Source of the DNA: Siphonodentalium dalli
Lineage: Eukaryota > Mollusca > Scaphopoda > Gadilida > Siphonodentaliidae
DNA: 64,000 nucleotides
Direction of reading: 5' to 3'
Assembly: GCA_032622095.1 (NCBI GenBank)
Contig: CP136067.1
Span: 137,643,990-137,707,989, forward strand
Positions within the stretch are counted from its first letter, which is position 1. Each line of letters opens with the position of its first letter. A program made the translations under genes and the position numbers. Below are positions 1 through 64,000 of the stretch, one piece after another. The notes under the pieces were generated by a model that worked only from the letters and a program-made list of their open reading frames with translations, searched no databases and was not told the origin of the DNA.

Positions 1-1034
1 GAAAGTCAAATTCGATTCGAATTCGAGTCGAAATTGCCAACTCGAAATTTCGAATATACTATGACGGAAAAGTAGGCTGTTTCAGGACAAGTACACATGT
101 CAATCTTAGCTGTTTGTGGCATTTAATTCCAGAAAATTATGTATATATGCACATTATAATTCTTATTGTACATAGCCAACAATTAGCCACGATAGGACGA
201 CTAAATACGTCTGAATTATATAGCTTTAAAATGGTAGCAAAAGCTAGCAGATAGCCAATGGACCGACGACGCGGTAAATTATAATGGCTATGAGACTGGG
301 CTACCGATAGCGTTATCCATCGTCTATTCGATTCCGCGTTATGTAATATGGGTGAGAATGTAAACAACACACGTTCCTGGTGTCGAAAAGTGCATTTTGG
401 CACTGTTCTCTTTTGAAGTTGGCTTTCAGTTCGGAGTTTTCTTTTACAATGGACAAAATGTCGTCCATCATTCATGTTTATTTTAAACATGATAAAGCTG
501 CAGGCACGTGTGATGAATGCAACATGCATGGTGTATAAATCGCAAGCATCTGGGACAATGACCCATCTATGGAATCATCTGTTCAAGAAGCATCAACCAA
601 TACATGAAGACGCTACACTGCGACTGGTGTTGCGTCTTCAAGTTTATAACAACGGGTGTTTCCGAATGCCGATTTGCAATTTTGCATGTACATGCAAACT
701 GTAGAAATTTCATGTGATTTTAGTTTGATAATCCGTTTAGTGGTAATATATTAATCGTTGTGATGGCCGCATGGACGTTTTAATCTGCTTTGTTTTCTTG
801 ACAATTATAAATTGAAGTTAATAGTATATCAAACGACGGTTTATCGCCACATAAGTTCTGATGGAACTTCATGCATGTAGTTCATAGAACGTTTCACAAA
901 TAATCTAATCGTTGACAAAACATACCTAATTGAGAATGCAACACACAGATATGAATCGATTCGATATTCGATTCGATATTCGATTCAATTTCGTGAATTC
1001 GATTCGATCAAAATATCCAATTCGCAGGACCCTA
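1..1034 (+). mobile_element. Right part of a non-autonomous hAT element
   Basis: Both ends of this stretch are rich in the repeated word ATTCGATTCGA (positions 7-30 and 955-1010), and the right terminus reads ...CAGGACCCTA at 1025-1034, the reverse complement of the hAT-style end TAGGGTCCTG. A broken BED-type zinc finger lies inside (449-605), as expected for a hAT transposase. The left terminus is outside the window, so no target duplication can be checked. Apart from the finger I see no transposase, so this is a deletion derivative. The hAT assignment rests on the terminus and the BED finger together. Confidence 0.6.
449..605 (+). pseudogene. BED zinc-finger exon of a hAT transposase, frameshifted
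   Basis: From the ATG at 449 the frame reads a finger with the pair CDEC after FKHDKAAGT. A second frame, starting at about 529, gives SGTMTHLWNHLFKKH with the H-x4-H pair. CxxC plus HxxxxH in this spacing is the BED finger, a DNA-binding module of hAT transposases. The break is at 521-530, where CATG is present twice in tandem (aacatgcatg). A 4-bp duplication explains the frame change. No other transposase domain follows before the element ends at 1034. BED identity is fairly sure; loss of function is clear from the frameshift. Confidence 0.6.
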
Positions 1035-1587
1035 ATACGATCTCTATGGGTGTTAGCCAGATATGAGATTTATGGCATGATCTAGCATCTCCTGTATCCA
1101 TTATTAACACTTTCATATCATTTTCGCTTACAGGCAGCAGACACGATGATTCCACTCATCCAGACTATGTACCGTCACAAGAAATGGGGTACTCTAAAAT
1201 GAGCTTGACAACACCTGAGTCAAAGATTGGTCGTGAGAAGAGGCACCGAAAGAGGAACTCAGCCAAATTACTTATATACGACAAAGAAGAAGCTGCACAT
1301 GCTCTATTAGACCTGTCGTTTAATGAGACCCCTGCATCAACCTCATCTGACAACACAACAGTCTCGACAGATGACCAGCAAGTTGAAGGTGTGTTAACTG
1401 TATTATGCACAATACCTACTGATATATACTGGTATTCTAAAATCCCATCATTGTTTGCTAAATGTAACCCCATTTGAATAATTGTTATCACCATAGTTTG
1501 GATACTGAAATAAGTTTACGTACAAAATGACACAATAACATGTAATTTATTTATATGTGCACAATATGGACATACAAAACACATGTA

Positions 1588-2268
1588 CTGTGATTGGCTT
1601 TAATTTCGTGGGCCTCAATTTTCGTGGTTTCTTATAAAAAGGCTATTTCGTTGGGACGTGTATTCGTGGATCAGGTATCATATTTTTGCACATCAACAGG
1701 TCCTACAATAGCAGGTTTATGACATATTTGAGTAGACATTATTGAGAAATCGAAACCCCCGGTATTCCGGTGCCGAAAGGACATCACGCAATCCGTGTAC
1801 TAAATAGCCATTGGCTTCATTTCACTCACTAATGAGGTAGTCATTTATTGTTTTATGTAACCTGCGCGTGGTCAAACCATTAGCCTTTATCAAGAATTCA
1901 ATTCATTGAGCATTGTTTATACAAAGCATTACAGCAGGGATCAGAGCATGTTGTATATAAATAGTTACGAATAGGCCATTACCAAATTAACAGTCATGTA
2001 TCTCACTTCATGGTTAAAATGTGGAAAAGTCGAAACTCGATCTGAATAAAATTAATTTCGTTTCATCTCGTCTTCCGCATATTTTTTGTTGACCCATTTT
2101 ACGACATGTCGAAAACAGACTTCATGCCCGATATTCATTTCGATCTCGTGTATTGAGATTTTCTCTGATTTACTGAGTCAATTATTTCGTTGGGTTTTGA
2201 TTTCGTGGTTGGGTCGAACCACGAAATCAACGAACAATGGACCCCCACGAATAAAAAGGATTTTACAG
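1588..2268. mobile_element. TA-flanked MITE with CAGTA/TACTG ends
   Basis: Flanked by TA on both sides (1586-1587 and 2269-2270). The outer sequences contain the inverted words TTTCGTGG (1609 onward) and CCACGAAA (2218 onward), and the right end reads ggattttacag. TA target duplication and this terminus point to a Tc1/mariner or pogo-derived MITE. It sits in the intron of the dead transposase. No coding capacity was seen. Confidence 0.5.
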
Positions 2269-2850
2269 TATAAGTTGAAAAATATGTTGATTAAAATACA
2301 TAAAGAACTTGATAATAGTTGATAACCAACCACAAAATGATACAACTATAGATAATAACATTAAGCTGACATATGAATTTATTATGTTTCAGGTGTCCAC
2401 GACTCTTATATTAGGAATATGGTGTCTCTCAAAAAAGACAAGGACAATTTACACAAGGAGATTCAACTTTTGTGATATGAGAGAGATCAGCTTAGAGCAG
2501 AAAACACCAAAATGAAGTTTGGTGTTAACACCATAACCAACGATGATGCCAAAACAACATTTTTCACTGGTCTGCCATCTTTTGGTGTATTCCTCTGGCT
2601 GGTGAAATTGTGTGATTCTGTTCTGCCAGCTTCAAACGTTATGACCAACCAGGAAGTTGTGATGGTTATTCTTATGAAGCTTACCAGCCATTGCAAATAA
2701 AGTCGCCTTTATGATAAACTGGCCTGACAAAGAGTCTACCCTGAGGCATCTTCCATCGGCTATGAAGAAGACCTATAAAAGATGCCGGTCAATAATAGGC
2801 TGCACAGAGGTGTTTATTGACTGGCCAGGAAATATGAGAGCTCGTGCCAC

Positions 2851-3294
2851 TACATGGTCAAACTATAAACATAATAACACTGTTAAATACCTTATATGTA
2901 TATCACCAACGGGGAGTATCTCACTACATGGTCGAATTATAAACATAATAACACTGTTAAATACCTTATATGTATATCACCAACGGGGAGTATCTCACCA
3001 CATGGTCAAATTATAAACATAATAACACTGTTAAATACCTTATATGTATATCACCAACGGGGAGTATCTCACTACATGGTCGAATTATAAACATAATAAC
3101 ACTGTTAAATACCTTATATGTATATCACCAACGGGGAGTATCTCACTACATGGTCGAATTATAAACATAATAACACTGTTAAATACCTTATATGTATATC
3201 ACCAACGGGGAGTATCTCACTACATGGTCGAATTATAAACATAATAACACTGTTAAATACCTTATATGCATATCACCAACAGGGAGTATCTCAT
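2851..3294 (+). repeat. Six tandem copies of a 74-bp segment of transposase coding sequence
   Basis: The word ataataacac recurs at 2871, 2945, 3019, 3093, 3167 and 3241, exactly 74 bp apart. Each unit encodes the peptide WSNYKHNNTVKYLICISPTG in a different frame because 74 is not a multiple of 3. Five extra units add 370 bp, shifting the downstream DDE domain by +1. Units are nearly identical: a few positions such as gtcaaa/gtcgaa and tgta/tgca differ, so the expansion is recent. Confidence 0.95.
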
Positions 3295-3825
3295 TCATCT
3301 CAAAGGCATTCGGAGGAAGAACCTCAGACAAGGTCATAACACAATGTTCTGGATTTTTGCAGAAACTTTCCCGAGGTGATCAAATACTAGCAGACCGTGG
3401 ATTTTATATTGAGGATGATTTAGCCGCACACGGTGCAGATTTGGTAATTCCTTACTTCACAAGAGGTAAAAAACAGTTGAGTCAAAAGGAAGTCGAACTT
3501 ACAAGAAGAATTGCAAATGTTCGGATACACGTTGAAAGGGCAATTGGCAGAATGAAAACGTTTAAAATAATGTCAAGCATTATGGGCCTCAATATGGTTC
3601 CCATTGTGATTCTATTGCCATAATTTGTGGTGCTATATCTAACATGCATAACAAACTTATTAAATAATACTATAAATGTATGCAGATTACCAACATACAT
3701 GGAATTAAATTTATTATTATATATCCAAACTGTGTGTGTTCGATACAGCTTGAGATTAGAATGCCATGTTCCTGTATTAAGAGATGCTCTTTATTATTCT
3801 CCAACCAAATACTAAATACTTTTTA

Positions 3826-4330
3826 GCTCACCTGAGACGAAGTCTCCGGTGGAGCTATAGTCATCACTCCTCGTCCGTCGTCCGTCAACAATTCTTTGAA
3901 CATCTTCTAAAGTTCCATTGGACCGAATTGGTTCATATTTGGTGTGGATGTTCCCTAGGTGACTCTCATTCAGATTTGTTCAAATGAGGTCACTGGGTCA
4001 AATAGTTGCGAAAGCAGGGCCACAACTCTATTCCTTCATAGTAATTCTTAGAACGACTTCTTTTCCAGAACCATAAGGCCTAATGGGTTCATATTTGGTG
4101 TGGATGTTCCCTAGGTGACTCACATCCAGAGTTGTTCAAATGAGGTCACCAGGTCGATTAGTTGAGAAACCAGGACCATAACTCATAGAAATTCTTATAA
4201 GATTTCTTCTCAATAAATATTGGGCCGATTTAGGTTATATTTCGTACAGAGGGACCTTGGTTGATTGGGGTTCAGATTTGTTCAAATGGGGTCACTGGGT
4301 CAAATAGGGGCAGAGCCAGGGACATCACTC
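3826..4330. repeat. Dispersed repeat headed by GAGACGAAGTCTC
   Basis: It starts with an inverted head (gctcacctgagacgaagtctccggtggagctat) and contains two diverged copies of a segment with 'ggttcatatttggtgtggatg' and 'gttcaaatgaggtcac' at about 3920-4010 and 4085-4150. Related blocks recur at 7624-7923 and 8636-8830. I remember this headed family from bivalve genomes. No protein is encoded. Confidence 0.6.
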
Positions 4331-4559
4331 TAAAAACAAAAAAATAACATTTTTGCATTTTGACCATTAATTTTTGTTTAGGACACATCACAGCCTCATA
4401 TTTCTTACCTAGATTTTTCTTAGCATGTTCTTCATCTGTATGGATTTTGGTATTGTTTATTTAACCCCTTCCATTCTTGTTTTGATATAGAATTCATCCA
4501 AGACAGGATTACTCAAACATTTTTCATCTGATCAACACCAAATTTGGTATATGAATTTT

Positions 4560-5620
4560 TGACACTTATATACAGATCAAGTTAAAATATGGGTTTGATC
4601 CGATATATTTTAACAGTTATGGCCATAATTCCCCAAAAAATAATAAAAAATTCAGGAACTCCTTTGGCGCAGGCTACAGGTCGTAGCTTTGATCGGAACA
4701 TCATGAAATTTGTCATGGATGTTAACAATGACATGTAGATGAACGAGTGATTTTGGGGTCGTTCGGCCAAAAAAGGTCGTTGTGTTGGTCGGAAGTTTAT
4801 GAAATTTGTCATGGATGTTAACACTGACATGTAGATGGGAACGAGTGATATTGGGGTCATTCGGTCAAAAAACATGGCCGCCAGCAGCCATCTTGGATTT
4901 TACTCTTTGCATGACTAAATCCTTTGGTGCGGGCTACAGGTCGTAGCTTTGGACAAATGGTCATGAAATTTGTCATGAATTATAACAATGACATGTAGAT
5001 GGGAACGAGTCGTTTTGGGGTCATTCGGTCAAAAAACATGGCCACCAGCATTTTACTCTTTGCATGACTAAATCCTTTGGCGTGGGCTACAGGTCATACC
5101 TTTGGTCTGATCTTTATTAAATTTGTCATGGATGTTAACACTGACATGTAGATGGGAAAGAGTGATTTTGGAGTCGTTCGGCCAAAAAACATGGCCGCCA
5201 GCAGCCATCTTGGATTTTACTCTTTGCATGACTAAATCCTTTGGCGTGGGCTACAGGTTGTACCTTTGGTCTAATCTTTATGAAATTTGTCATGAATGTT
5301 GACATTAACATGTAGATGGGAACGAATCATTGTGGGGTCAATCAGCCAAAAAACATGGCTGCCAGCGGCCATCGTGGATTTCAAAATTCAATCCATTGGC
5401 GCGGTCTACAGGTCGTACTGTTCGTCTGATCATTAGAAATTTGTAGGTCGTAGCTTTGGTCAGATCTTCATAAAATTTGTCATGGATGTTAACAAATATA
5501 CGTAGATGGGAACGAGTCCTTTTGGGGTCAATTGGCCAAAAAAAATGGCCACCAGCAGCCATCTTGTATTTTACTCTTTGCATCACTAAATCCTTTGGCG
5601 CAGGTTAGACATTTCAATTA
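4560..5620. repeat. Imperfect tandem array, unit about 155 bp
   Basis: The words 'ggctacaggt', 'aaatttgtcatg' and 'acatgtagatg' recur in order at about 4670, 4925, 5085, 5243 and 5398, each followed by 'catggccgccagcagccatcttgga' or a variant. Units are diverged and of uneven length. Open frames through it on the - strand are by-products of the repeat. Confidence 0.7.
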
Positions 5621-5773
5621 GCACCTTTCCTATTCCTCCATTTACTGTCAACCATTAAATTATTCCCCTACCTAAGTTGAGCTACAGTGTCATTGACACT
5701 TTCATTTACATTATCACTCAGTGGTCATTAAAATCAGATTAATTTCATTTTCTCCAAGAGTGTCTGGCATTTT
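5621..5773. other. Short unique stretch, nothing recognised
   Basis: No ORF, repeat or splice signal that I can support lies between the tandem array and the next hairpin repeat. Confidence 0.5.
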
Positions 5774-7200
5774 TAGAATGAGGTTCCCAGAGGGTGAATT
5801 CATGTTGCTCCACACAGCAGGCTAGCATAACCAAATACACCCTCTGAGAACCTTATTCTGCTTAGGCCCAGGCCTGGAAATCTCAAGGCGGGCTGGCGGG
5901 CTGCCCGCCTACAGCCCGCCTAGAATTTTCCAAGGCAGGCTTTTTATAGCCCGCCTCGTCTACGATAGGACATTTATTATTTAGTTATTTTATTGTGTTT
6001 AATGAGTAAAATACTGCATCAAAATCGTAATTATATTGTACAGTGTGGGGACTGTGCGCATGCGTGACTTGACGGTAATGTCAAATGGGAATTATAGCGG
6101 AATCAGTAAATTCCGGAACGAACTGTTTCGTAAATCTGATCTTTTGATCGATTCTCACACATTTTATGATCAAAATAAATAATTTCTCTTCATAAGATTG
6201 AGCTTACAATATATTTCACTGGATAAAATGACACATGTTTGTGGATAGTGAGAACCAAATGTCACTATCCCAATTAAGTTCAACCTTTCGTTCCGTTTCC
6301 GGTTCCTATCAGTGAAAATTGTATTTAGCTTGCAGCCGTATTTTATCGCTTCGATTGACAATATTTTAATATAATTAGCTAAATGTATCCACGTATTCTA
6401 GTTTACACTGTTATTCAATTATTAAAGTTCAGAAACTATTTGCTATGTCCCCAATTGCAAACACCCAGTAAATCTATAGATAGCGACTTGACCGCTGCAA
6501 GCAGCAGTCTGCGATCGACAATGGAATATGGATTACTTTGAGAGAAAAATCAGTCAATATTCAAGTGCAAATATACTGGATTTAATATTGTTCTTGATTG
6601 TGTATTTTACGTAAAATTACACTTTCATGGAGAATGCTTTTAATGTGGACAAACTCACCCAATTCCGTTGCATGGGTTGGACACCGACTGACAAATTGTT
6701 GAGTACAAATACTCTTACATTTTGTTTCTTGTACGTAACATATAGATTATCACAACATATAAAACCATTTTATTACCATAATTACTGTGGGGGATTTTGA
6801 CATTCACAACTCATTCACTTTGTTTCCACATGAAGAAAATTAATTTAAATGGAGTTATACAACATCAAAAATAGACAAACTAACGGCAGTAGTAACTCAG
6901 ATAAAATAAATCATAACTTTAAAAGTTGAGGAGGGCTATAGCCCTCCTAGGCATATCTAGGAGGGCTATTAATAGCCCTCCTTGATTTTCTAGATCGCCA
7001 GCCCTGTAGGCCTCATCTTCTGGGAAGTATCTGTAGTATCAAATTTACATTGTTAGTTAAATTTCCCTTCTAGGAAGTTTCTGTATCCCTTAATTTGCAG
7101 AAGATAAAATTCATGATTGAGGTGCCCAATGGGTGAACATCACCAATTTCAACTGGGGAACTTCAATCTTATTCTAGGTCTTCCATAGCAGTTGAGGGCC
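5774..7200. repeat. Hairpin-headed dispersed repeat ('AGGGTGAATT' family), split by a hAT element
   Basis: Left part 5774-5868 is a hairpin whose arms carry gaggttcccagagggtga and its complement caccctctgagaacctta. The family continues at 7007 with 'ggcctcatcttctgggaagt', which in intact copies (7455, 35247) follows the hairpin directly. The gap between is the hAT element at 5869-7006. Other family copies: 7205-7620, 31572-31935, 35150-35560 and 63720-64000, with a lone arm at 20320-20368. Confidence 0.7.
5869..7006. mobile_element. Non-autonomous hAT element, 1138 bp
   Basis: The left end CAGGCCTGGAAATC and the right end GATCGCCAGCCCTG-type terminus form an inverted pair in hAT style. Sub-terminal inverted words GGGCTGGCGGGC / GCCCGCC on the left and GGAGGGCTAT / ATAGCCCTCC on the right support it. 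It interrupts a known repeat at its TTAGGCC site. Left flank cttaggcc and right flank taggcctc look like an 8-bp duplication that has lost two bases. No transposase reading frame was seen inside. Confidence 0.6.
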
Positions 7201-7204
7201 TTAT

Positions 7205-7620
7205 CAGAATGAGGTCCACAGAGGGTGAATTTAGTGATACTAGCCCGCTGTGCAGGATAGCGTCACTAAATTCACCCTCTGGGGAACTCATTCTGCGAAT
7301 AACAGACAGACTATCTCAAGGCTTGATTGTATAATACAATGTGTTGCTTGAGGCCAGACATGCACAATGTAGGAACAGACATGCTTTTAGTAATGCTATC
7401 CCACACAGCGGGCTAGCATCACCAAATTCACCATTTGGAGACCTCATTCTGCTTAGGCCTCATCTTCTGGGAAGTATCTATAGTATCAAATTTACATTGT
7501 TGTTAGTTAAATTTCCCTTCTAGGAAGTTTCTATATTCCCTAATTTGCAGAAGATAAAATTCATAAATGAGGTGCCCAATGGGTGAATATCACCAACTTC
7601 AACTGGGGAACTTAATTTTT
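7205..7620. repeat. Two further copies of the hairpin-headed 'AGGGTGAATT' family
   Basis: A complete hairpin lies at 7205-7299 (arms with agagggtgaatttagtga and its complement), and a right arm at 7391-7458 leads into the 'cctcatcttctgggaagtat' body ending 'aactggggaactt' near 7612. The sequence between 7300 and 7390 is diverged family sequence. Confidence 0.65.
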
Positions 7621-7623
7621 ATC

Positions 7624-9000
7624 CTCATCAGATTTGTGAAAATGGGATCGCAAAGTCAAATAAGGGCAGAGCAAGAGACTTGACTATTTCACTACATAGT
7701 AATTCTTAAAATATGTTTGCAAGAACTAGTTGGCTGATATAGAATGGAATGTTCTTCCTTGACTGCAATTCAGATTTTTTTAATGGGGTCACCTGGTCAA
7801 ATAGGGGCCAAGCGAAGGACAGTTTCCCTCTTAATATGCTTCCTTCACAAGGACCATCAGGTCTATTTGACTGATATTTATGATATGTATGAAGGGCTCT
7901 TTGGTGTCTGGGATTCAAATTTATTATGCCCCCGATCTCCGATGGAGATTTGGGGGTATATAGTGGAGCCTTCCGTCCGTCCGTCCGTCCGTCCGTCCGT
8001 ACGAACGTTTCAACTCATAACTTTGGTTTCGCTAACTCAATTCAGTTGATCTTTGGTATGCTAATAGACCAGCCGGTGGGACAAGATTTCCCCATAACTG
8101 CGGTTTCGTCTGCCCATTTTTTCCAGAGTTACGCCCCTTTTTGGACTTAGAAAATTCACTTTTCTGTGGCATACGAACGTTTCAACTCATAACTTTGGTT
8201 TCGCTAACTCAATTCAGTTGATCTTTGGTATGCTAATAGACCAGCCGGGGGGACAAGATTTCCTCATAGCCGTAGTTTCGTCCACCCATTTTTTCCAGAG
8301 TTACGCCCTTTTTGGACTTAGAAAATTCAGGTTTTTTTGGTTTCCAGATGATAACTTGATTTTGGATTGTTTATTTTCAAAACCCGTTATTACCAATATC
8401 GCAATACAGGTCAAGGTAAAATTTCGGTTCAATCGGATAATTTTTGTGAGAGTTATGACCCTTTTTCGACTTAAAAAATTCATTTTTTTTAAAAAGAAAA
8501 TTCAGTTTTCCTTCTATTTTTGTGGCACCAGACCAAATTTGAAGCTAATATAGAACAACATGTGGCATTTTTATAGCGCTTAACCAGAAAGTTTCTCTGA
8601 TTGTACAGTCGGGGGCGTTACCTCCGCCCAGCGGTGCACTTGTTCAGATGGGGGTCACCAGGTTAAATAGGGTGGGACCAGGGACATAACTATATGTCTC
8701 TATAGTAATTCTTAAAATGTCTTCTCAAGAGAGTTTGGACTATTTAGCTTACATATAGTATGGAGGAATCGGAAGGATCCTTTAGTGACTGAGCTTCAGA
8801 TTTGTTAAAATGAGGTCAACCTGTCAAGAAATGACAGGCTATGGGGAGTTAACACTTTTGTGTCTAATAAAATCATCGAAATACCAAATTCATTAAAACA
8901 TCTTGGAACCACCTGACTGATTGGTCTGACATACATGTATTGTGTTTTGGGTCCATGGATAATTGGGCTTCAAACATGTTTAAATGGTTTTAGAAAAAGG
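7624..9000. repeat. Dispersed repeat interrupted by a GCCCCCGA / GGGGGTATA element
   Basis: The outer parts (7624-7923 and 8636-9000) are diverged copies of the family at 3.9 kb ('ggtcacctggtcaaataggg', 'ttcagatttgtt'). The inner part (7924-8635) runs from 'atgcccccgatctcc' to 'gtcgggggcgttacctccgcc'. Inside, a segment of about 172 bp is tandemly duplicated (words acgaacgtttcaactc at 8000 and 8172). No coding sequence is recognised. Confidence 0.6.
7971..8000. repeat. (CCGT)n microsatellite
   Basis: About seven uninterrupted CCGT units at the 5' side of the 7924-8635 element. Confidence 0.95.
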
Positions 9001-9658
9001 CGCTTGTGAGATTGGAAATTTCCAACAATTGAGAAAGTTTGAGGTGTCGGTTGTGAAATTCCAACCTAAGACTTGGGAGTCTGGATCCCGGTCGGGAGTG
9101 GACTTGTTGATCTGGAGGACGGGGGTGATCAGTAGTGTACAGTTGGCAATTTCAAGGTGGATTTTTACCAAGCTACATACTTGAAGTCTCTCTAGCCACA
9201 TATCCTGTTTAAATCTACTTCTTTTAAAGTGGTTATGAAAAGTGCTGACTGTTTTGGTCTCCAGAGTCCCAGTCTTATCAGTCTTTGCAGTCTGGTGAGC
9301 GACCCCACAGTCATTGACTGTCTTGTTATTTTACTTATATAAACATAGCTATACTATACTAGGATATATTCATAACTGTGTGTGTGATACAGCATATTAC
9401 AATTCCGTTTTCCTACACAAAATAGACGCTCTTTAGTATTGTGTAACAAAATACTAAATGCTCTTTATTCACTCTTTATTCTACTTCCATAACCATAGCT
9501 AAGTACCAGATTTTATTACATTTATATGATAAACGCTCTTCATTATTCATGTATGTATCCCAATATATCCATGAAGTGCAAGCGTTTTATCATAACTTTG
9601 ACCAGGGAACATGATCAATATATGGTAATTACATTGAAAATGGTATTCCAATCTCAGT
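9001..9658. other. No gene seen; low-complexity and diverged repeat
   Basis: The 'gttggaaatttcc'-type words at 9010-9070 recur at 58965-59180 and in inverted form, so part is dispersed repeat. At 9330-9570 there are short duplications of 'actaaatgctctttatt' type. No supported exon. Confidence 0.5.
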
Positions 9659-10537
9659 TCATTTTGCACATTGAGGACAGAACCATTTCTTTCTAGGTTT
9701 ACGTTTCACTGACATACAAGGCCAGTGAAACCACACTGTTGGGCAATCCTCGTTACTGCATTGGATAATTTTACCACTTTTAGCCTGTTCGCACAAGCAT
9801 ATTTTGTCCTTTGTGATATCAACATCTTTACTTTCTGGTGCTGATCTACTCAATTTGTTCGTGATCAGCTCAGGGAGAACGTATTTAAGAAATATGTCCT
9901 CACACTTGGCAACAACGTTATAACAGAATCCATCGTTCCTCGGAATGGTGTTCACTGTGAACTCTTTTGTTGTCCATACAACAAAATTGCACAGAGACAA
10001 GTCACATGCAAACATCTGCATTTGAACTTGCGTATAATAGCGATGCGTCTGTTTGAGTCGTAAGCTCTCATCAAGGCAGAAATTTGGATCTTCAGCCGCA
10101 CTTTTCAACATATTGTCGCGATGTTTGATCGGGCATTTTATTTCCAGGACACCTCTACCGCAACACTCACAGTTAATAACACCATCTGGAGAGCATCCAA
10201 TGAATCATCTATCAAGTGGCGCTCTCAATCCAGCCAGGCGACATGTAAACTTATTATGATTACTAGTCATATATGATATCTAACATTTTCTTGTGACATT
10301 TTCAATGTCAACACCCCATGATACAGCTGCATTGTTCTTCAGGTCATATGTTTGATAACCCATTATCCTTTTAACCAAATAACATGGGTCAGTACTTGGT
10401 TTTAGAGTGTAAACATCATGGGATTTTGAAGCTGTAATGCGACCCACTCTATGCTCATACCATCTCTCACATATTGCTTGAGTCCTAGTCTGTAGTTCCA
10501 AATCATCAAGCTGTGGTTTGGTGAGAGACGCTGTATA

Positions 10538-11730
10538 TAGGGTTTAATATATTCCCGGATTTTGCGGAACCGGGAACGGGACTGAAAACGTCATCAGAAC
10601 CGGGAACCGGGTAATTTACAGACCAACATGAATGACTGACAACTGAATATTTCGTGGTTTAAAGACACAGAAACACAAGTAGACTTATTTTCAGGTACAT
10701 ACATCAAAATAAACAAATAAAAGCATACCATCTTCCAAAGTATATAACATGATATCAATAGTCTGTATAAGGTTTGCGTTGGAGTGGCTTAACATAACAA
10801 ATGCGCGTGTGTATCGGGTTGGGATAGTACAACATTTGCAAGCAGGTATCCCGTTTGTTTTCATCCGGCATTTTCTGGGATCCACCACCCAAATCCTGCA
10901 CAACAAAAGAATTGTGTTCCGAATTGTTTACACCCACAACCCACATTTCACTAATTTTGGTCTACAGTTCTGATGCGGCAACGTTTCAGTCTTCACTTCT
11001 GGTCCAGTGGCCATTTTACTATGGAAATATCATGGACCGATCGCAAATGCTTTGACAGCCCCCCTGTGGAGCCTGCGGTAACACTCAGGAGCTTCATGCA
11101 CTTTTTGCACCGTGCTTTGTCTGGATGCACTTTCTCAAAGTACTCCCATACCGGCGATAGATTTTGCCTACTCGCCATTCGGTCAAAATTCGGTGGTAAA
11201 CTTGGTCTGTTATATAATCACAGCCGATTTGCAGGTGAGCACACAATAATTCTGAATTTCTGATAAATCTGACGTCATGCACTTCACAGCCTTTGGCACG
11301 TGAATTACGTCATTCTTATTTATATATAGACAATAAAATCGCTCAATGTGCCTCACGTTAGTCACGTATACACATTGTGGCATTACACAACCATGTTCAT
11401 CCCGTGACTGTGAGTCTCGTGACCAACGAGTCTGCGACTGGGACACCACGTATCACGAGTGAGTGACTCGTGAGTGACGCGACTGCATGCAGCATGCGTC
11501 GATGCCAATCATGACCCTTTAAATTGTTGACCTTGCTTCCGTGAGGGCAGACATTAATATTCACGGTTTGTTCTATGAAAAGAAATCATATATTGGCTCT
11601 AATATCGAACGTATTACACTAATTATATAGGGGCTTTGATTACCGGTTCTGCTAATTTAATTTCCCGGGAATCGGGACCGACTGCCGGAACCGGGAACCC
11701 GGGAATTCCCGGTCCCGGGATTAAACCCTA
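10538..11730 (-). mobile_element. hAT element of 1193 bp with perfect 8-bp target duplication
   Basis: Termini are TAGGGTTTAAT... at 10538 and ...ATTAAACCCTA at 11730, with sub-terminal GGAACCGGGA / TCCCGG words at both ends. The 8-bp GCTGTATA stands on both sides (10530-10537 and 11731-11738). 8-bp duplications and this terminus are typical of hAT. It carries one BED-finger exon (10993-11178, - strand) and no catalytic domain. Removing the element and one duplication joins the YqaJ reading frames on either side in phase. Confidence 0.9.
10993..11178 (-). CDS. BED zinc-finger exon of hAT transposase (remnant)
   Basis: An open frame of 61 codons from ATG, beginning MASRQNLSPVWEYFEKV, with CKKC at about residues 29-32 and HLRSVH at about residues 44-49: the CxxC...HxxxxH of a BED finger, with the aromatic W-x-Y-F before it. 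In hAT proteins this finger binds the element ends. A gtccatgatatttccatag-like boundary near 11040 suggests a splice donor or loss of the rest. The dimerisation and RNase-H-like domains are absent from the element, so it can encode at most a finger-only peptide. It is undamaged within its own length. Confidence 0.6.
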   Translation of the reverse strand: MASRQNLSPVWEYFEKVHPDKARCKKCMKLLSVTAGSTGGLSKHLRSVHDISIVKWPLDQK

Positions 11731-12160
11731 GCTGTATATGATGCCCAAAGCTCACCAGCATAATTTTGGACATCCTGGTCAGTCATGATATCATTTTCAA
11801 CATCATAGAATGAGGACAATGTTGTTGGCAATATGTTCTCATCCTCAGTTTCAGAAGAAGAGTCGGTGTCATCATCCAATGGAGGAATTGTAGTGAAGTA
11901 CGCTGCATTAGGGCATATGGACTTCAATTCTTTAACATCTCAACCGATGGAACTTCAGGCTCACTGTCGACACGAGTCACATCTTTCGGTCGTTTTCCTC
12001 GAATGGTCTCCTCAACTTCACACAGTGGAACATAATCTACCTACAAAGTAGAATTTCTCATCAATAATACAAATTCAAATAGACTGATGGAATCGCTTCT
12101 ATCTTTTTTGTTTTGCTCCCGTCATTGAGTTTTTAATAGATAACATTCAACTTCTTCCAG

Positions 12161-12331
12161 ATGGAGTTTTGTCGGTTGTACCAAGTGGCTTCTGGGAATG
12201 AAGATGTGACGGAGGAATGTTTGGAGGAGATGGTTCAGAATATCAGATGGTTCATGATGGCATCACATCTGTTCTGGGCGCTCTGGTCCGTCGTCCAGAT
12301 TAAAAGCTCACATATTGACTTCGACTATACA
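12161..12331 (+). CDS. Choline/ethanolamine kinase, penultimate coding exon
   Basis: 171 bp, 57 codons, phase 0 on both sides. The acceptor is cttcttccag and the donor gtaagt. The peptide carries MASHLFWALWSVVQIK followed by SSHIDFDY, matching the conserved C-terminal helix of choline and ethanolamine kinases (typically ASHFFWGLWSxxQA...IxFxY). These cytosolic enzymes phosphorylate choline or ethanolamine with ATP, the first step of the Kennedy pathway to phosphatidylcholine and phosphatidylethanolamine. The catalytic exons (Brenner motif, ATP loop) are not in the window and must lie upstream. From this end alone choline and ethanolamine kinase cannot be told apart. The YqaJ pseudogene lies antisense just upstream. 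Confidence 0.9.
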
Positions 12332-12347
12332 GTAAGTCTTACTTACC

Positions 12348-12859
12348 TTACTCGTATTGAAATACTATTTATTGCTCAATTTTAAATTCGTGCACCTTGG
12401 CCCGCGAATTCATAACTGACAAAATTATTTTCATAAAAACTTGGTATTCGATGGCAGTTTTGGTTCTTAATTGTTCCTGAATGTAGCTACATGTATAAAA
12501 ACAATCCAGATGTATATGTTTAGTGAGCAAATAATAACTGTTACGAATATGGTTGTGATGATAGTCATTTATACGATTCTTTGTCCAATAATAAATATAA
12601 TAGCTATCAAGATCATTAACATGAAATATATTGGACGATAGTTAAAAGTGATCACAACAACCATGTTAAATATTGCTCTTGGTAAGCTTGATTTCAGAAT
12701 TCACCAAGTTGTTTATCTTTATTACCCATGAACTTTTCTCTGACAATTCGCCATTTTGAACTTTTTGTGTCGTACTATTTTTCGCTCAGTTTTAGATTCA
12801 CGCAATGTGAGTCTGCGATAAATAGTATGTGTACTGTGTGAATTTAAATACGAGTAAGC
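12348..12859. mobile_element. Inverted-repeat element in the last kinase intron
   Basis: The left sequence ttactcgtattgaaatact and the right sequence with aatttaaatacgagtaag are an inverted pair, with a second inverted match of 'actatttat' inside. Ends and target duplication are too decayed to name a superfamily. It begins about 16 bp after the splice donor of the penultimate exon. Confidence 0.4.
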
Positions 12860-12984
12860 TATACTCCTTTGTTTACATCTTTGTTCTACAGGAAACACCT
12901 GTTTCGAAAATTCTGCTGCATAAAAATTGTGTTTTCTTGTTTCTGTTTTGTGGTTGTGGGAAGTGTAATATTATGAGATAATTT

Positions 12985-13155
12985 AAGATCCTTTTGTTAT
13001 ATATGATATAGAGGATATGAAATGAGTGTTTCTCTCATATGATATTTATGAAACGAGTCTTAGAATTTTCTGAAAACTGAAAATTCGTGACGAGTTTCAT
13101 AAATATCATATGAGAGAAACACGAATTACATATTCTATTTATCATATGACACCTA
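12985..13155. repeat. Long imperfect palindrome
   Basis: Arms 'tttctctcatatgatattta' (about 13031) and its complement 'aaatatcatatgagagaaac' (about 13102) enclose about 50 bp. Related arms ('cgaattacatattc', 'tttatc.tat') recur at 13360-13390, so this is part of a diverged repeat filling the intron. Confidence 0.7.
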
Positions 13156-13662
13156 TACATTGATTATGATGTCCAAAACGCACACAATCACTAAATAGCT
13201 ATATGACATCGGCAGCAAAAGGTTAATGTGACGTCACTTCATTGCACCGGAAGCCCAATTACACCTGGTGAACTAGCAGAAATAATATGCACGCGAAGAT
13301 ATAGTGCGCTATTCTGTTCTCAGTTTGTGACATTATATCGTATGTTTATTAGATAAATACGAATTACATATTCCATTTATCGTATAACAATGTCCAAAAC
13401 TATATATTTCAAGATTATAATTGCGAGAATTTCGGCATCGCGTTGATTGACGCGCACGAATTTGACCTGCATTTAGTTAGAGATGTGGCTCGGTCCAGGC
13501 TGCCATTCAGCCAATCAGAACACACTTTTTGTCAACAAACCAATCAAATTATCGGAAGGTGATATGAACTAGTAGTTCATATGAAATTGATTTATGACAT
13601 ACTTTCCAACGTAAATAATGATTGAGTCATATGATAAATATTTATATTAATTTCCCTTACAG

Positions 13663-13722
13663 GAGTACAGCCAGTGTCGGATGGACATTTACTACAAAAT
13701 GAAGCGCGAGTTACTAAACTGA
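13663..13722 (+). CDS. Choline/ethanolamine kinase, last coding exon with stop
   Basis: The acceptor is tttcccttacag. It joins in phase 0 to the exon at 12161-12331, so that IDFDYT continues into EYSQCRMDIYYKMKRELLN and TGA at 13720-13722. This is the position and length of the family's normal C-terminus (xxYAxxRFxxYFxxK). The phase and sequence fit make the exon very likely real despite its 60 bp. The 3' UTR starts at 13723. A TTAA-inserted palindromic element begins 71 bp after the stop and supplies the first AATAAA (14130-14135). Confidence 0.9.
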   Translation, partial: EYSQCRMDIYYKMKRELLN

Positions 13723-13837
13723 TGACATGCGTCAATCAAATCCATTCCGTGCCATCGAGGATCAATGTCTTCATTGTGTTCATGTGCTATTCTTAACCAT
13801 TTCATGAAGGGAGCTCTGCTTGTGCAGCACGAAGTGA

Positions 13838-14178
13838 TACTGTACACTAAATCTGGTCATTTATGGGACATCGCACTTTATAACTCAACAGAATATATGC
13901 AACAAATGAATGAATTTGAGCCATGGATGAGTGCAAAATACACTCATGTGCTCCTCTATGAACAATATAAACAACATGGCAATTATAATGAAAATGAATT
14001 ATGACTCCAGTCATAAACTCATTTTCGTTATAACTACCATGTTGTTTGTATTGTTCATACAGTAAATTAGTGTATTTTGCACTCATCCATGGCTCAAATT
14101 CATTCATTTGTTGCATACATTCTGTTGAGAATAAAAGGAGATGGTCCAAAAATGGCCAGATTTAGTGTACAGTACCCC
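13838..14178. repeat. Long palindrome of about 340 bp
   Basis: The left arm starts 'gatactgtacactaaatctgg' and the right arm ends 'ccagatttagtgtacagtac'. Inside, 'gaatttgagccatggatgag' and 'ctcatccatggctcaaattc', then 'caacatggcaattataa' and 'ttataactaccatgttg', are also paired. Transcribed RNA would fold into one long, nearly perfect hairpin. AATAAA at 14130-14135 is in the right arm. Confidence 0.9.
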
Positions 14179-14339
14179 TTTAAAGATCCTGTTTACAGTG
14201 CGTTCTCTTATATATGCGAGTTTCCTATAGGGAGCGTTTCATATATAAGAGAATGCACTGGGTTACATGGTCCAGGTAAATTTTGTTTGGCCAATGTATT
14301 CCCTTATATATTCAAGGCTTCCTACAGGAGACTCACATA

Positions 14340-14551
14340 CAGTAATGCCCTAAGTATCGACCTCTTAACCAAAGCAGAATTATGGGTAACTTTTCAGGAT
14401 TTAGTCGGAAATATGGCTTGTTGCCATTCATCGGAAAGCTCTCCCCGAGAGCTTTCCGATGAATGGCAAGAAGCCATATTTCCGACTAAATCCTGAAAAT
14501 TTACCCATAATTCTGCTTTGGTTAAGAGGTTGATTACTTAGGGCATTACTG
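14340..14551. mobile_element. Tc1/mariner-like palindromic MITE (CAGTAATGC family), 212 bp
   Basis: Flanked by TA. The ends are CAGTAATGCCC and GGGCATTACTG, and almost the whole length is one palindrome with 'gaaagctctccccgagagctttc' at the centre. Copy-specific variants (e.g. ccaaagcag) appear in both arms. Confidence 0.85.
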
Positions 14552-14601
14552 TATATATGAGAATGCATTGGCACAGTAAGCTCCAGTCATGGAAAGGTTA
14601 A

Positions 14602-15153
14602 AGGTACACAATCTGATTCGATGGTCCCTGTATCATCAGATTCCAACAACAACATTTCTTCAAATGACGCTTTAGTTATCAGAATTTATTAATTACCAAA
14701 AAATAATGCGAACCACTGTTAACTTTAGTATAAAATTTTCTAAAACGTGTTATATATCAACATTTTGTTCAATGCAATTTGGTATCGAGAGTATGTCGGT
14801 CGGCTCGTCAAATATTTGCTATGCCACCAATTATTCCAGGTTGTGAAAAATAACAGATTAAAAATATTGTTATCACTTTGGGCTTTGATGTGTGGCTTCC
14901 TCGACTCAAATTATATATTTTTTACCCCCGAAGCCAAAGAAATAGTAAGTTAAGAGCATTAATTCGGATTATGTATCTTTTAACAAGTTCACCAGCGTAT
15001 TTTGCATCAAAGTTTTTTTTATTTTTAACAAAAAAAAAAAAAACATTGATATCCCCAATCTCCCAGACCATTGAGGGTTGTGTGAGAATCTTGCCGCCAT
15101 TTTCTAGCAAATTATGACATATGTTCCCGGCCCCGTAATTGGATTGAGGGACA
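14602..15153. other. No gene seen
   Basis: AT-rich sequence with a poly-A run at 15030-15043. Words such as 'gacttgaa' / 'ttacccccgaagccaaagaaatag' near 14924-14944 recur at 30336-30357 and, inverted, at 30130-30155, so part of this is dispersed repeat. No exon supported. Confidence 0.5.
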
Positions 15154-15154
15154 T

Positions 15155-15535
15155 ATACTGTAATATCCTAAATAATCGACCCCTTAACCACAGCAGAATT
15201 ATGGGCAACTTTTCAGGATTTAGTCGGAAATATGGCAACAAGCCATATCTCAGACTAAATCCTGAAAAGTTACCCATAATTCTGCTGTGGTTAAGGGGTC
15301 GATTATTTAGAGCATTACTGTACAGTAATATCCTAAATAATCGACCCCTAAACTACAGCAGAATTATGGGAAATTTTTCAGGATTTAGTCTGAGATATGG
15401 CTTGCTGCCATTCAACGGCTTGGTCTCGGTGAGAGCTTTCCGATGAATGGCAACAAGCCATATTTCCAACTAAATCCTGAAAAATTTCCCATAATTCTAC
15501 ATTGGTCAAAGGGTCATATACTTTGGGCATTACTG
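15155..15535. mobile_element. Two CAGTAATGC-family MITEs sharing one TA
   Basis: The first copy (about 15155-15320) ends ...gcattactg and the second (15323-15535) begins cagtaatatcc, with a single TA (15321-15322) between. Both are palindromes with the 'ccacagcagaattatgggnaa' arm. A tandem insertion at the terminal TA of an existing copy explains the arrangement. Confidence 0.8.
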
Positions 15536-15632
15536 TACTATGCTTGGCATACACTTTGTTAAGTTATGTTGTTGTTATAACTGGTGGCACGGAGCCCTGA
15601 ATATTTCTTCCATTGTGTTTAATTACATGAAC

Positions 15633-16091
15633 TTAAAGGCCCACTTAATTTTCGGGTCACCAATTATTTTTTTTATAGTGACTTGGTATACGGTTTTAAT
15701 AACAATCTATGCCATAAAATATGATTAAAATGATATAATTCACCACTATTTGAAGCATCTGTGTCTCCGAAGATGCCCACAGATGAATAGAAGACTTCCC
15801 CCCTCTGTCACCCAGAATGCAACAGAATTCAAACTTTTTCAATGGAAGGGGAAGAACTCTATCTTTAATATATAGAGTTATTCCCCCTGCATTGAAAATA
15901 ATACTGATTTTTACTTCATTTTTGATGACAAAACGCGTTGGCAACTCAACAAAAACAACATGTCCACAGTTTATTCGACCAGATAAGTTGATAATACAAT
16001 GTTTTGGAGCTTCCTCTTTCAAATGGTATATAATATGGCATATATTTTATTTAATGTTATCTGGGGGTTCGAAAATTAAGTGGGCCTTTAA
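15633..16091. mobile_element. TTAA-flanked element with AGGCCCACTTAATTTTCG ends
   Basis: It starts TTAAAGGCCCACTTAATTTT and ends AAAATTAAGTGGGCCTTTAA, a precise inverted repeat. An internal inverted pair around 'ctatctttaatatatagagttattcccc' lies near 15855-15895. Other copies: 24767-25225, 38191-38656, 45424-45920 and the split copy 52808/60694. No coding capacity. Confidence 0.85.
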
Positions 16092-16790
16092 AGGCACACA
16101 AGACCTTCAAAATGGGTTAATGTTAAATTAAATGTTATTTTTTTTTAAAGTCTGTAAAGCAACTATCATCAACAAGTACAGTAATGCTCTAATTAATCTA
16201 CCTCTTAACCACTGCAGAATTATGGGTAACTTTTCAGGATTTAGTCGGAAATATGGCTTGTTGCCATTCATCGGAAAGCTCTCGGCGAGAGCTTTCCTAT
16301 AAATGGCAACAAGTCATATTTCCGACTAAATCCTGAAAAGTTACCCATAATTCTGCTGTGGTTAAGAGGTAGATTAATTAGAGCATTACTGTACATCACT
16401 CTACATGTGAAAATAGATTGTTATGTAAACATTACTGTTACAGTGGCATTACCAGTTAGTCTAGTACGATACCAACGTTTGATATAATCTTGACGGTAAA
16501 CATTGGAAAGGGTCAAAGCATTGAAAAATTGTTCTGAAAATCATATTTTTACTAAAATATTTGAACTTACTTTGCGATAAGCTATATTTATTGACAAACT
16601 ACTGTAACAGTTTTCTTTACATAACAATAGTTTCATCACATGAAATTTAGTTATTTGAGAGCTACGTGTATCAATAATTAATATTAGAATGAAGTTGTTC
16701 TATTTTCCCATCTTCTTGGTGATGACTTTTTTTCAGACTTTTATAATTTTTTCAAATCCACCCACTGCGAAGGCCTTGAGTTCCGTGAAA
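16088..16790. mobile_element. Degraded TTAAAGGCAC-end element, sharing TTAA with its neighbour
   Basis: The left end TTAAAGGCACACAAGACCTTC starts at the last TTAA of the preceding element. The right side 'ccacccactgcgaaggcctt' (16758-16778) matches in inverted sense the end of the better copy at 38994-39649. The right terminus is lost. A CAGTAATGC MITE (16179-16391) is nested inside. Confidence 0.5.
16179..16391. mobile_element. CAGTAATGC-family MITE, 213 bp
   Basis: TA-flanked full palindrome. Its arms carry 'gctctaattaatctacctc' on the left and the exact complement on the right, a variant not shared by most other copies in the window. Confidence 0.9.
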
Positions 16791-17046
16791 ACCATAATAC
16801 ATAATATGTACTAGTATAATAATAAATTTATTCTGATTTCTTATAATTACTGTCCATTTCAATGTTCATATGCTACTTTTTTACTCAATTCTTTCCTTTA
16901 ATTGAGGTGATGGATGAAATATTAGGGAGTTTTAGATTAAAAACTTTTAAAATCAAACTTTAGGTGCGGTCATCAACCAATGTCAGATAATGCATGCGAT
17001 TGCCAGATGTTTTCATTTACATGTACAATACATCTAGTGGAGTACA

Positions 17047-17590
17047 TGTGGAGCTCCATGATCCAGTGGTTAACCCTTTACCCAACAGAAGGGCCCTGTG
17101 CCAATGCATTCTCTTATATATGCGAGTCGACCATAGGTTGCCTCGCATATATAAGAGAATGCATTGGCTTAACACATTACAAATTATAAAATTGTTAAAG
17201 AATGTAAGAAAAAATGGTAAAAAGTGTTAAAAAAAGATTTTTTTTAGGCCAATGCATTCTCTTATATATGCGAGGCGACCTATGGTCGACTCGCATATAT
17301 AAGAGAATGCATTGGCACAGGGCATAACTGTAACTATCACAATGTGGTCAAGGAGCCGGTTCCAATGATATCCATATTTGTATGGTTCTATTGAGACAGA
17401 CCGAAGATATTTTAGGCTGTTGAAGCTTTATTTGGCCGTTTTGTTGGGTAAAGGGTTAACGCATCAGACTTGTCTTTGCCGTCACCACAGTGAGATAAGT
17501 TCACAGCCCGCCACTGGTCTAATGAGAGTTTCACACAGCAGTGGCTTGGCCAAATTGATCGACATGTAATATGTACACTATTCAAATTTC
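17047..17590 (+). repeat. tRNA-like SINE fragment, split by a TTAA element
   Basis: 'ccagtggttaa' (17063-17073) and 'cgcatcagacttgtctttgc' (17460 onward) together match the copy at 24262-24352, which begins ggtccagtggttagcgcgtc, a tRNA-like A-box region. The body 'actggtctaatgagagtttcacacagcagtggcttg' is shared with the other copy. The MITE sits exactly in the A-box-like part. B-box and tail are too diverged to be sure of the tRNA origin. Confidence 0.5.
17070..17459. mobile_element. TTAA/CCCTTTACCCAACA element with two internal hairpins
   Basis: Ends TTAACCCTTTACCCAACA and its exact inverse TGTTGGGTAAAGGGTTAA-like terminus (ttgttgggtaaagggttaa). TTAA plus CCCTTT ends are piggyBac-like. Inside, two hairpins of about 68 bp with arms 'ccaatgcattctcttatata' (17101-17166 and 17248-17316) are reverse complements of each other. 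Sister copies: 21563-21908, 23356-23733, 26361-26751, 37815-38194. Confidence 0.9.
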
Positions 17591-17765
17591 GCGCCAAGTT
17601 ATAACCCTTGATATAATCATGGTCGCTCGTACTGTGTCTGCTTCACCCCACCCATGTGTTGAAAGGGTACCTCATTATAGCCACATTGTGACTACCTCCC
17701 CCTGTCGATGGTAGATGGTTACTGAGTGTTCAAGCTCTTCAGGCGATCACAATCATTGTCTGACC

Positions 17766-17893
17766 GACTCTTTAACCACAGCAGAATTATGGGTAACTTA
17801 TCAGGATTTAGTCGGAAATATGGCTTGTTGCCATTCATCGGAAAGCTCTCGGGGAGAGCTTTCCGATGAATGGCAACAAGCCATATTTTAGAT
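17766..17893. mobile_element. Truncated CAGTAATGC-family MITE
   Basis: Left arm from 'ctctttaaccacagcagaat' through the central 'ctctcggggagag' and about 30 bp of the right arm. Both ends are missing. Confidence 0.8.
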
Positions 17894-18065
17894 AGATGAT
17901 GATGCCCGAAGTTTGAAGTTCTCTCTATTGAAGTGTCTTAATTTTCTGCATTGATGTTATCATTTTGTGTCTTGAACGATGACTGAAGATTAAGAGTTAT
18001 CTCATACTTTTTGCATGCTACTGAATGGGAGTTGGTGACAGTCAACATGTTAATGTGTAGTTTTC

Positions 18066-18445
18066 TTAAAGTTATGTGAAACACTCGGGTAGGGTGATCA
18101 AATAGAAATTAAGAATAATCTTGCTCAAAGTAGTTATTTGTTATGGATATTAATCCAAATTGACGATACACACCGTCATTCTTATATATTAATTAAATGC
18201 AATGACTCTTGATGGCGAAATCATTTGTGTTAGATTATCACCGATAGATGCATCCGAATCGAGATGTAAATATTTACAATTGGGCGTAGTTCAGACGATG
18301 TTTTCTATGGAATGGTATGGTTGATTTCTTTGAAATTTTTGGGGATGTTAGTAGAATGCTACATTCCCTGGGTTTGCATAGCACCTGAGTACTAACTTAT
18401 CAATTTCACGCACCCGAACAAGTCCATAATATCTCTTTAAATTTA
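18066..18445. repeat. Dispersed repeat, copy 1 of a 370-bp family
   Basis: Collinear with 61741-62113 in the same orientation: shared words include 'gtgaaacactc', 'gggtgatcaaatagaaat', 'ttaattaaatgcaatgactc', 'gttcagacgatgttttctat' and 'gtccataatat'. Both copies are bounded by TTAA near each end. No coding signal. Confidence 0.85.
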
Positions 18446-18550
18446 ACTTTAGATGCAGCATAGTTATCATTCTTTCTACATATACTTAACTATATGTTAT
18501 AAAATTCATTCACAGAAAAGAATTTACATAGCTTGCATTTTTCACAGAAT

Positions 18551-18791
18551 TTAACCTTTCTATGATAAATGGATTCTCCCAGTCATTTGAAAAGTTTACA
18601 TCGGTACAGTCTATTATTCATGTTAAGGTGATAAAAGAATACAACAGATGAATAAAAGTGCAGAAGGAGCCCTATTTATATTGAGGGAAATGTTTATATA
18701 ATTTGTTCAACAATGTTTGTTGAACTTATTATCTGAACATTTCCTATGGGATTACTACTCATCAATGATAATTTAGTATATAAACAGTTAA
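18551..18791. mobile_element. Diverged TTAA element of the TTCTATACTAAAT family
   Basis: It begins TTAACCTTTCTATGATAAAT and ends with 'atttagtatataaacagttaa'. It contains 'gaacttattatctgaacatt', shared with 23730-23978, 33100-33340 and 40070-40351. It shares its last TTAA (18788-18791) with the next element. Confidence 0.6.
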
Positions 18792-18905
18792 CCCTTTCAG
18801 TCCAAATTTTGTATCAACCCATATTTCCTTGATCATTTTTCAAATTTATAGATTATAATAATGTGATATATTGATGGAAAGAGCTATTTGGAAGCGTTAA
18901 TTCAG
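18788..18905. mobile_element. Half of a TTAACCCTTTCAGT-family hairpin element
   Basis: Starts TTAACCCTTTCAGTCC and continues with 'tatcaacccatatttccttg' as in 29768-29967. The right arm is missing. Confidence 0.7.
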
Positions 18906-19463
18906 ATTATGAATCTTTAATATTGATTATATTTCGAATGTTTTATTATAAAATGAGGTGATTAAATGGAACACTTTATTGTTCTATTTTTACAACAGAC
19001 CAGTCAGGCGATACCATTAGGGTGTTCCAATACCTATGCTCTGAACGTCAACTGTCCCAGATTGATTGCTTTGTATTGTTTTATTACATAATTATAAGAG
19101 ATAATGAGTCTAATTAACGTTTATTTGTGACAAAATTACACAATCAAATTTCTGGTCTCTATTAACAGTAACCATTATTGTTCGTTAGCTAAACAACCAC
19201 ACATTTTAGACCAGAAAATATTCGAAGCTTTTCCGGACAGGGGTCTTCAATCATACCTAATTATACCCCGGTAACTATATTACACATGCTTACAAAGAGA
19301 TAGACCATCTTTAATAATTATATAACTCATTTATATCCAATATCACAATTGTCACCACTTTATTGAATATCCAGTTTGTTATCTATTCATATGTTTAAAC
19401 AGATCGTTAAGTTGTTTTTATTCTTCAGCATGTTGCATTGATGTTTGTATTAATGATTTGTCA

Positions 19464-19696
19464 GTATTTTGAGCCAGCTCATGAAACAGCCTGATTATAA
19501 GTGTTCAGTCCACAGTCTATTAAAACAGGACTCGAAACAGCTTCGCAGTAAAGAGTCTGAAGAAAATGAGTGGGTTTTCCATTACCCCCCAGCAAGCATT
19601 ACGTCGGTGTCAACCTATCACAACATCTATCAGCAATACAGTCATTCAGGCAATTGTCGGAATTCCTACACCGTGGTGGATTCGCCACATAGCTAA
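19464..19696 (+). CDS. Candidate 3'-terminal exon of an unidentified gene
   Basis: After a gatttgtcag acceptor-like sequence an open frame runs to TAG at 19694-19696 and reads about 77 residues, including DYKCSVHSLLKQDSKQLRSK, ENEWVFHYPPASITSV and STYHNIYQQYSHSGNC. The composition (charged linker, then Ser/Tyr-rich tail) looks like a real cytoplasmic tail rather than chance AT-rich sequence, and it does not belong to any repeat in the window. AATAAA occurs at about 19705, directly after the stop. I do not recognise the protein. No partner exon could be joined with confidence, so this remains a candidate. It could also be a chance ORF. Confidence 0.35.
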
Positions 19697-19959
19697 ACAT
19701 AGAACAATAAATGTTCTGTCACATCGATAAATTCACACAAAATTAAAGATTACAGCAGCTAATTAAACAGTAAAGGCGTATGCGAAGAGTCCTAATTGAC
19801 CAATACTACCTAGCAAGGAGAATAGAAGTACGTATTCTAAGAATCTCAACAGATAACGGTAGATATAAAGGACATTCGTAAATCTATTTGTGCTCTGTGA
19901 TGTCATGCTGCATGGATCACATGTAGAAGTTATTTACAGCGATGGTAATGTGACACAGA

Positions 19960-20300
19960 GCTAAATTCACCAGACTCTGTACTGCGATGCAGCTCCAGTC
20001 TTGTTTTTATCAGACTGTCAGTCCTTCCCACGAGGAATCAGCGAGAGCACTTACTTGCTCTCGCAATTCAGAAGACGGGTGTAATTGCGCCCATAATGTA
20101 ATTGTAAGTTGTGTTTTTCTTAAACAAAATGTCAATATGGGATAGACCTATGTCCAGTTACACTTTCACATGCCTATAATTTAACTGAGATGGGAAAGGT
20201 TCCAAATATACCTTTAAATAGATTAATATTGAATCAACGATTACAGTCACCATAAGCATTTTTATAAGAGGGACGAGTGCGAATTTTAGCACCCGTGAAG
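19960..20300 (-). repeat. Dispersed repeat shared with 44120-44395 and 48660-48860
   Basis: Words 'gggatagacctatgtc', 'gtttttcttaaacaaaatgtc' and 'agggacgagtgcgaattttagcac' occur here. Their complements occur in reverse order at 44120-44300, and part of them at 48715-48790. Probably an unclassified transposon. Confidence 0.7.
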
Positions 20301-20554
20301 TAAAAATTATGCATCTCTATGCGGGGTAGCGTCACTAAATTCACCCTCTGGGGACCTCATTCTGCAAATGACAGACATACTAAACTCAGGCTTGGAAAAC
20401 TGGCTCATGAAATTTCAGTTATCTTGTCAGATAAGCTGTGTGATTTTTCACCTATTAGTTGGGGACTAGTCAAAGCTTTATCTTTCAGTGTCTGCCAATT
20501 CTCGCATGCTTCCCATTTCTTTAAGGATGTTGTGTTTATTTATAGGGAAATAAT

Positions 20555-21217
20555 GTCGCATCAGTGCTATAAGGTCGTAACTCCATTTTGGCGGGAAATG
20601 AGTATCTGATATCATTCGAATTGTGAGAAAATTCCAGTGACACAAATGTCGTATCTCCAGCGATCTTCACAATTATTCGTGCTTTTAGGTCGTATGTCCA
20701 ACAGCAGCCAATCGGATGCTTCAGGTTGTCCACGTGACTTCTGTTTTGTGTTTGTAAATTCTCAAATGTGTGCTATATGGTCGTATCTCCATGTTAGTCA
20801 CGTGATCATTTGTTGATTTAAATTTTGTGATTGTTCCACAAATTTCTGTATGATGATGCACATGAGTGAATATTCATAATGTAGAATAGGCACTTTTTAG
20901 TTCATAGACACATGCGATTGCCACCATATTTAGCTTAATCTGTATTTATTAGCACAACTTCCTTATAGCACGGAAACCAATCGTCGTTGGCATACGCAAA
21001 AGGGCATATCTCCAAACAAGTTATTGCTTTTTAAAAGAAAACGAGGGAGTAAACAGATATGTGGTTCAATGGACAGCTAATGTCAGTTTTCATTGGGATA
21101 AATACAACAATACGTCATGCTTTGTCAACATTATGAGAAATGTTGTCAGAAAACTTCAACCTTCATTTTCTCGGAAAGTTGAAAATGTGAGTTACGACCT
21201 TATAGCACTGACGCGAC
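20555..21217. mobile_element. TIR element with TATAAGGTCGTAACTC ends, 663 bp
   Basis: Left end GTCGCATCAGTGCTATAAGG and right end CCTTATAGCACTGACGCGAC are inverted partners over about 29 bp. The motif 'GGTCGTATCTCC' or a variant is repeated near the left side (20573, 20648, 20688, 20782), resembling sub-terminal binding repeats. No clear target duplication and no coding sequence. Confidence 0.75.
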
Positions 21218-21562
21218 GATAAGACACTCACAATGGATAGATGTGAACATCATTTAAAGATGGATTATCTCTTTAAATAATTTTTTTTAGATAGTTTCCT
21301 GGGTGTGAAATAATACCTATGAGTTGTAAATCCCTCCCCAGAAATGATTCTATCAATTAATATTGATTTTATTTTTCTATTATTTTATTCAATTAATGGG
21401 ACACATCTTTGTTCTATAAATAAAACTTTTAGATAGAGGCCTCCAACGTGGTGCTCCGAACGAATGCAAGCCGCAAAAGTCTCCGATTGATTGTATCTAT
21501 TGTAATATTAAGTGCGATAAGTAGATAAAACCTAGAGTGTACCATATGCTTATTTTAAATAA
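21218..21562. other. No gene seen
   Basis: AT-rich sequence without repeats or exons that I can support. Confidence 0.5.
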
Positions 21563-21908
21563 TTAACCCTTTACCCAACAGAACGGCCCTGTGCCAATGC
21601 ATTCTCTTATATATGCGAGTCGACCATAGGTCGCCTCGCATATATAAGAGAATGCATTGGCTTAACACATATTAAAAATGATAAAATTGTCAAAGAATGT
21701 AGAAAAATATTATAAAAAATGTTAAAAAATGTAAGAACAAATATAAAATTGGTCGACTCGCATATATAAGAGAATGCATTGGCACAGGGCATAACTGTAA
21801 CCATCACAATGTGGTCAATGAACCGGATCCAATGATATCCATATTTGTATTCTGTTATTGAGACAGACCGAAGATATTTTTTGGCCGCTTTGTTGGGTAA
21901 AGGGTTAA
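21563..21908. mobile_element. TTAA/CCCTTTACCCAACA element, one hairpin damaged
   Basis: Ends as in 17070-17459. The first hairpin (21591-21661) is complete, but of the second only the right arm remains (21752-21785). Confidence 0.9.
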
Positions 21909-22257
21909 TAACTGTAAATAACATACAAATGCAAATAAAAAAGACTCGTGAGTTTCAGGGACCATTATTGAATGGCAAAGAGTTATTTTATGCAAACAAA
22001 ATCCAAATAAAATCAATATTAATTGATAGACCGTCATGGATGTGTTTCCGGACAGGGGTCCTCGATTCGTATTTATTATTTCATACCCAGGATACTATAT
22101 AGATCATGTTGCGGAAGAGATAATCCACCTTTATAGAGACATAAGGCACTGAATGGGTAAATGTGATAAATCATTTAGAAGAACATGGTAAAAATAGAGA
22201 GACTTTATTCTTACTTTTATAAGCCTGTTGTAAAATAACGGGAAGTACAGTAATTCC

Positions 22258-22374
22258 CTAAATAATCGACTCCTTAACCACAGCAGAATTATGGGTAAAT
22301 TTTCAGGATTTAGTCCTGAAAAGTTACCCATAAATCTGCTGTGGTTAAGGAGTCGTTTATTTAGGGCATTACTG
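22258..22374. mobile_element. CAGTAATGC-family MITE lacking its centre
   Basis: TA-flanked. Both arms are present ('ccacagcagaattatgggta' and complement), but the central region with 'gaaagctctc' is deleted, leaving 117 bp. Confidence 0.85.
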
Positions 22375-22557
22375 TATTATGTTATTGATCTGTCCGTTCA
22401 TTTTTTTAGTTTCCGGATAACTTTAGTAAGACTGAACTGAATGGAATGAAATTGGTATGTAAGTTTACTGGCCCAAAATATGGGTCAAGTTTGAATTTGG
22501 GTTCCCCCTGCCAATTGTCACCAAAGTGATGGCTCTTTGTTGGAATTACCACACAGA

Positions 22558-22664
22558 CAGTAATGCTCTAATTAATGGACCTATTAACCACAGCAGAATT
22601 ATGGGTAACTTTTCAGGATTTAGTCGGAAATATGGCTTGTTGCCATTCATCGGAAAGCTCTCGG
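22558..22664. mobile_element. Left arm of a CAGTAATGC-family MITE
   Basis: From cagtaatgctctaatta to gaaagctctcgg. The right arm is missing. Confidence 0.8.
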
Positions 22665-23355
22665 CTTTCATGAGCTGGACTCAGCTGCTCTTTTAACCGA
22701 AATGGGAAATTGGGTCGAGAATAAATTGGGCAACCGACCGGAAGTTTGAGATGAACACACACAATTCGATCGCTGTTTCCGACATTCCAACTACACAAAA
22801 GCAAGACACCACACCCATAAACTGTTAAACTGTACTTGCTGATGTAAATATCACTTATTTAAAACGATTCTAGAACATCTATTGGCATAAAGACAATCTG
22901 ATTCGATAGCAATTCCGAAGCGGTGTTCCCAAACTTCCCCACCGAATTTGTGGTCTCCGGTGACTCGAAAAGTAAACAATCGCTACAAAGGCGCATTCCA
23001 TGCTCTCATGACCACTGCCATGTCATATTAGTATTGACACGAAGCTGGATAAATGCTAATACTAATGGTGGAATAGTTATGTAATACAAAATTCGACTTG
23101 GTTTGCGAACTTTTTAAAGTATCACTACCCCCAGTGATGCGGGAAACGACACTTGACTCGACTGATAGATATTGTCGCTACCAAGCGTATCTAAGGGCCT
23201 TGACCAATCAAATGCACGCATTTTAGTCAAAGCGAAAGTAGTTGTAATTATAATGAAAATAAGAACAAAGTTTTTTTTCATCGTCTTCTTGGTAATAAAT
23301 TGTGTATGATTTTTCAGATGTGCCTACCATGAATTCTTGGAGACACAGTCTCCCA
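22665..23355. other. No gene seen
   Basis: About 690 bp with no recognisable repeat end, exon or RNA. Words 'ctgattcgatagcaattccg' resemble 14610-14625, which suggests old repeat. Confidence 0.5.
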
Positions 23356-23733
23356 TTAACCCTTTACCCAACAGAAGGGCCCTGTGCCAATGCATTCTCT
23401 TATATATGCGAGTCGACCATAGGTCGCCTCGCATATATAAGAGAATGCATTGGCTTAACACATTAAAAATTATAAAATTGTTAAAGAATGTAAGAAAAAA
23501 TGGTAAAAAGTTTTTTTTTAGGCAAATGCATTCTCTTATATATGCGAGGCGACCTATGGTCGACTCGCATATATAAGAGAATGCATTGGCACAGGGCATA
23601 ACTGTAACTATCACAATGTGGTCAAGGAGCCGGTTCCAATGATATCCATATTTGTATGGTTTTATTGAGACAGACCGAAGATATTTTAGGCTGTTGAAGC
23701 TTTATTTGGCCGGTTTGTTGGGTAAAGGGTTAA
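23356..23733. mobile_element. TTAA/CCCTTTACCCAACA element with two hairpins
   Basis: Complete copy (378 bp), hairpins at 23388-23456 and 23522-23590. Its right TTAA (23730-23733) is also the left TTAA of the next element. Confidence 0.9.
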
Positions 23734-23978
23734 CCCTTTCTATACTAAATACTCATTATCCCATAGGAAATGTTCAGATAATAAGTTCAACAAACGACCT
23801 TAGGTCATTAGGTTATTATCTGAACATTTCCCCACCAGTGAATAGTAAACCTTCTTGCACTTTACTATCTTTTCGTCTGCTCATTTATCCCGAACACCCC
23901 TCCAAATTAATAATAGACCATTCCATTGTATACTTTTATGACTGAGTGGGAAAATCCATTCAGTATAGAAAGGGTTCA
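23730..23978. mobile_element. TTAA/CCCTTTCTATACTAAAT element
   Basis: Starts TTAACCCTTTCTATACTAAA and ends 'cagtatagaaagggttca', the last TTAA mutated to TTCA. Inner arms 'atgttcagataataagttca' and its complement form a hairpin. Sisters at 33100-33340 and 40070-40351. Confidence 0.85.
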
Positions 23979-24352
23979 GATTGCCAGTCTAGAATTACCA
24001 AAGTGATTGGTTGATATTTAATAGTTTATATTGCATGTATAGACATTTATCCTTATATGGTGCATGCTTATTATAATTATCCTATGAAACATACTAATTG
24101 TAACTTATTGCATGCTTATTTTACATTTTGCCTCATCTAACTTTTGTGATAACGAAATTCATCAAATGCTATTTTTGTACATAATGTTATTAAAATGGTG
24201 AAAAATCAGTTGAGCCTTCTTTGTTCAATGGGGGTTTTTGCAGTGGGGAGAGTTTTCTGTGGAGGTCCAGTGGTTAGCGCGTCGGACTAATCTTCGCTGT
24301 CAACACAGCGAGAGGAAATCGCAGCCGGCCACTGGTCTGATGTGAGTTTCAC

Positions 24353-25718
24353 GGGTAGGGTTCTCTGTTCCGAAGGTTCATTGTTCCGAAGGTTCATTAT
24401 TCCGAAGGTTCGCTATTCTGAAGGTTCATTGTTCCGAAGGTTCCCTATTCCGAAGGTTCACTATTCCGAATGTTTTCTATTCTGGGCGTATTTAACCAGA
24501 AATGAATCAAAATTTGCACCCCCACAAAAAAACACACGAGGAATGAAAAATACTATTACGCTAGTATTCACATATAGTACATTTATACACCCCGTTCTAA
24601 TTGCCAGATTGTCCCAGATGTCGTTTATTAATAGCAAGAAGACAGTATCAGTTTATTGTTTATTATGGACAGTTGAAAACACGATGACTGCACATGTATG
24701 ACTGAAATAAACTACAGGTAAGAAATACAGTCTGTCCGAACTGTCAATCTGAAAGAAACATCAAAATTAAAGGCCCACTTAATTTTCGAACCCCCAGATC
24801 ACATATATAAAATATATGCCATATTATATACCATTTGAAATAGGAAGCTCTCTAACATTGTATTATCAACTTATCCGGTGTAATAAACTGTGAACATGTT
24901 GTTTTTGCTGAGGTACAGACATGTTTTTGTGCTTAAGTTTCATCTGGTTTTGTTGCGCAAAGTATATTATTTTCAATGGAGGGGGAATAACTCTATATTT
25001 TAAAGATTGAGTTATTCCATTGAAAATACATTTTAGTTTAAATTCTGGGAGCCATTACGGGGGAATATTTTTGTGATTTCATCTGTATTCTATTCTCTAT
25101 GGATTTCTTCTGAGAAACAGACGTTTCACATGGTGATGAATTATAGTACTTTAATCATATTTTGTGGCATAGATTGTTATTAAACCGTATATCAAGGCAC
25201 TATCAAAAATTAAGTGGGCCTTTAAAGTCAATACAAAGTCACAATTGCAGTTAGGTTATCCGTCTATCCAGCGTTACAGCTACGCAGTATGTTATGGCGC
25301 TCCAGTATTCATTGCGCGTTATAGCCCCACTGTTAGAATCCGCCTTTATCTGGTGTATTCATACCTCTAAGATTATTGAGATATAACATAATACGTGATG
25401 GCATTAAATCGTATGGAAACATAGCAATTGTGTGGGCTGCGTGACGTGAATACATATTGAGAAATAACGTCATACGTAATGACATTCAATATCAAGGAAA
25501 CCCGTGAAAACCCAAAAAATCACATTTATTGTTTTAATATTTTAAGTTATTTCCTTCATAAAAAGAGTCTTCGTGATAAGGAACCCTCTCAATACTTTAG
25601 AATATAGAATTAAACTTTAAAATAACAAAACCTTCGGAATAGCGAACCTTCAGAATAGTGAACCTTCGGAATAGCGAACCTTCGGAATAGCGAACCTTCG
25701 GAATAGAGACATGTCCCC
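24353..25718. mobile_element. 1366-bp TIR element built of 17-bp tandem repeats, 9-bp target duplication
   Basis: The left TIR (24353-24480) is about seven copies of a 17-bp unit like 'ttccgaaggttcactat'. The right TIR (25625-25705) is the same unit inverted, about five copies. GAGTTTCAC flanks both sides (24344-24352 and 25719-25727). A 9-bp duplication with long TIRs fits a Mutator-like (MULE) element, but no transposase is present, so the superfamily is tentative. A TTAA element (24767-25225) is nested within. Confidence 0.7.
24767..25225. mobile_element. TTAA-flanked AGGCCCACTTAATTTTCG element, nested
   Basis: TTAAAGGCCCACTTAATTTT at the left and AAAATTAAGTGGGCCTTTAA at the right, 459 bp, inserted into the 17-bp-repeat element. 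Confidence 0.9.
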
Positions 25719-25770
25719 GAGTTTCACACAGCAGTGGCTTGACCAAATTGATCGATTTGCAATTGTTGGA

Positions 25771-26360
25771 TTGTATGATGTTCAAATTTCGCACCCATGG
25801 ATTGATTATCTATTATTAAATATTTTGGAACTTCTGTCTGTGTGTATGTATGTATGTATGTGTCTTATACACTCAAAAACTGCTTGACCGATCCAACTCA
25901 AATTTGGTATGTAGGCCTACTTTGATCCTGGGAACAATATGTGCATGTCCAATTTCACGTGCAACCTCATTCATATACATTCTTAATGCTCATGTTGGCA
26001 TGTTTCTGGACCGATGGAACAATAGTTTTTTTCATTCTCCTAATATTCTGTCCAGACGGAGGCGATCACAAAGAAATCCCTAAATAGCCTGGACGAAGTC
26101 GTGCACATCAGCTAGTTATTGATAAAGATGCAGACACAGCACATCTTTTGTTACATGCTTGTTCATATTTACAAATCTGGACGGAACATGCATTCATATG
26201 CATCCTGTTGACATCACACAATGTAAATGACATTTTACATCAACTACGAAACAGAAGCTATAAAATAAAACCATCAAACATGATAAAACAAGCCCTGTGC
26301 TTGTATAAATCTTGCAAATCTTGTTTTTAATTCAGGGATTCTAGGACGGGTGGCATATAA
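25771..26360. other. No gene seen; short repeats
   Basis: Contains (TGTA)n at 25844-25860 and a segment 'tgcttgtataaatcttgcaaatct' (26299) that recurs at 26788, on the far side of the next element. Confidence 0.5.
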
Positions 26361-26751
26361 TTAACCCTTTACCCAACAGAATGGCCCTGTGCCAATGCAT
26401 TCTCTTATATATGCGAGTCGACCATAGGTCGCCTCGCATATATAAGAGAATGCATTGGCTTAACACATTAAAAATTATAAAATTGTTAAAGAATGTAAGA
26501 AAAAATGGTAAAAAGTGTTAAAAAAAAGATTTTTTATAGGCCAATGCATTCTCTTATATATGCGAGGCGACCTATGGTCGACTCGCATATATAAGAGAAT
26601 GCATTGGCACAGGGCATAACTGTAACCATCACAATGTGGTCAATGAGCCGGTTCCAATGATATCCATATTTGTATGGTTTTATTGAGACAGACCCAAGAT
26701 AATTTAGGCTGTTGAAGCTTTATTTGGCCGGTTTGTTGGGTAAAGGGTTAA
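26361..26751. mobile_element. TTAA/CCCTTTACCCAACA element with two hairpins
   Basis: Complete copy, hairpins at 26390-26458 and 26539-26608, TTAA at both ends. On both sides stands 'ctaggacgggtggcat' (26340 and 26809), so the element lies between two copies of an older duplicated segment. Confidence 0.9.
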
Positions 26752-27069
26752 TGGGGTTTTCACTATGATAAAACGAGCCCTGTATGTGCTTGTATAAATC
26801 TTGCAAATCTAGGACGGGTGGCATGTTATTAACACAGGACACGTGTGTTAATGGGTTTGTCACTACGGAACTTGTGCCATCGCGGAAGAATAGAATTTGA
26901 AACTGCGACTCATTTTATCCTTACGTGCTAGCGCTCGTGCTGTATTAACAATCTGTATTTACAGAACCTCCCAGAGATAGAAGCATGTACTGCTGAATCA
27001 ATCTTCAAGCAGTGACTGTCCGGTCCCATTAGCATTCTCGAAAACGTCTGCCATACTTCACCGGACTAT
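26752..27069. other. No gene seen
   Basis: Second copy of the 'gataaaac.agccctgt' segment, then unique sequence. Confidence 0.5.
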
Positions 27070-28220
27070 TTGATCCATTTTTATGTTTACCCATACCATA
27101 GTATGGTAAACATAGTGTCGTTGCCCGGATTGACCACTCGTCGTTGGTCCGTCTGTCTGTCTGTCCGTAGACACTTTACGAGTAATGCGATAACTCAAAC
27201 ATTTTCTATCCGATCGAAACCAAATTTTGTATATGGGTTTCTCAGCCCAAAATACAGATCGAGTTCGAATATGGGTTTGATCCGAGTTTTTTTTAGGGAG
27301 TTATGGCCCTTTTTCAACTTAGAATTCATGCATTCTGCCATAATTAAAAAAAAATTCATCTGACCATAACCAAATTTAGTATGTGAGTTGCTCAGTCCAA
27401 AATACATATCGAGTTCAAATATGGGTTTGATCCCATATTTTTTAATGGAGTTATGGCCCTTTGACATAGAAATCATGCATGTTTCGATAAATCTACAATT
27501 TTTCAACTGATAGGAACCAAATTTTGTATGTGAGTTTCTCAACTCAAAATACAGGTCGAGTTCGAATATGGGTTTGATCCGATATATTTTAATGGAGTTA
27601 TGGTCTTTTGATTATTTTATTTATGGCTAAAATATATCAAAGATACCCAGTTGCACTGTCCAAATAGAATCTAATAAATCAGGTTTGAATTTGTCTTCTC
27701 ACACAGAGTTAGTATCCAGTTACAATGCCATGAATTGTCTCTCTGTCTTGCATTGAGATAATTAACTACTAGCATGTGTTGGCCATATCATATACTATCT
27801 CTGTATATACTTTATACTCTATAAAGTATCTCTGGCCATATGCTGGGGATAGCATAGATGGAATGTTTCTACTATATATTTTATATGCATGGTTATTTAA
27901 ATTCCATCTTAAAGGCATAATCTGGTTTCATTGTTTAATAGCATTACTATTGGAGATTAATAATGTGATTGTGTTTAGTAAATTTGTTGGACATTAATTT
28001 CAATTGATTACAAATGTGAATTGAAATATTAAAGGGGCACACCAGGTTTGATATATTTTTCTTGTACTCTGCAAGTACACTTTAGGCATAATGCGATAAC
28101 TCTAACATTTTCTATTTGATCGGAACCAAATTTTGTATATGAGTTTCTCAGCCCACAATACAGTTTGAGTTTGAATATGGTTTCGATCCAATTTATTTAA
28201 AGGAGTTATGACCCTTTTTC
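27070..28220. repeat. Dispersed repeat with 130-150-bp internal units
   Basis: Starts near 'taccataccatagtatggtaaaca' and (GTCT)n. Units with 'aaccaaattttgtatatg', 'tctcagcccaaaatacag' and 'atatgggtttgatccga' recur at about 27220, 27370, 27505 and 28125. The same words occur at 4540-4610. Reading frames through it are not genes. Confidence 0.7.
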
Positions 28221-28727
28221 GAAAACAAATTTGAAAAAAATAATTTTATTTTTTTTATTTTTATGTTTTATAATAATAATAATAAAAAAAATGTCAGTGA
28301 CTCTTTCATTGGTTTTCATTTAGATATTGATGATTATGATACACTTTGATAAAAAGGTTCCCAATCTTTTTTTTAAATAATTAAAAACAATTTTTTTTAA
28401 GTTAAACCAATTTGAAAAAACTAACACAATTAGGTTGTGGTGGTTTAGCATTACCGATCCTGTAAGAGTGTATTCTCTTATATAAATGCCAGTGACCCAT
28501 AAATTCCAATAATTTGTGTGATGTAAATTTGTCTATAATAGTACATAAACAGTATACTCTATAATTCAACACCAAAACTCATTTATCCGATCATAGTAAA
28601 TTTATATCGCCAAGGGATGGGTTAACATCTGCCGATCGTGATCGGCCTCTCGTTTAAAACTGGAATTCCCTCAGTTTTAGCAAACAGGGAAGTATAGTAT
28701 AAACAAGAGGTGTGCACTCGCGTGCTA
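28221..28727. other. No gene seen; A/T homopolymer-rich
   Basis: Runs of T and A around 28230-28420. 'gtgtattctcttatataaa' at 28468 is a remnant of the hairpin arm found in the TTAA elements. Confidence 0.5.
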
Positions 28728-29383
28728 GCATACCCCCACTGTGGCAAATTCAACCCGCATTATCCGTAAACCCAACAAAAAAGATTTATAACTTTAAAGA
28801 AAAATTTGGATTAATAATATCGATATGGTGTCGCAAGAAGCTTGTACAGAAAAAAATATTCAAATTGGTTCATATTTGTTTGAATGATTGCAGAAACCCA
28901 AAAAAGGGTAGAGACCCATATTCGAAGAAACTTCCGGAAAATATCCTAACTTGTTAGCATCCACAATAAAAAAATCCCAAATTTTTCTAAGTCAAAATAA
29001 GTCGAAAATGAAGTGTAATGTTAGGAAAAACAATCCGAGCCAACCCTGAGCCGCATCATGTAGAGAGGGTGTTGTGAGAAGCATATATACCAAAAATTAT
29101 TGAAATCGGTTCATATTTGTTAAAGTTATTAAGTCGGACAGAATTTTCTAAGTAAAAAAGTAAGGCGTAACTTTAAAAAAGAAAGTCTGACCGCACCGCA
29201 ATTAGCATCATGCAGAGAGACGGTCCTAAGGAGATTGCATACAAAAAATTATTGAAATAGGTTCATAGTTGTTCGAGTTATGAGGTCGGACGGATGGACG
29301 GACACACGGAGGGAGAATGTGTGACGGACAGACACAGTCAATCCAGTATACCCCCCCATTTTCTTCGAAAGTGGGGGTATAAT
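28728..29383. repeat. Dispersed repeat between TACCCCCAC and GTGGGGGTA
   Basis: The outer words 'catacccccactgtgg' and 'gaaagtgggggtataatt' are inverted. Inside are repeated words 'ttcatatttgtt' and 'gtcggacgga'. A related family lies at 62285-62870. No coding capacity. Confidence 0.65.
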
Positions 29384-29767
29384 TAGGCATGGACACACTT
29401 GTATATAACCTACTAAGCTTCAATTTGTTTCAGTTTTAACTCAAAAATTACAAATTTCTTTGTAGCAAACCATTTCTCATCTGTTTTTGAGCCCCCCCCC
29501 CCCGTTTTAAATTTTTACCATACCATGAGGGAAAGAAACACACAACACATATCTGTTGCATAAAATACAAACAAGCATTTATTCCTTGTTCACAATAAAT
29601 AACATTAACATAAATCAACAAAACAGACCTTGTCCCTATAAAATCAGTGCTCTGTGCACAAGTTAGTATAATAATCTGGCATCATCTGACAACCTAAACT
29701 CAACTATTAAAGTCATATTCAGCAATTATAGTTCAATATTGATATTGCTTTTCCAAGAACTTGAATA
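29384..29767. other. No gene seen; poly-C run
   Basis: A run of C at 29492-29504, otherwise AT-rich unique sequence. Confidence 0.5.
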
Positions 29768-29967
29768 TTAACCCTTTCAGTGCCAAGTCCGATTTTTGTA
29801 TCAACCCATATTTCCTGGATCATTTTTCAAATTTATTGATTATAATAATGTGATACATTGATGGAAAGAGCTCCAAGAGCTTTTTCCATCATATAATCAA
29901 TAAATTTGAAAAATGATCAAGGAAATATGGTTGATAAAAAAATCGGACTTGGCACTGAAAGGGTTAA
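29768..29967. mobile_element. TTAACCCTTTCAGTGCC hairpin element, 200 bp
   Basis: TTAACCCTTTCAGTGCCAAG at the left, its inverse at the right (cttggcactgaaagggttaa). The whole element is an almost perfect palindrome. Related: 37176-37305 (centre lost), 18788-18905 (half), and the ends of 44398-45427. Confidence 0.9.
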
Positions 29968-30807
29968 CCCCAATAATTTTATTACGATAACAGGACTAGT
30001 CAATTATTAGTCAGCCTAGAGTTTTTCGCTCATTTTACTTCTACTTTCTACTTATGGTGGTTCTCCTGCGAATTGACAGATTAAATTTAAGGTACTCAAT
30101 TCGATTAAGCACCCCTAAATTACTATTTCATTGGCTTCGGGGGTAAAAAAAATATTTTACTATTTACAATAATAACCACTTGATTTTAGAGTTATCCATC
30201 TTACACCCGCAATTTGTCTGTTTGAGCACATGGAAGTGGACCACATCTCCAAAAATTAACAAACTTCAAAAATTTATATCTGATCACTCTGAGCTTTGTT
30301 GGGTGGGTTCCTCGACTCGAATCAAATATTTTTTTACCCCCAAAGCCAAAGAAATAGTAATTTAGGAGCGTCTAATCGGATTGAGTACCTTTAAGTAATA
30401 TGAAATAACTCTTGTTTCGATGAAGGTGATGAGTTATAACCAAAAAAATTGAAGATAAATTTACTAACACGTGCCTTATAGAATTTGTCTTCAAACTTTT
30501 CGGTTGTGACTGGATAACCTTAAATAAAAACTAAAAGTTATTTCTTAATTAATGTCAGCATGATGGTCCTTTCATAGCAACAGATGAACTAAATCATCTA
30601 AGACTCCCTTATAATTTATCATGATTTATCATGAAGTATTCCTATGAAATATTCTCCATTCATTTGCTTCCATTACATAAACAGAAGTAGTACTAATTTC
30701 AATGTGTAATACTAATTTTGTAATTGTTTCTGTAATATGTCATATTGCATCTTTTACAAAATTCATTGAATGACAAATTCCGTATTCAAGTATAATATTT
30801 GAATATA
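29968..30807. other. No gene seen; one inverted pair
   Basis: 'ttggcttcgggggtaaaaaa' (30131) and 'ttacccccaaagccaaagaa' (30336) form an inverted repeat about 200 bp apart, shared with 14924-14944. Probably an old element. No exon supported. Confidence 0.5.
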
Positions 30808-31446
30808 CAGGGTTTTTTCTGCCTATTTTGGGAATGGGTCTGGGTCCCTTCGAATTGGGGAAAAATGTGTCTTTACAGACCAAAATTGGGAATTTTCCAT
30901 GTTTTAGAAAAATTAAATTAATCACTGTTACACACAAGTAAATAGTACTAATACCGTAATTTTCGGTGTATAACGCGACTTAAACACAGGTAACTCAAAG
31001 ATGGAGTAAAATCCCAGCCCATTGAGGTCCATTTCTCAGCCTCAGGTAAGTTGAAAATTCACAGATAACAACAAGTATTTACTGTACACCTGTTTTATAT
31101 AAATCAGCAATTTATTTAGAGTTATCCTCCCCCTTTCATAAATGCGCTGACTGGTAGAGGGGAGGTAATTCGCATTTTTAAGCTAATAGTTAGGTAGCCG
31201 CGTGTACATTATACAATACGGGCTCCCGATGTCGCTGATTTACTACGGGGTTTCAGCCGTTTATCCATCGACTGAGTGTACAAAACGTCGGAAAAAAATT
31301 GATAATTATTCAATAAACCCCGATGGTATTATATACCTGTCTGCAATTGGGAATTTGGTGGTTGAAAATTTGGAATAAAAGTGCCTTTTTCCCATTGGGA
31401 ATGGGGCCGAATACCGGACCCTGAGGACACCTAAAAAAAATCCCTG
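30808..31446. mobile_element. Probable hAT MITE with CAGGG ends
   Basis: Left CAGGGTTTTTTCTGCC and right ...AAAAAATCCCTG, followed inward by 'gggaatgggtctgggtccc' and its weaker inverse. Flanking 8-mers do not match clearly. Another terminus-like word 'taccgtaattttcggtgtat' at 30953 suggests a nested element. Confidence 0.5.
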
Positions 31447-32046
31447 ATATAATATAATTATAATAGTTGAATTCAGGTTGTGTCTGACCTGGCTGATCTG
31501 TTTAACCTTCACCTTTAAAGGTCACTTTAAATGACGCCAAAGCATCCCTTATAATATGGTGCGGGATATATGCAAAATGAGGTCCCCAGGTGGTTAATTT
31601 AGTGAAGCTACCACGCATAGCGGGCTAACATCACTAAATTCACCTCCTGGGGGCCTCATATTCTCCGGAAATTATCTTGATTATCAAACCTCGTTAGAAT
31701 TTTTTATTTTTTTTAGTTTAGTTTCTCTAAATTCCCAAATTGGCAGAATTCACAATGCATAATTGAGGTTCCCAATGGGCGCACATCACCAACTGGGAAC
31801 TGAGTCTAAGTCTCTGATAGAAGAAAAGATGAGGCCATGCAGAATGAGGTCCCCCGAGAATGAATTTAGTGATTCTAAGCCCACTGTGCAGGGTAGCTTC
31901 ACTAAATTCTCCCTCCGGGGACCTAACTCTGCTAATGTCCGGCACCATATTTTGCGGTCTGCCCCAAAATGTGACAACGTTCGAGACAAAGACACATCTC
32001 ATTCATCAATCACACGATTCTAAAGAGAGGACATGTAGATGATTAA
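31447..32046. repeat. Two copies of the hairpin-headed 'AGGGTGAATT' family
   Basis: Hairpins at 31572-31665 and 31838-31933 with the 'aatgaggtccc' / 'gggacct' arms. The body between carries 'attgaggttcccaatgggcg' and 'catcaccaactgggaact' as in the other copies. Confidence 0.65.
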
Positions 32047-32645
32047 ATAGTCCGTTTCCTTCAACGTAAACCAGCTAGTGAAATCGGTTAGGATAATGCT
32101 GTTTTATGTCAAAGCCCCATACCTATATCTTTCCATAGCAGACTTTACGCCCAGATACAATGGTGGGATATTTTGTCAGTTTTATTTGATTTTACCAAAT
32201 AAATCAACACATGATGCTATATACATCGGAAAAAATGACATCTTACAGACATAATGATGTATTATAATCTAACTAATGTTAAATTGCGCATAGAGTATGC
32301 TTAAGGGTAACCTCGCTCTGTTTATATTTAATTCACACTGTCACTTTGCGAGGTCACATGAGTTCGTATTTATGTAAACAATGTGATAAAATATATTTTT
32401 CACAATACAATATTACTTTCAGTTGACAACTCTTGTGGAGGTCAGAACAAATATAACATTTTCTATGGAATAAACAGTTTACTGTCACAATTGTGACATA
32501 ATTTAGTTATTTTGGTGTTTTAGGTGAGTGGGTCAACAATGCTAAACATCGATTTTGAAAGACATATACACAGGGCTTCCATGTAAAACAGCGTTATTCT
32601 AACGGATTTCACAAGCTGGTTTACGTCAAAGGAAACAGGGACTAA
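32047..32645 (+). mobile_element. Non-autonomous element with a DNxCGGQNK transposon-protein remnant
   Basis: Left 'gtttccttcaacgtaaacca' and right 'tggtttacgtcaaaggaaac' are inverted partners over about 60 bp. After an attactttcag acceptor-like word at 32420 a short frame reads DNSCGGQNKYNIFYGINSLL. This matches the DNCGGQNKNN motif I recall from a family of transposon-borne proteins of animals (DUF7869-like). The match is short and from memory. Confidence 0.45.
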
Positions 32646-33099
32646 TGATTGATATGAATAACTTCCAATATAATAATATGAATGAGTTGATGGATGGTGG
32701 AGTATTGCACACAGACCTGTGGTCATGTGATCATTAACAAAAATGCATTAAAGATGAAATGATTTTGATGAATGACATGCTTACATGAGTCAATCTTTGT
32801 TCAGGCAAGGGCGATATTAAAGTCTGTTAAGCTCGTCAGGCTGCAATTGCGATGGCTGTATTAAAAGGATTATGCAAGACAAGTCACTCACTATTAGTGT
32901 TTGCGCTGGTCAAAAAGCCAAAAAAAATTGGGCAATCTATTTACTTAAATTTTCGCAATTGGAAGGGTATAAGATTTTATAGCACAAATTTGCACGTGAT
33001 TTCATCATGAGGGATGAAAATAACATAAAAAAAATTGCCCGACTCATTCAAAATGGATTAAGTATTCCAATTGACCTGTAATTCTGTTTGATATTTGCA
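32646..33099. other. No gene seen
   Basis: Unique AT-rich sequence with no repeat end or exon I can support. Confidence 0.5.
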
Positions 33100-33340
33100 T
33101 TAACCCATTCTATACTAAATACTCATTGACATGTAGTTCCCTTAGAAATGTTCAGATAATAAGTTCAACAAATGACCATACTATCTAAACAGTTCCCACC
33201 ACTGAATAGGAATTTATTTTCACTTTTATTATTATTATCATCTACTTATATTTCCTGGACACCAATAATGAATAATATACCATTTCAATGTATACTTTTA
33301 TAAGTTAATAGGATAATCCATTAAGTATAGAAAGGGTTAA
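33100..33340. mobile_element. TTAA element, TTCTATACTAAAT family
   Basis: TTAACCCATTCTATACTAAA at the left and 'agtatagaaagggttaa' at the right, 241 bp. The inner 'gttcagataataagttca' arm is present on the left. Confidence 0.85.
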
Positions 33341-33578
33341 CACACGCCAGAACAGCTCAAAGTATAGCCCTCCGTTGAGCATGATGGAACATGTTAATAG
33401 TCTTAAGACTCTAAACATGTTCCAGCAAGGAGTAAAGGATAGGACCATGGTAGTCACTGCATAAAGTTGGAGCCTTCTAAAAGTGGGAGGAGTAATAATA
33501 AGCAGCCATAACCCGAATTTAGGTCTCCTCCTGTGTCAAGATATGACCATAGCTGTTGAAAGTGACCTTAAACCCCAA

Positions 33579-33841
33579 TTAACCCCTTTCATGAAGGGAG
33601 TTGCGCTGGTGCAGCATTAAAGATCCTGTGCCATGCATTCTGTTATATATGCGTGTCTCTCATATGGAGCCTCGCATATATAAGAGAATGCACTGGCTTA
33701 TAAGGTCAAGGTAAATATTGTTAGGCCAATGCATTCTCCTATATATGTGAGGCTCCCTATGGGAGGCTCACATATATAAGAGAATGCATTGGCACAGGGT
33801 TTTCGCAAAATTTCAGGAAGCTCCAGTCATGGAAGGGTTAA
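33579..33841. mobile_element. TTAA element of the TTCATGAAGGGAG family with two hairpins
   Basis: TTAACCCCTTTCATGAAGGG to ctccagtcatggaagggttaa. Hairpins with 'ttctnttatatatg' arms at 33633-33693 and 33724-33798 are the same module as in the CCCTTTACCC family, although the outer sequences differ. Confidence 0.85.
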
Positions 33842-33899
33842 CTATCAGTAACTAACTAACTAGTATTACTGTATGTTGCGATTTTCCACATAACTTCAG

Positions 33900-34083
33900 G
33901 CAAAGATGCCGTCGCGACACCGAGCAGTGTTTGTATTGCACAATCTGTGAGCATTGCAAGCTGTCAAGAAAGACCCTACAATATAACAATATACAAGATG
34001 AGTTGCCTGCCCTGCTCCCACAATGCATCTACAATATGAAACCAGGGGCCAATACTTTAATTTACAAGACGTTTAAATTTCGA
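33900..34083 (+). CDS. Candidate internal exon of a cysteine-rich protein, unidentified
   Basis: 184 bp between an acceptor (acataacttcag) and a donor (ga|gtatgtgc). One incoming base completes a codon, then 61 codons are fully open. The peptide has a cluster of cysteines (RRDTEQCLYCTICEHCKLSR) followed by LPALLPQCIYNMKPGANTLI and ends YKTFKFR. Good splice signals, an open frame across the whole interval, no match to any repeat in the window and a protein-like composition argue for a real exon. I do not recognise the family. Dense CxxC spacing could mean a secreted disulphide-rich domain or a metal-binding module. Neighbouring exons were not found between 13.7 and 41.8 kb with confidence. Confidence 0.5.
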
Positions 34084-35149
34084 GTATGTGCTTTCTTGTG
34101 ATACTTATTTATATGGTAATACTTTTTATTATATGTTTGCCTACTATAAGTTAGCGGAAAATTACCGAAACGTAAATCAATTTATATTATCTCTTCGTAA
34201 CTACAGTGAAATCACATTTTGTTTTTTTCACTGTAGGTTCTGATATTTCACAGTAGGGCTTGAAACTGATAGGATCTACCAAGGTTAATCTAGTGATCAT
34301 TGCGTGAACACTGTACACTGGCCAATTAAGAGGGATGGATTTATGACGGCAAGTGATCAATCGATAAGACTGTGTTTGAATCACACCGTGTCAATATCAA
34401 CTTTAGGCCTAGGCTCTTTCCTATTTTGTAAACAATGACACGTGCGCTCTTAAGTACAGTTAATGATTTAATCAATTAAGACTTAACTAAGCAACTTTGA
34501 TCCAAAATAAGCTGCATATAGTAAAACATATACCTTCAGTTTTTTGGTTTGAATACCTGAAACATCTCATTCATGTCTGGAAAGAGATATCAAATTTTCA
34601 CTTATGACGCTCATGAAAATTTTATATTTCTTTCCAGACACTCATGAGATATTTCGGTATTCAAACAAAAACTGTAGGTATATCTCAGACAATATCAATA
34701 GAAGAGGCCTAGGGTTATGAACCACCAATTTTTTATTTTTACTGTCTTGTAATTTACACACATATGAGTGTTATAGTACTGGGCTCAGGTTAACTGGTCC
34801 CGCTATGATGCTATGATGCTGACAGGTGAGTTTGAGGGGGGAAGGGGAGTATTTGTTTGCTCAAACTGCTCCAACAGTCTGACATTTCATGCTTGAAACA
34901 ACATTAGTTTGTAAATTTCACATATAAAATAGGTTGAAATTTTTCTCAGTTTGATTATTCAACCAGTAATTGGTGGGACGTTGTTGTTTTAGTCCTGATT
35001 CAGCAATGGTTGTTTTATTTGGAAATAATGTTGTTTCAGTGGCAAGTTCAGCCACTTGGCTATGTTATAACGTGTTTTACAGATCGAGAAACGTAGAAAC
35101 CACAGACTCCTGAAAATAAATGACCAACCTTGAAATGTCGGTGTCTGCC
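34084..35149. other. Intergenic or intronic, one palindrome
   Basis: A long palindrome at 34540-34685 pairs 'tgtctggaaagagatatcaa' with 'ttgatat'-like 'atatttctttccagaca', and 'ttcagttttttggtttgaat' with 'attcaaacaaaaactgtagg'. Nothing else recognised. Confidence 0.6.
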
Positions 35150-35560
35150 ATTTGCAGAATGGGGTAATTTAGGGTTAATTTAGTAATGCTACTCCGCACA
35201 GCGGGCTAGTATCACAAAATTCACCCTCTGGGGACCTCATTCTGCTTAGGCCTCATCTTCTGGGAAGTATCTATAGTCTCAAATTAACATTGTTTCGGTT
35301 ACTTATTTTGTTCTGTTCAGATTCTCTTTGTCCCCTAATTTTCAGAAGTTAAAGAGCATATCGAGGTGACTAATGGGTGATCATCACCAACTTTAACTGG
35401 GGAACTTCAATCTGATCCTAGGTCTCCCAAAGCAGTTGAGGCCTAAGCAGAATAAGGTTCCCAGAAGGTGAATTTGGTGAAGTGGAATAGCGTCACTAAA
35501 TTCACCCTCTGAGAACCTCATTCTGCAAATGTCAGACACACTTTTTAAGGCTTGAAACTG
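35150..35560. repeat. Complete copy of the hairpin-headed 'AGGGTGAATT' family
   Basis: Hairpins at both ends (35155-35246 and 35448-35527) enclose the body 'ggcctcatcttctgggaagt ... gaggcctaagcagaataagg', which is itself inverted at its margins (attctgcttaggcct / aggcctaagcagaat). This shows the full unit: two hairpins flanking a body of about 200 bp. Confidence 0.75.
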
Positions 35561-36017
35561 ACACACTTGCCCAAATACATAAAACACAGATCAGGTTACT
35601 TTTCCCTTCCCTACGCAGTTAACAAATACACACCTCTCATTCGTGCAAATTATAGCACTAATAGGGCGAACGGAAACTAAACACTTCAGACTCAACATTC
35701 AAAACAAATGTCCATCATGAGAAAACATGTCAGGCCACAAATGCAGGAAGTAGCCTCTAAATCTAAGGTGCTACATATTCTGGGTTCTTGGTCTGTTGAC
35801 GAGTTACCATAACTTTTCCATTCGCCACAAATTTCATGCCCCAGGATTTCATCAACATCATAGCAGGACCAGGATTGAAAATGATCTACTCAGAAAAAAA
35901 TGAATGATCGTAGTACCCTTATAAAACTGTCAATTACAAAAATAGAATATTTTATATTGTAAAATCATTATTTTACAACAAAGGGATAAATAATTATAAG
36001 CTTCTTACCCTCATCTA
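35561..36017. other. No gene seen
   Basis: Unique sequence without supported features. Confidence 0.5.
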
Positions 36018-36224
36018 CAGTAATGCCCTTAATAATCGTCTACTTAGCAGAATTACAGGTAATTTTTCATGATTTAGTTGGAAATATGGCTTGATGCCAT
36101 TCATCGGAAAGCTCTCAGTGAGAGCTTTCTGATGAATGGAAACAAGCCATATTTCCAACTGAATCCTGAAAAAGTACCAATAATTCTGGTGTGGCTAAGG
36201 AGTCGATTATTTAGGGTATTACTC
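36018..36224. mobile_element. CAGTAATGC-family MITE, diverged
   Basis: TA-flanked palindrome with more mismatches between the arms than in other copies. Confidence 0.8.
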
Positions 36225-36257
36225 TAACTCAGAATATATACACTAAAAGTTTAGACT

Positions 36258-36262
36258 CTCTA

Positions 36263-36303
<41 letters not shown>
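36258..36303. repeat. (TA)n microsatellite
   Basis: Mostly uninterrupted TA over about 46 bp. Confidence 0.95.
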
Positions 36304-36308
<5 letters not shown>

Positions 36309-36673
36309 CGGCTGGTTCAATTGGGACATGGACCAGTCTAAGTTTCTGCTTCGATCATGGAATTAAAAGTAGATTTTAATAACTGATTTACATCTCAAAT
36401 TTAATATAATTAATTAGTGAATGAAAATTGCTATCTAGCAGCTGGTAGAATGCCACTGTTTCTGCAACGTTCCTGTCTGTTTATTTGTACACGCTCAATG
36501 TCTCTTGTTGAACAGACTGGTTCCTGGTCTAAAACTGCAAAAATATGAAAATGTAGTAACCGGACCCTCCAGCTACAGTACATGCACATAAGATTCGTTC
36601 GAGTCCAGTACTGAAGTAAATTTAACCTGTATGTAATGCATGTTTGTGTGCCATTGACTCAATAACAGAAGTA

Positions 36674-36887
36674 CAGTAATGCCCTAAACAATCGACTCCT
36701 TAACCACAGCAGAATTATGGGTAACTTTTCAGGATTTCGTCGGAAATATGGCATGTTGCCATTCATTGGAAAGCTCTCACTGAGAGCTTTCCAGATGAAT
36801 GGCAACAAGCCATATTTCTGACGAAATCCTGAAAAGTTACCCATAATACTGCTGTGGTTAAGGAGTCTATTATTTAGGGCATTACTG
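36674..36887. mobile_element. CAGTAATGC-family MITE, 214 bp
   Basis: TA-flanked, nearly perfect palindrome. Both arms carry the variant 'tttcgtcgg'/'ctgacgaaa' instead of 'tttagtcgg'. Confidence 0.9.
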
Positions 36888-37175
36888 TATTTTTCAAGAC
36901 TGTGTGCACACATTGTTTATGTAGGAGAAGAGATAATACAATATTCAATGCTGTGTGTATGCGCTGTTCATGTTGGACGAGATTTTTTAAACTCTATATA
37001 CTGAAATACACACATTTGTTATGCCACATACTGCTCACATTGAATTGGAGTTGAATGATGTAGGCATACAATATTTTGCTATGAACTTCAAACAAAATAA
37101 AAATTTGCCCATGTGCAACTAAATTCCATGAAATTTCTATCACCAAAGCCAAATATTGCTAATTTCCATGACTAT
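36888..37175. other. No gene seen
   Basis: Short duplications ('gtgtgcacacattgtttatg', 'gtgtgtatgcgctgttcatg') only. Confidence 0.5.
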
Positions 37176-37305
37176 TTAACCCTTTCAGTACCAAGTCCGA
37201 TTTTTGTATCATCAATGTATCACATTATTATAATCAATAAATTTGAAAAATGATCAAGGAAATATGGGTTGATACAAAAATCGGACTTGGCACTGAAAGG
37301 GTTGA
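37176..37305. mobile_element. TTAACCCTTTCAGT-family element, centre deleted
   Basis: TTAACCCTTTCAGTACCAAG to cttggcactgaaagggttga, 130 bp. The arms are asymmetric because most of the left arm's inner part is missing. Confidence 0.85.
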
Positions 37306-37632
37306 GGTCTGGAAGTGAAATTGCATGACTTTTCCAGATTCAAGAAACCCTGATAAATTCTACAAATACTACATCATGAACATATCAATATAAAATGCGA
37401 GCATGACTTCATTATCCATAAAAATGTTTTTCAAACATTACCGAAAAATGAGTGTATTAGTCAAGTTTGAATGTTTTCATTGATCAGAGTATCCAGGATG
37501 TCCAAAATTTCACTAATAGACTTTCTGCTTCGATTCAGTAAAAAACAGCACTTCTAATGCATTCGTTCCAATTTTGCCTAAATGAAAAAAAACCTCTAAA
37601 TTTTACTATGTGTTTGCAGCCATCAAAGTTTA
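37306..37632. other. No gene seen
   Basis: Unique AT-rich sequence. Confidence 0.5.
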
Positions 37633-37797
37633 TTAACCTTTTGATGATGGGGAGCTGCGCTGGTGCAGCATTGAAGATCCTGCACCAGTGCATTATCTTA
37701 GGTCAATGTAAATATTGTTAGTCCAATGTATTCTCTTATATATGTGAGCACAGGGTTTTCGTAAAATTTCAGGAAGCTCCAGTCATGGAAGGTTTAA
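37633..37797. mobile_element. Short TTAA element of the TTCATGAAGGGAG family
   Basis: From ttaaccttttgatgatgggg to ctccagtcatggaaggtttaa. The internal hairpins are mostly deleted. Confidence 0.75.
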
Positions 37798-37814
37798 ATA
37801 AAATTGCATGTCTC

Positions 37815-38194
37815 TTAACCCTTTACCCAACAGAAGGGCCCTGTGCCAATGCATTCTCTTATATATGCGAGTCGACCATAGGTCGCCTCGCATATATAAG
37901 AGAATGCATTGGCTTAACACATTAAAAATTATAAAATTGTTAAAGAATGTAAGAAAAAATGGTAAAAAAAGATTTTTTTTAGGCCAATGCATTCTCTTAT
38001 ATATGCGAGGCGACCTATGATCGACTCGCATATATAAGAGAATGCATTGGCACAGGGCATAACTGTAACTATCACAATGTGGTCAAGGAGCCGGTTCCAA
38101 TGATATCCATATTTGTATGGTTCTATTGAGACAGACCGAAGATATTTTAGGCTGTTGAAGCTTTATTTGGCCGGTTTGTTGGGTAAAGGGTTAA
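37815..38194. mobile_element. TTAA/CCCTTTACCCAACA element with two hairpins
   Basis: Complete 380-bp copy, hairpins at 37846-37914 and 37981-38050. Its right TTAA (38191-38194) is shared with the next element. Confidence 0.9.
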
Positions 38195-38656
38195 AGGCAC
38201 ATTTAATTTTCGAGTCACTGATTATTTTTTTATAGTGACTGGATGTACAATCTATGCCATAAAATATGATTAAAATACTATAATTCATCACCATTTGAAA
38301 CATCTATTTATCAGAAGAGAAATAGAAAACAGCTGAAATCATAGAAAGATTCCCCCTGTTTTGGCTCCCAGAATGCAAGAGAATTCAAACTAAAGATGTA
38401 TTTTCAATGGAAGTGGAATAACTCCATCTTTAGGATATAGAGTTATTCCCCCTCCATTGACAATAATACACTTTTTACTACAATCTAGATGACAAAAACA
38501 CGTCGGTAACTCAACAAAAACAACCTGTTCATAGTTTATTACACCCGAGAAGTTGATAATACAATGTTTTGGAGCTTCCTCTTTCAAATGGTATTTTATA
38601 CGGTATATATTTTATATATGTAATCTGTGGGTTCAAAAACTAAGTGGTCTTTTTAA
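38191..38656. mobile_element. TTAA element with AGGCnCAnTTAATTTTCG ends
   Basis: TTAAAGGCACATTTAATTTT at the left. The right end 'aaaactaagtggtcttttt-aa' is diverged. The internal 'tatagagttattccccctcc' pair is present. Confidence 0.75.
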
Positions 38657-38711
38657 TTGAGAGGTTGCATGCTAATCCGGTGGGTTTTGGTGATCCTGGG
38701 TACTACAATTA

Positions 38712-38835
38712 CAGTAATGCTCTAAGTAATCGACTTCTTAACCACAGCAGAATTATGGGTAACTCTTCAGGATTTAGTCGGAAATATGGCTTGTTGCCAT
38801 TCATCGGGAAAAATCGATTATTTAGGGTGTTACTG
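38712..38835. mobile_element. CAGTAATGC-family MITE with most of the right arm deleted
   Basis: TA-flanked, 124 bp. The left arm is complete to 'ttgccattcatcggg', then only 'aatcgattatttagggtgttactg'. Confidence 0.85.
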
Positions 38836-38993
38836 TACAACAGACAACAATTTTCGTTGACACTTTTAGGCCACACAAGTACTGTATATGTTGTTCAAAT
38901 ATACATTTTTGCTATTATTTTCAACCATATAACAAATTAGCAGTTTTGTATCGGTAATGCAAATACAATGAGGATCAAACACCATGTGTGGCA

Positions 38994-39649
38994 TTAAAGG
39001 CACAGATGGCCTTCGCGATGGGTATTGCTGTTAAAATAGTGACATCCTTTAAATCTGTCATAAACAGAAAGAATATTAAAATATAGAGACCTTGTTATTA
39101 TACCAATCATAAATATCGTGTAAATAGTATGCTGTAGTCAAGCTAGGATGCTTTGTTATGTAAACAAAAGCCCAAAAATTTCATTAAACATAGCTTTTGT
39201 TTACATAACATTAACATACTATTTACACAATATCTATGATTTGTTAAAGAACAAAATATGTCTATATTTTAACCCTTAAAGGCCTGGAGATTTCATGGAA
39301 AACTACTAATAATAGGGTACTATTGCTTGTGAGCCTGGGGTATGAGAATGGGTTGAGATATAATGAAGCCCCAGGTGTCATTTTGAAGGTAAATGGACAG
39401 TCTATAAAATTTGATACCAATTGACCGGAACAACCTGATCCTTACCTGCAATTTGCACCTGTAATTAACAGGTAAACTACTGAGAAACAGTTATATCCAT
39501 GATGTGCATCAGTTTGCTATGCTTTATTATATATGTATTTAGTATATTTGATCAATCTTGGCAAATTATTTCTGTTTATGGTAGTTGTGTGACTATTTGT
39601 GTGACTATTTTAACAGCATACCCACCGCGAAGGCTATCCATGCCTTTAA
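38994..39649. mobile_element. TTAA element with AGGCA...CCTTCGCG ends, 656 bp
   Basis: TTAAAGGCACAGATGGCCTT and its inverse 'aaggctatccatgcctttaa', with 'gctgttaaaatag' inverted further in. A palindrome at about 39105-39250 ('ttgttatgtaaacaaaagc' / 'gcttttgtttacataaca') forms its core. The partial element at 16088-16790 belongs here. Confidence 0.8.
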
Positions 39650-39907
39650 TATAAAGGAATTCAGCTCCAAAACCAAATAAGTTACCTTATCAAACAGATT
39701 ATAGATAAACATGCATAGATCAAATAAATAGTACCTGAACACAGAAACGGGTGTTAACAATATCATAGCAATGACTAGAATGCTAACATTGCATTCTCCT
39801 CATACAGACGGACATTATCAATCCACTCTCCAACATGACGGATTATAAGTGTTCACTCAAGGTTATTGTCCAACCAAAACATTAAGTGACCGACTTGATT
39901 GAATTGA

Positions 39908-40023
39908 CAGTAATGCCCTAGATAATCGACTCCTTAACCACATCAGAATTATGTGTAATTTTCAGGATTTAGTCGGAAATATAGCTTGTGGTTAAGGAGT
40001 TGATTATTTAGGGTATTACTCTG
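39908..40023. mobile_element. CAGTAATGC-family MITE, internally deleted
   Basis: About 115 bp, left arm and outer right arm only. Confidence 0.75.
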
Positions 40024-40069
40024 ATCTAAGTACACTTAGCTGTAAAATTAAAATGTGACCTGCACTTAA

Positions 40070-40351
40070 TTAACTCTTTCTATACTAAATACTCATTGAT
40101 GAGTTGTTATATATCCCTTAGAACATGTTCAGATAATAAGTTCAAAAATGACCATAGGTCGCTAATCGGATCATAGGTCATTTGTTGAACTTATTATCTG
40201 AACATTTCCCTCTAATAAATAGGCCTCATTCGGAACTTTTATCATCTGTCTGCTTATTTTTGCTGAAAACGCCTCCAGATCAACAATAGACTGTTCCAAT
40301 GTATACTTTTATAACTGAATAGGAGAATCCATCTAGTATAAAAAGGGTTAA
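40070..40351. mobile_element. TTAA element, TTCTATACTAAAT family, with hairpin
   Basis: TTAACTCTTTCTATACTAAA to 'tagtataaaaagggttaa'. Inner arms 'tgttcagataataagttca' and complement pair around 'gaccataggtc'. Confidence 0.85.
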
Positions 40352-40859
40352 AAAACTTCACCATAATATAATTTATTGCAGTTCCAAGAACGAAAACATA
40401 CTTTTTTTTTCATGACTCCAAAGCATAGCGTTCTTAATGCATGCTACATCAAGAGATCATTCCTGGCAACTCTGCTACTTCATGGAAAATACGAACTAAA
40501 TTTTGTGATAGTTCTATTGTCACTATGATGCAATGACCGCAATTTATCATTTATCTACTTTTTCTTGTGTGAATGAGTGGTCCATTTTATGGGGCTAATC
40601 GATGAAAATGAACGAATATGCGAGTGCACACCAAAAAGTTTTGATGGGCAAATCCATAGTAATATATAAATATGATGTTTCTCAAAACCTTCGGAGAATG
40701 AAATGTCCATGTCCTTGTTTCATATTCAGAATAAAGCCCAGTACCATATAATAACTACCTCTTATAGATAAAAAATTATTATTTATATAAAGCGCTTATT
40801 TCACAAACGTGTTCTAAGATGCTATAAACACACCATTCTCATTCTACCCAAAGTACATA

Positions 40860-41071
40860 CAGCAATGCCCTAAATAATCAACTCCTTAACCACAGCAGAA
40901 TTATGGGTAACTTTTCAGGATTTTTCGGAAATATGGCTTGCTGCCATTCATCGGAAAGCTCTCACTAAGAGCTTTCCGATGAATGACAACAAGCCATATT
41001 TCCGACTAAATCCTGAAAAGTTACCCATAATTATGCTGTGGTTAAGGAGTCGATTATTTAGGGCATTAGTG
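40860..41071. mobile_element. CAGTAATGC-family MITE, 212 bp
   Basis: TA-flanked palindrome with the typical central 'gaaagctctcactaagagctttc'. Confidence 0.9.
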
Positions 41072-41526
41072 TAATGTCATTAATGCCATTATCCATCCTG
41101 CGCAGATGAAAAAATATCCAAGCTGGAATCAAACTAGAAAGGTAAATCATCCAAGAGCTATCCAGGCCTTTCCTTGCTTAACTCCAGCGATCTATCGAGA
41201 ACCCGAACGTGACAAACTAGCACACCTCATATGAGGTATGACGGCAGTATCATACCACAGAAACAGTCATAGTCATCACTCAATGGATGTTATTGCTACC
41301 ACCACCTTCCAGATTAAAACCATATATCTTGTAATTACACTGATATATCCAGGAAGAACAGTGTACTATCCAAGACAATTCATGATCTGAACATAACTTG
41401 GAGAACAAGCTGGAATTCCTTCATGTTATTAGAGATGTGACGTGACATCAGTAGAATAACATAGAAATTTGCAACCAACGATATTATTGCCATGACCACC
41501 TTCTGGCCAAAACCATAAATCTTGTA

Positions 41527-41739
41527 CAGTAATACCCTAAATAATCGACTCCTTAACCACAGCAGAATTATGGGTAATTTTTCAGGATTTCGTCGGAAAT
41601 ATGGCTTGTTGCCATTCATCGGAAAGCTATCAATGAGAGTTTTCCGATGAATGGCAACAAGCCATATTTCCAACTAAATCCTGAAAAATTACCCATAATT
41701 CTGCTGTGGTTAAGGAGTCAATTATTTGAGGCATTACTG
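41527..41739. mobile_element. CAGTAATGC-family MITE in the OSBPL8-type 3' UTR
   Basis: TA-flanked, 213 bp, near-perfect palindrome. It ends 54 bp beyond the stop codon of the - strand gene, so it should be transcribed in the 3' UTR unless polyadenylation occurs within those 54 bp. No AATAAA is seen there. Confidence 0.9.
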
Positions 41740-41793
41740 TATGGCATAACCATAAATAACAGTGTAATATATCCAAGCGAATCCAAAGGTCCA

Positions 41794-42071
41794 TCACTGG
41801 AACATTACATGAAGAACAAACTGGAATACGAGGATAATCCCAAGCATGAGCCATTCTCGATAACTTCCGAATTCGTTACGATCTAGCCTGTCCTGAACTC
41901 TTAGCACTTGAATTTGAAGGTCCTTTATGGAATTAAGTATAGCGTCTTGTGGCGTTTCTCGACGAGTTGTTGACGGTGATGCATGGGATTTCTTTACACT
42001 CAATTGTCGTGGGATTTCTTCAATAGGATCGATTCTGGCGTCAACCTTATCACAGTGTCGACGACGCAGAT
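41794..42071 (-). CDS. OSBPL8: OSBPL8-type oxysterol-binding-related protein, last coding exon
   Basis: Starts at 42071 after a tttttttcag acceptor. The preceding exon supplies the first base of an Asp codon. It encodes a basic segment (LRRRHCDKVDARIDPIEE), a helix with heptad character (ILNSIKDLQIQVLRVQDRLD) and a C-terminal hydrophobic anchor, REWLMLGIILVFQFVLHVMF, then TGA at 41796-41794. ORP5 and ORP8 are the ORPs with exactly this C-terminal tail, which anchors them in the ER while the ORD exchanges phosphatidylserine for PI4P at plasma-membrane contacts. The similarity to the vertebrate tail (IxSIxxxQxxI...IxFMFK) is clear in plan. Confidence 0.9.
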
Positions 42072-42114
42072 CTGAAAAAAATTAATTATAGACAGTGAGA
42101 TTAGTAAATATATA

Positions 42115-43472
42115 CCGTACTGACCCGGTTCAAAGCCCATGCCCGTGTTTAAGCCCACCCATATTTTTTGGCCAAATTCCATGCACAGGGGTATATTCGT
42201 GTTTAAGCCCACCCCAAATTTTGGTCAATTTCAGCAGTGGTAAGTAAGTATTTGCTAATGATACTCCCCAAATAAATAATTCCAATATATAATGAGAAGT
42301 ATATTCGCAAACGATCGGTGACGGCAAGAATGCCACGAAAAATGGAAAGTTATACTTCGTAGGTAAGTGATAATATTAAATGAAATAAAATAAAATGAAT
42401 CTTAAATTCTCATTTGTTTATTCAATTATACTTCCCGGGGGAAACCAAATACAAAAGAACTCACTCGCTAACAACGTATAGCTTTAAAAACCATGTGCGG
42501 CTATGCGCGTGCAATACTTTAATCAAAGCCCACCTGTTCAACTACAGTACTGTAAAAACATATTTTTCGTGTTCAGTGACAACGCACCGTAGGTATGTTC
42601 CTGCATGTGACCAAACACAAAGAACTGGCTTCTTGGTTATGTAAACACACAGTGGGTATAATAATGGAACAGAAGGGGGAACTTGTCATTCCAATGTCTT
42701 CCAAACTACGTCAACGTTATTCACTCGAAACCAAAATAAAGGTTATCGACATCAAACTGCATTTTGTTCACGTTTTACAGTATAAACAATTCAGGAACAA
42801 TAACACTAAATATTCAAACACGTGCTTTTTTCATTCGGAAAACCTCGTCAGATTCCGTCACACCCAGAGGTCACACCCATAGGTCACAGGTCGAGAAGTT
42901 CAGAACGGTGTTTTTTTATACGTTTTAGCAGAAATACAAGCCTTTTGTCAGTACTGTTAAATAATTACACTCACTGGCTTTTGTTAAACATGCAATTAGT
43001 CGCTATTGTAACATCCTCTATGTGGACAATGGATCACGAATAAAGCGCCGGGTTTATTGTTTTCCTAATCGGATTAAGTCTGAACATTGATATAAACTAT
43101 AGACGTCTGATAGACTATAAGATAAGGGATTTACCCATAACCCACATTGCCGCTTACATAATAGTGTCATTTTAACATGGGAATTTTGGGCAATAAAACT
43201 ACAAGACTTAAAAGTGTTATCATATATTTTAATATTCACATTTAATTGAAAAATTACTTTCTCAAAGTAACTTATAAATACTTACCTTTACTTAATTTGG
43301 AAGCCGGTATATTTCCCAAATAATCGGCGTTAGATCGGCTTTCATAAGTTTTAATGTCCCGATTTCTTAGGATTTTTGGTCTGCAAAGGGCCATATCCGA
43401 GTTTAAGCCCACTTGGATTTTTTAGCTCAAATAAAACAAAGGCCCCCTGGGCCTAAACGCGGGTCAGTACGG
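42115..43472 (+). mobile_element. pogo/Tigger-like element, 1358 bp
   Basis: Ends CCGTACTGACCCGG and CGCGGGTCAGTACGG with TA on both sides (42113-42114 and 43473-43474). Both sub-terminal parts carry 'gtttaagccca' words. A frame at 42690-42775 gives MSSKLRQRYSLETKIKVIDI, the start of a CENP-B/pogo-type HTH, and then fails. It is a deletion derivative in the last OSBPL8-type intron. Confidence 0.75.
42690..42780 (+). pseudogene. N-terminal remnant of a pogo-type transposase
   Basis: About 25-30 codons from ATG 42693 resemble the beginning of pogo/Tigger/jerky proteins (xxKRxxYTxExKLxVI). The rest of the DNA-binding region and the DDE domain are absent before the element's end. The assignment depends on this short match plus the TA-flanked ends. 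Confidence 0.5.
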
Positions 43473-44119
43473 TAGATAAATTTATATCGCGATGCGTTTG
43501 CACCAGCAAGCTCCAAATTTATGAAAATGAATTAAAGGAACATACAACAGAAGACTTGTCATATTCAATGCAGTCAATAAGGAATGTAAAAAATTTAAAT
43601 GTAATGTGTAATTACTAGAGGTCAACGCAGAGAGCTATAGAGAAGTTTGGGATAAATTGAATCAAAAATGTTGGCTGCCAGCGGCCATGTTTTTTAAATG
43701 AAATTCGGAAAAAATTGCTGGCTTCCATCTAGAGATCATCCCAAAGATCCATATGAGGTATGGTGACAATTGGATCAGGGATGTGGCTGCATGGTGTGCC
43801 AAAAGATCTAGTCATGCAAAGAGTAAACTCAGATAGCTGCCGGTGGTCATGTTTTTAATGAAATTTTGAAAATTTTAATTTAATAGCTCCAACCAAGAGG
43901 TCATCCCGAAGGTTCAAATGAAGTTTGGAGACAATCGTATCAGGGAAGTGGCCGGTCAGGTGTGCTAAGTGCAAAAAGTTCAATAGCACCCATCTAGAGG
44001 CGATCCTAAACATGCCTGTAAATTTTAAAAACATTTCGCCAAACAATAATTTTGGCTTCAGGATGTGTCGATTGATCCAAATCTCCCATCTAGTATGCGC
44101 TCACAATTTTTATTATATT
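43473..44119. repeat. Diverged tandem repeat in intron
   Basis: Words 'agaggtcatcccgaag' or variants recur at 43729, 43898 and 43995, with 'tcagggatgtggc' / 'tcagggaagtggc', in units of about 100-170 bp. Same style as 4560-5620 ('cagcggccatgtttt'). Confidence 0.6.
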
Positions 44120-44397
44120 TCAAGTGCTAAAATTCGCACTTGTCCCTCTTAGGGTGACTGTAATCGTTTGAAGGTTTATTAAAATATTTCCAATCTCAAT
44201 TCAATTATTTGCATGTGAAAGTGTAAATTGACATAGGTCTATCCCACAATGACATTTTGTTTGAGAAAAACCCAACTTATAATTATATTATTGGTACAAT
44301 TACACTAGTCTTCAAAATTGCGGGAGCAAACAAGTGCTCAAATAAGTTTTCCTCATGGGAGGACTGGACAATGCTCCTTGAAAAGCTTTAACCCTTT
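44120..44397 (+). repeat. Dispersed repeat, inverted copy of 19960-20300
   Basis: 'gtgctaaaattcgcacttgtccctc' and 'acataggtctatcccac' are complements of words at 20140-20290. Confidence 0.75.
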
Positions 44398-45427
44398 CAG
44401 TGCCAGGGGCCGATCTCATCGGCCCTAATTTACGGTCGGTAAAATCGGCCCTAAAATTTATTATTTTTTTTTAATAGATTTTTTTGGATATGCTTAAAGG
44501 GGTACTGTACGCCAAATGTTGTTGTTGGTTTCTATAGTCTCCGAGTCGGAGAATAAGGTAACAATTTTTCCATTATTTAAAAGTCTATTGAGTACGAAGT
44601 CATGTTACGGATGACAAATTTACCGGAATGCAAAAATACAAATTGTCGTTGTCGAGTAATTTTTGTAAAGTTTTCAACCAAATGAATCAAATAAAAGTTA
44701 TATTATATGCATACTAGTCCCATATAATCATTTAAGTTATTGTATCGCCGCTAGTCAGTGAGTGGCTTGAGTGTTCTCCCCGTATCATCATAATATTTTA
44801 AGCAATCGTGTGTGCGATCGATTTAAAAATCCAGTATCCCTCAATTACTATTTTTGATTACGGTAATTCGTAATTTAATTGACGCCATTTTATGGCTCCA
44901 GTCATAAATTCAATTTATATCAAATTATTAACTTTTAAATGATTAAATTTTAAGATAGCCTATTAACCTGAGCGTTTACAGAATACATCTTCGACTCAAA
45001 TTACTTATGTTTCTATATATTATCGATATTAGATCGTTGTTGTCACCGGAAATTTAATGAAAATGGCGTAAAGTACCCCTTTAAGCATGCTATAGCAAAT
45101 TTAAAAACAAACTGGATAAAATCTTAGGGGCATGTTATAACTCAAAACTATCACCAAGTATTCATAGTAATAATTTTGATGCCCATGAAAAACGTAAGAT
45201 TCCCTGGCACTAAACCTACAAAATAAGTCTGTTAAAGAATATAAGAAAAAATTATTAAAATTGTAAAAAATTGTAAAAAATAATAACAAATGATGAAAAA
45301 TTGTTATGCCAATGCATTCTCTTATATATGCGAGGCGACCTATGGTCGACTCGCATATATAAGAGAATGCATTGGCACAGGGTATATGGGTTGATACAAA
45401 AAACGGACCTGGCACTGAAAGGGTTAA
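44398..45427. mobile_element. TTAACCCTTTCAGTGCCAGG element with nested insertions
   Basis: TTAACCCTTTCAGTGCCAGG and its inverse 'cctggcactgaaagggttaa'. Inside are a complete TTAA element (44494-45084) and one hairpin with 'ccaatgcattctcttatata' arms (45308-45378). The right TTAA (45424-45427) is shared with the following element. Confidence 0.85.
44494..45084. mobile_element. Nested TTAA element with AGGGGTACTGTACGCC ends
   Basis: TTAAAGGGGTACTGTACGCC and 'ggcgtaaagtacccctttaa' with flanks 'atgc' and 'gcatg', 591 bp. The end word also occurs at 14170-14187. Confidence 0.85.
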
Positions 45428-45920
45428 AGGCCCACTTAATTTTTGAACACCCAGATCACATTATATAAAATATATGCCATATTATATACCATTTGAAAGA
45501 GGAAGCTTCAAAACATTGTATAATCAACTTGTCCGGTGTAATAAACTGTGAACATTGTTGTTTTTGTTGAGATATCGATATCTGTTCTGTGCTGAAGTTT
45601 CTACACAAAGTCTTATTATTTTAAATTGAAGGGGAATTACTCTATATATTTAGATATAGAGTTATTCCCCTTCCATTGGAAATAAATTATAGTTTGAATT
45701 CTGTTGCATTCTGTGAGCCATAATGGGGGAAATGATTTTATGATTTGAGCTATTTTCTGGTACTCTATAGGCACCTTCTGAGACACAGATGTTCCGTTCC
45801 AAATGGTGATGAATTATAGTATGATAATCATATTTAATGGCATAAATTGTTATTAAAACCGTATATCAAGGCACAAAATAAAAAAACAATTGGTGACTCG
45901 AAAATTAGGTGGGCCTTTAA
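45424..45920. mobile_element. TTAA element with AGGCCCACTTAATTTTnG ends
   Basis: TTAAAGGCCCACTTAATTTT and 'aaaattaggtgggcctttaa', 497 bp, with an internal inverted pair around 'tatagagttattccccttcc'. It ends 30 bp before the splice donor of the next exon. Confidence 0.9.
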
Positions 45921-45949
45921 ATTAAATTATGTCATTCGTGTTATATTAC

Positions 45950-46200
45950 CTTGACATTCAGATGAGTCACTGTCGTGTCTGATTTCAAGTTCAGGCGTCG
46001 AGCTGCCACTTCCTGTGTGTTTGTGACCGTGTTTCCCGGAAGTGATCAACTTATTTGCTGCATTTGGTGTATCGCTGTTCTGTTCCAAACTTGTAATACT
46101 CCGCGTTCTTACAACCGCGGTTTTATGTAGGGTCCATGTTTGGATTTTATAATCACATTCGTATTGCAGAAGATCATTTATTGCATCCCAAGGTCGCACA
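45950..46200 (-). CDS. OSBPL8: OSBPL8-type protein, second-last coding exon
   Basis: 251 bp. The acceptor is ccattttag (46201-46202 side) and the donor g|gtaata. It begins by completing an Asp codon, then VRPWDAINDLLQYECDYKIQ, the continuation of the ORD's conserved end (YKYAD-xRPWDPLNDL in the family). A variable low-complexity linker follows, rich in Ser, His and acidic residues (SGKHGHKHTGSGSSTPELE, HDSDSSECQ). In ORP5/8 this linker joins the lipid-exchange domain to the membrane anchor. The phase to both neighbours is consistent. Confidence 0.92.
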
Positions 46201-46281
46201 CTAAAATGGAAAAAAGAATGACAATATAAAACAAAAGATTCCACAACGGGTGCTGGGATACCCCCATGGTGAAAATTGAAA

Positions 46282-46630
46282 TATATAATTTTTATATTAA
46301 AATTAGTTTTTCCTCAAGGGAAGCCCGAAACTGAACTATATGGATTATTATCCTCGGCCTTGTGTTATCAGGAGGGTTAAAATTTATTGTCCGTTTATTA
46401 GCCTACTCCGGTCAATCAGCGACTCCGGTCAATCAGTGCTCGGATTAGCTCACGCATGGATGCGTCCCGTGCAAATCTCGCTCTCCTAACAATTCATCTA
46501 GCCAGTTTTATTTCCGACTTTTAATAGTAAGATTTGCGAGTCGCGGGGTTGGGAATGGCACCGCCATGGGAGGGATCTATGATAGTTCAGTTTCGGGCTT
46601 CCCTTGAGGAAAAACTAATTTTAATATAAA
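46282..46630. repeat. Palindromic unit at the left edge of the long inverted-repeat element
   Basis: 'attaaaattagtttttcctc' with 'aagggaagcccgaaactgaa' at 46293-46330 and the exact inverse at 46577-46625. Directly after it begins a related end, 'ttttccgccaaggagaagcc' (46629). Confidence 0.85.
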
Positions 46631-49600
46631 AATTATATTTTTCCGCCAAGGAGAAGCCCTTCAACTGAACTATATGGAATAGAATGCAAGCCCAGGAGGA
46701 GGCAACGAGCAATAAATTTAATATTCCAGTTTGACGGGAATGTACTCTTCCAAACAGATTTCATGTAAATGTGATTTAGTCATGAATCGGCTTTGATATG
46801 TTATGTGAAAGAGCTCATAAATTCAGATTCCAGCATTGCTCAAGCTTGTACCTCCCCCCTTGTCTTTTGGAATAAACATCCCAGGCAGTGCCATACCATA
46901 CGTGCCAGCTATTAGTAGAAACCGAGCAGTAGAGACTTCTTCTTCTGCTGCTGCTTTTCTCTCGTGTCCTGCGATGAGAGTGATGGCGGTATTTACTATT
47001 TATATCTTCCCAAATAGAAAGCGCTATAGACGGTACGCGACAGCGAGTCTTCCTCACACAGAACAGCCTCCAAAGGCTCGGGTGCTATTGTCCCGGAGGA
47101 TTGGTTGCCCGAATCTCCGAGAACGGCACTCTGCCTGCCACGGTCTGCTGATGCAGGACCAGGGGGCGCGAACTGGTACAGCCCAAGGACTGGTACAGTT
47201 GTGCAAAGTTTGTGTAATTCATTGTAACAAGATTTGACACATATCCTGTGATGAAGTTTTTTTTTTTCCAAGAGATCGACCCGTGTCGTGTCCGTACGCA
47301 AAGCGAGTTCCCTAGGAACGACAGAATCCTTGACCGACAGTGGGAACCACCGTCGGCCCGAGATCCTTGCTCATCGTCGTCAAAGCCATCAGACGCCAGG
47401 AGAATTATAGAAACTAGAAAGCATGTCAGGATCGACGCCAGCAACAGAACAGCCTGCATCAGGTTGAGGTAAGGTACTAGAGGGAAGCCCACACTGGGAA
47501 TGTCTCGAACGAGGAACAATTGCGCTCGCACTTAGATTTTAAGGTGTTATTTCCCACCCCAAGGCCAAAATGGCGGAAAAAAGGGAAATTGAAAGGATCC
47601 ATTTGACCAGGGAAAGCCCCCCACCGAATCTCCCAAATGCAGGCGGTCCCGACACGCTGACATAAACGTCGATGACATACCACTAGGATCCCCTGACGGC
47701 AGAGGAGCAGGCCTGGACGTATCACTTGGGATGACGTTTCCAGGGGGACAAGACCGACCCTCGTAATGGAGTGGGCCACGGCGCCGTGGGGAAGCGTCAG
47801 AAGGCCAGTTGGCTAGTGCGCTTTGTGCGGCACGGGACAACGAGGCTTCCCCACCCAGAACAGTCGCCAAAGGCGCGGGTGCTTGTGTCCTGGAGGATTG
47901 GTTGCCCGAATCTCCGGAGGACGGTACCCTGCCTCCCACGGTCTGCAGAAGACGGGGCTTGCAGCATGACCAGGGGGGACCGAATGGTTCCTGCCCGAGT
48001 TAAGACTGGTACGTTTGCTCAAAATGTAAAACCATGGACCAATGGGCCCTCAACCAACTATGACAATATCGCGTAAATTCATGAGCAACCCGTACGGCCA
48101 TCAAAGTCGAATCTCGTTCGACAATAAGCAAGACAAGACATTCTGTTAGTTATTAGCAAGCATAATATACAAAACATTTGTTAGTTATTGCAAACAAGGT
48201 TAATAAGGTAAATTCCGTTATTTACGATGGCCACGTGATCTTACCTGCTAGAAATTAAACCGCAGGTAAGATACTGTCTTTTCTCGGCGAAGAGGACGAT
48301 GAGATCCGATTTCTCCTGTGCAAGAACATAGCGGAGTCCTTGCTTACGGTGAGGAGAACGTTTTATACACTTACAGAAAGTCCGCAGATGGTGGAGCAGG
48401 CCTGGAATATCCCGAGGGAGTATGAATCCAGGGGGACAAGACCCACTCTCGTAATGGAGTGGGCCACGGACCGTGGGGAAGAGTCAGAAGTCTCAGTCCT
48501 TCCCAGGAGACAGGAGCAATTGTTCACGCAGCCTTAAGCAAGTGTAATTTTCTAATTCACGAATATTAAACTGTGCACTGTTCCCTCTTGACAGAAGGTG
48601 CATGGTCATAGTAATCATTTATTCAATATTAAACTATTGGAAGGTATATATAAAATCGTTCCCATCGCAGTTAAATTATGGGAATGTGAAAGTGCCATGG
48701 AACATGCATGTTTTGAGGTCTATCCCACAATGACATTGAATTTGAGAAAAACACAACTGATGATTAGACAGGCGCAAGTACATCCGTCTTCTGAATTGCG
48801 AGAGCAAATGAGAGCTCGAGCTGCGGTTACATCTGGGAAGAACTGAAGTCTGGTTGGCTGGTGCGCTATTAGTGGCACATGATGAGTCTTCCCCACCCTA
48901 AGGCTCAGGAGCTGTGGCATTCGCCCTTGAAGATTTGTTTTCCAAATCAACGATGGTAGCACCCCGCCAGTCACTGGTACTGGGCAGTGGTCATGCACAA
49001 TATAAAGGCTTCTTTGGGAACGGCGCTTTATATGTGTGATGATACAAATGCTTTCATTTGTTATTCATATAGGTTTTCTATTTACCAGATAATCATGGAT
49101 ACGTAGTAATAGAAAGAGAAGAGCCATGTTTTGGACTCTTTTGAAATTGGCACTGGCAGGCCTGCCGAATGCAAAATAAATCTGAAGCCGTAACGTATTT
49201 GTCGGTTGTCTGGTTGTGCTTAGGTACCCATAGGTTACACAAACTGTTATATTCAGTATCACGAGAGCCACATACAACTTTGACGCGACCTAGATTTCAC
49301 AACCTCCAGGTGAACAGAACCGTCGTTCGCCTCCAATACGCAGGCCTGCAGGGGTCGTGCACAATATAAATAGAAACACTGTTCATGTAACTGCACTTTA
49401 TATGTGTGACAATACAAATGCTGTCCTTTCTGTTATTTGCCCGATAATCAATTGGATATGAGGCAATAGAAGGAAAAGAGCCATGTGTTGGTCTCTGATG
49501 GAAATTATAGTGGCAGCGGCCCTGCGCAATATAAATGCATTTCCTGTAACTGTGCTTAATACAGGAGTGAAGGCTATTTGACATTTGATCTTTCTATGTG

Positions 49601-51349
49601 GAAATAGAAGGTAGAGAGCCAAGTGATGGACTCTGTTGGAAAGGCTATTGACAGTGCATCGGGGGCACATGACAATATAAATGCATAGTAGTTCACCTTG
49701 ACTATTCACGGATTGAAAGCGCAGAAGTATGTCGGTATCAGTGAAAATTTACGCCATATTGATATAGTCAGTTCGTATGTCATTGAGCCTTTGAGGCACT
49801 GATACCCTTGTACTAGTATGGAACAATTATGGCTGGCCATACATGTTTTTAAGCTCACCATTTTGTATCATTTAAATTCGTAATTTGAATGTATCTACAA
49901 ACACTAATATCTGAGGATAACAGTTCAGATGTTGTCTATTTGTTACAGTGAACACGTGGAAATGTCAAACATCAAAATCATCAAAAGTATAAACATTGTT
50001 GACTGAAAATTTATTGAGACACTGGCTAGCCAATGAATCATTTCAACACTGCGACCATGCTAGGTCACACGGATATGGTGACATGCCACAAGTACTGTCA
50101 AGTAGGCCAACCAAAGGCTCGCATCCCAAATTTCTCCAAAGAGATCTGACCACGGACGGAAGTATCCTTGGATATTTAAGCAAACTATAGCTGAAGGATC
50201 AGGCTACTGCATTTGCATATCTGTGCAAACATAATCTCATTGTTTCCAACGATTGTTCCGATAATACAATGAGGGAAAGGAAATGGAATCGCAAGAACAG
50301 AGTCAGAATTTCAAATAAATATCTTGAAGTCGATGTAACGTTTGCGACGTTCCAAGTATCCAAATAAGAGCCATCATGTTAATAGTAATACATTCGGGCT
50401 AGCTAAGATATGCAAAAATTAATCGGTAAGCACAATTAATTAGAACGACATGTTGTATATGTACAATGATGTTCTGTGATAATCATTTACCAAATGTCGG
50501 TTAAGTTCCAGTCGCTCAACTTCAACTTACAATTGAATTAGTTGAGGCAAAAGAAATTTCATTGGATTACAAGTTCTATCTTGTTTATTAATACATGTAA
50601 ATTATCGCCAAAGGAGACATTTCTGTCCTGGCCAACTTTCTGCGCACTAACAGAGCTGTTGCAGATACGATTATGTAGTGTACATGAAATGAACGTAGCA
50701 AGAAGTCGGCATCATGAAATATAGTTAGCACGAAATTAGGATACTTCGCATACCGTACCACGTGGACTCAGAAATCGGACGATTCATGCCACCGTATATG
50801 TTGCACAATAATGCAAAATAGGTTCGCTACAAGTAAACGATGTGCGTCTGTAGTCATTGTCAAAATGGCCATCAATGGCGAAGTTCACAACGTGATTTTG
50901 TCGATTCCAATTCCAAAATTTTTTGAGATAAAATGGGTCGATAAAAACACGGAATATTTATAAATAGCGTTGCGCATACTATGAAACGAAGAGTTTCTGC
51001 GCGAACTTATAAATATTAAACGACCGGTTAAGCAACGGATAAATTGCAAGTTTGTGATCAACAATAAATAGTGAGTTGATAAACTCGCAATAGAGAAATA
51101 CTTCCTTTAGTTAAAACCACGTCTGATAGGTCCAAGGAGAGAAATAAAACTGGCTAGATGAATTGTTAGGAGAGCGAGATTTGCACGGGACGCATCCATG
51201 CGTGAGCTAATCCGAGCACTGATTGACCGGAGTCGCTGATTGACCGGAGTAGGCTAATAAACGGACAATAAATTTTAACCCTCCTGATAACACAAGGCCG
51301 AGGATAATAATCCATATAGTTCAGTTGAAGGGCTTCTCCTTGGCGGAAA
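46303..51349. mobile_element. 5-kb element with long inverted terminal repeats, unclassified
   Basis: Sequence 46330-46525 (containing 'actatatggattattatcct', 'ggtcaatcagcgactccggt', 'cgcatggatgcgtcccgtgc') is repeated in inverted form at 51125-51330, about 200-225 bp with few differences. The interior is richer in G+C than its surroundings at 46.9-48.5 kb and holds internal duplications: 'ttggttgcccgaatctccg' at 47101 and 47899, and 'gagcaggcctgga' with 'aatggagtgggccacgg' at 47706-47790 and 48393-48470. Some frames are open for 130-150 codons, but I recognise no domain. A DIRS-like retroelement (inverted LTRs) or a foldback DNA transposon are both possible. It lies in an OSBPL8-type intron. 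Confidence 0.65.
48283..48537 (+). CDS. Unidentified open frame within the 5-kb element
   Basis: An open frame of about 85 codons ending TAA at 48535-48537, with FLGEEDDEIRFLLCKNIAES and ESPQMVEQAWNIPREYESRG. It is likely more than chance because its second half is a diverged duplicate of 47690-47800. I do not recognise a family, and no start or splice site decides its limits. Confidence 0.2.
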   Translation, partial: LGEEDDEIRFLLCKNIAESLLTVRRTFYTLTESPQMVEQAWNIPREYESRGTRPTLVMEWATDRGEESEVSVLPRRQEQLFTQP

Positions 51350-52170
51350 AATGGGCAGGTTGTAAACTAAATTGTGAAGTGTGAACAAAAATATGATGAA
51401 CAAACAAAATTAATTACTGAACAATTCCAACATTTTCAGATAAACAAAGAGGAAAACTCTTGAACGGAAGATGAGAACAACATCAGTGAACCCTCTTTTG
51501 AAAGCCCTCATGATGCCAAACCTGCATACCAAATTTCATCGAGATCCGATAACCCATGGTTGAGATATATGAGCGGACGGACAAAATCCAACATTTTCAG
51601 ATAAACATATAGGGATAACTCAGTGAGAGCTTTCCGATGAATGGCAAGCCATATGTCCGACTAAATCCTGAAAAGTTACCCATAATTCTGCTGTGGTTCA
51701 GGAGTTGATTATCTAGGGCATTACTGTAAATTGCATAATCGAGGTGACTGATGGGTGAACATCACCAGCATCAAAATTCAAGGCTATTCAAGGCCTCCTT
51801 CCCAATATTAAATGGCAATTGAACCAATTGAAGCAATTTCGTAATATAAACAGGTTTTATGTCATACTCAGTTTGAAACTTATGTATGTCCCTTATTACT
51901 CTGCGCATTTGAGACCCATCTTCCCATGAGTTTGCCCACAAATGTAATAAATTACGATCTATTATATTACTCTGCGTATTTGAGACCCATTCTCCCATGA
52001 ATTTGCCTGCAAACGTAACAAAACACGATCTATCATCTTATTTTGCATATTTGTAGACCTCTCTTCCTGTGAGTTTGCACACAAAAATAATAAATCTAAC
52101 ATCATAAATGTAGACACATTCTCCTATGAGTTTGCTCAAAAATGTAATAAATTACGATCTATCATCTTAC
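51350..52170. repeat. Intron with repeat fragments
   Basis: 51620-51727 is the right half of a CAGTAATGC MITE. 51729-51775 is a fragment of the 'AGGGTGAATT' family body. 51900-52200 holds four diverged tandem units of about 70-90 bp ('cccattctcccatgagtttgc', 'acgatctatcatcttac'). The last unit overlaps the exon end at 52171-52200, which suggests that the tandem units were copied from the exon's 3' margin. Confidence 0.6.
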
Positions 52171-52356
52171 TCTGCATATTTGTAAACCCATTCTCCCGTG
52201 AGTTTGTCTTCTTCAAACAGCTTCGGAACCCACACTGTGCCCTCAGCTTTACGTTGCTTTCCCTCTTGTCGTTGCCGTTCCTCCAGAAAATATTTTTCCT
52301 GTGTTGCAGTTTGCATGTCATTGGTTACAACAGATGCTGTGACACCCTTCCACAAC
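52171..52356 (-). CDS. OSBPL8: OSBPL8-type protein, ORD-end exon
   Basis: 186 bp, acceptor tatatcag and donor ga|gtaaga. The first base completes an Arg codon from the upstream exon, then LWKGVTASVVTNDMQTATQE, KYFLEERQRQEGKQRK and VWVPKLFEEDKLTGEWVYKY. This is the conserved C-terminal part of the OSBP-related domain (family pattern LWxxVTxAI...ATxEKxxLEExQR...WxPxLFExDxxTGEWxYKYxD). ORP5/8-type proteins carry this block and transfer lipids at ER-plasma membrane contacts. Identification is strong. Tandem fragments of its 3' edge lie in the adjacent intron. Confidence 0.95.
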
Positions 52357-53059
52357 CTGATATAGAATACAGAAAGATATAAGTGTCAGATTTTTTTATT
52401 TATGGAGTACCGATTTCGGGAGATTTGGCTCAAAATCTGCAAACTTTTTACGAATAAAAATTTCTAGTTTTACTAAAATTATTACCAAATAACACCAAAT
52501 GGGTTAGGGTTTAGCATAACAAAAATTTAACATATCAACTAAACTTGAACAATCTAATAACTGCCATACATCAAGGAAGAAAATATCTTTGACATCACTG
52601 CATTCCTGACAAAAGCACATGCAGTTAATCCCACTGTGATGATGTCATCATCCAGCTATCTTGGTTCACTCTGTTATTACATGAGATGTGGTCATTTCTT
52701 TTTGAAACTTTGGGTAAACATTATAATTCTGTTTCTTGCCGGATGAATAATTATGAAACTATGTGATTTCTTTGTGTCCATGCCTATTTAATCAAATGAG
52801 AGGTCTTAAAGGCCCACTTAAGTTTCGAATCACTGGTTATTTTTTTTATAGCGCCTTGATATCATTACACAACCCACCCTTGGAAACTCATAACCACACC
52901 ATTGTACACATTACTGCGGTCGACTACCGCTCTAGCCAACAGCCGTTAGTAAAGGTGGTAATTAGTTTAGTGGGCAACTGAATTTCGGTGCGTGTACAAG
53001 AAGATTACTTTGTGCTATCACTACAATTAATTATGATTTTATAAAGTGGTGTTGTCGCT

Positions 53060-55210
53060 TATTTACGCTTACGATCATGTAGTTAATCAAAGGAAATAAT
53101 TTTTATCAATTGACCTAATGCGCCGACAAATAAAGCCGAATGTCATAGTTTTACGGCCGAAAATTTTATTTATATATAATTATGTCCGTCCGCCGAATCG
53201 AAGAGCGGTAGTGAACCGCAGTAACTTTGAGGAATGATTTCACCCATAAATATTAATATTTCCCCATCATGTCATGTATTGACTTGTTGGTAAAAGATAG
53301 ACATTCACGATTATGTAAACACATCAGCTGATTTATACAAACCAGCTCCGATAAATAAAGCCAAAATGTCATTGTTTTACGGCAGAAAATTTAATTTATA
53401 TATAATTATTGTCCGGCCGCCGACTCGAAGAGCGATAGTGAACCACACTAACTTTGAGGAATGATTTCGCCCATAAATATTATTTATTCCCCACCATGTC
53501 GTGTATGTACTTGTTGGCAAAAGATAGACCTTCACGATTATGTAAAAATATCAGCTGATTTGTACAAACTAGCTCCGATAAATAACGACAAATATCATAG
53601 TTTTACGGCAGAAAATTTAATTTATATAATAATTATGTCCGGCCGCCGACTCGAAGAGCGGTAGTGAACCGCACTAACTTTGAGGAATTATTTCAACCAT
53701 AAATATTATTTATTCCCCACCATGTCGTGTATGTACTTGTTGGCAAAAGATAGACATTCCCAATTATGTAAAGACATCAGTTGATTTGGACAAACCAGCT
53801 CCGATAAATAAAGCCAAATGTCATTGTTTTACGGCAGAAAATTTAATTTATATAATAATTATGTCCGGCCGCCGACTCGAAGAGCGGTAGTGAACCGCAC
53901 TAACTTTGAGCAATGATTTCACCCATAAATATTATTTATTCCCCACCATGTCGTGTATGTACTTGTTGGCAAAAGATAGACCTTCGTGAAAATGTAAAAA
54001 TATCAGCTGATTTGTACAAACCAGCTCCGATAAATAACGCCAAATGTCATTGTTTTACGGCAGAAAATTTAACTGATATATAATTATGTCCGGCCGCCGA
54101 CTCGAAGAGCGGTAGTGAACCGCACTAACTTTGAGGAATGATTTTACCCATAAATATTATTTATTCCCAACCATGTCGTGTATGTACTTGTTAGCAAAAG
54201 ATAGACCTTCACGATTATGTAAAAACATCAGCTGATTTGTACAAACCAGCTCCGATAAATGACGCCAAATATCATAGTTTTTCGGCAGCAAATTTAATTT
54301 ATATATATAATTATGTCCGTCCGCCGACTTGAATAGCGGTAGTGAACCGCAGTTGCTTTGAGCAATGATTTCACTGACAAACATTATTTTTACCCCATCA
54401 TATCGTATATATTCTTGTTGGCAAAAGACAGACCTTCGTGAATATGTAAAAACATCAGCTGATTTGTACAAACCAGCTCCGATAAATGACGCCAAATATC
54501 ATAGTTTTTCGGCAGCAAATTTAATTTCTATATAATTATGTCCGTCCGCCGACTCGAATAGCGGTAGTGAACCGCAGTTGCTTTGAGCAATGATTTCACT
54601 GACAAACATTATTTTTACCCCATCATATCGTATATATTCTTGTTGGCAAAAGACAGACCTTCGTGAATATGTAAAAACATCAGCTGATTTGTACAAACCA
54701 GCTCCGATAAATGACGCCAAATATCATAGTTTTTCGGCAGCAAATTTAATTTCTATATAATTATGTCCGTCCGCCGTCTCGAATAGCGGTAGTGAACCGC
54801 AGTTGCTTTGAGCAATGATTTCACTGACAAACATTATTTTTATCCCATCATATCGTATATATTCTTGTTGGCAAAAGACAGACCTTCGTGAATATGTAAA
54901 AACATCAGCTGATTTGTACAAACCAGCTCCGATAAATGACGCCAAATATCATAGTTTTTCGGCAGCAAATTTAATTTCTATATAATTATGTCCGTCCGCC
55001 GACTCGGATAGTGGTAGTGAACCGCTGTAACTTTGAGCAATGATTTCACTGACAAACATTATTTTTTCCCCATCATATCGTATATATTCTTGTTGGCAAA
55101 AGACAGACCTTCGTGAATGTGTAAAAACATCAGCTGATTTGTACAAACCAGCTCCGATAAATGACGCCAAATATCATAGTTTTTCGGCAGCAAATTTAAT
55201 TTATATATAA
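53060..55210. repeat. Satellite array, unit about 225 bp, nine or more copies
   Basis: The word 'agcggtagtgaaccgca' or a variant recurs at about 53204, 53431, 53656, 53884, 54108, 54336, 54559, 54785 and 55011. Units 53400-54130 share the form 'cggccgccgactcgaagagc'. Units 54300-55200 share 'cgtccgccgactcgaatagc' and 'cactgacaaacatt'. So there are two homogenised blocks. On the - strand each unit of the second block gives the same 73-residue frame, a consequence of 225 being a multiple of 3. Confidence 0.95.
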
Positions 55211-56258
55211 TTTTTTGGCGCTGTAATGGATATTTGCATGGAAATCCCAATTGAATGTTATCACACGAGCTCGCTCTGACACAATCCGAGGAATCTCAAC
55301 GAACCGGTATTGTCTGTCTTAATTTTCCTGTTAGTCAAGGCATGAGAGCACCATATCGGATTGTTAATGGGACATTAAACACTCGTGTATCACAATCGCC
55401 CTAAAGAGCTGCAAATTCTGCACATTTTATTTTTATTTTGGATGACCCTGAAATGACGAGAAACAAATAAAGTATAAAATCGAGGGACTCAACTCCACTT
55501 TTCGAAATGAATTAAAACTCGTGAAAAACAGCAACAGATATCAGACAGGATTTGTTCATTTCGGCATCCATGAAAGAATTTATGACTGGCCTGAAATTTC
55601 TTGATAGCAGTTTATTTGATAATAGCTTATAACTACTCACTTGTCTCGCCTGTTGAAATTGTCCGATCGCGCGCAGGCGACTAATGCTATCAATGATTGG
55701 TGTGACCATGTAAAATACATGGATTTTACGTACAGAAATTACATGCATGTGTGTATCCACCCTAATGACAGCTACTAATGAGTACAAGGAATAAATCGTA
55801 TCTAAGTTTTGTATTCCCCAAATGTATTACAAAAATCATAGCTAGCGGCTTCAACTTTACAAATACGGTGCATGTGTGATGTGAGATCAAAGTCGGCAAT
55901 AATCAAATGATATTTTACGCCCGTAAGCATTATATTGGGCAGTATGCGAATAATATGTCGGAGTCATCATGCATAAAACTGTAATGCGGGATGTCTATAA
56001 AATACCATAATTTTGGCGTTATAATTTTTTAATATTCGGTACAAAAAAACAATATTAAATTCGTTACAAAAAAATGTGACATCTGTTTTTCATGTCATTT
56101 GCTATTCAAAACTCAGCTAACTTATCAATCCGCAGAATGGGATCTGTTGCCGGGCGGCAAAAGTAGCCTTTGATCGCACAGGCTATTTTCTGATTAGTTG
56201 ACGATGTCAGATGGCCTGCTTTCATTTTTCTAATTGGTCAAGCAAAATTTGACATAAA
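55211..56258. other. No gene seen
   Basis: About 1 kb of unique sequence. No exon, RNA or repeat end that I can support. Confidence 0.5.
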
Positions 56259-56361
56259 AGTACTCAGGCATTATTTCATGTCGTGCATTTAATTTAATTG
56301 TTATATATATATATCACAATTAAATTAAATGCACGGCATGAAATAATGCCTGAGTACAAAC
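56259..56361. repeat. Near-perfect 100-bp palindrome
   Basis: 'gtactcaggcattatttcat' through 'ttaatttaattg' pairs with the inverse ending 'atgaaataatgcctgagtac', around a central (TA)n loop. One mismatch (gtcgtgc / gcacggc) is visible. Confidence 0.95.
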
Positions 56362-56746
56362 TGCACACTTTGTGGCAGATCTGTCCCTTGATGGGACAAC
56401 CATCTTGCCTTCCTCTATTAGGGGCAGAATTGGAGGCAACTGAACTAAAACTATAACTGTTGCTATAACAATTATTGAAAGTTCTCCAACAAAAAAATGC
56501 CGCACAATGAAATTATTGTTATGTAAACAGAACTGTTACAGTGATTTGTCAACAACTTAGTAGAGAAATAAGTTCGATTACTTTAGTCGAAAATATTATT
56601 AGAATATTTCTCAATGCTTTGAGCTTTTCCAATGCCATTTGTTTGGTATCTTATTGGATTAATTTAATTTACTCAGTAATGCCATTCTGACTGTACCAGT
56701 AATGTTCACATAACAATGGTTTTGTGAAGTTAAATATCGTCATTGG

Positions 56747-57936
56747 TAGTGCTGGGGCGGTTGTCCGGATAACCGGTTACGGTTCGGTTATGCGTGTCAA
56801 CCGGTTGGAGGAGGCCACAGCCGGATAACCGTAATATTGATAACGATCGTACTATCAACGTAGTAGCCGCTTATAGAAGCGATTTGGACAGTTGATTGTG
56901 TATTCATATACCCCACAACACATGCCTGTTTGATCACCGGTGGCTTTTCTAGACGTGAAACCAACAACAACACTCTTATCTGTGTCAGTCTGTGAATCAC
57001 TTGCTACACATTCAATGCCATTTTCCTTTGGCGGCATTACATGACGTTCCGGCTGCACGCGCACCGCGGCATACATCAAAGCAATCAATTCTAGACTTTT
57101 ACTACGTCATCAATATTATGTCTGTTTTCTTGAAACTGCCCCCCCCTTGTCATTACCATTAGTTCGTCTCAAAGCGATGACAGAAGACCTACACAAACGG
57201 AAATCAAACGTTTGGGGACATTTAGTCATATAATTCAAGATGACGAAAAAAAAAAGGAAGAAGAAATGGGCGGTATGCAAGGCCTGCCGAAGGCGATTCG
57301 TTTATTCTGGATCAACATCCAATGATGAAGTCGCACATCCAGAAAAAAACACAGGCCTACTGGGAGTGGGAAATAAGAGGATATCTAGTGATAACGTTAA
57401 TTCCTAAACACTGGCTGGGGCTTGAGTAATGAATCACGACGATTTAATTTTGTTTGAATTTATTTATTAAATAATTGAAGTAACATCGTGTAGCCACTGT
57501 GATTAATACATACCTGCCTATAGGCTATACCCAAACACTTAACATTACTAAACAACAGTATGCCTATCTTCAGTACATTGTTTGGGCTAATCGTGCCCGG
57601 GGGCCCCGGGATACACACAGGGGGGGGGCTATATTTCGTCGTTGAAGGTTTTGCAAGCAAGCGTAATGCAGTGCGAAACTCCCGTAAACATCGATTTACA
57701 ACTATTTGATCGCCGTAACGGGAACGCATTGTATGTCCAAGACATCGTGTGTGATCGCATGTATATCAACGTTTCCGGGACGCGTAATAAACATTTGTTT
57801 TGCCGATATAGTATGTAGTATATAGTATGTATTCAATCTCGTACTGAGGGTAATACTGGTCACGGTTAACCGGTTATGGTTAGGTTAATGCCCGTGGTTA
57901 ACCGGTTAGGAAAAAAACCCAACCGTCCCAGCGCTA
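56747..57936 (-). mobile_element. hAT element, 1190 bp, with 8-bp target duplication
   Basis: Left TAGTGCTGGGGCGGTTG and right CAACCGTCCCAGCGCTA are inverted. Flanks GTCATTGG (56739-56746) and GTCATTGA (57937-57944) are a 7/8 duplication. 'AACCGGTTA' words crowd both ends. On the - strand a frame around 56860-57060 (DTDKSVVVGFTSRKATGD...CCGV) might be a decayed BED finger, but this is weak. Confidence 0.75.
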
Positions 57937-57944
57937 GTCATTGA

Positions 57945-60262
57945 ACAGTTGTTCAAGTTAATAATGACAATTAGAACATTGCAGAAAGTGAACACCATCC
58001 ATACTTTTTATATCTAAATCCTAAGTTGTGAGATATAACCAATCTCATAAGTTTATGCTGACATCCATCTCAGCCTGGTGGCCAGTTTTACCAGAAATTA
58101 ATTGGTGCTATGTGCCAGAATACGCACAACGTGAAACCTTAAAGAGCGTTTCAAAAGTTTTAACCGTAAATTATTAACGAAAATACGCCCCCACTGAACT
58201 ATATATTAACTGATGATTATATCATTATAATAAATATATATTGTTCTCACTTCCCACAAACTGGGATAGAAATTTTACAAATACAAATTACAAATTTAAA
58301 TTAAATCCTGCTGAAATTGAATACTTAATAAAGTCTCATAGAATTTTAAAAGGTCGGCTAGCTAAAGCTAAATAATGTGTACGGTTAACCTTAAGGGCGC
58401 GTACACATGAAGCTGCAAGAAAATATCTGCAAGAAAATATCAGGTACAATTGTACTCTGATATTTTCTTGCTGCAAAGATTAAGCCCGTGATAAAGCGGC
58501 GGGTTAGTTGACGTTGATTGAGCTCAATGTGACTAGTGTTAGTCGTGTTTGTTGAAGTGAATTACTGCGGACAAACAACCTATAGTCCATATCGAATATT
58601 CATAGAGTTATAAAGTGTTATGGAAAATTGAAAATGCCACATATTTTAACGAGAAAGGAACGCGCCCTCGTCGTTGGAGTAGGGACAGACGTTGGTCGGT
58701 TCGGCCCTGGGCCACATCCCACATGCGAGAAGCGCGAGGAGCCGCCAACAACACCTTGGGAAATTCTATGCACCCCACCCCTTGAATCAGAATCAGACCA
58801 AACACAAGTTTTCCATAATTCCATTTGCACCCCTCCCCTTGCCCCTCAGTGCTCTTAGGCCTAATATTAGACCATGGTTCGGTCCGGTATGCGAAAATTT
58901 TGTAATCTGAACAAGAAAATCGCTAAATCCTATTATTTAGACTAGCCTCAATCATTCCTAGAGTTGGAAATTTCAAACCTGACACCCCACTTAGGTTGGA
59001 AAATTTACATCTGATGACAATTCCAATGACAATGTTGACCAAATGTATGACAATATTGTTTTCTTAAATTAACTAGCAGTTTTTTACCTTTGACTGGCCA
59101 CGGGGGAGGGACCAGGACACAAGCTTTCAAAGTGTTGGAAATTTCCAACCTGTCACCCCCCTGAGGTTGGAAAGTTTCCAACTGATGACCATTTCCGACC
59201 AAAATATTTACCAAAAATAGGAAAATATGAAAATATTGGTCCAAAAACAATTAATTCCCCCAAGAATTTTTTTGAAAATCAAACTACAAGAACATTTTCA
59301 ACCTATTGTATTTGTGAAATTTCCAACTAATGTTTTGGCAGGTATGAAATGTCCAACTGTTGAAAATATTTACCAAAGTTGGGGTGAGACACACCCAAGC
59401 CCCCCTCCCCCTGTCGCCACGTCTATGTACACACGTACATGTATATACATGTATATATAATACATCAACGGTTCTGACAACCAATATAAAATGGAAATAC
59501 GTAGTATGTTGAAACAGACGATACTATTGATGGATCATAACGCGAGTGCTTGAATTGTTACGATCATATCCCTGCGAGATTAGTTAACGGATACCGATGG
59601 CCACCTATGAAGGTGAACACATATCACCAATTGGCGATAAAATATCAGCGCGCTGCCTTCGTCGGATATTTTCCGGTATTATTTATTTCATTGGTCAAGT
59701 AAGTCACATGGGGCATACCTGATATTTTCTTGCTGGCCATGTGTATAATTCGGGCAGAAATGTGAAAAAATACTGTAATATACATTAATTTGCACCTGAA
59801 ATACCATTCAATTTGCCTGAATATTGAGCTTTCAAAACGTTGGGAGGGGCTGCAGCCCTCCAAGCCCCACTCCCGGCCCATGCGGCTATGATGCAATGCA
59901 GTTCACTTGTTCTGTCTTGCTTAACATTTTTCGACCGGCAGATCGATACTAGTATACGAATATATAATATTATTATAATTTGAGTGTTTACCGTCCGATT
60001 TTTGTAACTGAAGAGTCAAACTATACAGAAATTGTTGTATATTTAACAATGCATAGTTGATTTAGAAGTTTGAGCGCACACTGAAAAGATAACATTTTAA
60101 CTAGGAATCTCCAGAGTCTCGTGTCATGTTACGCAATGTTTATTCAAACAACAGCTGGTACCTGCGAGGCCGCGACAGCAGGCTACTCAAGGGGAATAAC
60201 TCTATCTGCTTATATGATACTATATCCTATCGCGGTAGCCTTACCAGGGGACAGTTGTGTAA
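57945..60262. repeat. Repeat-rich intron, poorly resolved
   Basis: 'gcgtacacatgaagctgcaa' with 'gaaaatatc' (58397-58440) and 'gatattttcttgctggccat' (59720) may be the ends of a roughly 1.35-kb element. Words 'gttggaaatttcc' at 58965-59180 match 9010-9070. A frame from ATG 58634 (MPHILTRKERALVVGVGTDV) could be a transposon peptide but has no partner exon. Confidence 0.4.
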
Positions 60263-60714
60263 TGTGCAGTTTTAATAACAATCTATGCCATAAAATATGA
60301 TTAAAATACTATAATTCATCACCATTTGGAATGTCTGCATCTCAGAAGGTGCCCATAGAGTAATAGAAAATAGCTGAAATCATAAAATCATTTCCCCCGT
60401 TTTGGCTCCCAGAATGCAACATAATTCAAACTATAGTTTGTTTTCAATGGAATGGAAATAACTCTATATCTAAATATATAGAGTTATTCCTCTTCCATTG
60501 AAAATAAAAGACTTTGTGCAGAAACTTGAGAACAGAACAGACATCGATATCTCAACAAAAACAACATGTTCACAGTTTATTACATCGAATAAGTTGAAAA
60601 TACAATGTTTTGAGGCGTCCTCTTTCAAATGGTATATAATACGGCATATATGTTATATAATGTGATTTGGGGGTTTGAAAATTAAGTGGGACTTTAATCA
60701 AATGAGAGGTCTTA

Positions 60715-60976
60715 AGCTTTGGATAGTCGGTGGAGATTATTGACTCCAGGCAGCCTGTAATTTTTGCATTGCTGTCACCTTTTTGTGACTGATATTTACT
60801 GGCTTTCTTTATATCGTTATCAGCAGTGACGATATTTCCTGCATGTCATGTTTGTCACCATTAATTTTTTACCTCAGACGACTTAAAGGGGCATATGAGC
60901 AAAATAGAGAGTTCCTTATCAGCTTAGAATGTATGTAGGAAAATTGGTACACATTGGTCACATGTCCTCAAATGAC
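60715..60976. other. No gene seen
   Basis: Unique intronic sequence. Confidence 0.5.
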
Positions 60977-61744
60977 TTAACCCTTTGAACCCTGACGTCC
61001 TGAACGTTAAATGACCCCAACCCGAGGCGCCTGACGTTATATAGTGTTCCGATGACGTAACTCATAAAGCTCTTAATTGGGACGTATATACATGTATACA
61101 CGCTCAACTATACGGCAATCTACTATGCTAACTGAACAAGTGTGCGGTGAAATATGTCACAATGTATTTCAACGAGACAGTCTATTCCACGTTCAATATA
61201 CATGTACATGTATATAGATATATTACGGCTTCCTTTGGTCGCGCTATATATTTATAACGAAATTCTTACACTTTGCCTACAATAGAAGGCGTTTCTCAAC
61301 ATGCACCTGTGTGCTTGCGCGAAGAAACAGACCCCATGTTTCCAATTGGGCTGCTAAAATCAGAGGTATGAACATGTGACTCATTCGCGCAAAGTATAGA
61401 AGCACTATTCTAGATAATTTGGGCTTTGATCGCGAAATTTCTAACGAAATACTTCCCCTTTTCCAACAATAAAATGCGGGGTTTTTTTTTTTCTCGAAAT
61501 AGGCCTCTGCGCATGCGCAAAGAAACAAACCCTCTGTCGTCAGTTTGTCGATCAAAGTCACATAGGTAAACATGTGACTCGTGTGTGCAAAGTAGAAGTA
61601 CAACTCTGGTTGATTTGTGCGTTTATTGTGCTGTAATTTCGTGTCAAATATCGTCTGATTTCCGGACCGGTATTCCGGTCTCCCGGGATATAGGAATATA
61701 AGGATTGGACCGGTATTCCGGTCTCTCGGGTTCAAAGGGTTTAA
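60977..61744. mobile_element. TTAACCCTTTGAACCC element, 768 bp
   Basis: TTAACCCTTTGAACCCTGAC and 'cgggttcaaagggtttaa' are inverted, with TTAA on both sides. Inside, two diverged tandem copies of a segment with 'tgcgcnaagaaacanaccc' and 'aacatgtgactc' (61310-61450 and 61505-61640). Frames through it are not recognised proteins. Confidence 0.8.
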
Positions 61745-62113
61745 GTGATGTGAAACACTCCGTTAGGGTGATCAAATAGAAATGGAGAATAATCTTGCTC
61801 AAAGTAGTTATTTTTACGAATATTAATCCAAATTTACAACACACACCATCATTCTTGTATATTAATTAAATGCAATGACTCTTGATGATGAAATTGTTTT
61901 GTTAGTTTATCTCAGATAGTTGCGTCCCAAATTGAGATGTAACTATTTACAATTGTGCATAGTTCAGACGATGTTTTCTATGCAGTGGTATGGTCGATTT
62001 CTTTAATATTTTCAGCGATGTTAGTAGAATTCTACATTCCCTCAGTAGGCACAGCACATGAGTACTAACTTATGAGTTTCACATCTGGGAAACGTCCATA
62101 ATATGTCCTTAAA
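61741..62113. repeat. Dispersed repeat, copy 2 of the 370-bp family
   Basis: Collinear with 18066-18445. It starts at the last TTAA of the preceding element. Confidence 0.85.
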
Positions 62114-62284
62114 GGCACTAATAATTAGCAATCAAGAGCGTTTATTATCAAACTAATTGTTCACACGACGTTCCTGCATAACATGTTTGTAACCCTTCAT
62201 TTTTGATGGGCAATCCCCTAGTATTATATATATCCCGAGAGTAGAGATATTACCTTTTTACTTGTATCAAAATACCAATACCAA

Positions 62285-62870
62285 CTAGAGGTGTGACTGT
62301 CCCAATGGGACTACGGATACCCCCCTGTTTTTAAAATACTAAGATGTTTCACATGTCAGTAAACATTTAGTTAAAATAATAAAATAACAGTTCCCATTGC
62401 AGGTGTACAACCATAACCCTAATCTTAAACCTATTGACCGAAAAATGTAGGAATAAAAGCTTGGACAAAATTAAGTATGTTTCGAAAAAAATTCTAAGTC
62501 AAAAAAGGTGAATAACTCCACACAAAAAAAGTCGGACAGATGTCATAATCGCAGGTGAACAGGTTCCCATGGTACTAAATATCTGTGCAACGTTTTTAAA
62601 AAATTGACCGAAAAATGTAGGAATAAAAGCTCGGACAAAAGTTACATGTTGCGAAAAATTTCTAAGTCGAAAAAGGGGGGATAACTCCACCAAAAAAAGT
62701 CCGACAGACGTCATAATCGCAGGTGCACAGGTTCCCATGGTGGTTGATGTCTGTACCAAGTTGATCAAAAAACGACTAAGAAAAACTCCGGACAAATTTT
62801 TGTCCACGGACGGACGACGGACAAGCTGACTCCAGTATACCCCCCCTAACTTCGTTGCGGGGGGTATAAA
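62285..62870. repeat. Dispersed repeat ending in GGGGGGTATAA, internally duplicated
   Basis: Two units with 'attgaccgaaaaatgtaggaataaaagc' at 62434 and 62606, and 'cataatcgcaggtg', then 'acggacggacgacggacaag' and 'ataccccccctaacttcg'. Related to 28728-29383. Confidence 0.7.
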
Positions 62871-63604
62871 AAGTCTCTTTGAAAAGCCGACGAAAATCCT
62901 ATATCTGAATTATGTCTCTAGAAGTGTCCATAATATTTCAATTCTACGACGACGCAGCATTCCAAACAATGATGTAATAAACTGTTTCCAAATATGGATT
63001 GCATTCCTTGCATAGTACTAGTATATGCTTGTGAAATTTAGAAATAGTTATAAATACAATTAGATGCGAAAGAATAATCAGTCATGAATATCATTGACTG
63101 ATAAAAAACTTGAAGATGATGTCTGCTATATTGCGATGAGTAAAATGAAATTATGGATATATCAGGATATATCGCCTGTATTCAGTTTTCCAACAATAGT
63201 TGAGTTTGACAATGCGTGGGAAAATTGTCAACACGTCATTGACCTCTAATCTCTGATGTGATCTGCTATACCATAAACCAATGAAATCACATGCGTGCAG
63301 TCTGCGCTACTGTCCAATGAAATGGAGGGAATCCCTTCAACACAGAACCTAATTTTAATAGAGAGTTCTAGAGACTTAATTCCGATATAGGATTTTGTTG
63401 GCTTTTCAAATAGACTGAGTATAATAGTGATGATTTTTTCCATACATCGTGCCTGTTATATACATTATTCTATTATCGCGTGATATGGAATAAACTTTCA
63501 AGACAAAAATCATGAAATAAAAGCCTCACATTCTAATAAAAACTTCCCAGTTATAATTGCCTGAGAGAACAGAGGCATTAATTTTAAATACTGGTAGAAC
63601 TGAC
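62871..63604. other. Intron, nothing recognised
   Basis: No repeat ends, exons or RNA genes that I can support. Confidence 0.5.
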
Positions 63605-63705
63605 CTCTCAGATTCCATTTCACCCTGAGAATCTATCGGCACTGTATATCTCTTTAACCTCTTAGCTTTGACCTCTGGCGTCGAGTCCCAGAACAACTCA
63701 CTGGT
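63605..63705 (-). CDS. OSBPL8: OSBPL8-type protein, exon upstream of the ORD end
   Basis: 101 bp, acceptor ttgtttttcag and donor ag|gtcagt. It reads TSELFWDSTPEVKAKRLKRY, TVPIDSQGEMESE and two bases of an Arg codon completed by the exon at 52356. ORP5/ORP8 proteins have the closely similar TSELFWxxTPExxxxRLxRY with the same continuation into LWK, so the exon order is certain. The conserved ORD core (EQVSHHPP, lipid pocket) and the PH domain must lie beyond 64000. The intron to the next exon is 11.2 kb. Confidence 0.95.
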
Positions 63706-63719
63706 CTGAAAAACAATAG

Positions 63720-64000
63720 CTACTGAATTCCAGGAAAAATTGAGTTGCTAGTGGAGAGAACAGTAAATGAATCCAGGGGTTGTAGGGAGGATTCAATAAC
63801 ATGAGATAAGTATCTAGGGACCAAGGCTGCAAATAGCGTGTCTGTCATTTGCAGAATGAGGTCCCTAGAGGGTGAATTTAGTGACTCTACCCCGCACAGT
63901 GGGCTAGCATCACCAAATTCACCCTCTGGGAACCTCAACTGCTATGGTAGACCTAGGATCAGATTGAAGTTCCCCAGATAAAGTTGGTGATGTTCACCTA
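63720..64000 (-). repeat. Copy of the hairpin-headed 'AGGGTGAATT' family, cut by the window end
   Basis: Hairpin 63850-63942 with 'gagggtgaatttagtgactc' and its partner, then 'cctaggatcagattgaagtt' (inverse of 35401-35425) running out of the window. Confidence 0.7.

Follow-up and report, generated by a model that had tools for sequence, protein, structure and literature searches.

Where two short transposons of unlike families meet with only one TTAA between them, the question arises whether the ends of resident elements are preferred as targets or whether such junctions are ordinary products of repeated insertion at TTAA. In nested or adjacent MITE insertions generally, later elements lie in or beside earlier ones; here, by contrast, the shared target duplication gives a seamless junction, and the order of insertion is unreadable from one junction alone. 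The stretch of DNA analysed, hereafter the window, comprises 64,000 nucleotides (contig C7:137,643,990-137,707,989) of a 2.23-Gb assembly in nine contigs. It holds 516 TTAA sites and at least 22 TTAA-flanked elements or element ends, which were assigned to families A, B, C, D, E and G; A5 and A6 are included among the 22 elements with a single end visible and with arbitrary inner limits. Among the titles and beginnings of abstracts of the literature considered, the rate of shared-TTAA junctions was found as a topic in none.

Five junctions of this type in the window were found to be real, with exactly one TTAA between unlike terminal repeats at each position (coordinates are given without strand; a hyphen between family letters marks the shared TTAA). 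At the first (16088..16091), A1 (15633..16091), with both ends intact and termini of TTAA followed by AGGCCCACTTAATTTTCG, abuts E1 (16088..16795), which has a recognisable left end with 2 mismatches to a hand-made pattern and a decayed right end that was judged by eye to lie near 16790; no match between E1 and E2 was detected by blastn. At the second (18788..18791), the weathered D1 (18551..18791; 69-70% identity to D2-D4) meets C1 (18788..18920), a one-ended element with a far end that was not recognised and an approximate inner limit, and the junction ends of D1 and C1 carry 3 mismatches each. The third (23730..23733) joins B3 (23356..23733; 95-98% identity to B1, B4 and B5 and 83% to B2) to D2 (23730..23978), the far end of which bears TTCA and not TTAA. 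At the fourth (38191..38194), B5 (37815..38194) is followed by A3 (38191..38655), which has a decayed far end and 79% identity to A1. The fifth (45424..45427) lies between C4 (44388..45427) and A4 (45424..45923); C4 encloses the TTAA-bounded repeat G1 (44494-45087; termini AGGGGTACT) as well as an 81-bp stretch that is 97.5-99% like B. A weathered partner or far end was thus present at four of the five junctions (16088, 18788, 23730 and 38191). The first-pass annotation had also stated that each junction combines unlike families, and this was confirmed for all of them (A-E, D-C, B-D, B-A and C-A); it fits a genome-wide shortage of B-B junctions, though B-B junctions do exist.

Judged by their termini, families B, C and D look piggyBac-like (TTAA followed by CCCT) and families A, E and G look Kolobok-like (TTAA followed by AGG). 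In PMC2872659, piggyBac-type elements are described as duplicating TTAA and as bearing a CC[C/T]T terminal motif, and the coral CMITEs of that source share both features with B, C and D. Intact copies of these three families carry CCCTTT, which includes the motif, at both ends; duplication of TTAA was established through B, and C and D were seen flanked by TTAA. For Kolobok, PMC9587614 gives a TTAA target that is duplicated, with 5'-RR and YY-3' termini, and the putative TTAA target and the 5'-RR termini (here AGG) of A, E and G are likewise features of Kolobok and T2-type MITEs in PMC9587614 and PMC6004289. The AGG..CCT termini of A, E and G agree with this pattern, and TTAA was found at both ends of A1, A2, A4, E2 and G1. 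KolobokP is described as having long terminal direct repeats, whereas no such repeats were noticed in passing here. On this terminus-based assignment, the B-A and C-A junctions would unite elements of different superfamilies.

The number of junctions expected by chance in the window was estimated by simulating sequential insertion of 22 elements among 516 TTAA sites, with 4,000 runs per setting. Under uniform targeting, the mean was 0.92 junctions and the probability of at least five, the number observed, was 0.001. When element ends were weighted 1.8-fold, the general rate of B at TTAAAGGW sites, the mean rose to 1.55 and this probability to 0.014; with a weight of 2.5 the values were 2.11 and 0.046, and with a weight of 3.5, close to the raw rate of B at A ends, 2.74 and 0.12. 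These probabilities are optimistic, because the window was picked by eye. Exact B ends are also about four times as dense in the window (156 per Mb) as genome-wide (~41 per Mb). Thus, the proposal that shared-TTAA junctions form at a rate far above chance was not borne out, as the probability rose to 0.014-0.12 with ends weighted 1.8- to 3.5-fold in a B-rich window that was chosen by eye.

The rate at which B lies beside other element ends was compared genome-wide to uniform insertion. Exact B ends with one restricted base numbered 75,097, which corresponds to ~92,000 in all when a G frequency of 0.186 is assumed at the restricted last base, and the 397 TTAA sites per 50,000 bases sampled at round coordinates scale to ~17.7 million, such that the uniform expectation is a B at 0.26% of TTAA sites. 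Beside A ends, B was found at ~0.90% (3.4 times the uniform rate), a value scaled in both its terms: ~103 A-B junctions, from 61 exact cases among the 100 matches listed of 169 (contigs C1-C5), over ~11,500 A ends, from 58 among the 100 matches listed of 19,801 (first 18.7 Mb of contig C1), each counted by eye. Beside C ends, the rate was ~0.45% or ~1.7 times uniform (~58 of 12,944, scaled from 11 junctions counted by eye among the 100 matches listed of 527, contigs C1-C2). Ends of D were left out of the rates (C and D ends together number 35,117, C ends alone 12,944), since tandem arrays of the D end inflate their count and make them unusable for this purpose. TTAAAGGW sites in general, which may include elements, bore B at 0.46% (1,266 of 274,082; 1.8 times uniform), and TTAATTTT sites at ~0.024% (194 of ~795,000, a site number estimated from 41 of 1,823 flanks; ~0.09 times uniform). 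Flank sequence alone therefore shifts the B rate about nineteenfold (TTTT compared to AGGW).

By this approach, the random comparison that the first-pass annotation had called for, as run for family B, revealed an excess at A and C ends and a deficit at B's own ends. With B at 3.4 times the uniform rate at A ends, 1.7 times at C ends and 0.26 times at B ends, element ends do not form a favoured class of target, and the view that they are preferred is not supported as a general rule. A more specific possibility is that ends are attractive in themselves, with terminal repeats or bound proteins drawing later transpososomes to the adjacent TTAA. The 3.4-fold rate of B at A ends, which is still 1.94 times that at TTAAAGGW sites, the 5 junctions of the window compared to 0.9 expected under uniform insertion, and a further junction in two of 20 fetched loci (L034, B-A-B; L041, E-B-B) would all agree with such an attraction. 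By contrast, the rate at C ends is about equal to that at general TTAAAGGW sites, B's own ends are used merely 0.26 times as often as expected, and a TTAA that lies within A, 9 bp from the A end, is also slightly above average; moreover, the two chains do not give an unbiased rate, as L041 was chosen for its close-lying rows. We therefore regard attraction by ends as improbable. Scaling by the 16 distinct loci among 20 lowers the residue at A ends from 1.94 to ~1.6 times the TTAAAGGW rate (range 1.6-1.9), and this unexplained residue leaves room for a weak end effect for family A.

We instead consider it probable that the chains reflect successive and mostly independent insertions, with flank preference, and perhaps regional clustering, shaping a modest excess. 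Short TTAA-specific DNA transposons would insert one after another, for the most part independently, and since TTAA would be left on both sides of each, the flanks of elements would remain ordinary targets for later ones. The excess at A ends would then be mostly a matter of flank preference, possibly with regional clustering, rather than of recognition of ends.

The requirement that insertion leave TTAA on both sides, as the first-pass annotation had assumed, was examined at the A-internal site. Genome-wide, 38 cases of B were found within the TTAA of A that lies 9 bp from the A end, compared to ~30 expected under uniform insertion; the interior of A thus receives insertions too, not its edge alone. 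Fourteen of these B-in-A loci were fetched and inspected by eye. The sequence TTTTCG, which the unoccupied A site also shows, followed B in 8 of them, and a version altered at one or two positions did so in a further 4. In about 12 of the 14, TTAA flanks B on both sides with A sequence beyond, which shows directly that insertion of B duplicates TTAA and upholds the assumption. Two of the loci, L049 and L050, are copies of one B-in-A locus (100%).

These nested loci also bear on which family came later. When A was sought genome-wide in one B-internal TTAA, 0 cases were detected, compared to ~15 expected if activity of A had postdated B and the site were kept in every B; insertion of A into B was accordingly set aside at the one site examined. 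In the window, identity among the A copies is 76-89%, and among B1, B3, B4 and B5 it is 95-98%. B2 reaches only 81-83% to the other B copies of the window, and some partners in B-B junctions are only 70-80% alike, such that older members of B exist and the order of A then B need not hold for every pair. We infer that A is mainly older than B, and that most A-B junctions are accordingly best read as later B copies landing at the flanks of older A copies. A candidate A-B-A chain at L033 was discarded, as closer comparison revealed only A-B.

The role of the flank in the choice of target was also assessed. Flanks that start with three A/T bases made up 18% of 73 distinct B flanks (reduced by eye from the 100 flanks listed) compared to 32% of 791 background flanks. 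Together with the low rate at TTAATTTT sites, this suggests that B prefers flanks that contain G/C and shuns T runs. Eight B flanks were those of a palindromic element. B uses the A-internal TTAA at ~13 times the rate predicted from the TTTT flank of that site, and a one-sided context model is therefore incomplete. A threefold hot spot at the A end relative to the A-internal TTAA was likewise considered; it was weakened by the disfavoured TTTT flank of the internal site.

Regional clustering was mapped in one 6.6-Mb stretch. B co-clusters with B 9.6-fold at 5 kb and 5.7-fold at 20 kb, and with C 8.9-fold at 5 kb and 5.9-fold at 20 kb; the map omits tandemly duplicated B ends (contig C1, 742-916 kb) and rows that are not A-like, and it keeps other duplicated blocks, which inflate the B-B value. 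For A with B, the values in the same stretch were 0.5 at 5 kb, 0.8 at 20 kb, 1.1 at 50 kb and 1.8 at 200 kb. With no short-range co-clustering of A and B in this stretch, the data give no ground for attributing the residue at A ends to clustering.

A few ancestral pairs, copied jointly as composites by transposition or by segmental duplication, could also yield many junctions from few events. Loci were fetched for 20 of 169 A/E-B junctions, 8 of 11 exact B-C and 8 of 9 exact B-D matches, 14 stretches on the 38 B-in-A cases and 20 of 31 B-B junctions; they were picked by hand rather than at random, some for lying close together. About 31 of the 36 junction loci fetched were distinct (16 of 20 A/E-B, 8 of 8 B-C and 7 of 8 B-D), each with its own flanks, and no sign of composite amplification was found among the 36. 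Joint copying does occur: four pairs among the 20 A/E-B loci copy each other along their full 1.8 kb, including one pair (L029 and L044) with 99.4% identity on two chromosomes, and one pair among the 8 B-D loci has 740 bp in common. The share of copied pairs may be biased in either direction, given the close-lying rows among the chosen loci. In the four A-B copy pairs, however, identity continues beyond the outer TTAAs and through the host flanks, a sign of segmental duplication, and identical TTAA-bounded pairs at unrelated sites were found at none of the 36 loci. The pairs are thus mostly independent insertions and not amplified composites, and a composite origin of the junctions is very unlikely; that the pairs amplify together as units, which had been named as grounds for rejecting the end-target idea, was not what the loci revealed.

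A departure from uniform insertion in the opposite direction was the shortage of B-B junctions, of which 31 loci were found compared to ~120 expected uniformly (0.26-fold), the pattern demanding outer-base Y and R while the expected number does not. Of these, 15 were right-right, 9 left-left and only 7 head-to-tail, the rarest arrangement (one-sided P = 0.0017 for 7 of 31 under an even split). All 7 head-to-tail loci and 13 of the 24 inverted ones were fetched. B sequence was present on both sides in 14 of these 20 (5 of 7 head-to-tail and 9 of 13 inverted), and the other 6 have the terminal repeat alone in common; a single B-B locus is represented twice, by L079 and L080 (99.1%).

We consider it most likely that B-B junctions are depleted by recombinational loss of adjacent similar copies, and the particular rarity of head-to-tail pairs would follow from recombination acting on direct copies. 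That process alone would leave the deficit of inverted pairs unaccounted for, and hairpin instability or self-avoidance may contribute to it. A B transposase that skips a TTAA abutting its own terminal repeat, a notion compatible with successive independent insertion as the source of unlike pairs, would produce just such a shortage of like pairs (31 loci compared to ~120). It would also suit the ends of C, which open with the same six bases as B (CCCTTT) and yet carry B ~6.7 times as often per end as B ends do (11 sampled rows; roughly 3 to 12), with B and C clustering equally with B in the mapped stretch. Genuine B-B junctions nevertheless exist, with B on both sides in 14 of the 20 fetched loci, the rarity of head-to-tail pairs is what deletion across direct repeats would give, hairpins may remove inverted pairs, and PMC3952818 argues that eukaryotic transposases may be without self-avoidance. 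We hold self-avoidance to be rather unlikely, and give the same low weight to its extension, in which a TTAA transposon would freely use sites beside other families and chains would consist of unlike elements by rule.

Taken together, these results reveal how TTAA-specific transposons become joined into seamless chains, and that calling element ends targets first requires models of flank preference and clustering. The deficit of like-like junctions deserves follow-up, since it can be measured and could help to tell self-avoidance during insertion from subsequent recombinational loss.

Two further arrangements recall the coral elements. B2 (21563..21911) lies at an internal TTAA, not the end, of another TTAA-bounded repeat (21357-22025), similarly to CMITE-IN in PMC2872659, where a TTAA element occupies an internal TTAA of another TTAA-bounded repeat. 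Tandem arrays are likewise common to both systems and are ascribed to slippage in that source; the coral arrays are described there as consisting of whole elements, whereas here the D end alone is arrayed, in units of ~46-84 bp.

Head-to-tail arrays built of the end of family D, with the TTAA and terminal repeat included in a unit of ~46-84 bp, were found in five regions of another contig (C1) of the same assembly: L001 (C1:6398700-6399800), L002 (C1:6425350-6426750), L003 (C1:5941000-5941800), L004 (C1:994250-995000) and L005 (C1:6580550-6581450). The longest of these arrays, L002, had ~24 units. Both flanks were common to L001 and L003, and the number of units was unequal between the two; this comparison points away from insertion and towards slippage or unequal exchange. 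Ends of families B, C and D were strongly concentrated at C1:5.9-6.6 Mb, a region with what look like duplicated blocks at a spacing of ~0.45 Mb.

Within the window, the segment between the C-family ends at 44388-45427 had the TTAA-bounded repeat G1 nested inside it, together with an 81-bp stretch of 97.5-99% identity to family B. This element (C4) is therefore a mix of families.

Among the first 100 sequences listed beside exact family B ends, eight, corresponding to four insertions, fell in a palindromic element, ACAGTAATGC..GCATTACTGT. Several copies of this element were present across window positions 14339-41740 (including 16178-16392 and 41526-41740), with flanks that were apparently TA and with TTAA sites inside.

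The window also held a 186-bp perfect inverted repeat (arms at 46329-46514 and 51141-51326, separated by 4.6 kb), and a plus-strand open frame at 3183-3623 that matched DDE_Tnp_4 (PF13359; E 2.7e-38). A tandem array is suggested at 53285-55104, where sequence weakly matching the pattern for B ends recurred at intervals of ~225 bp.
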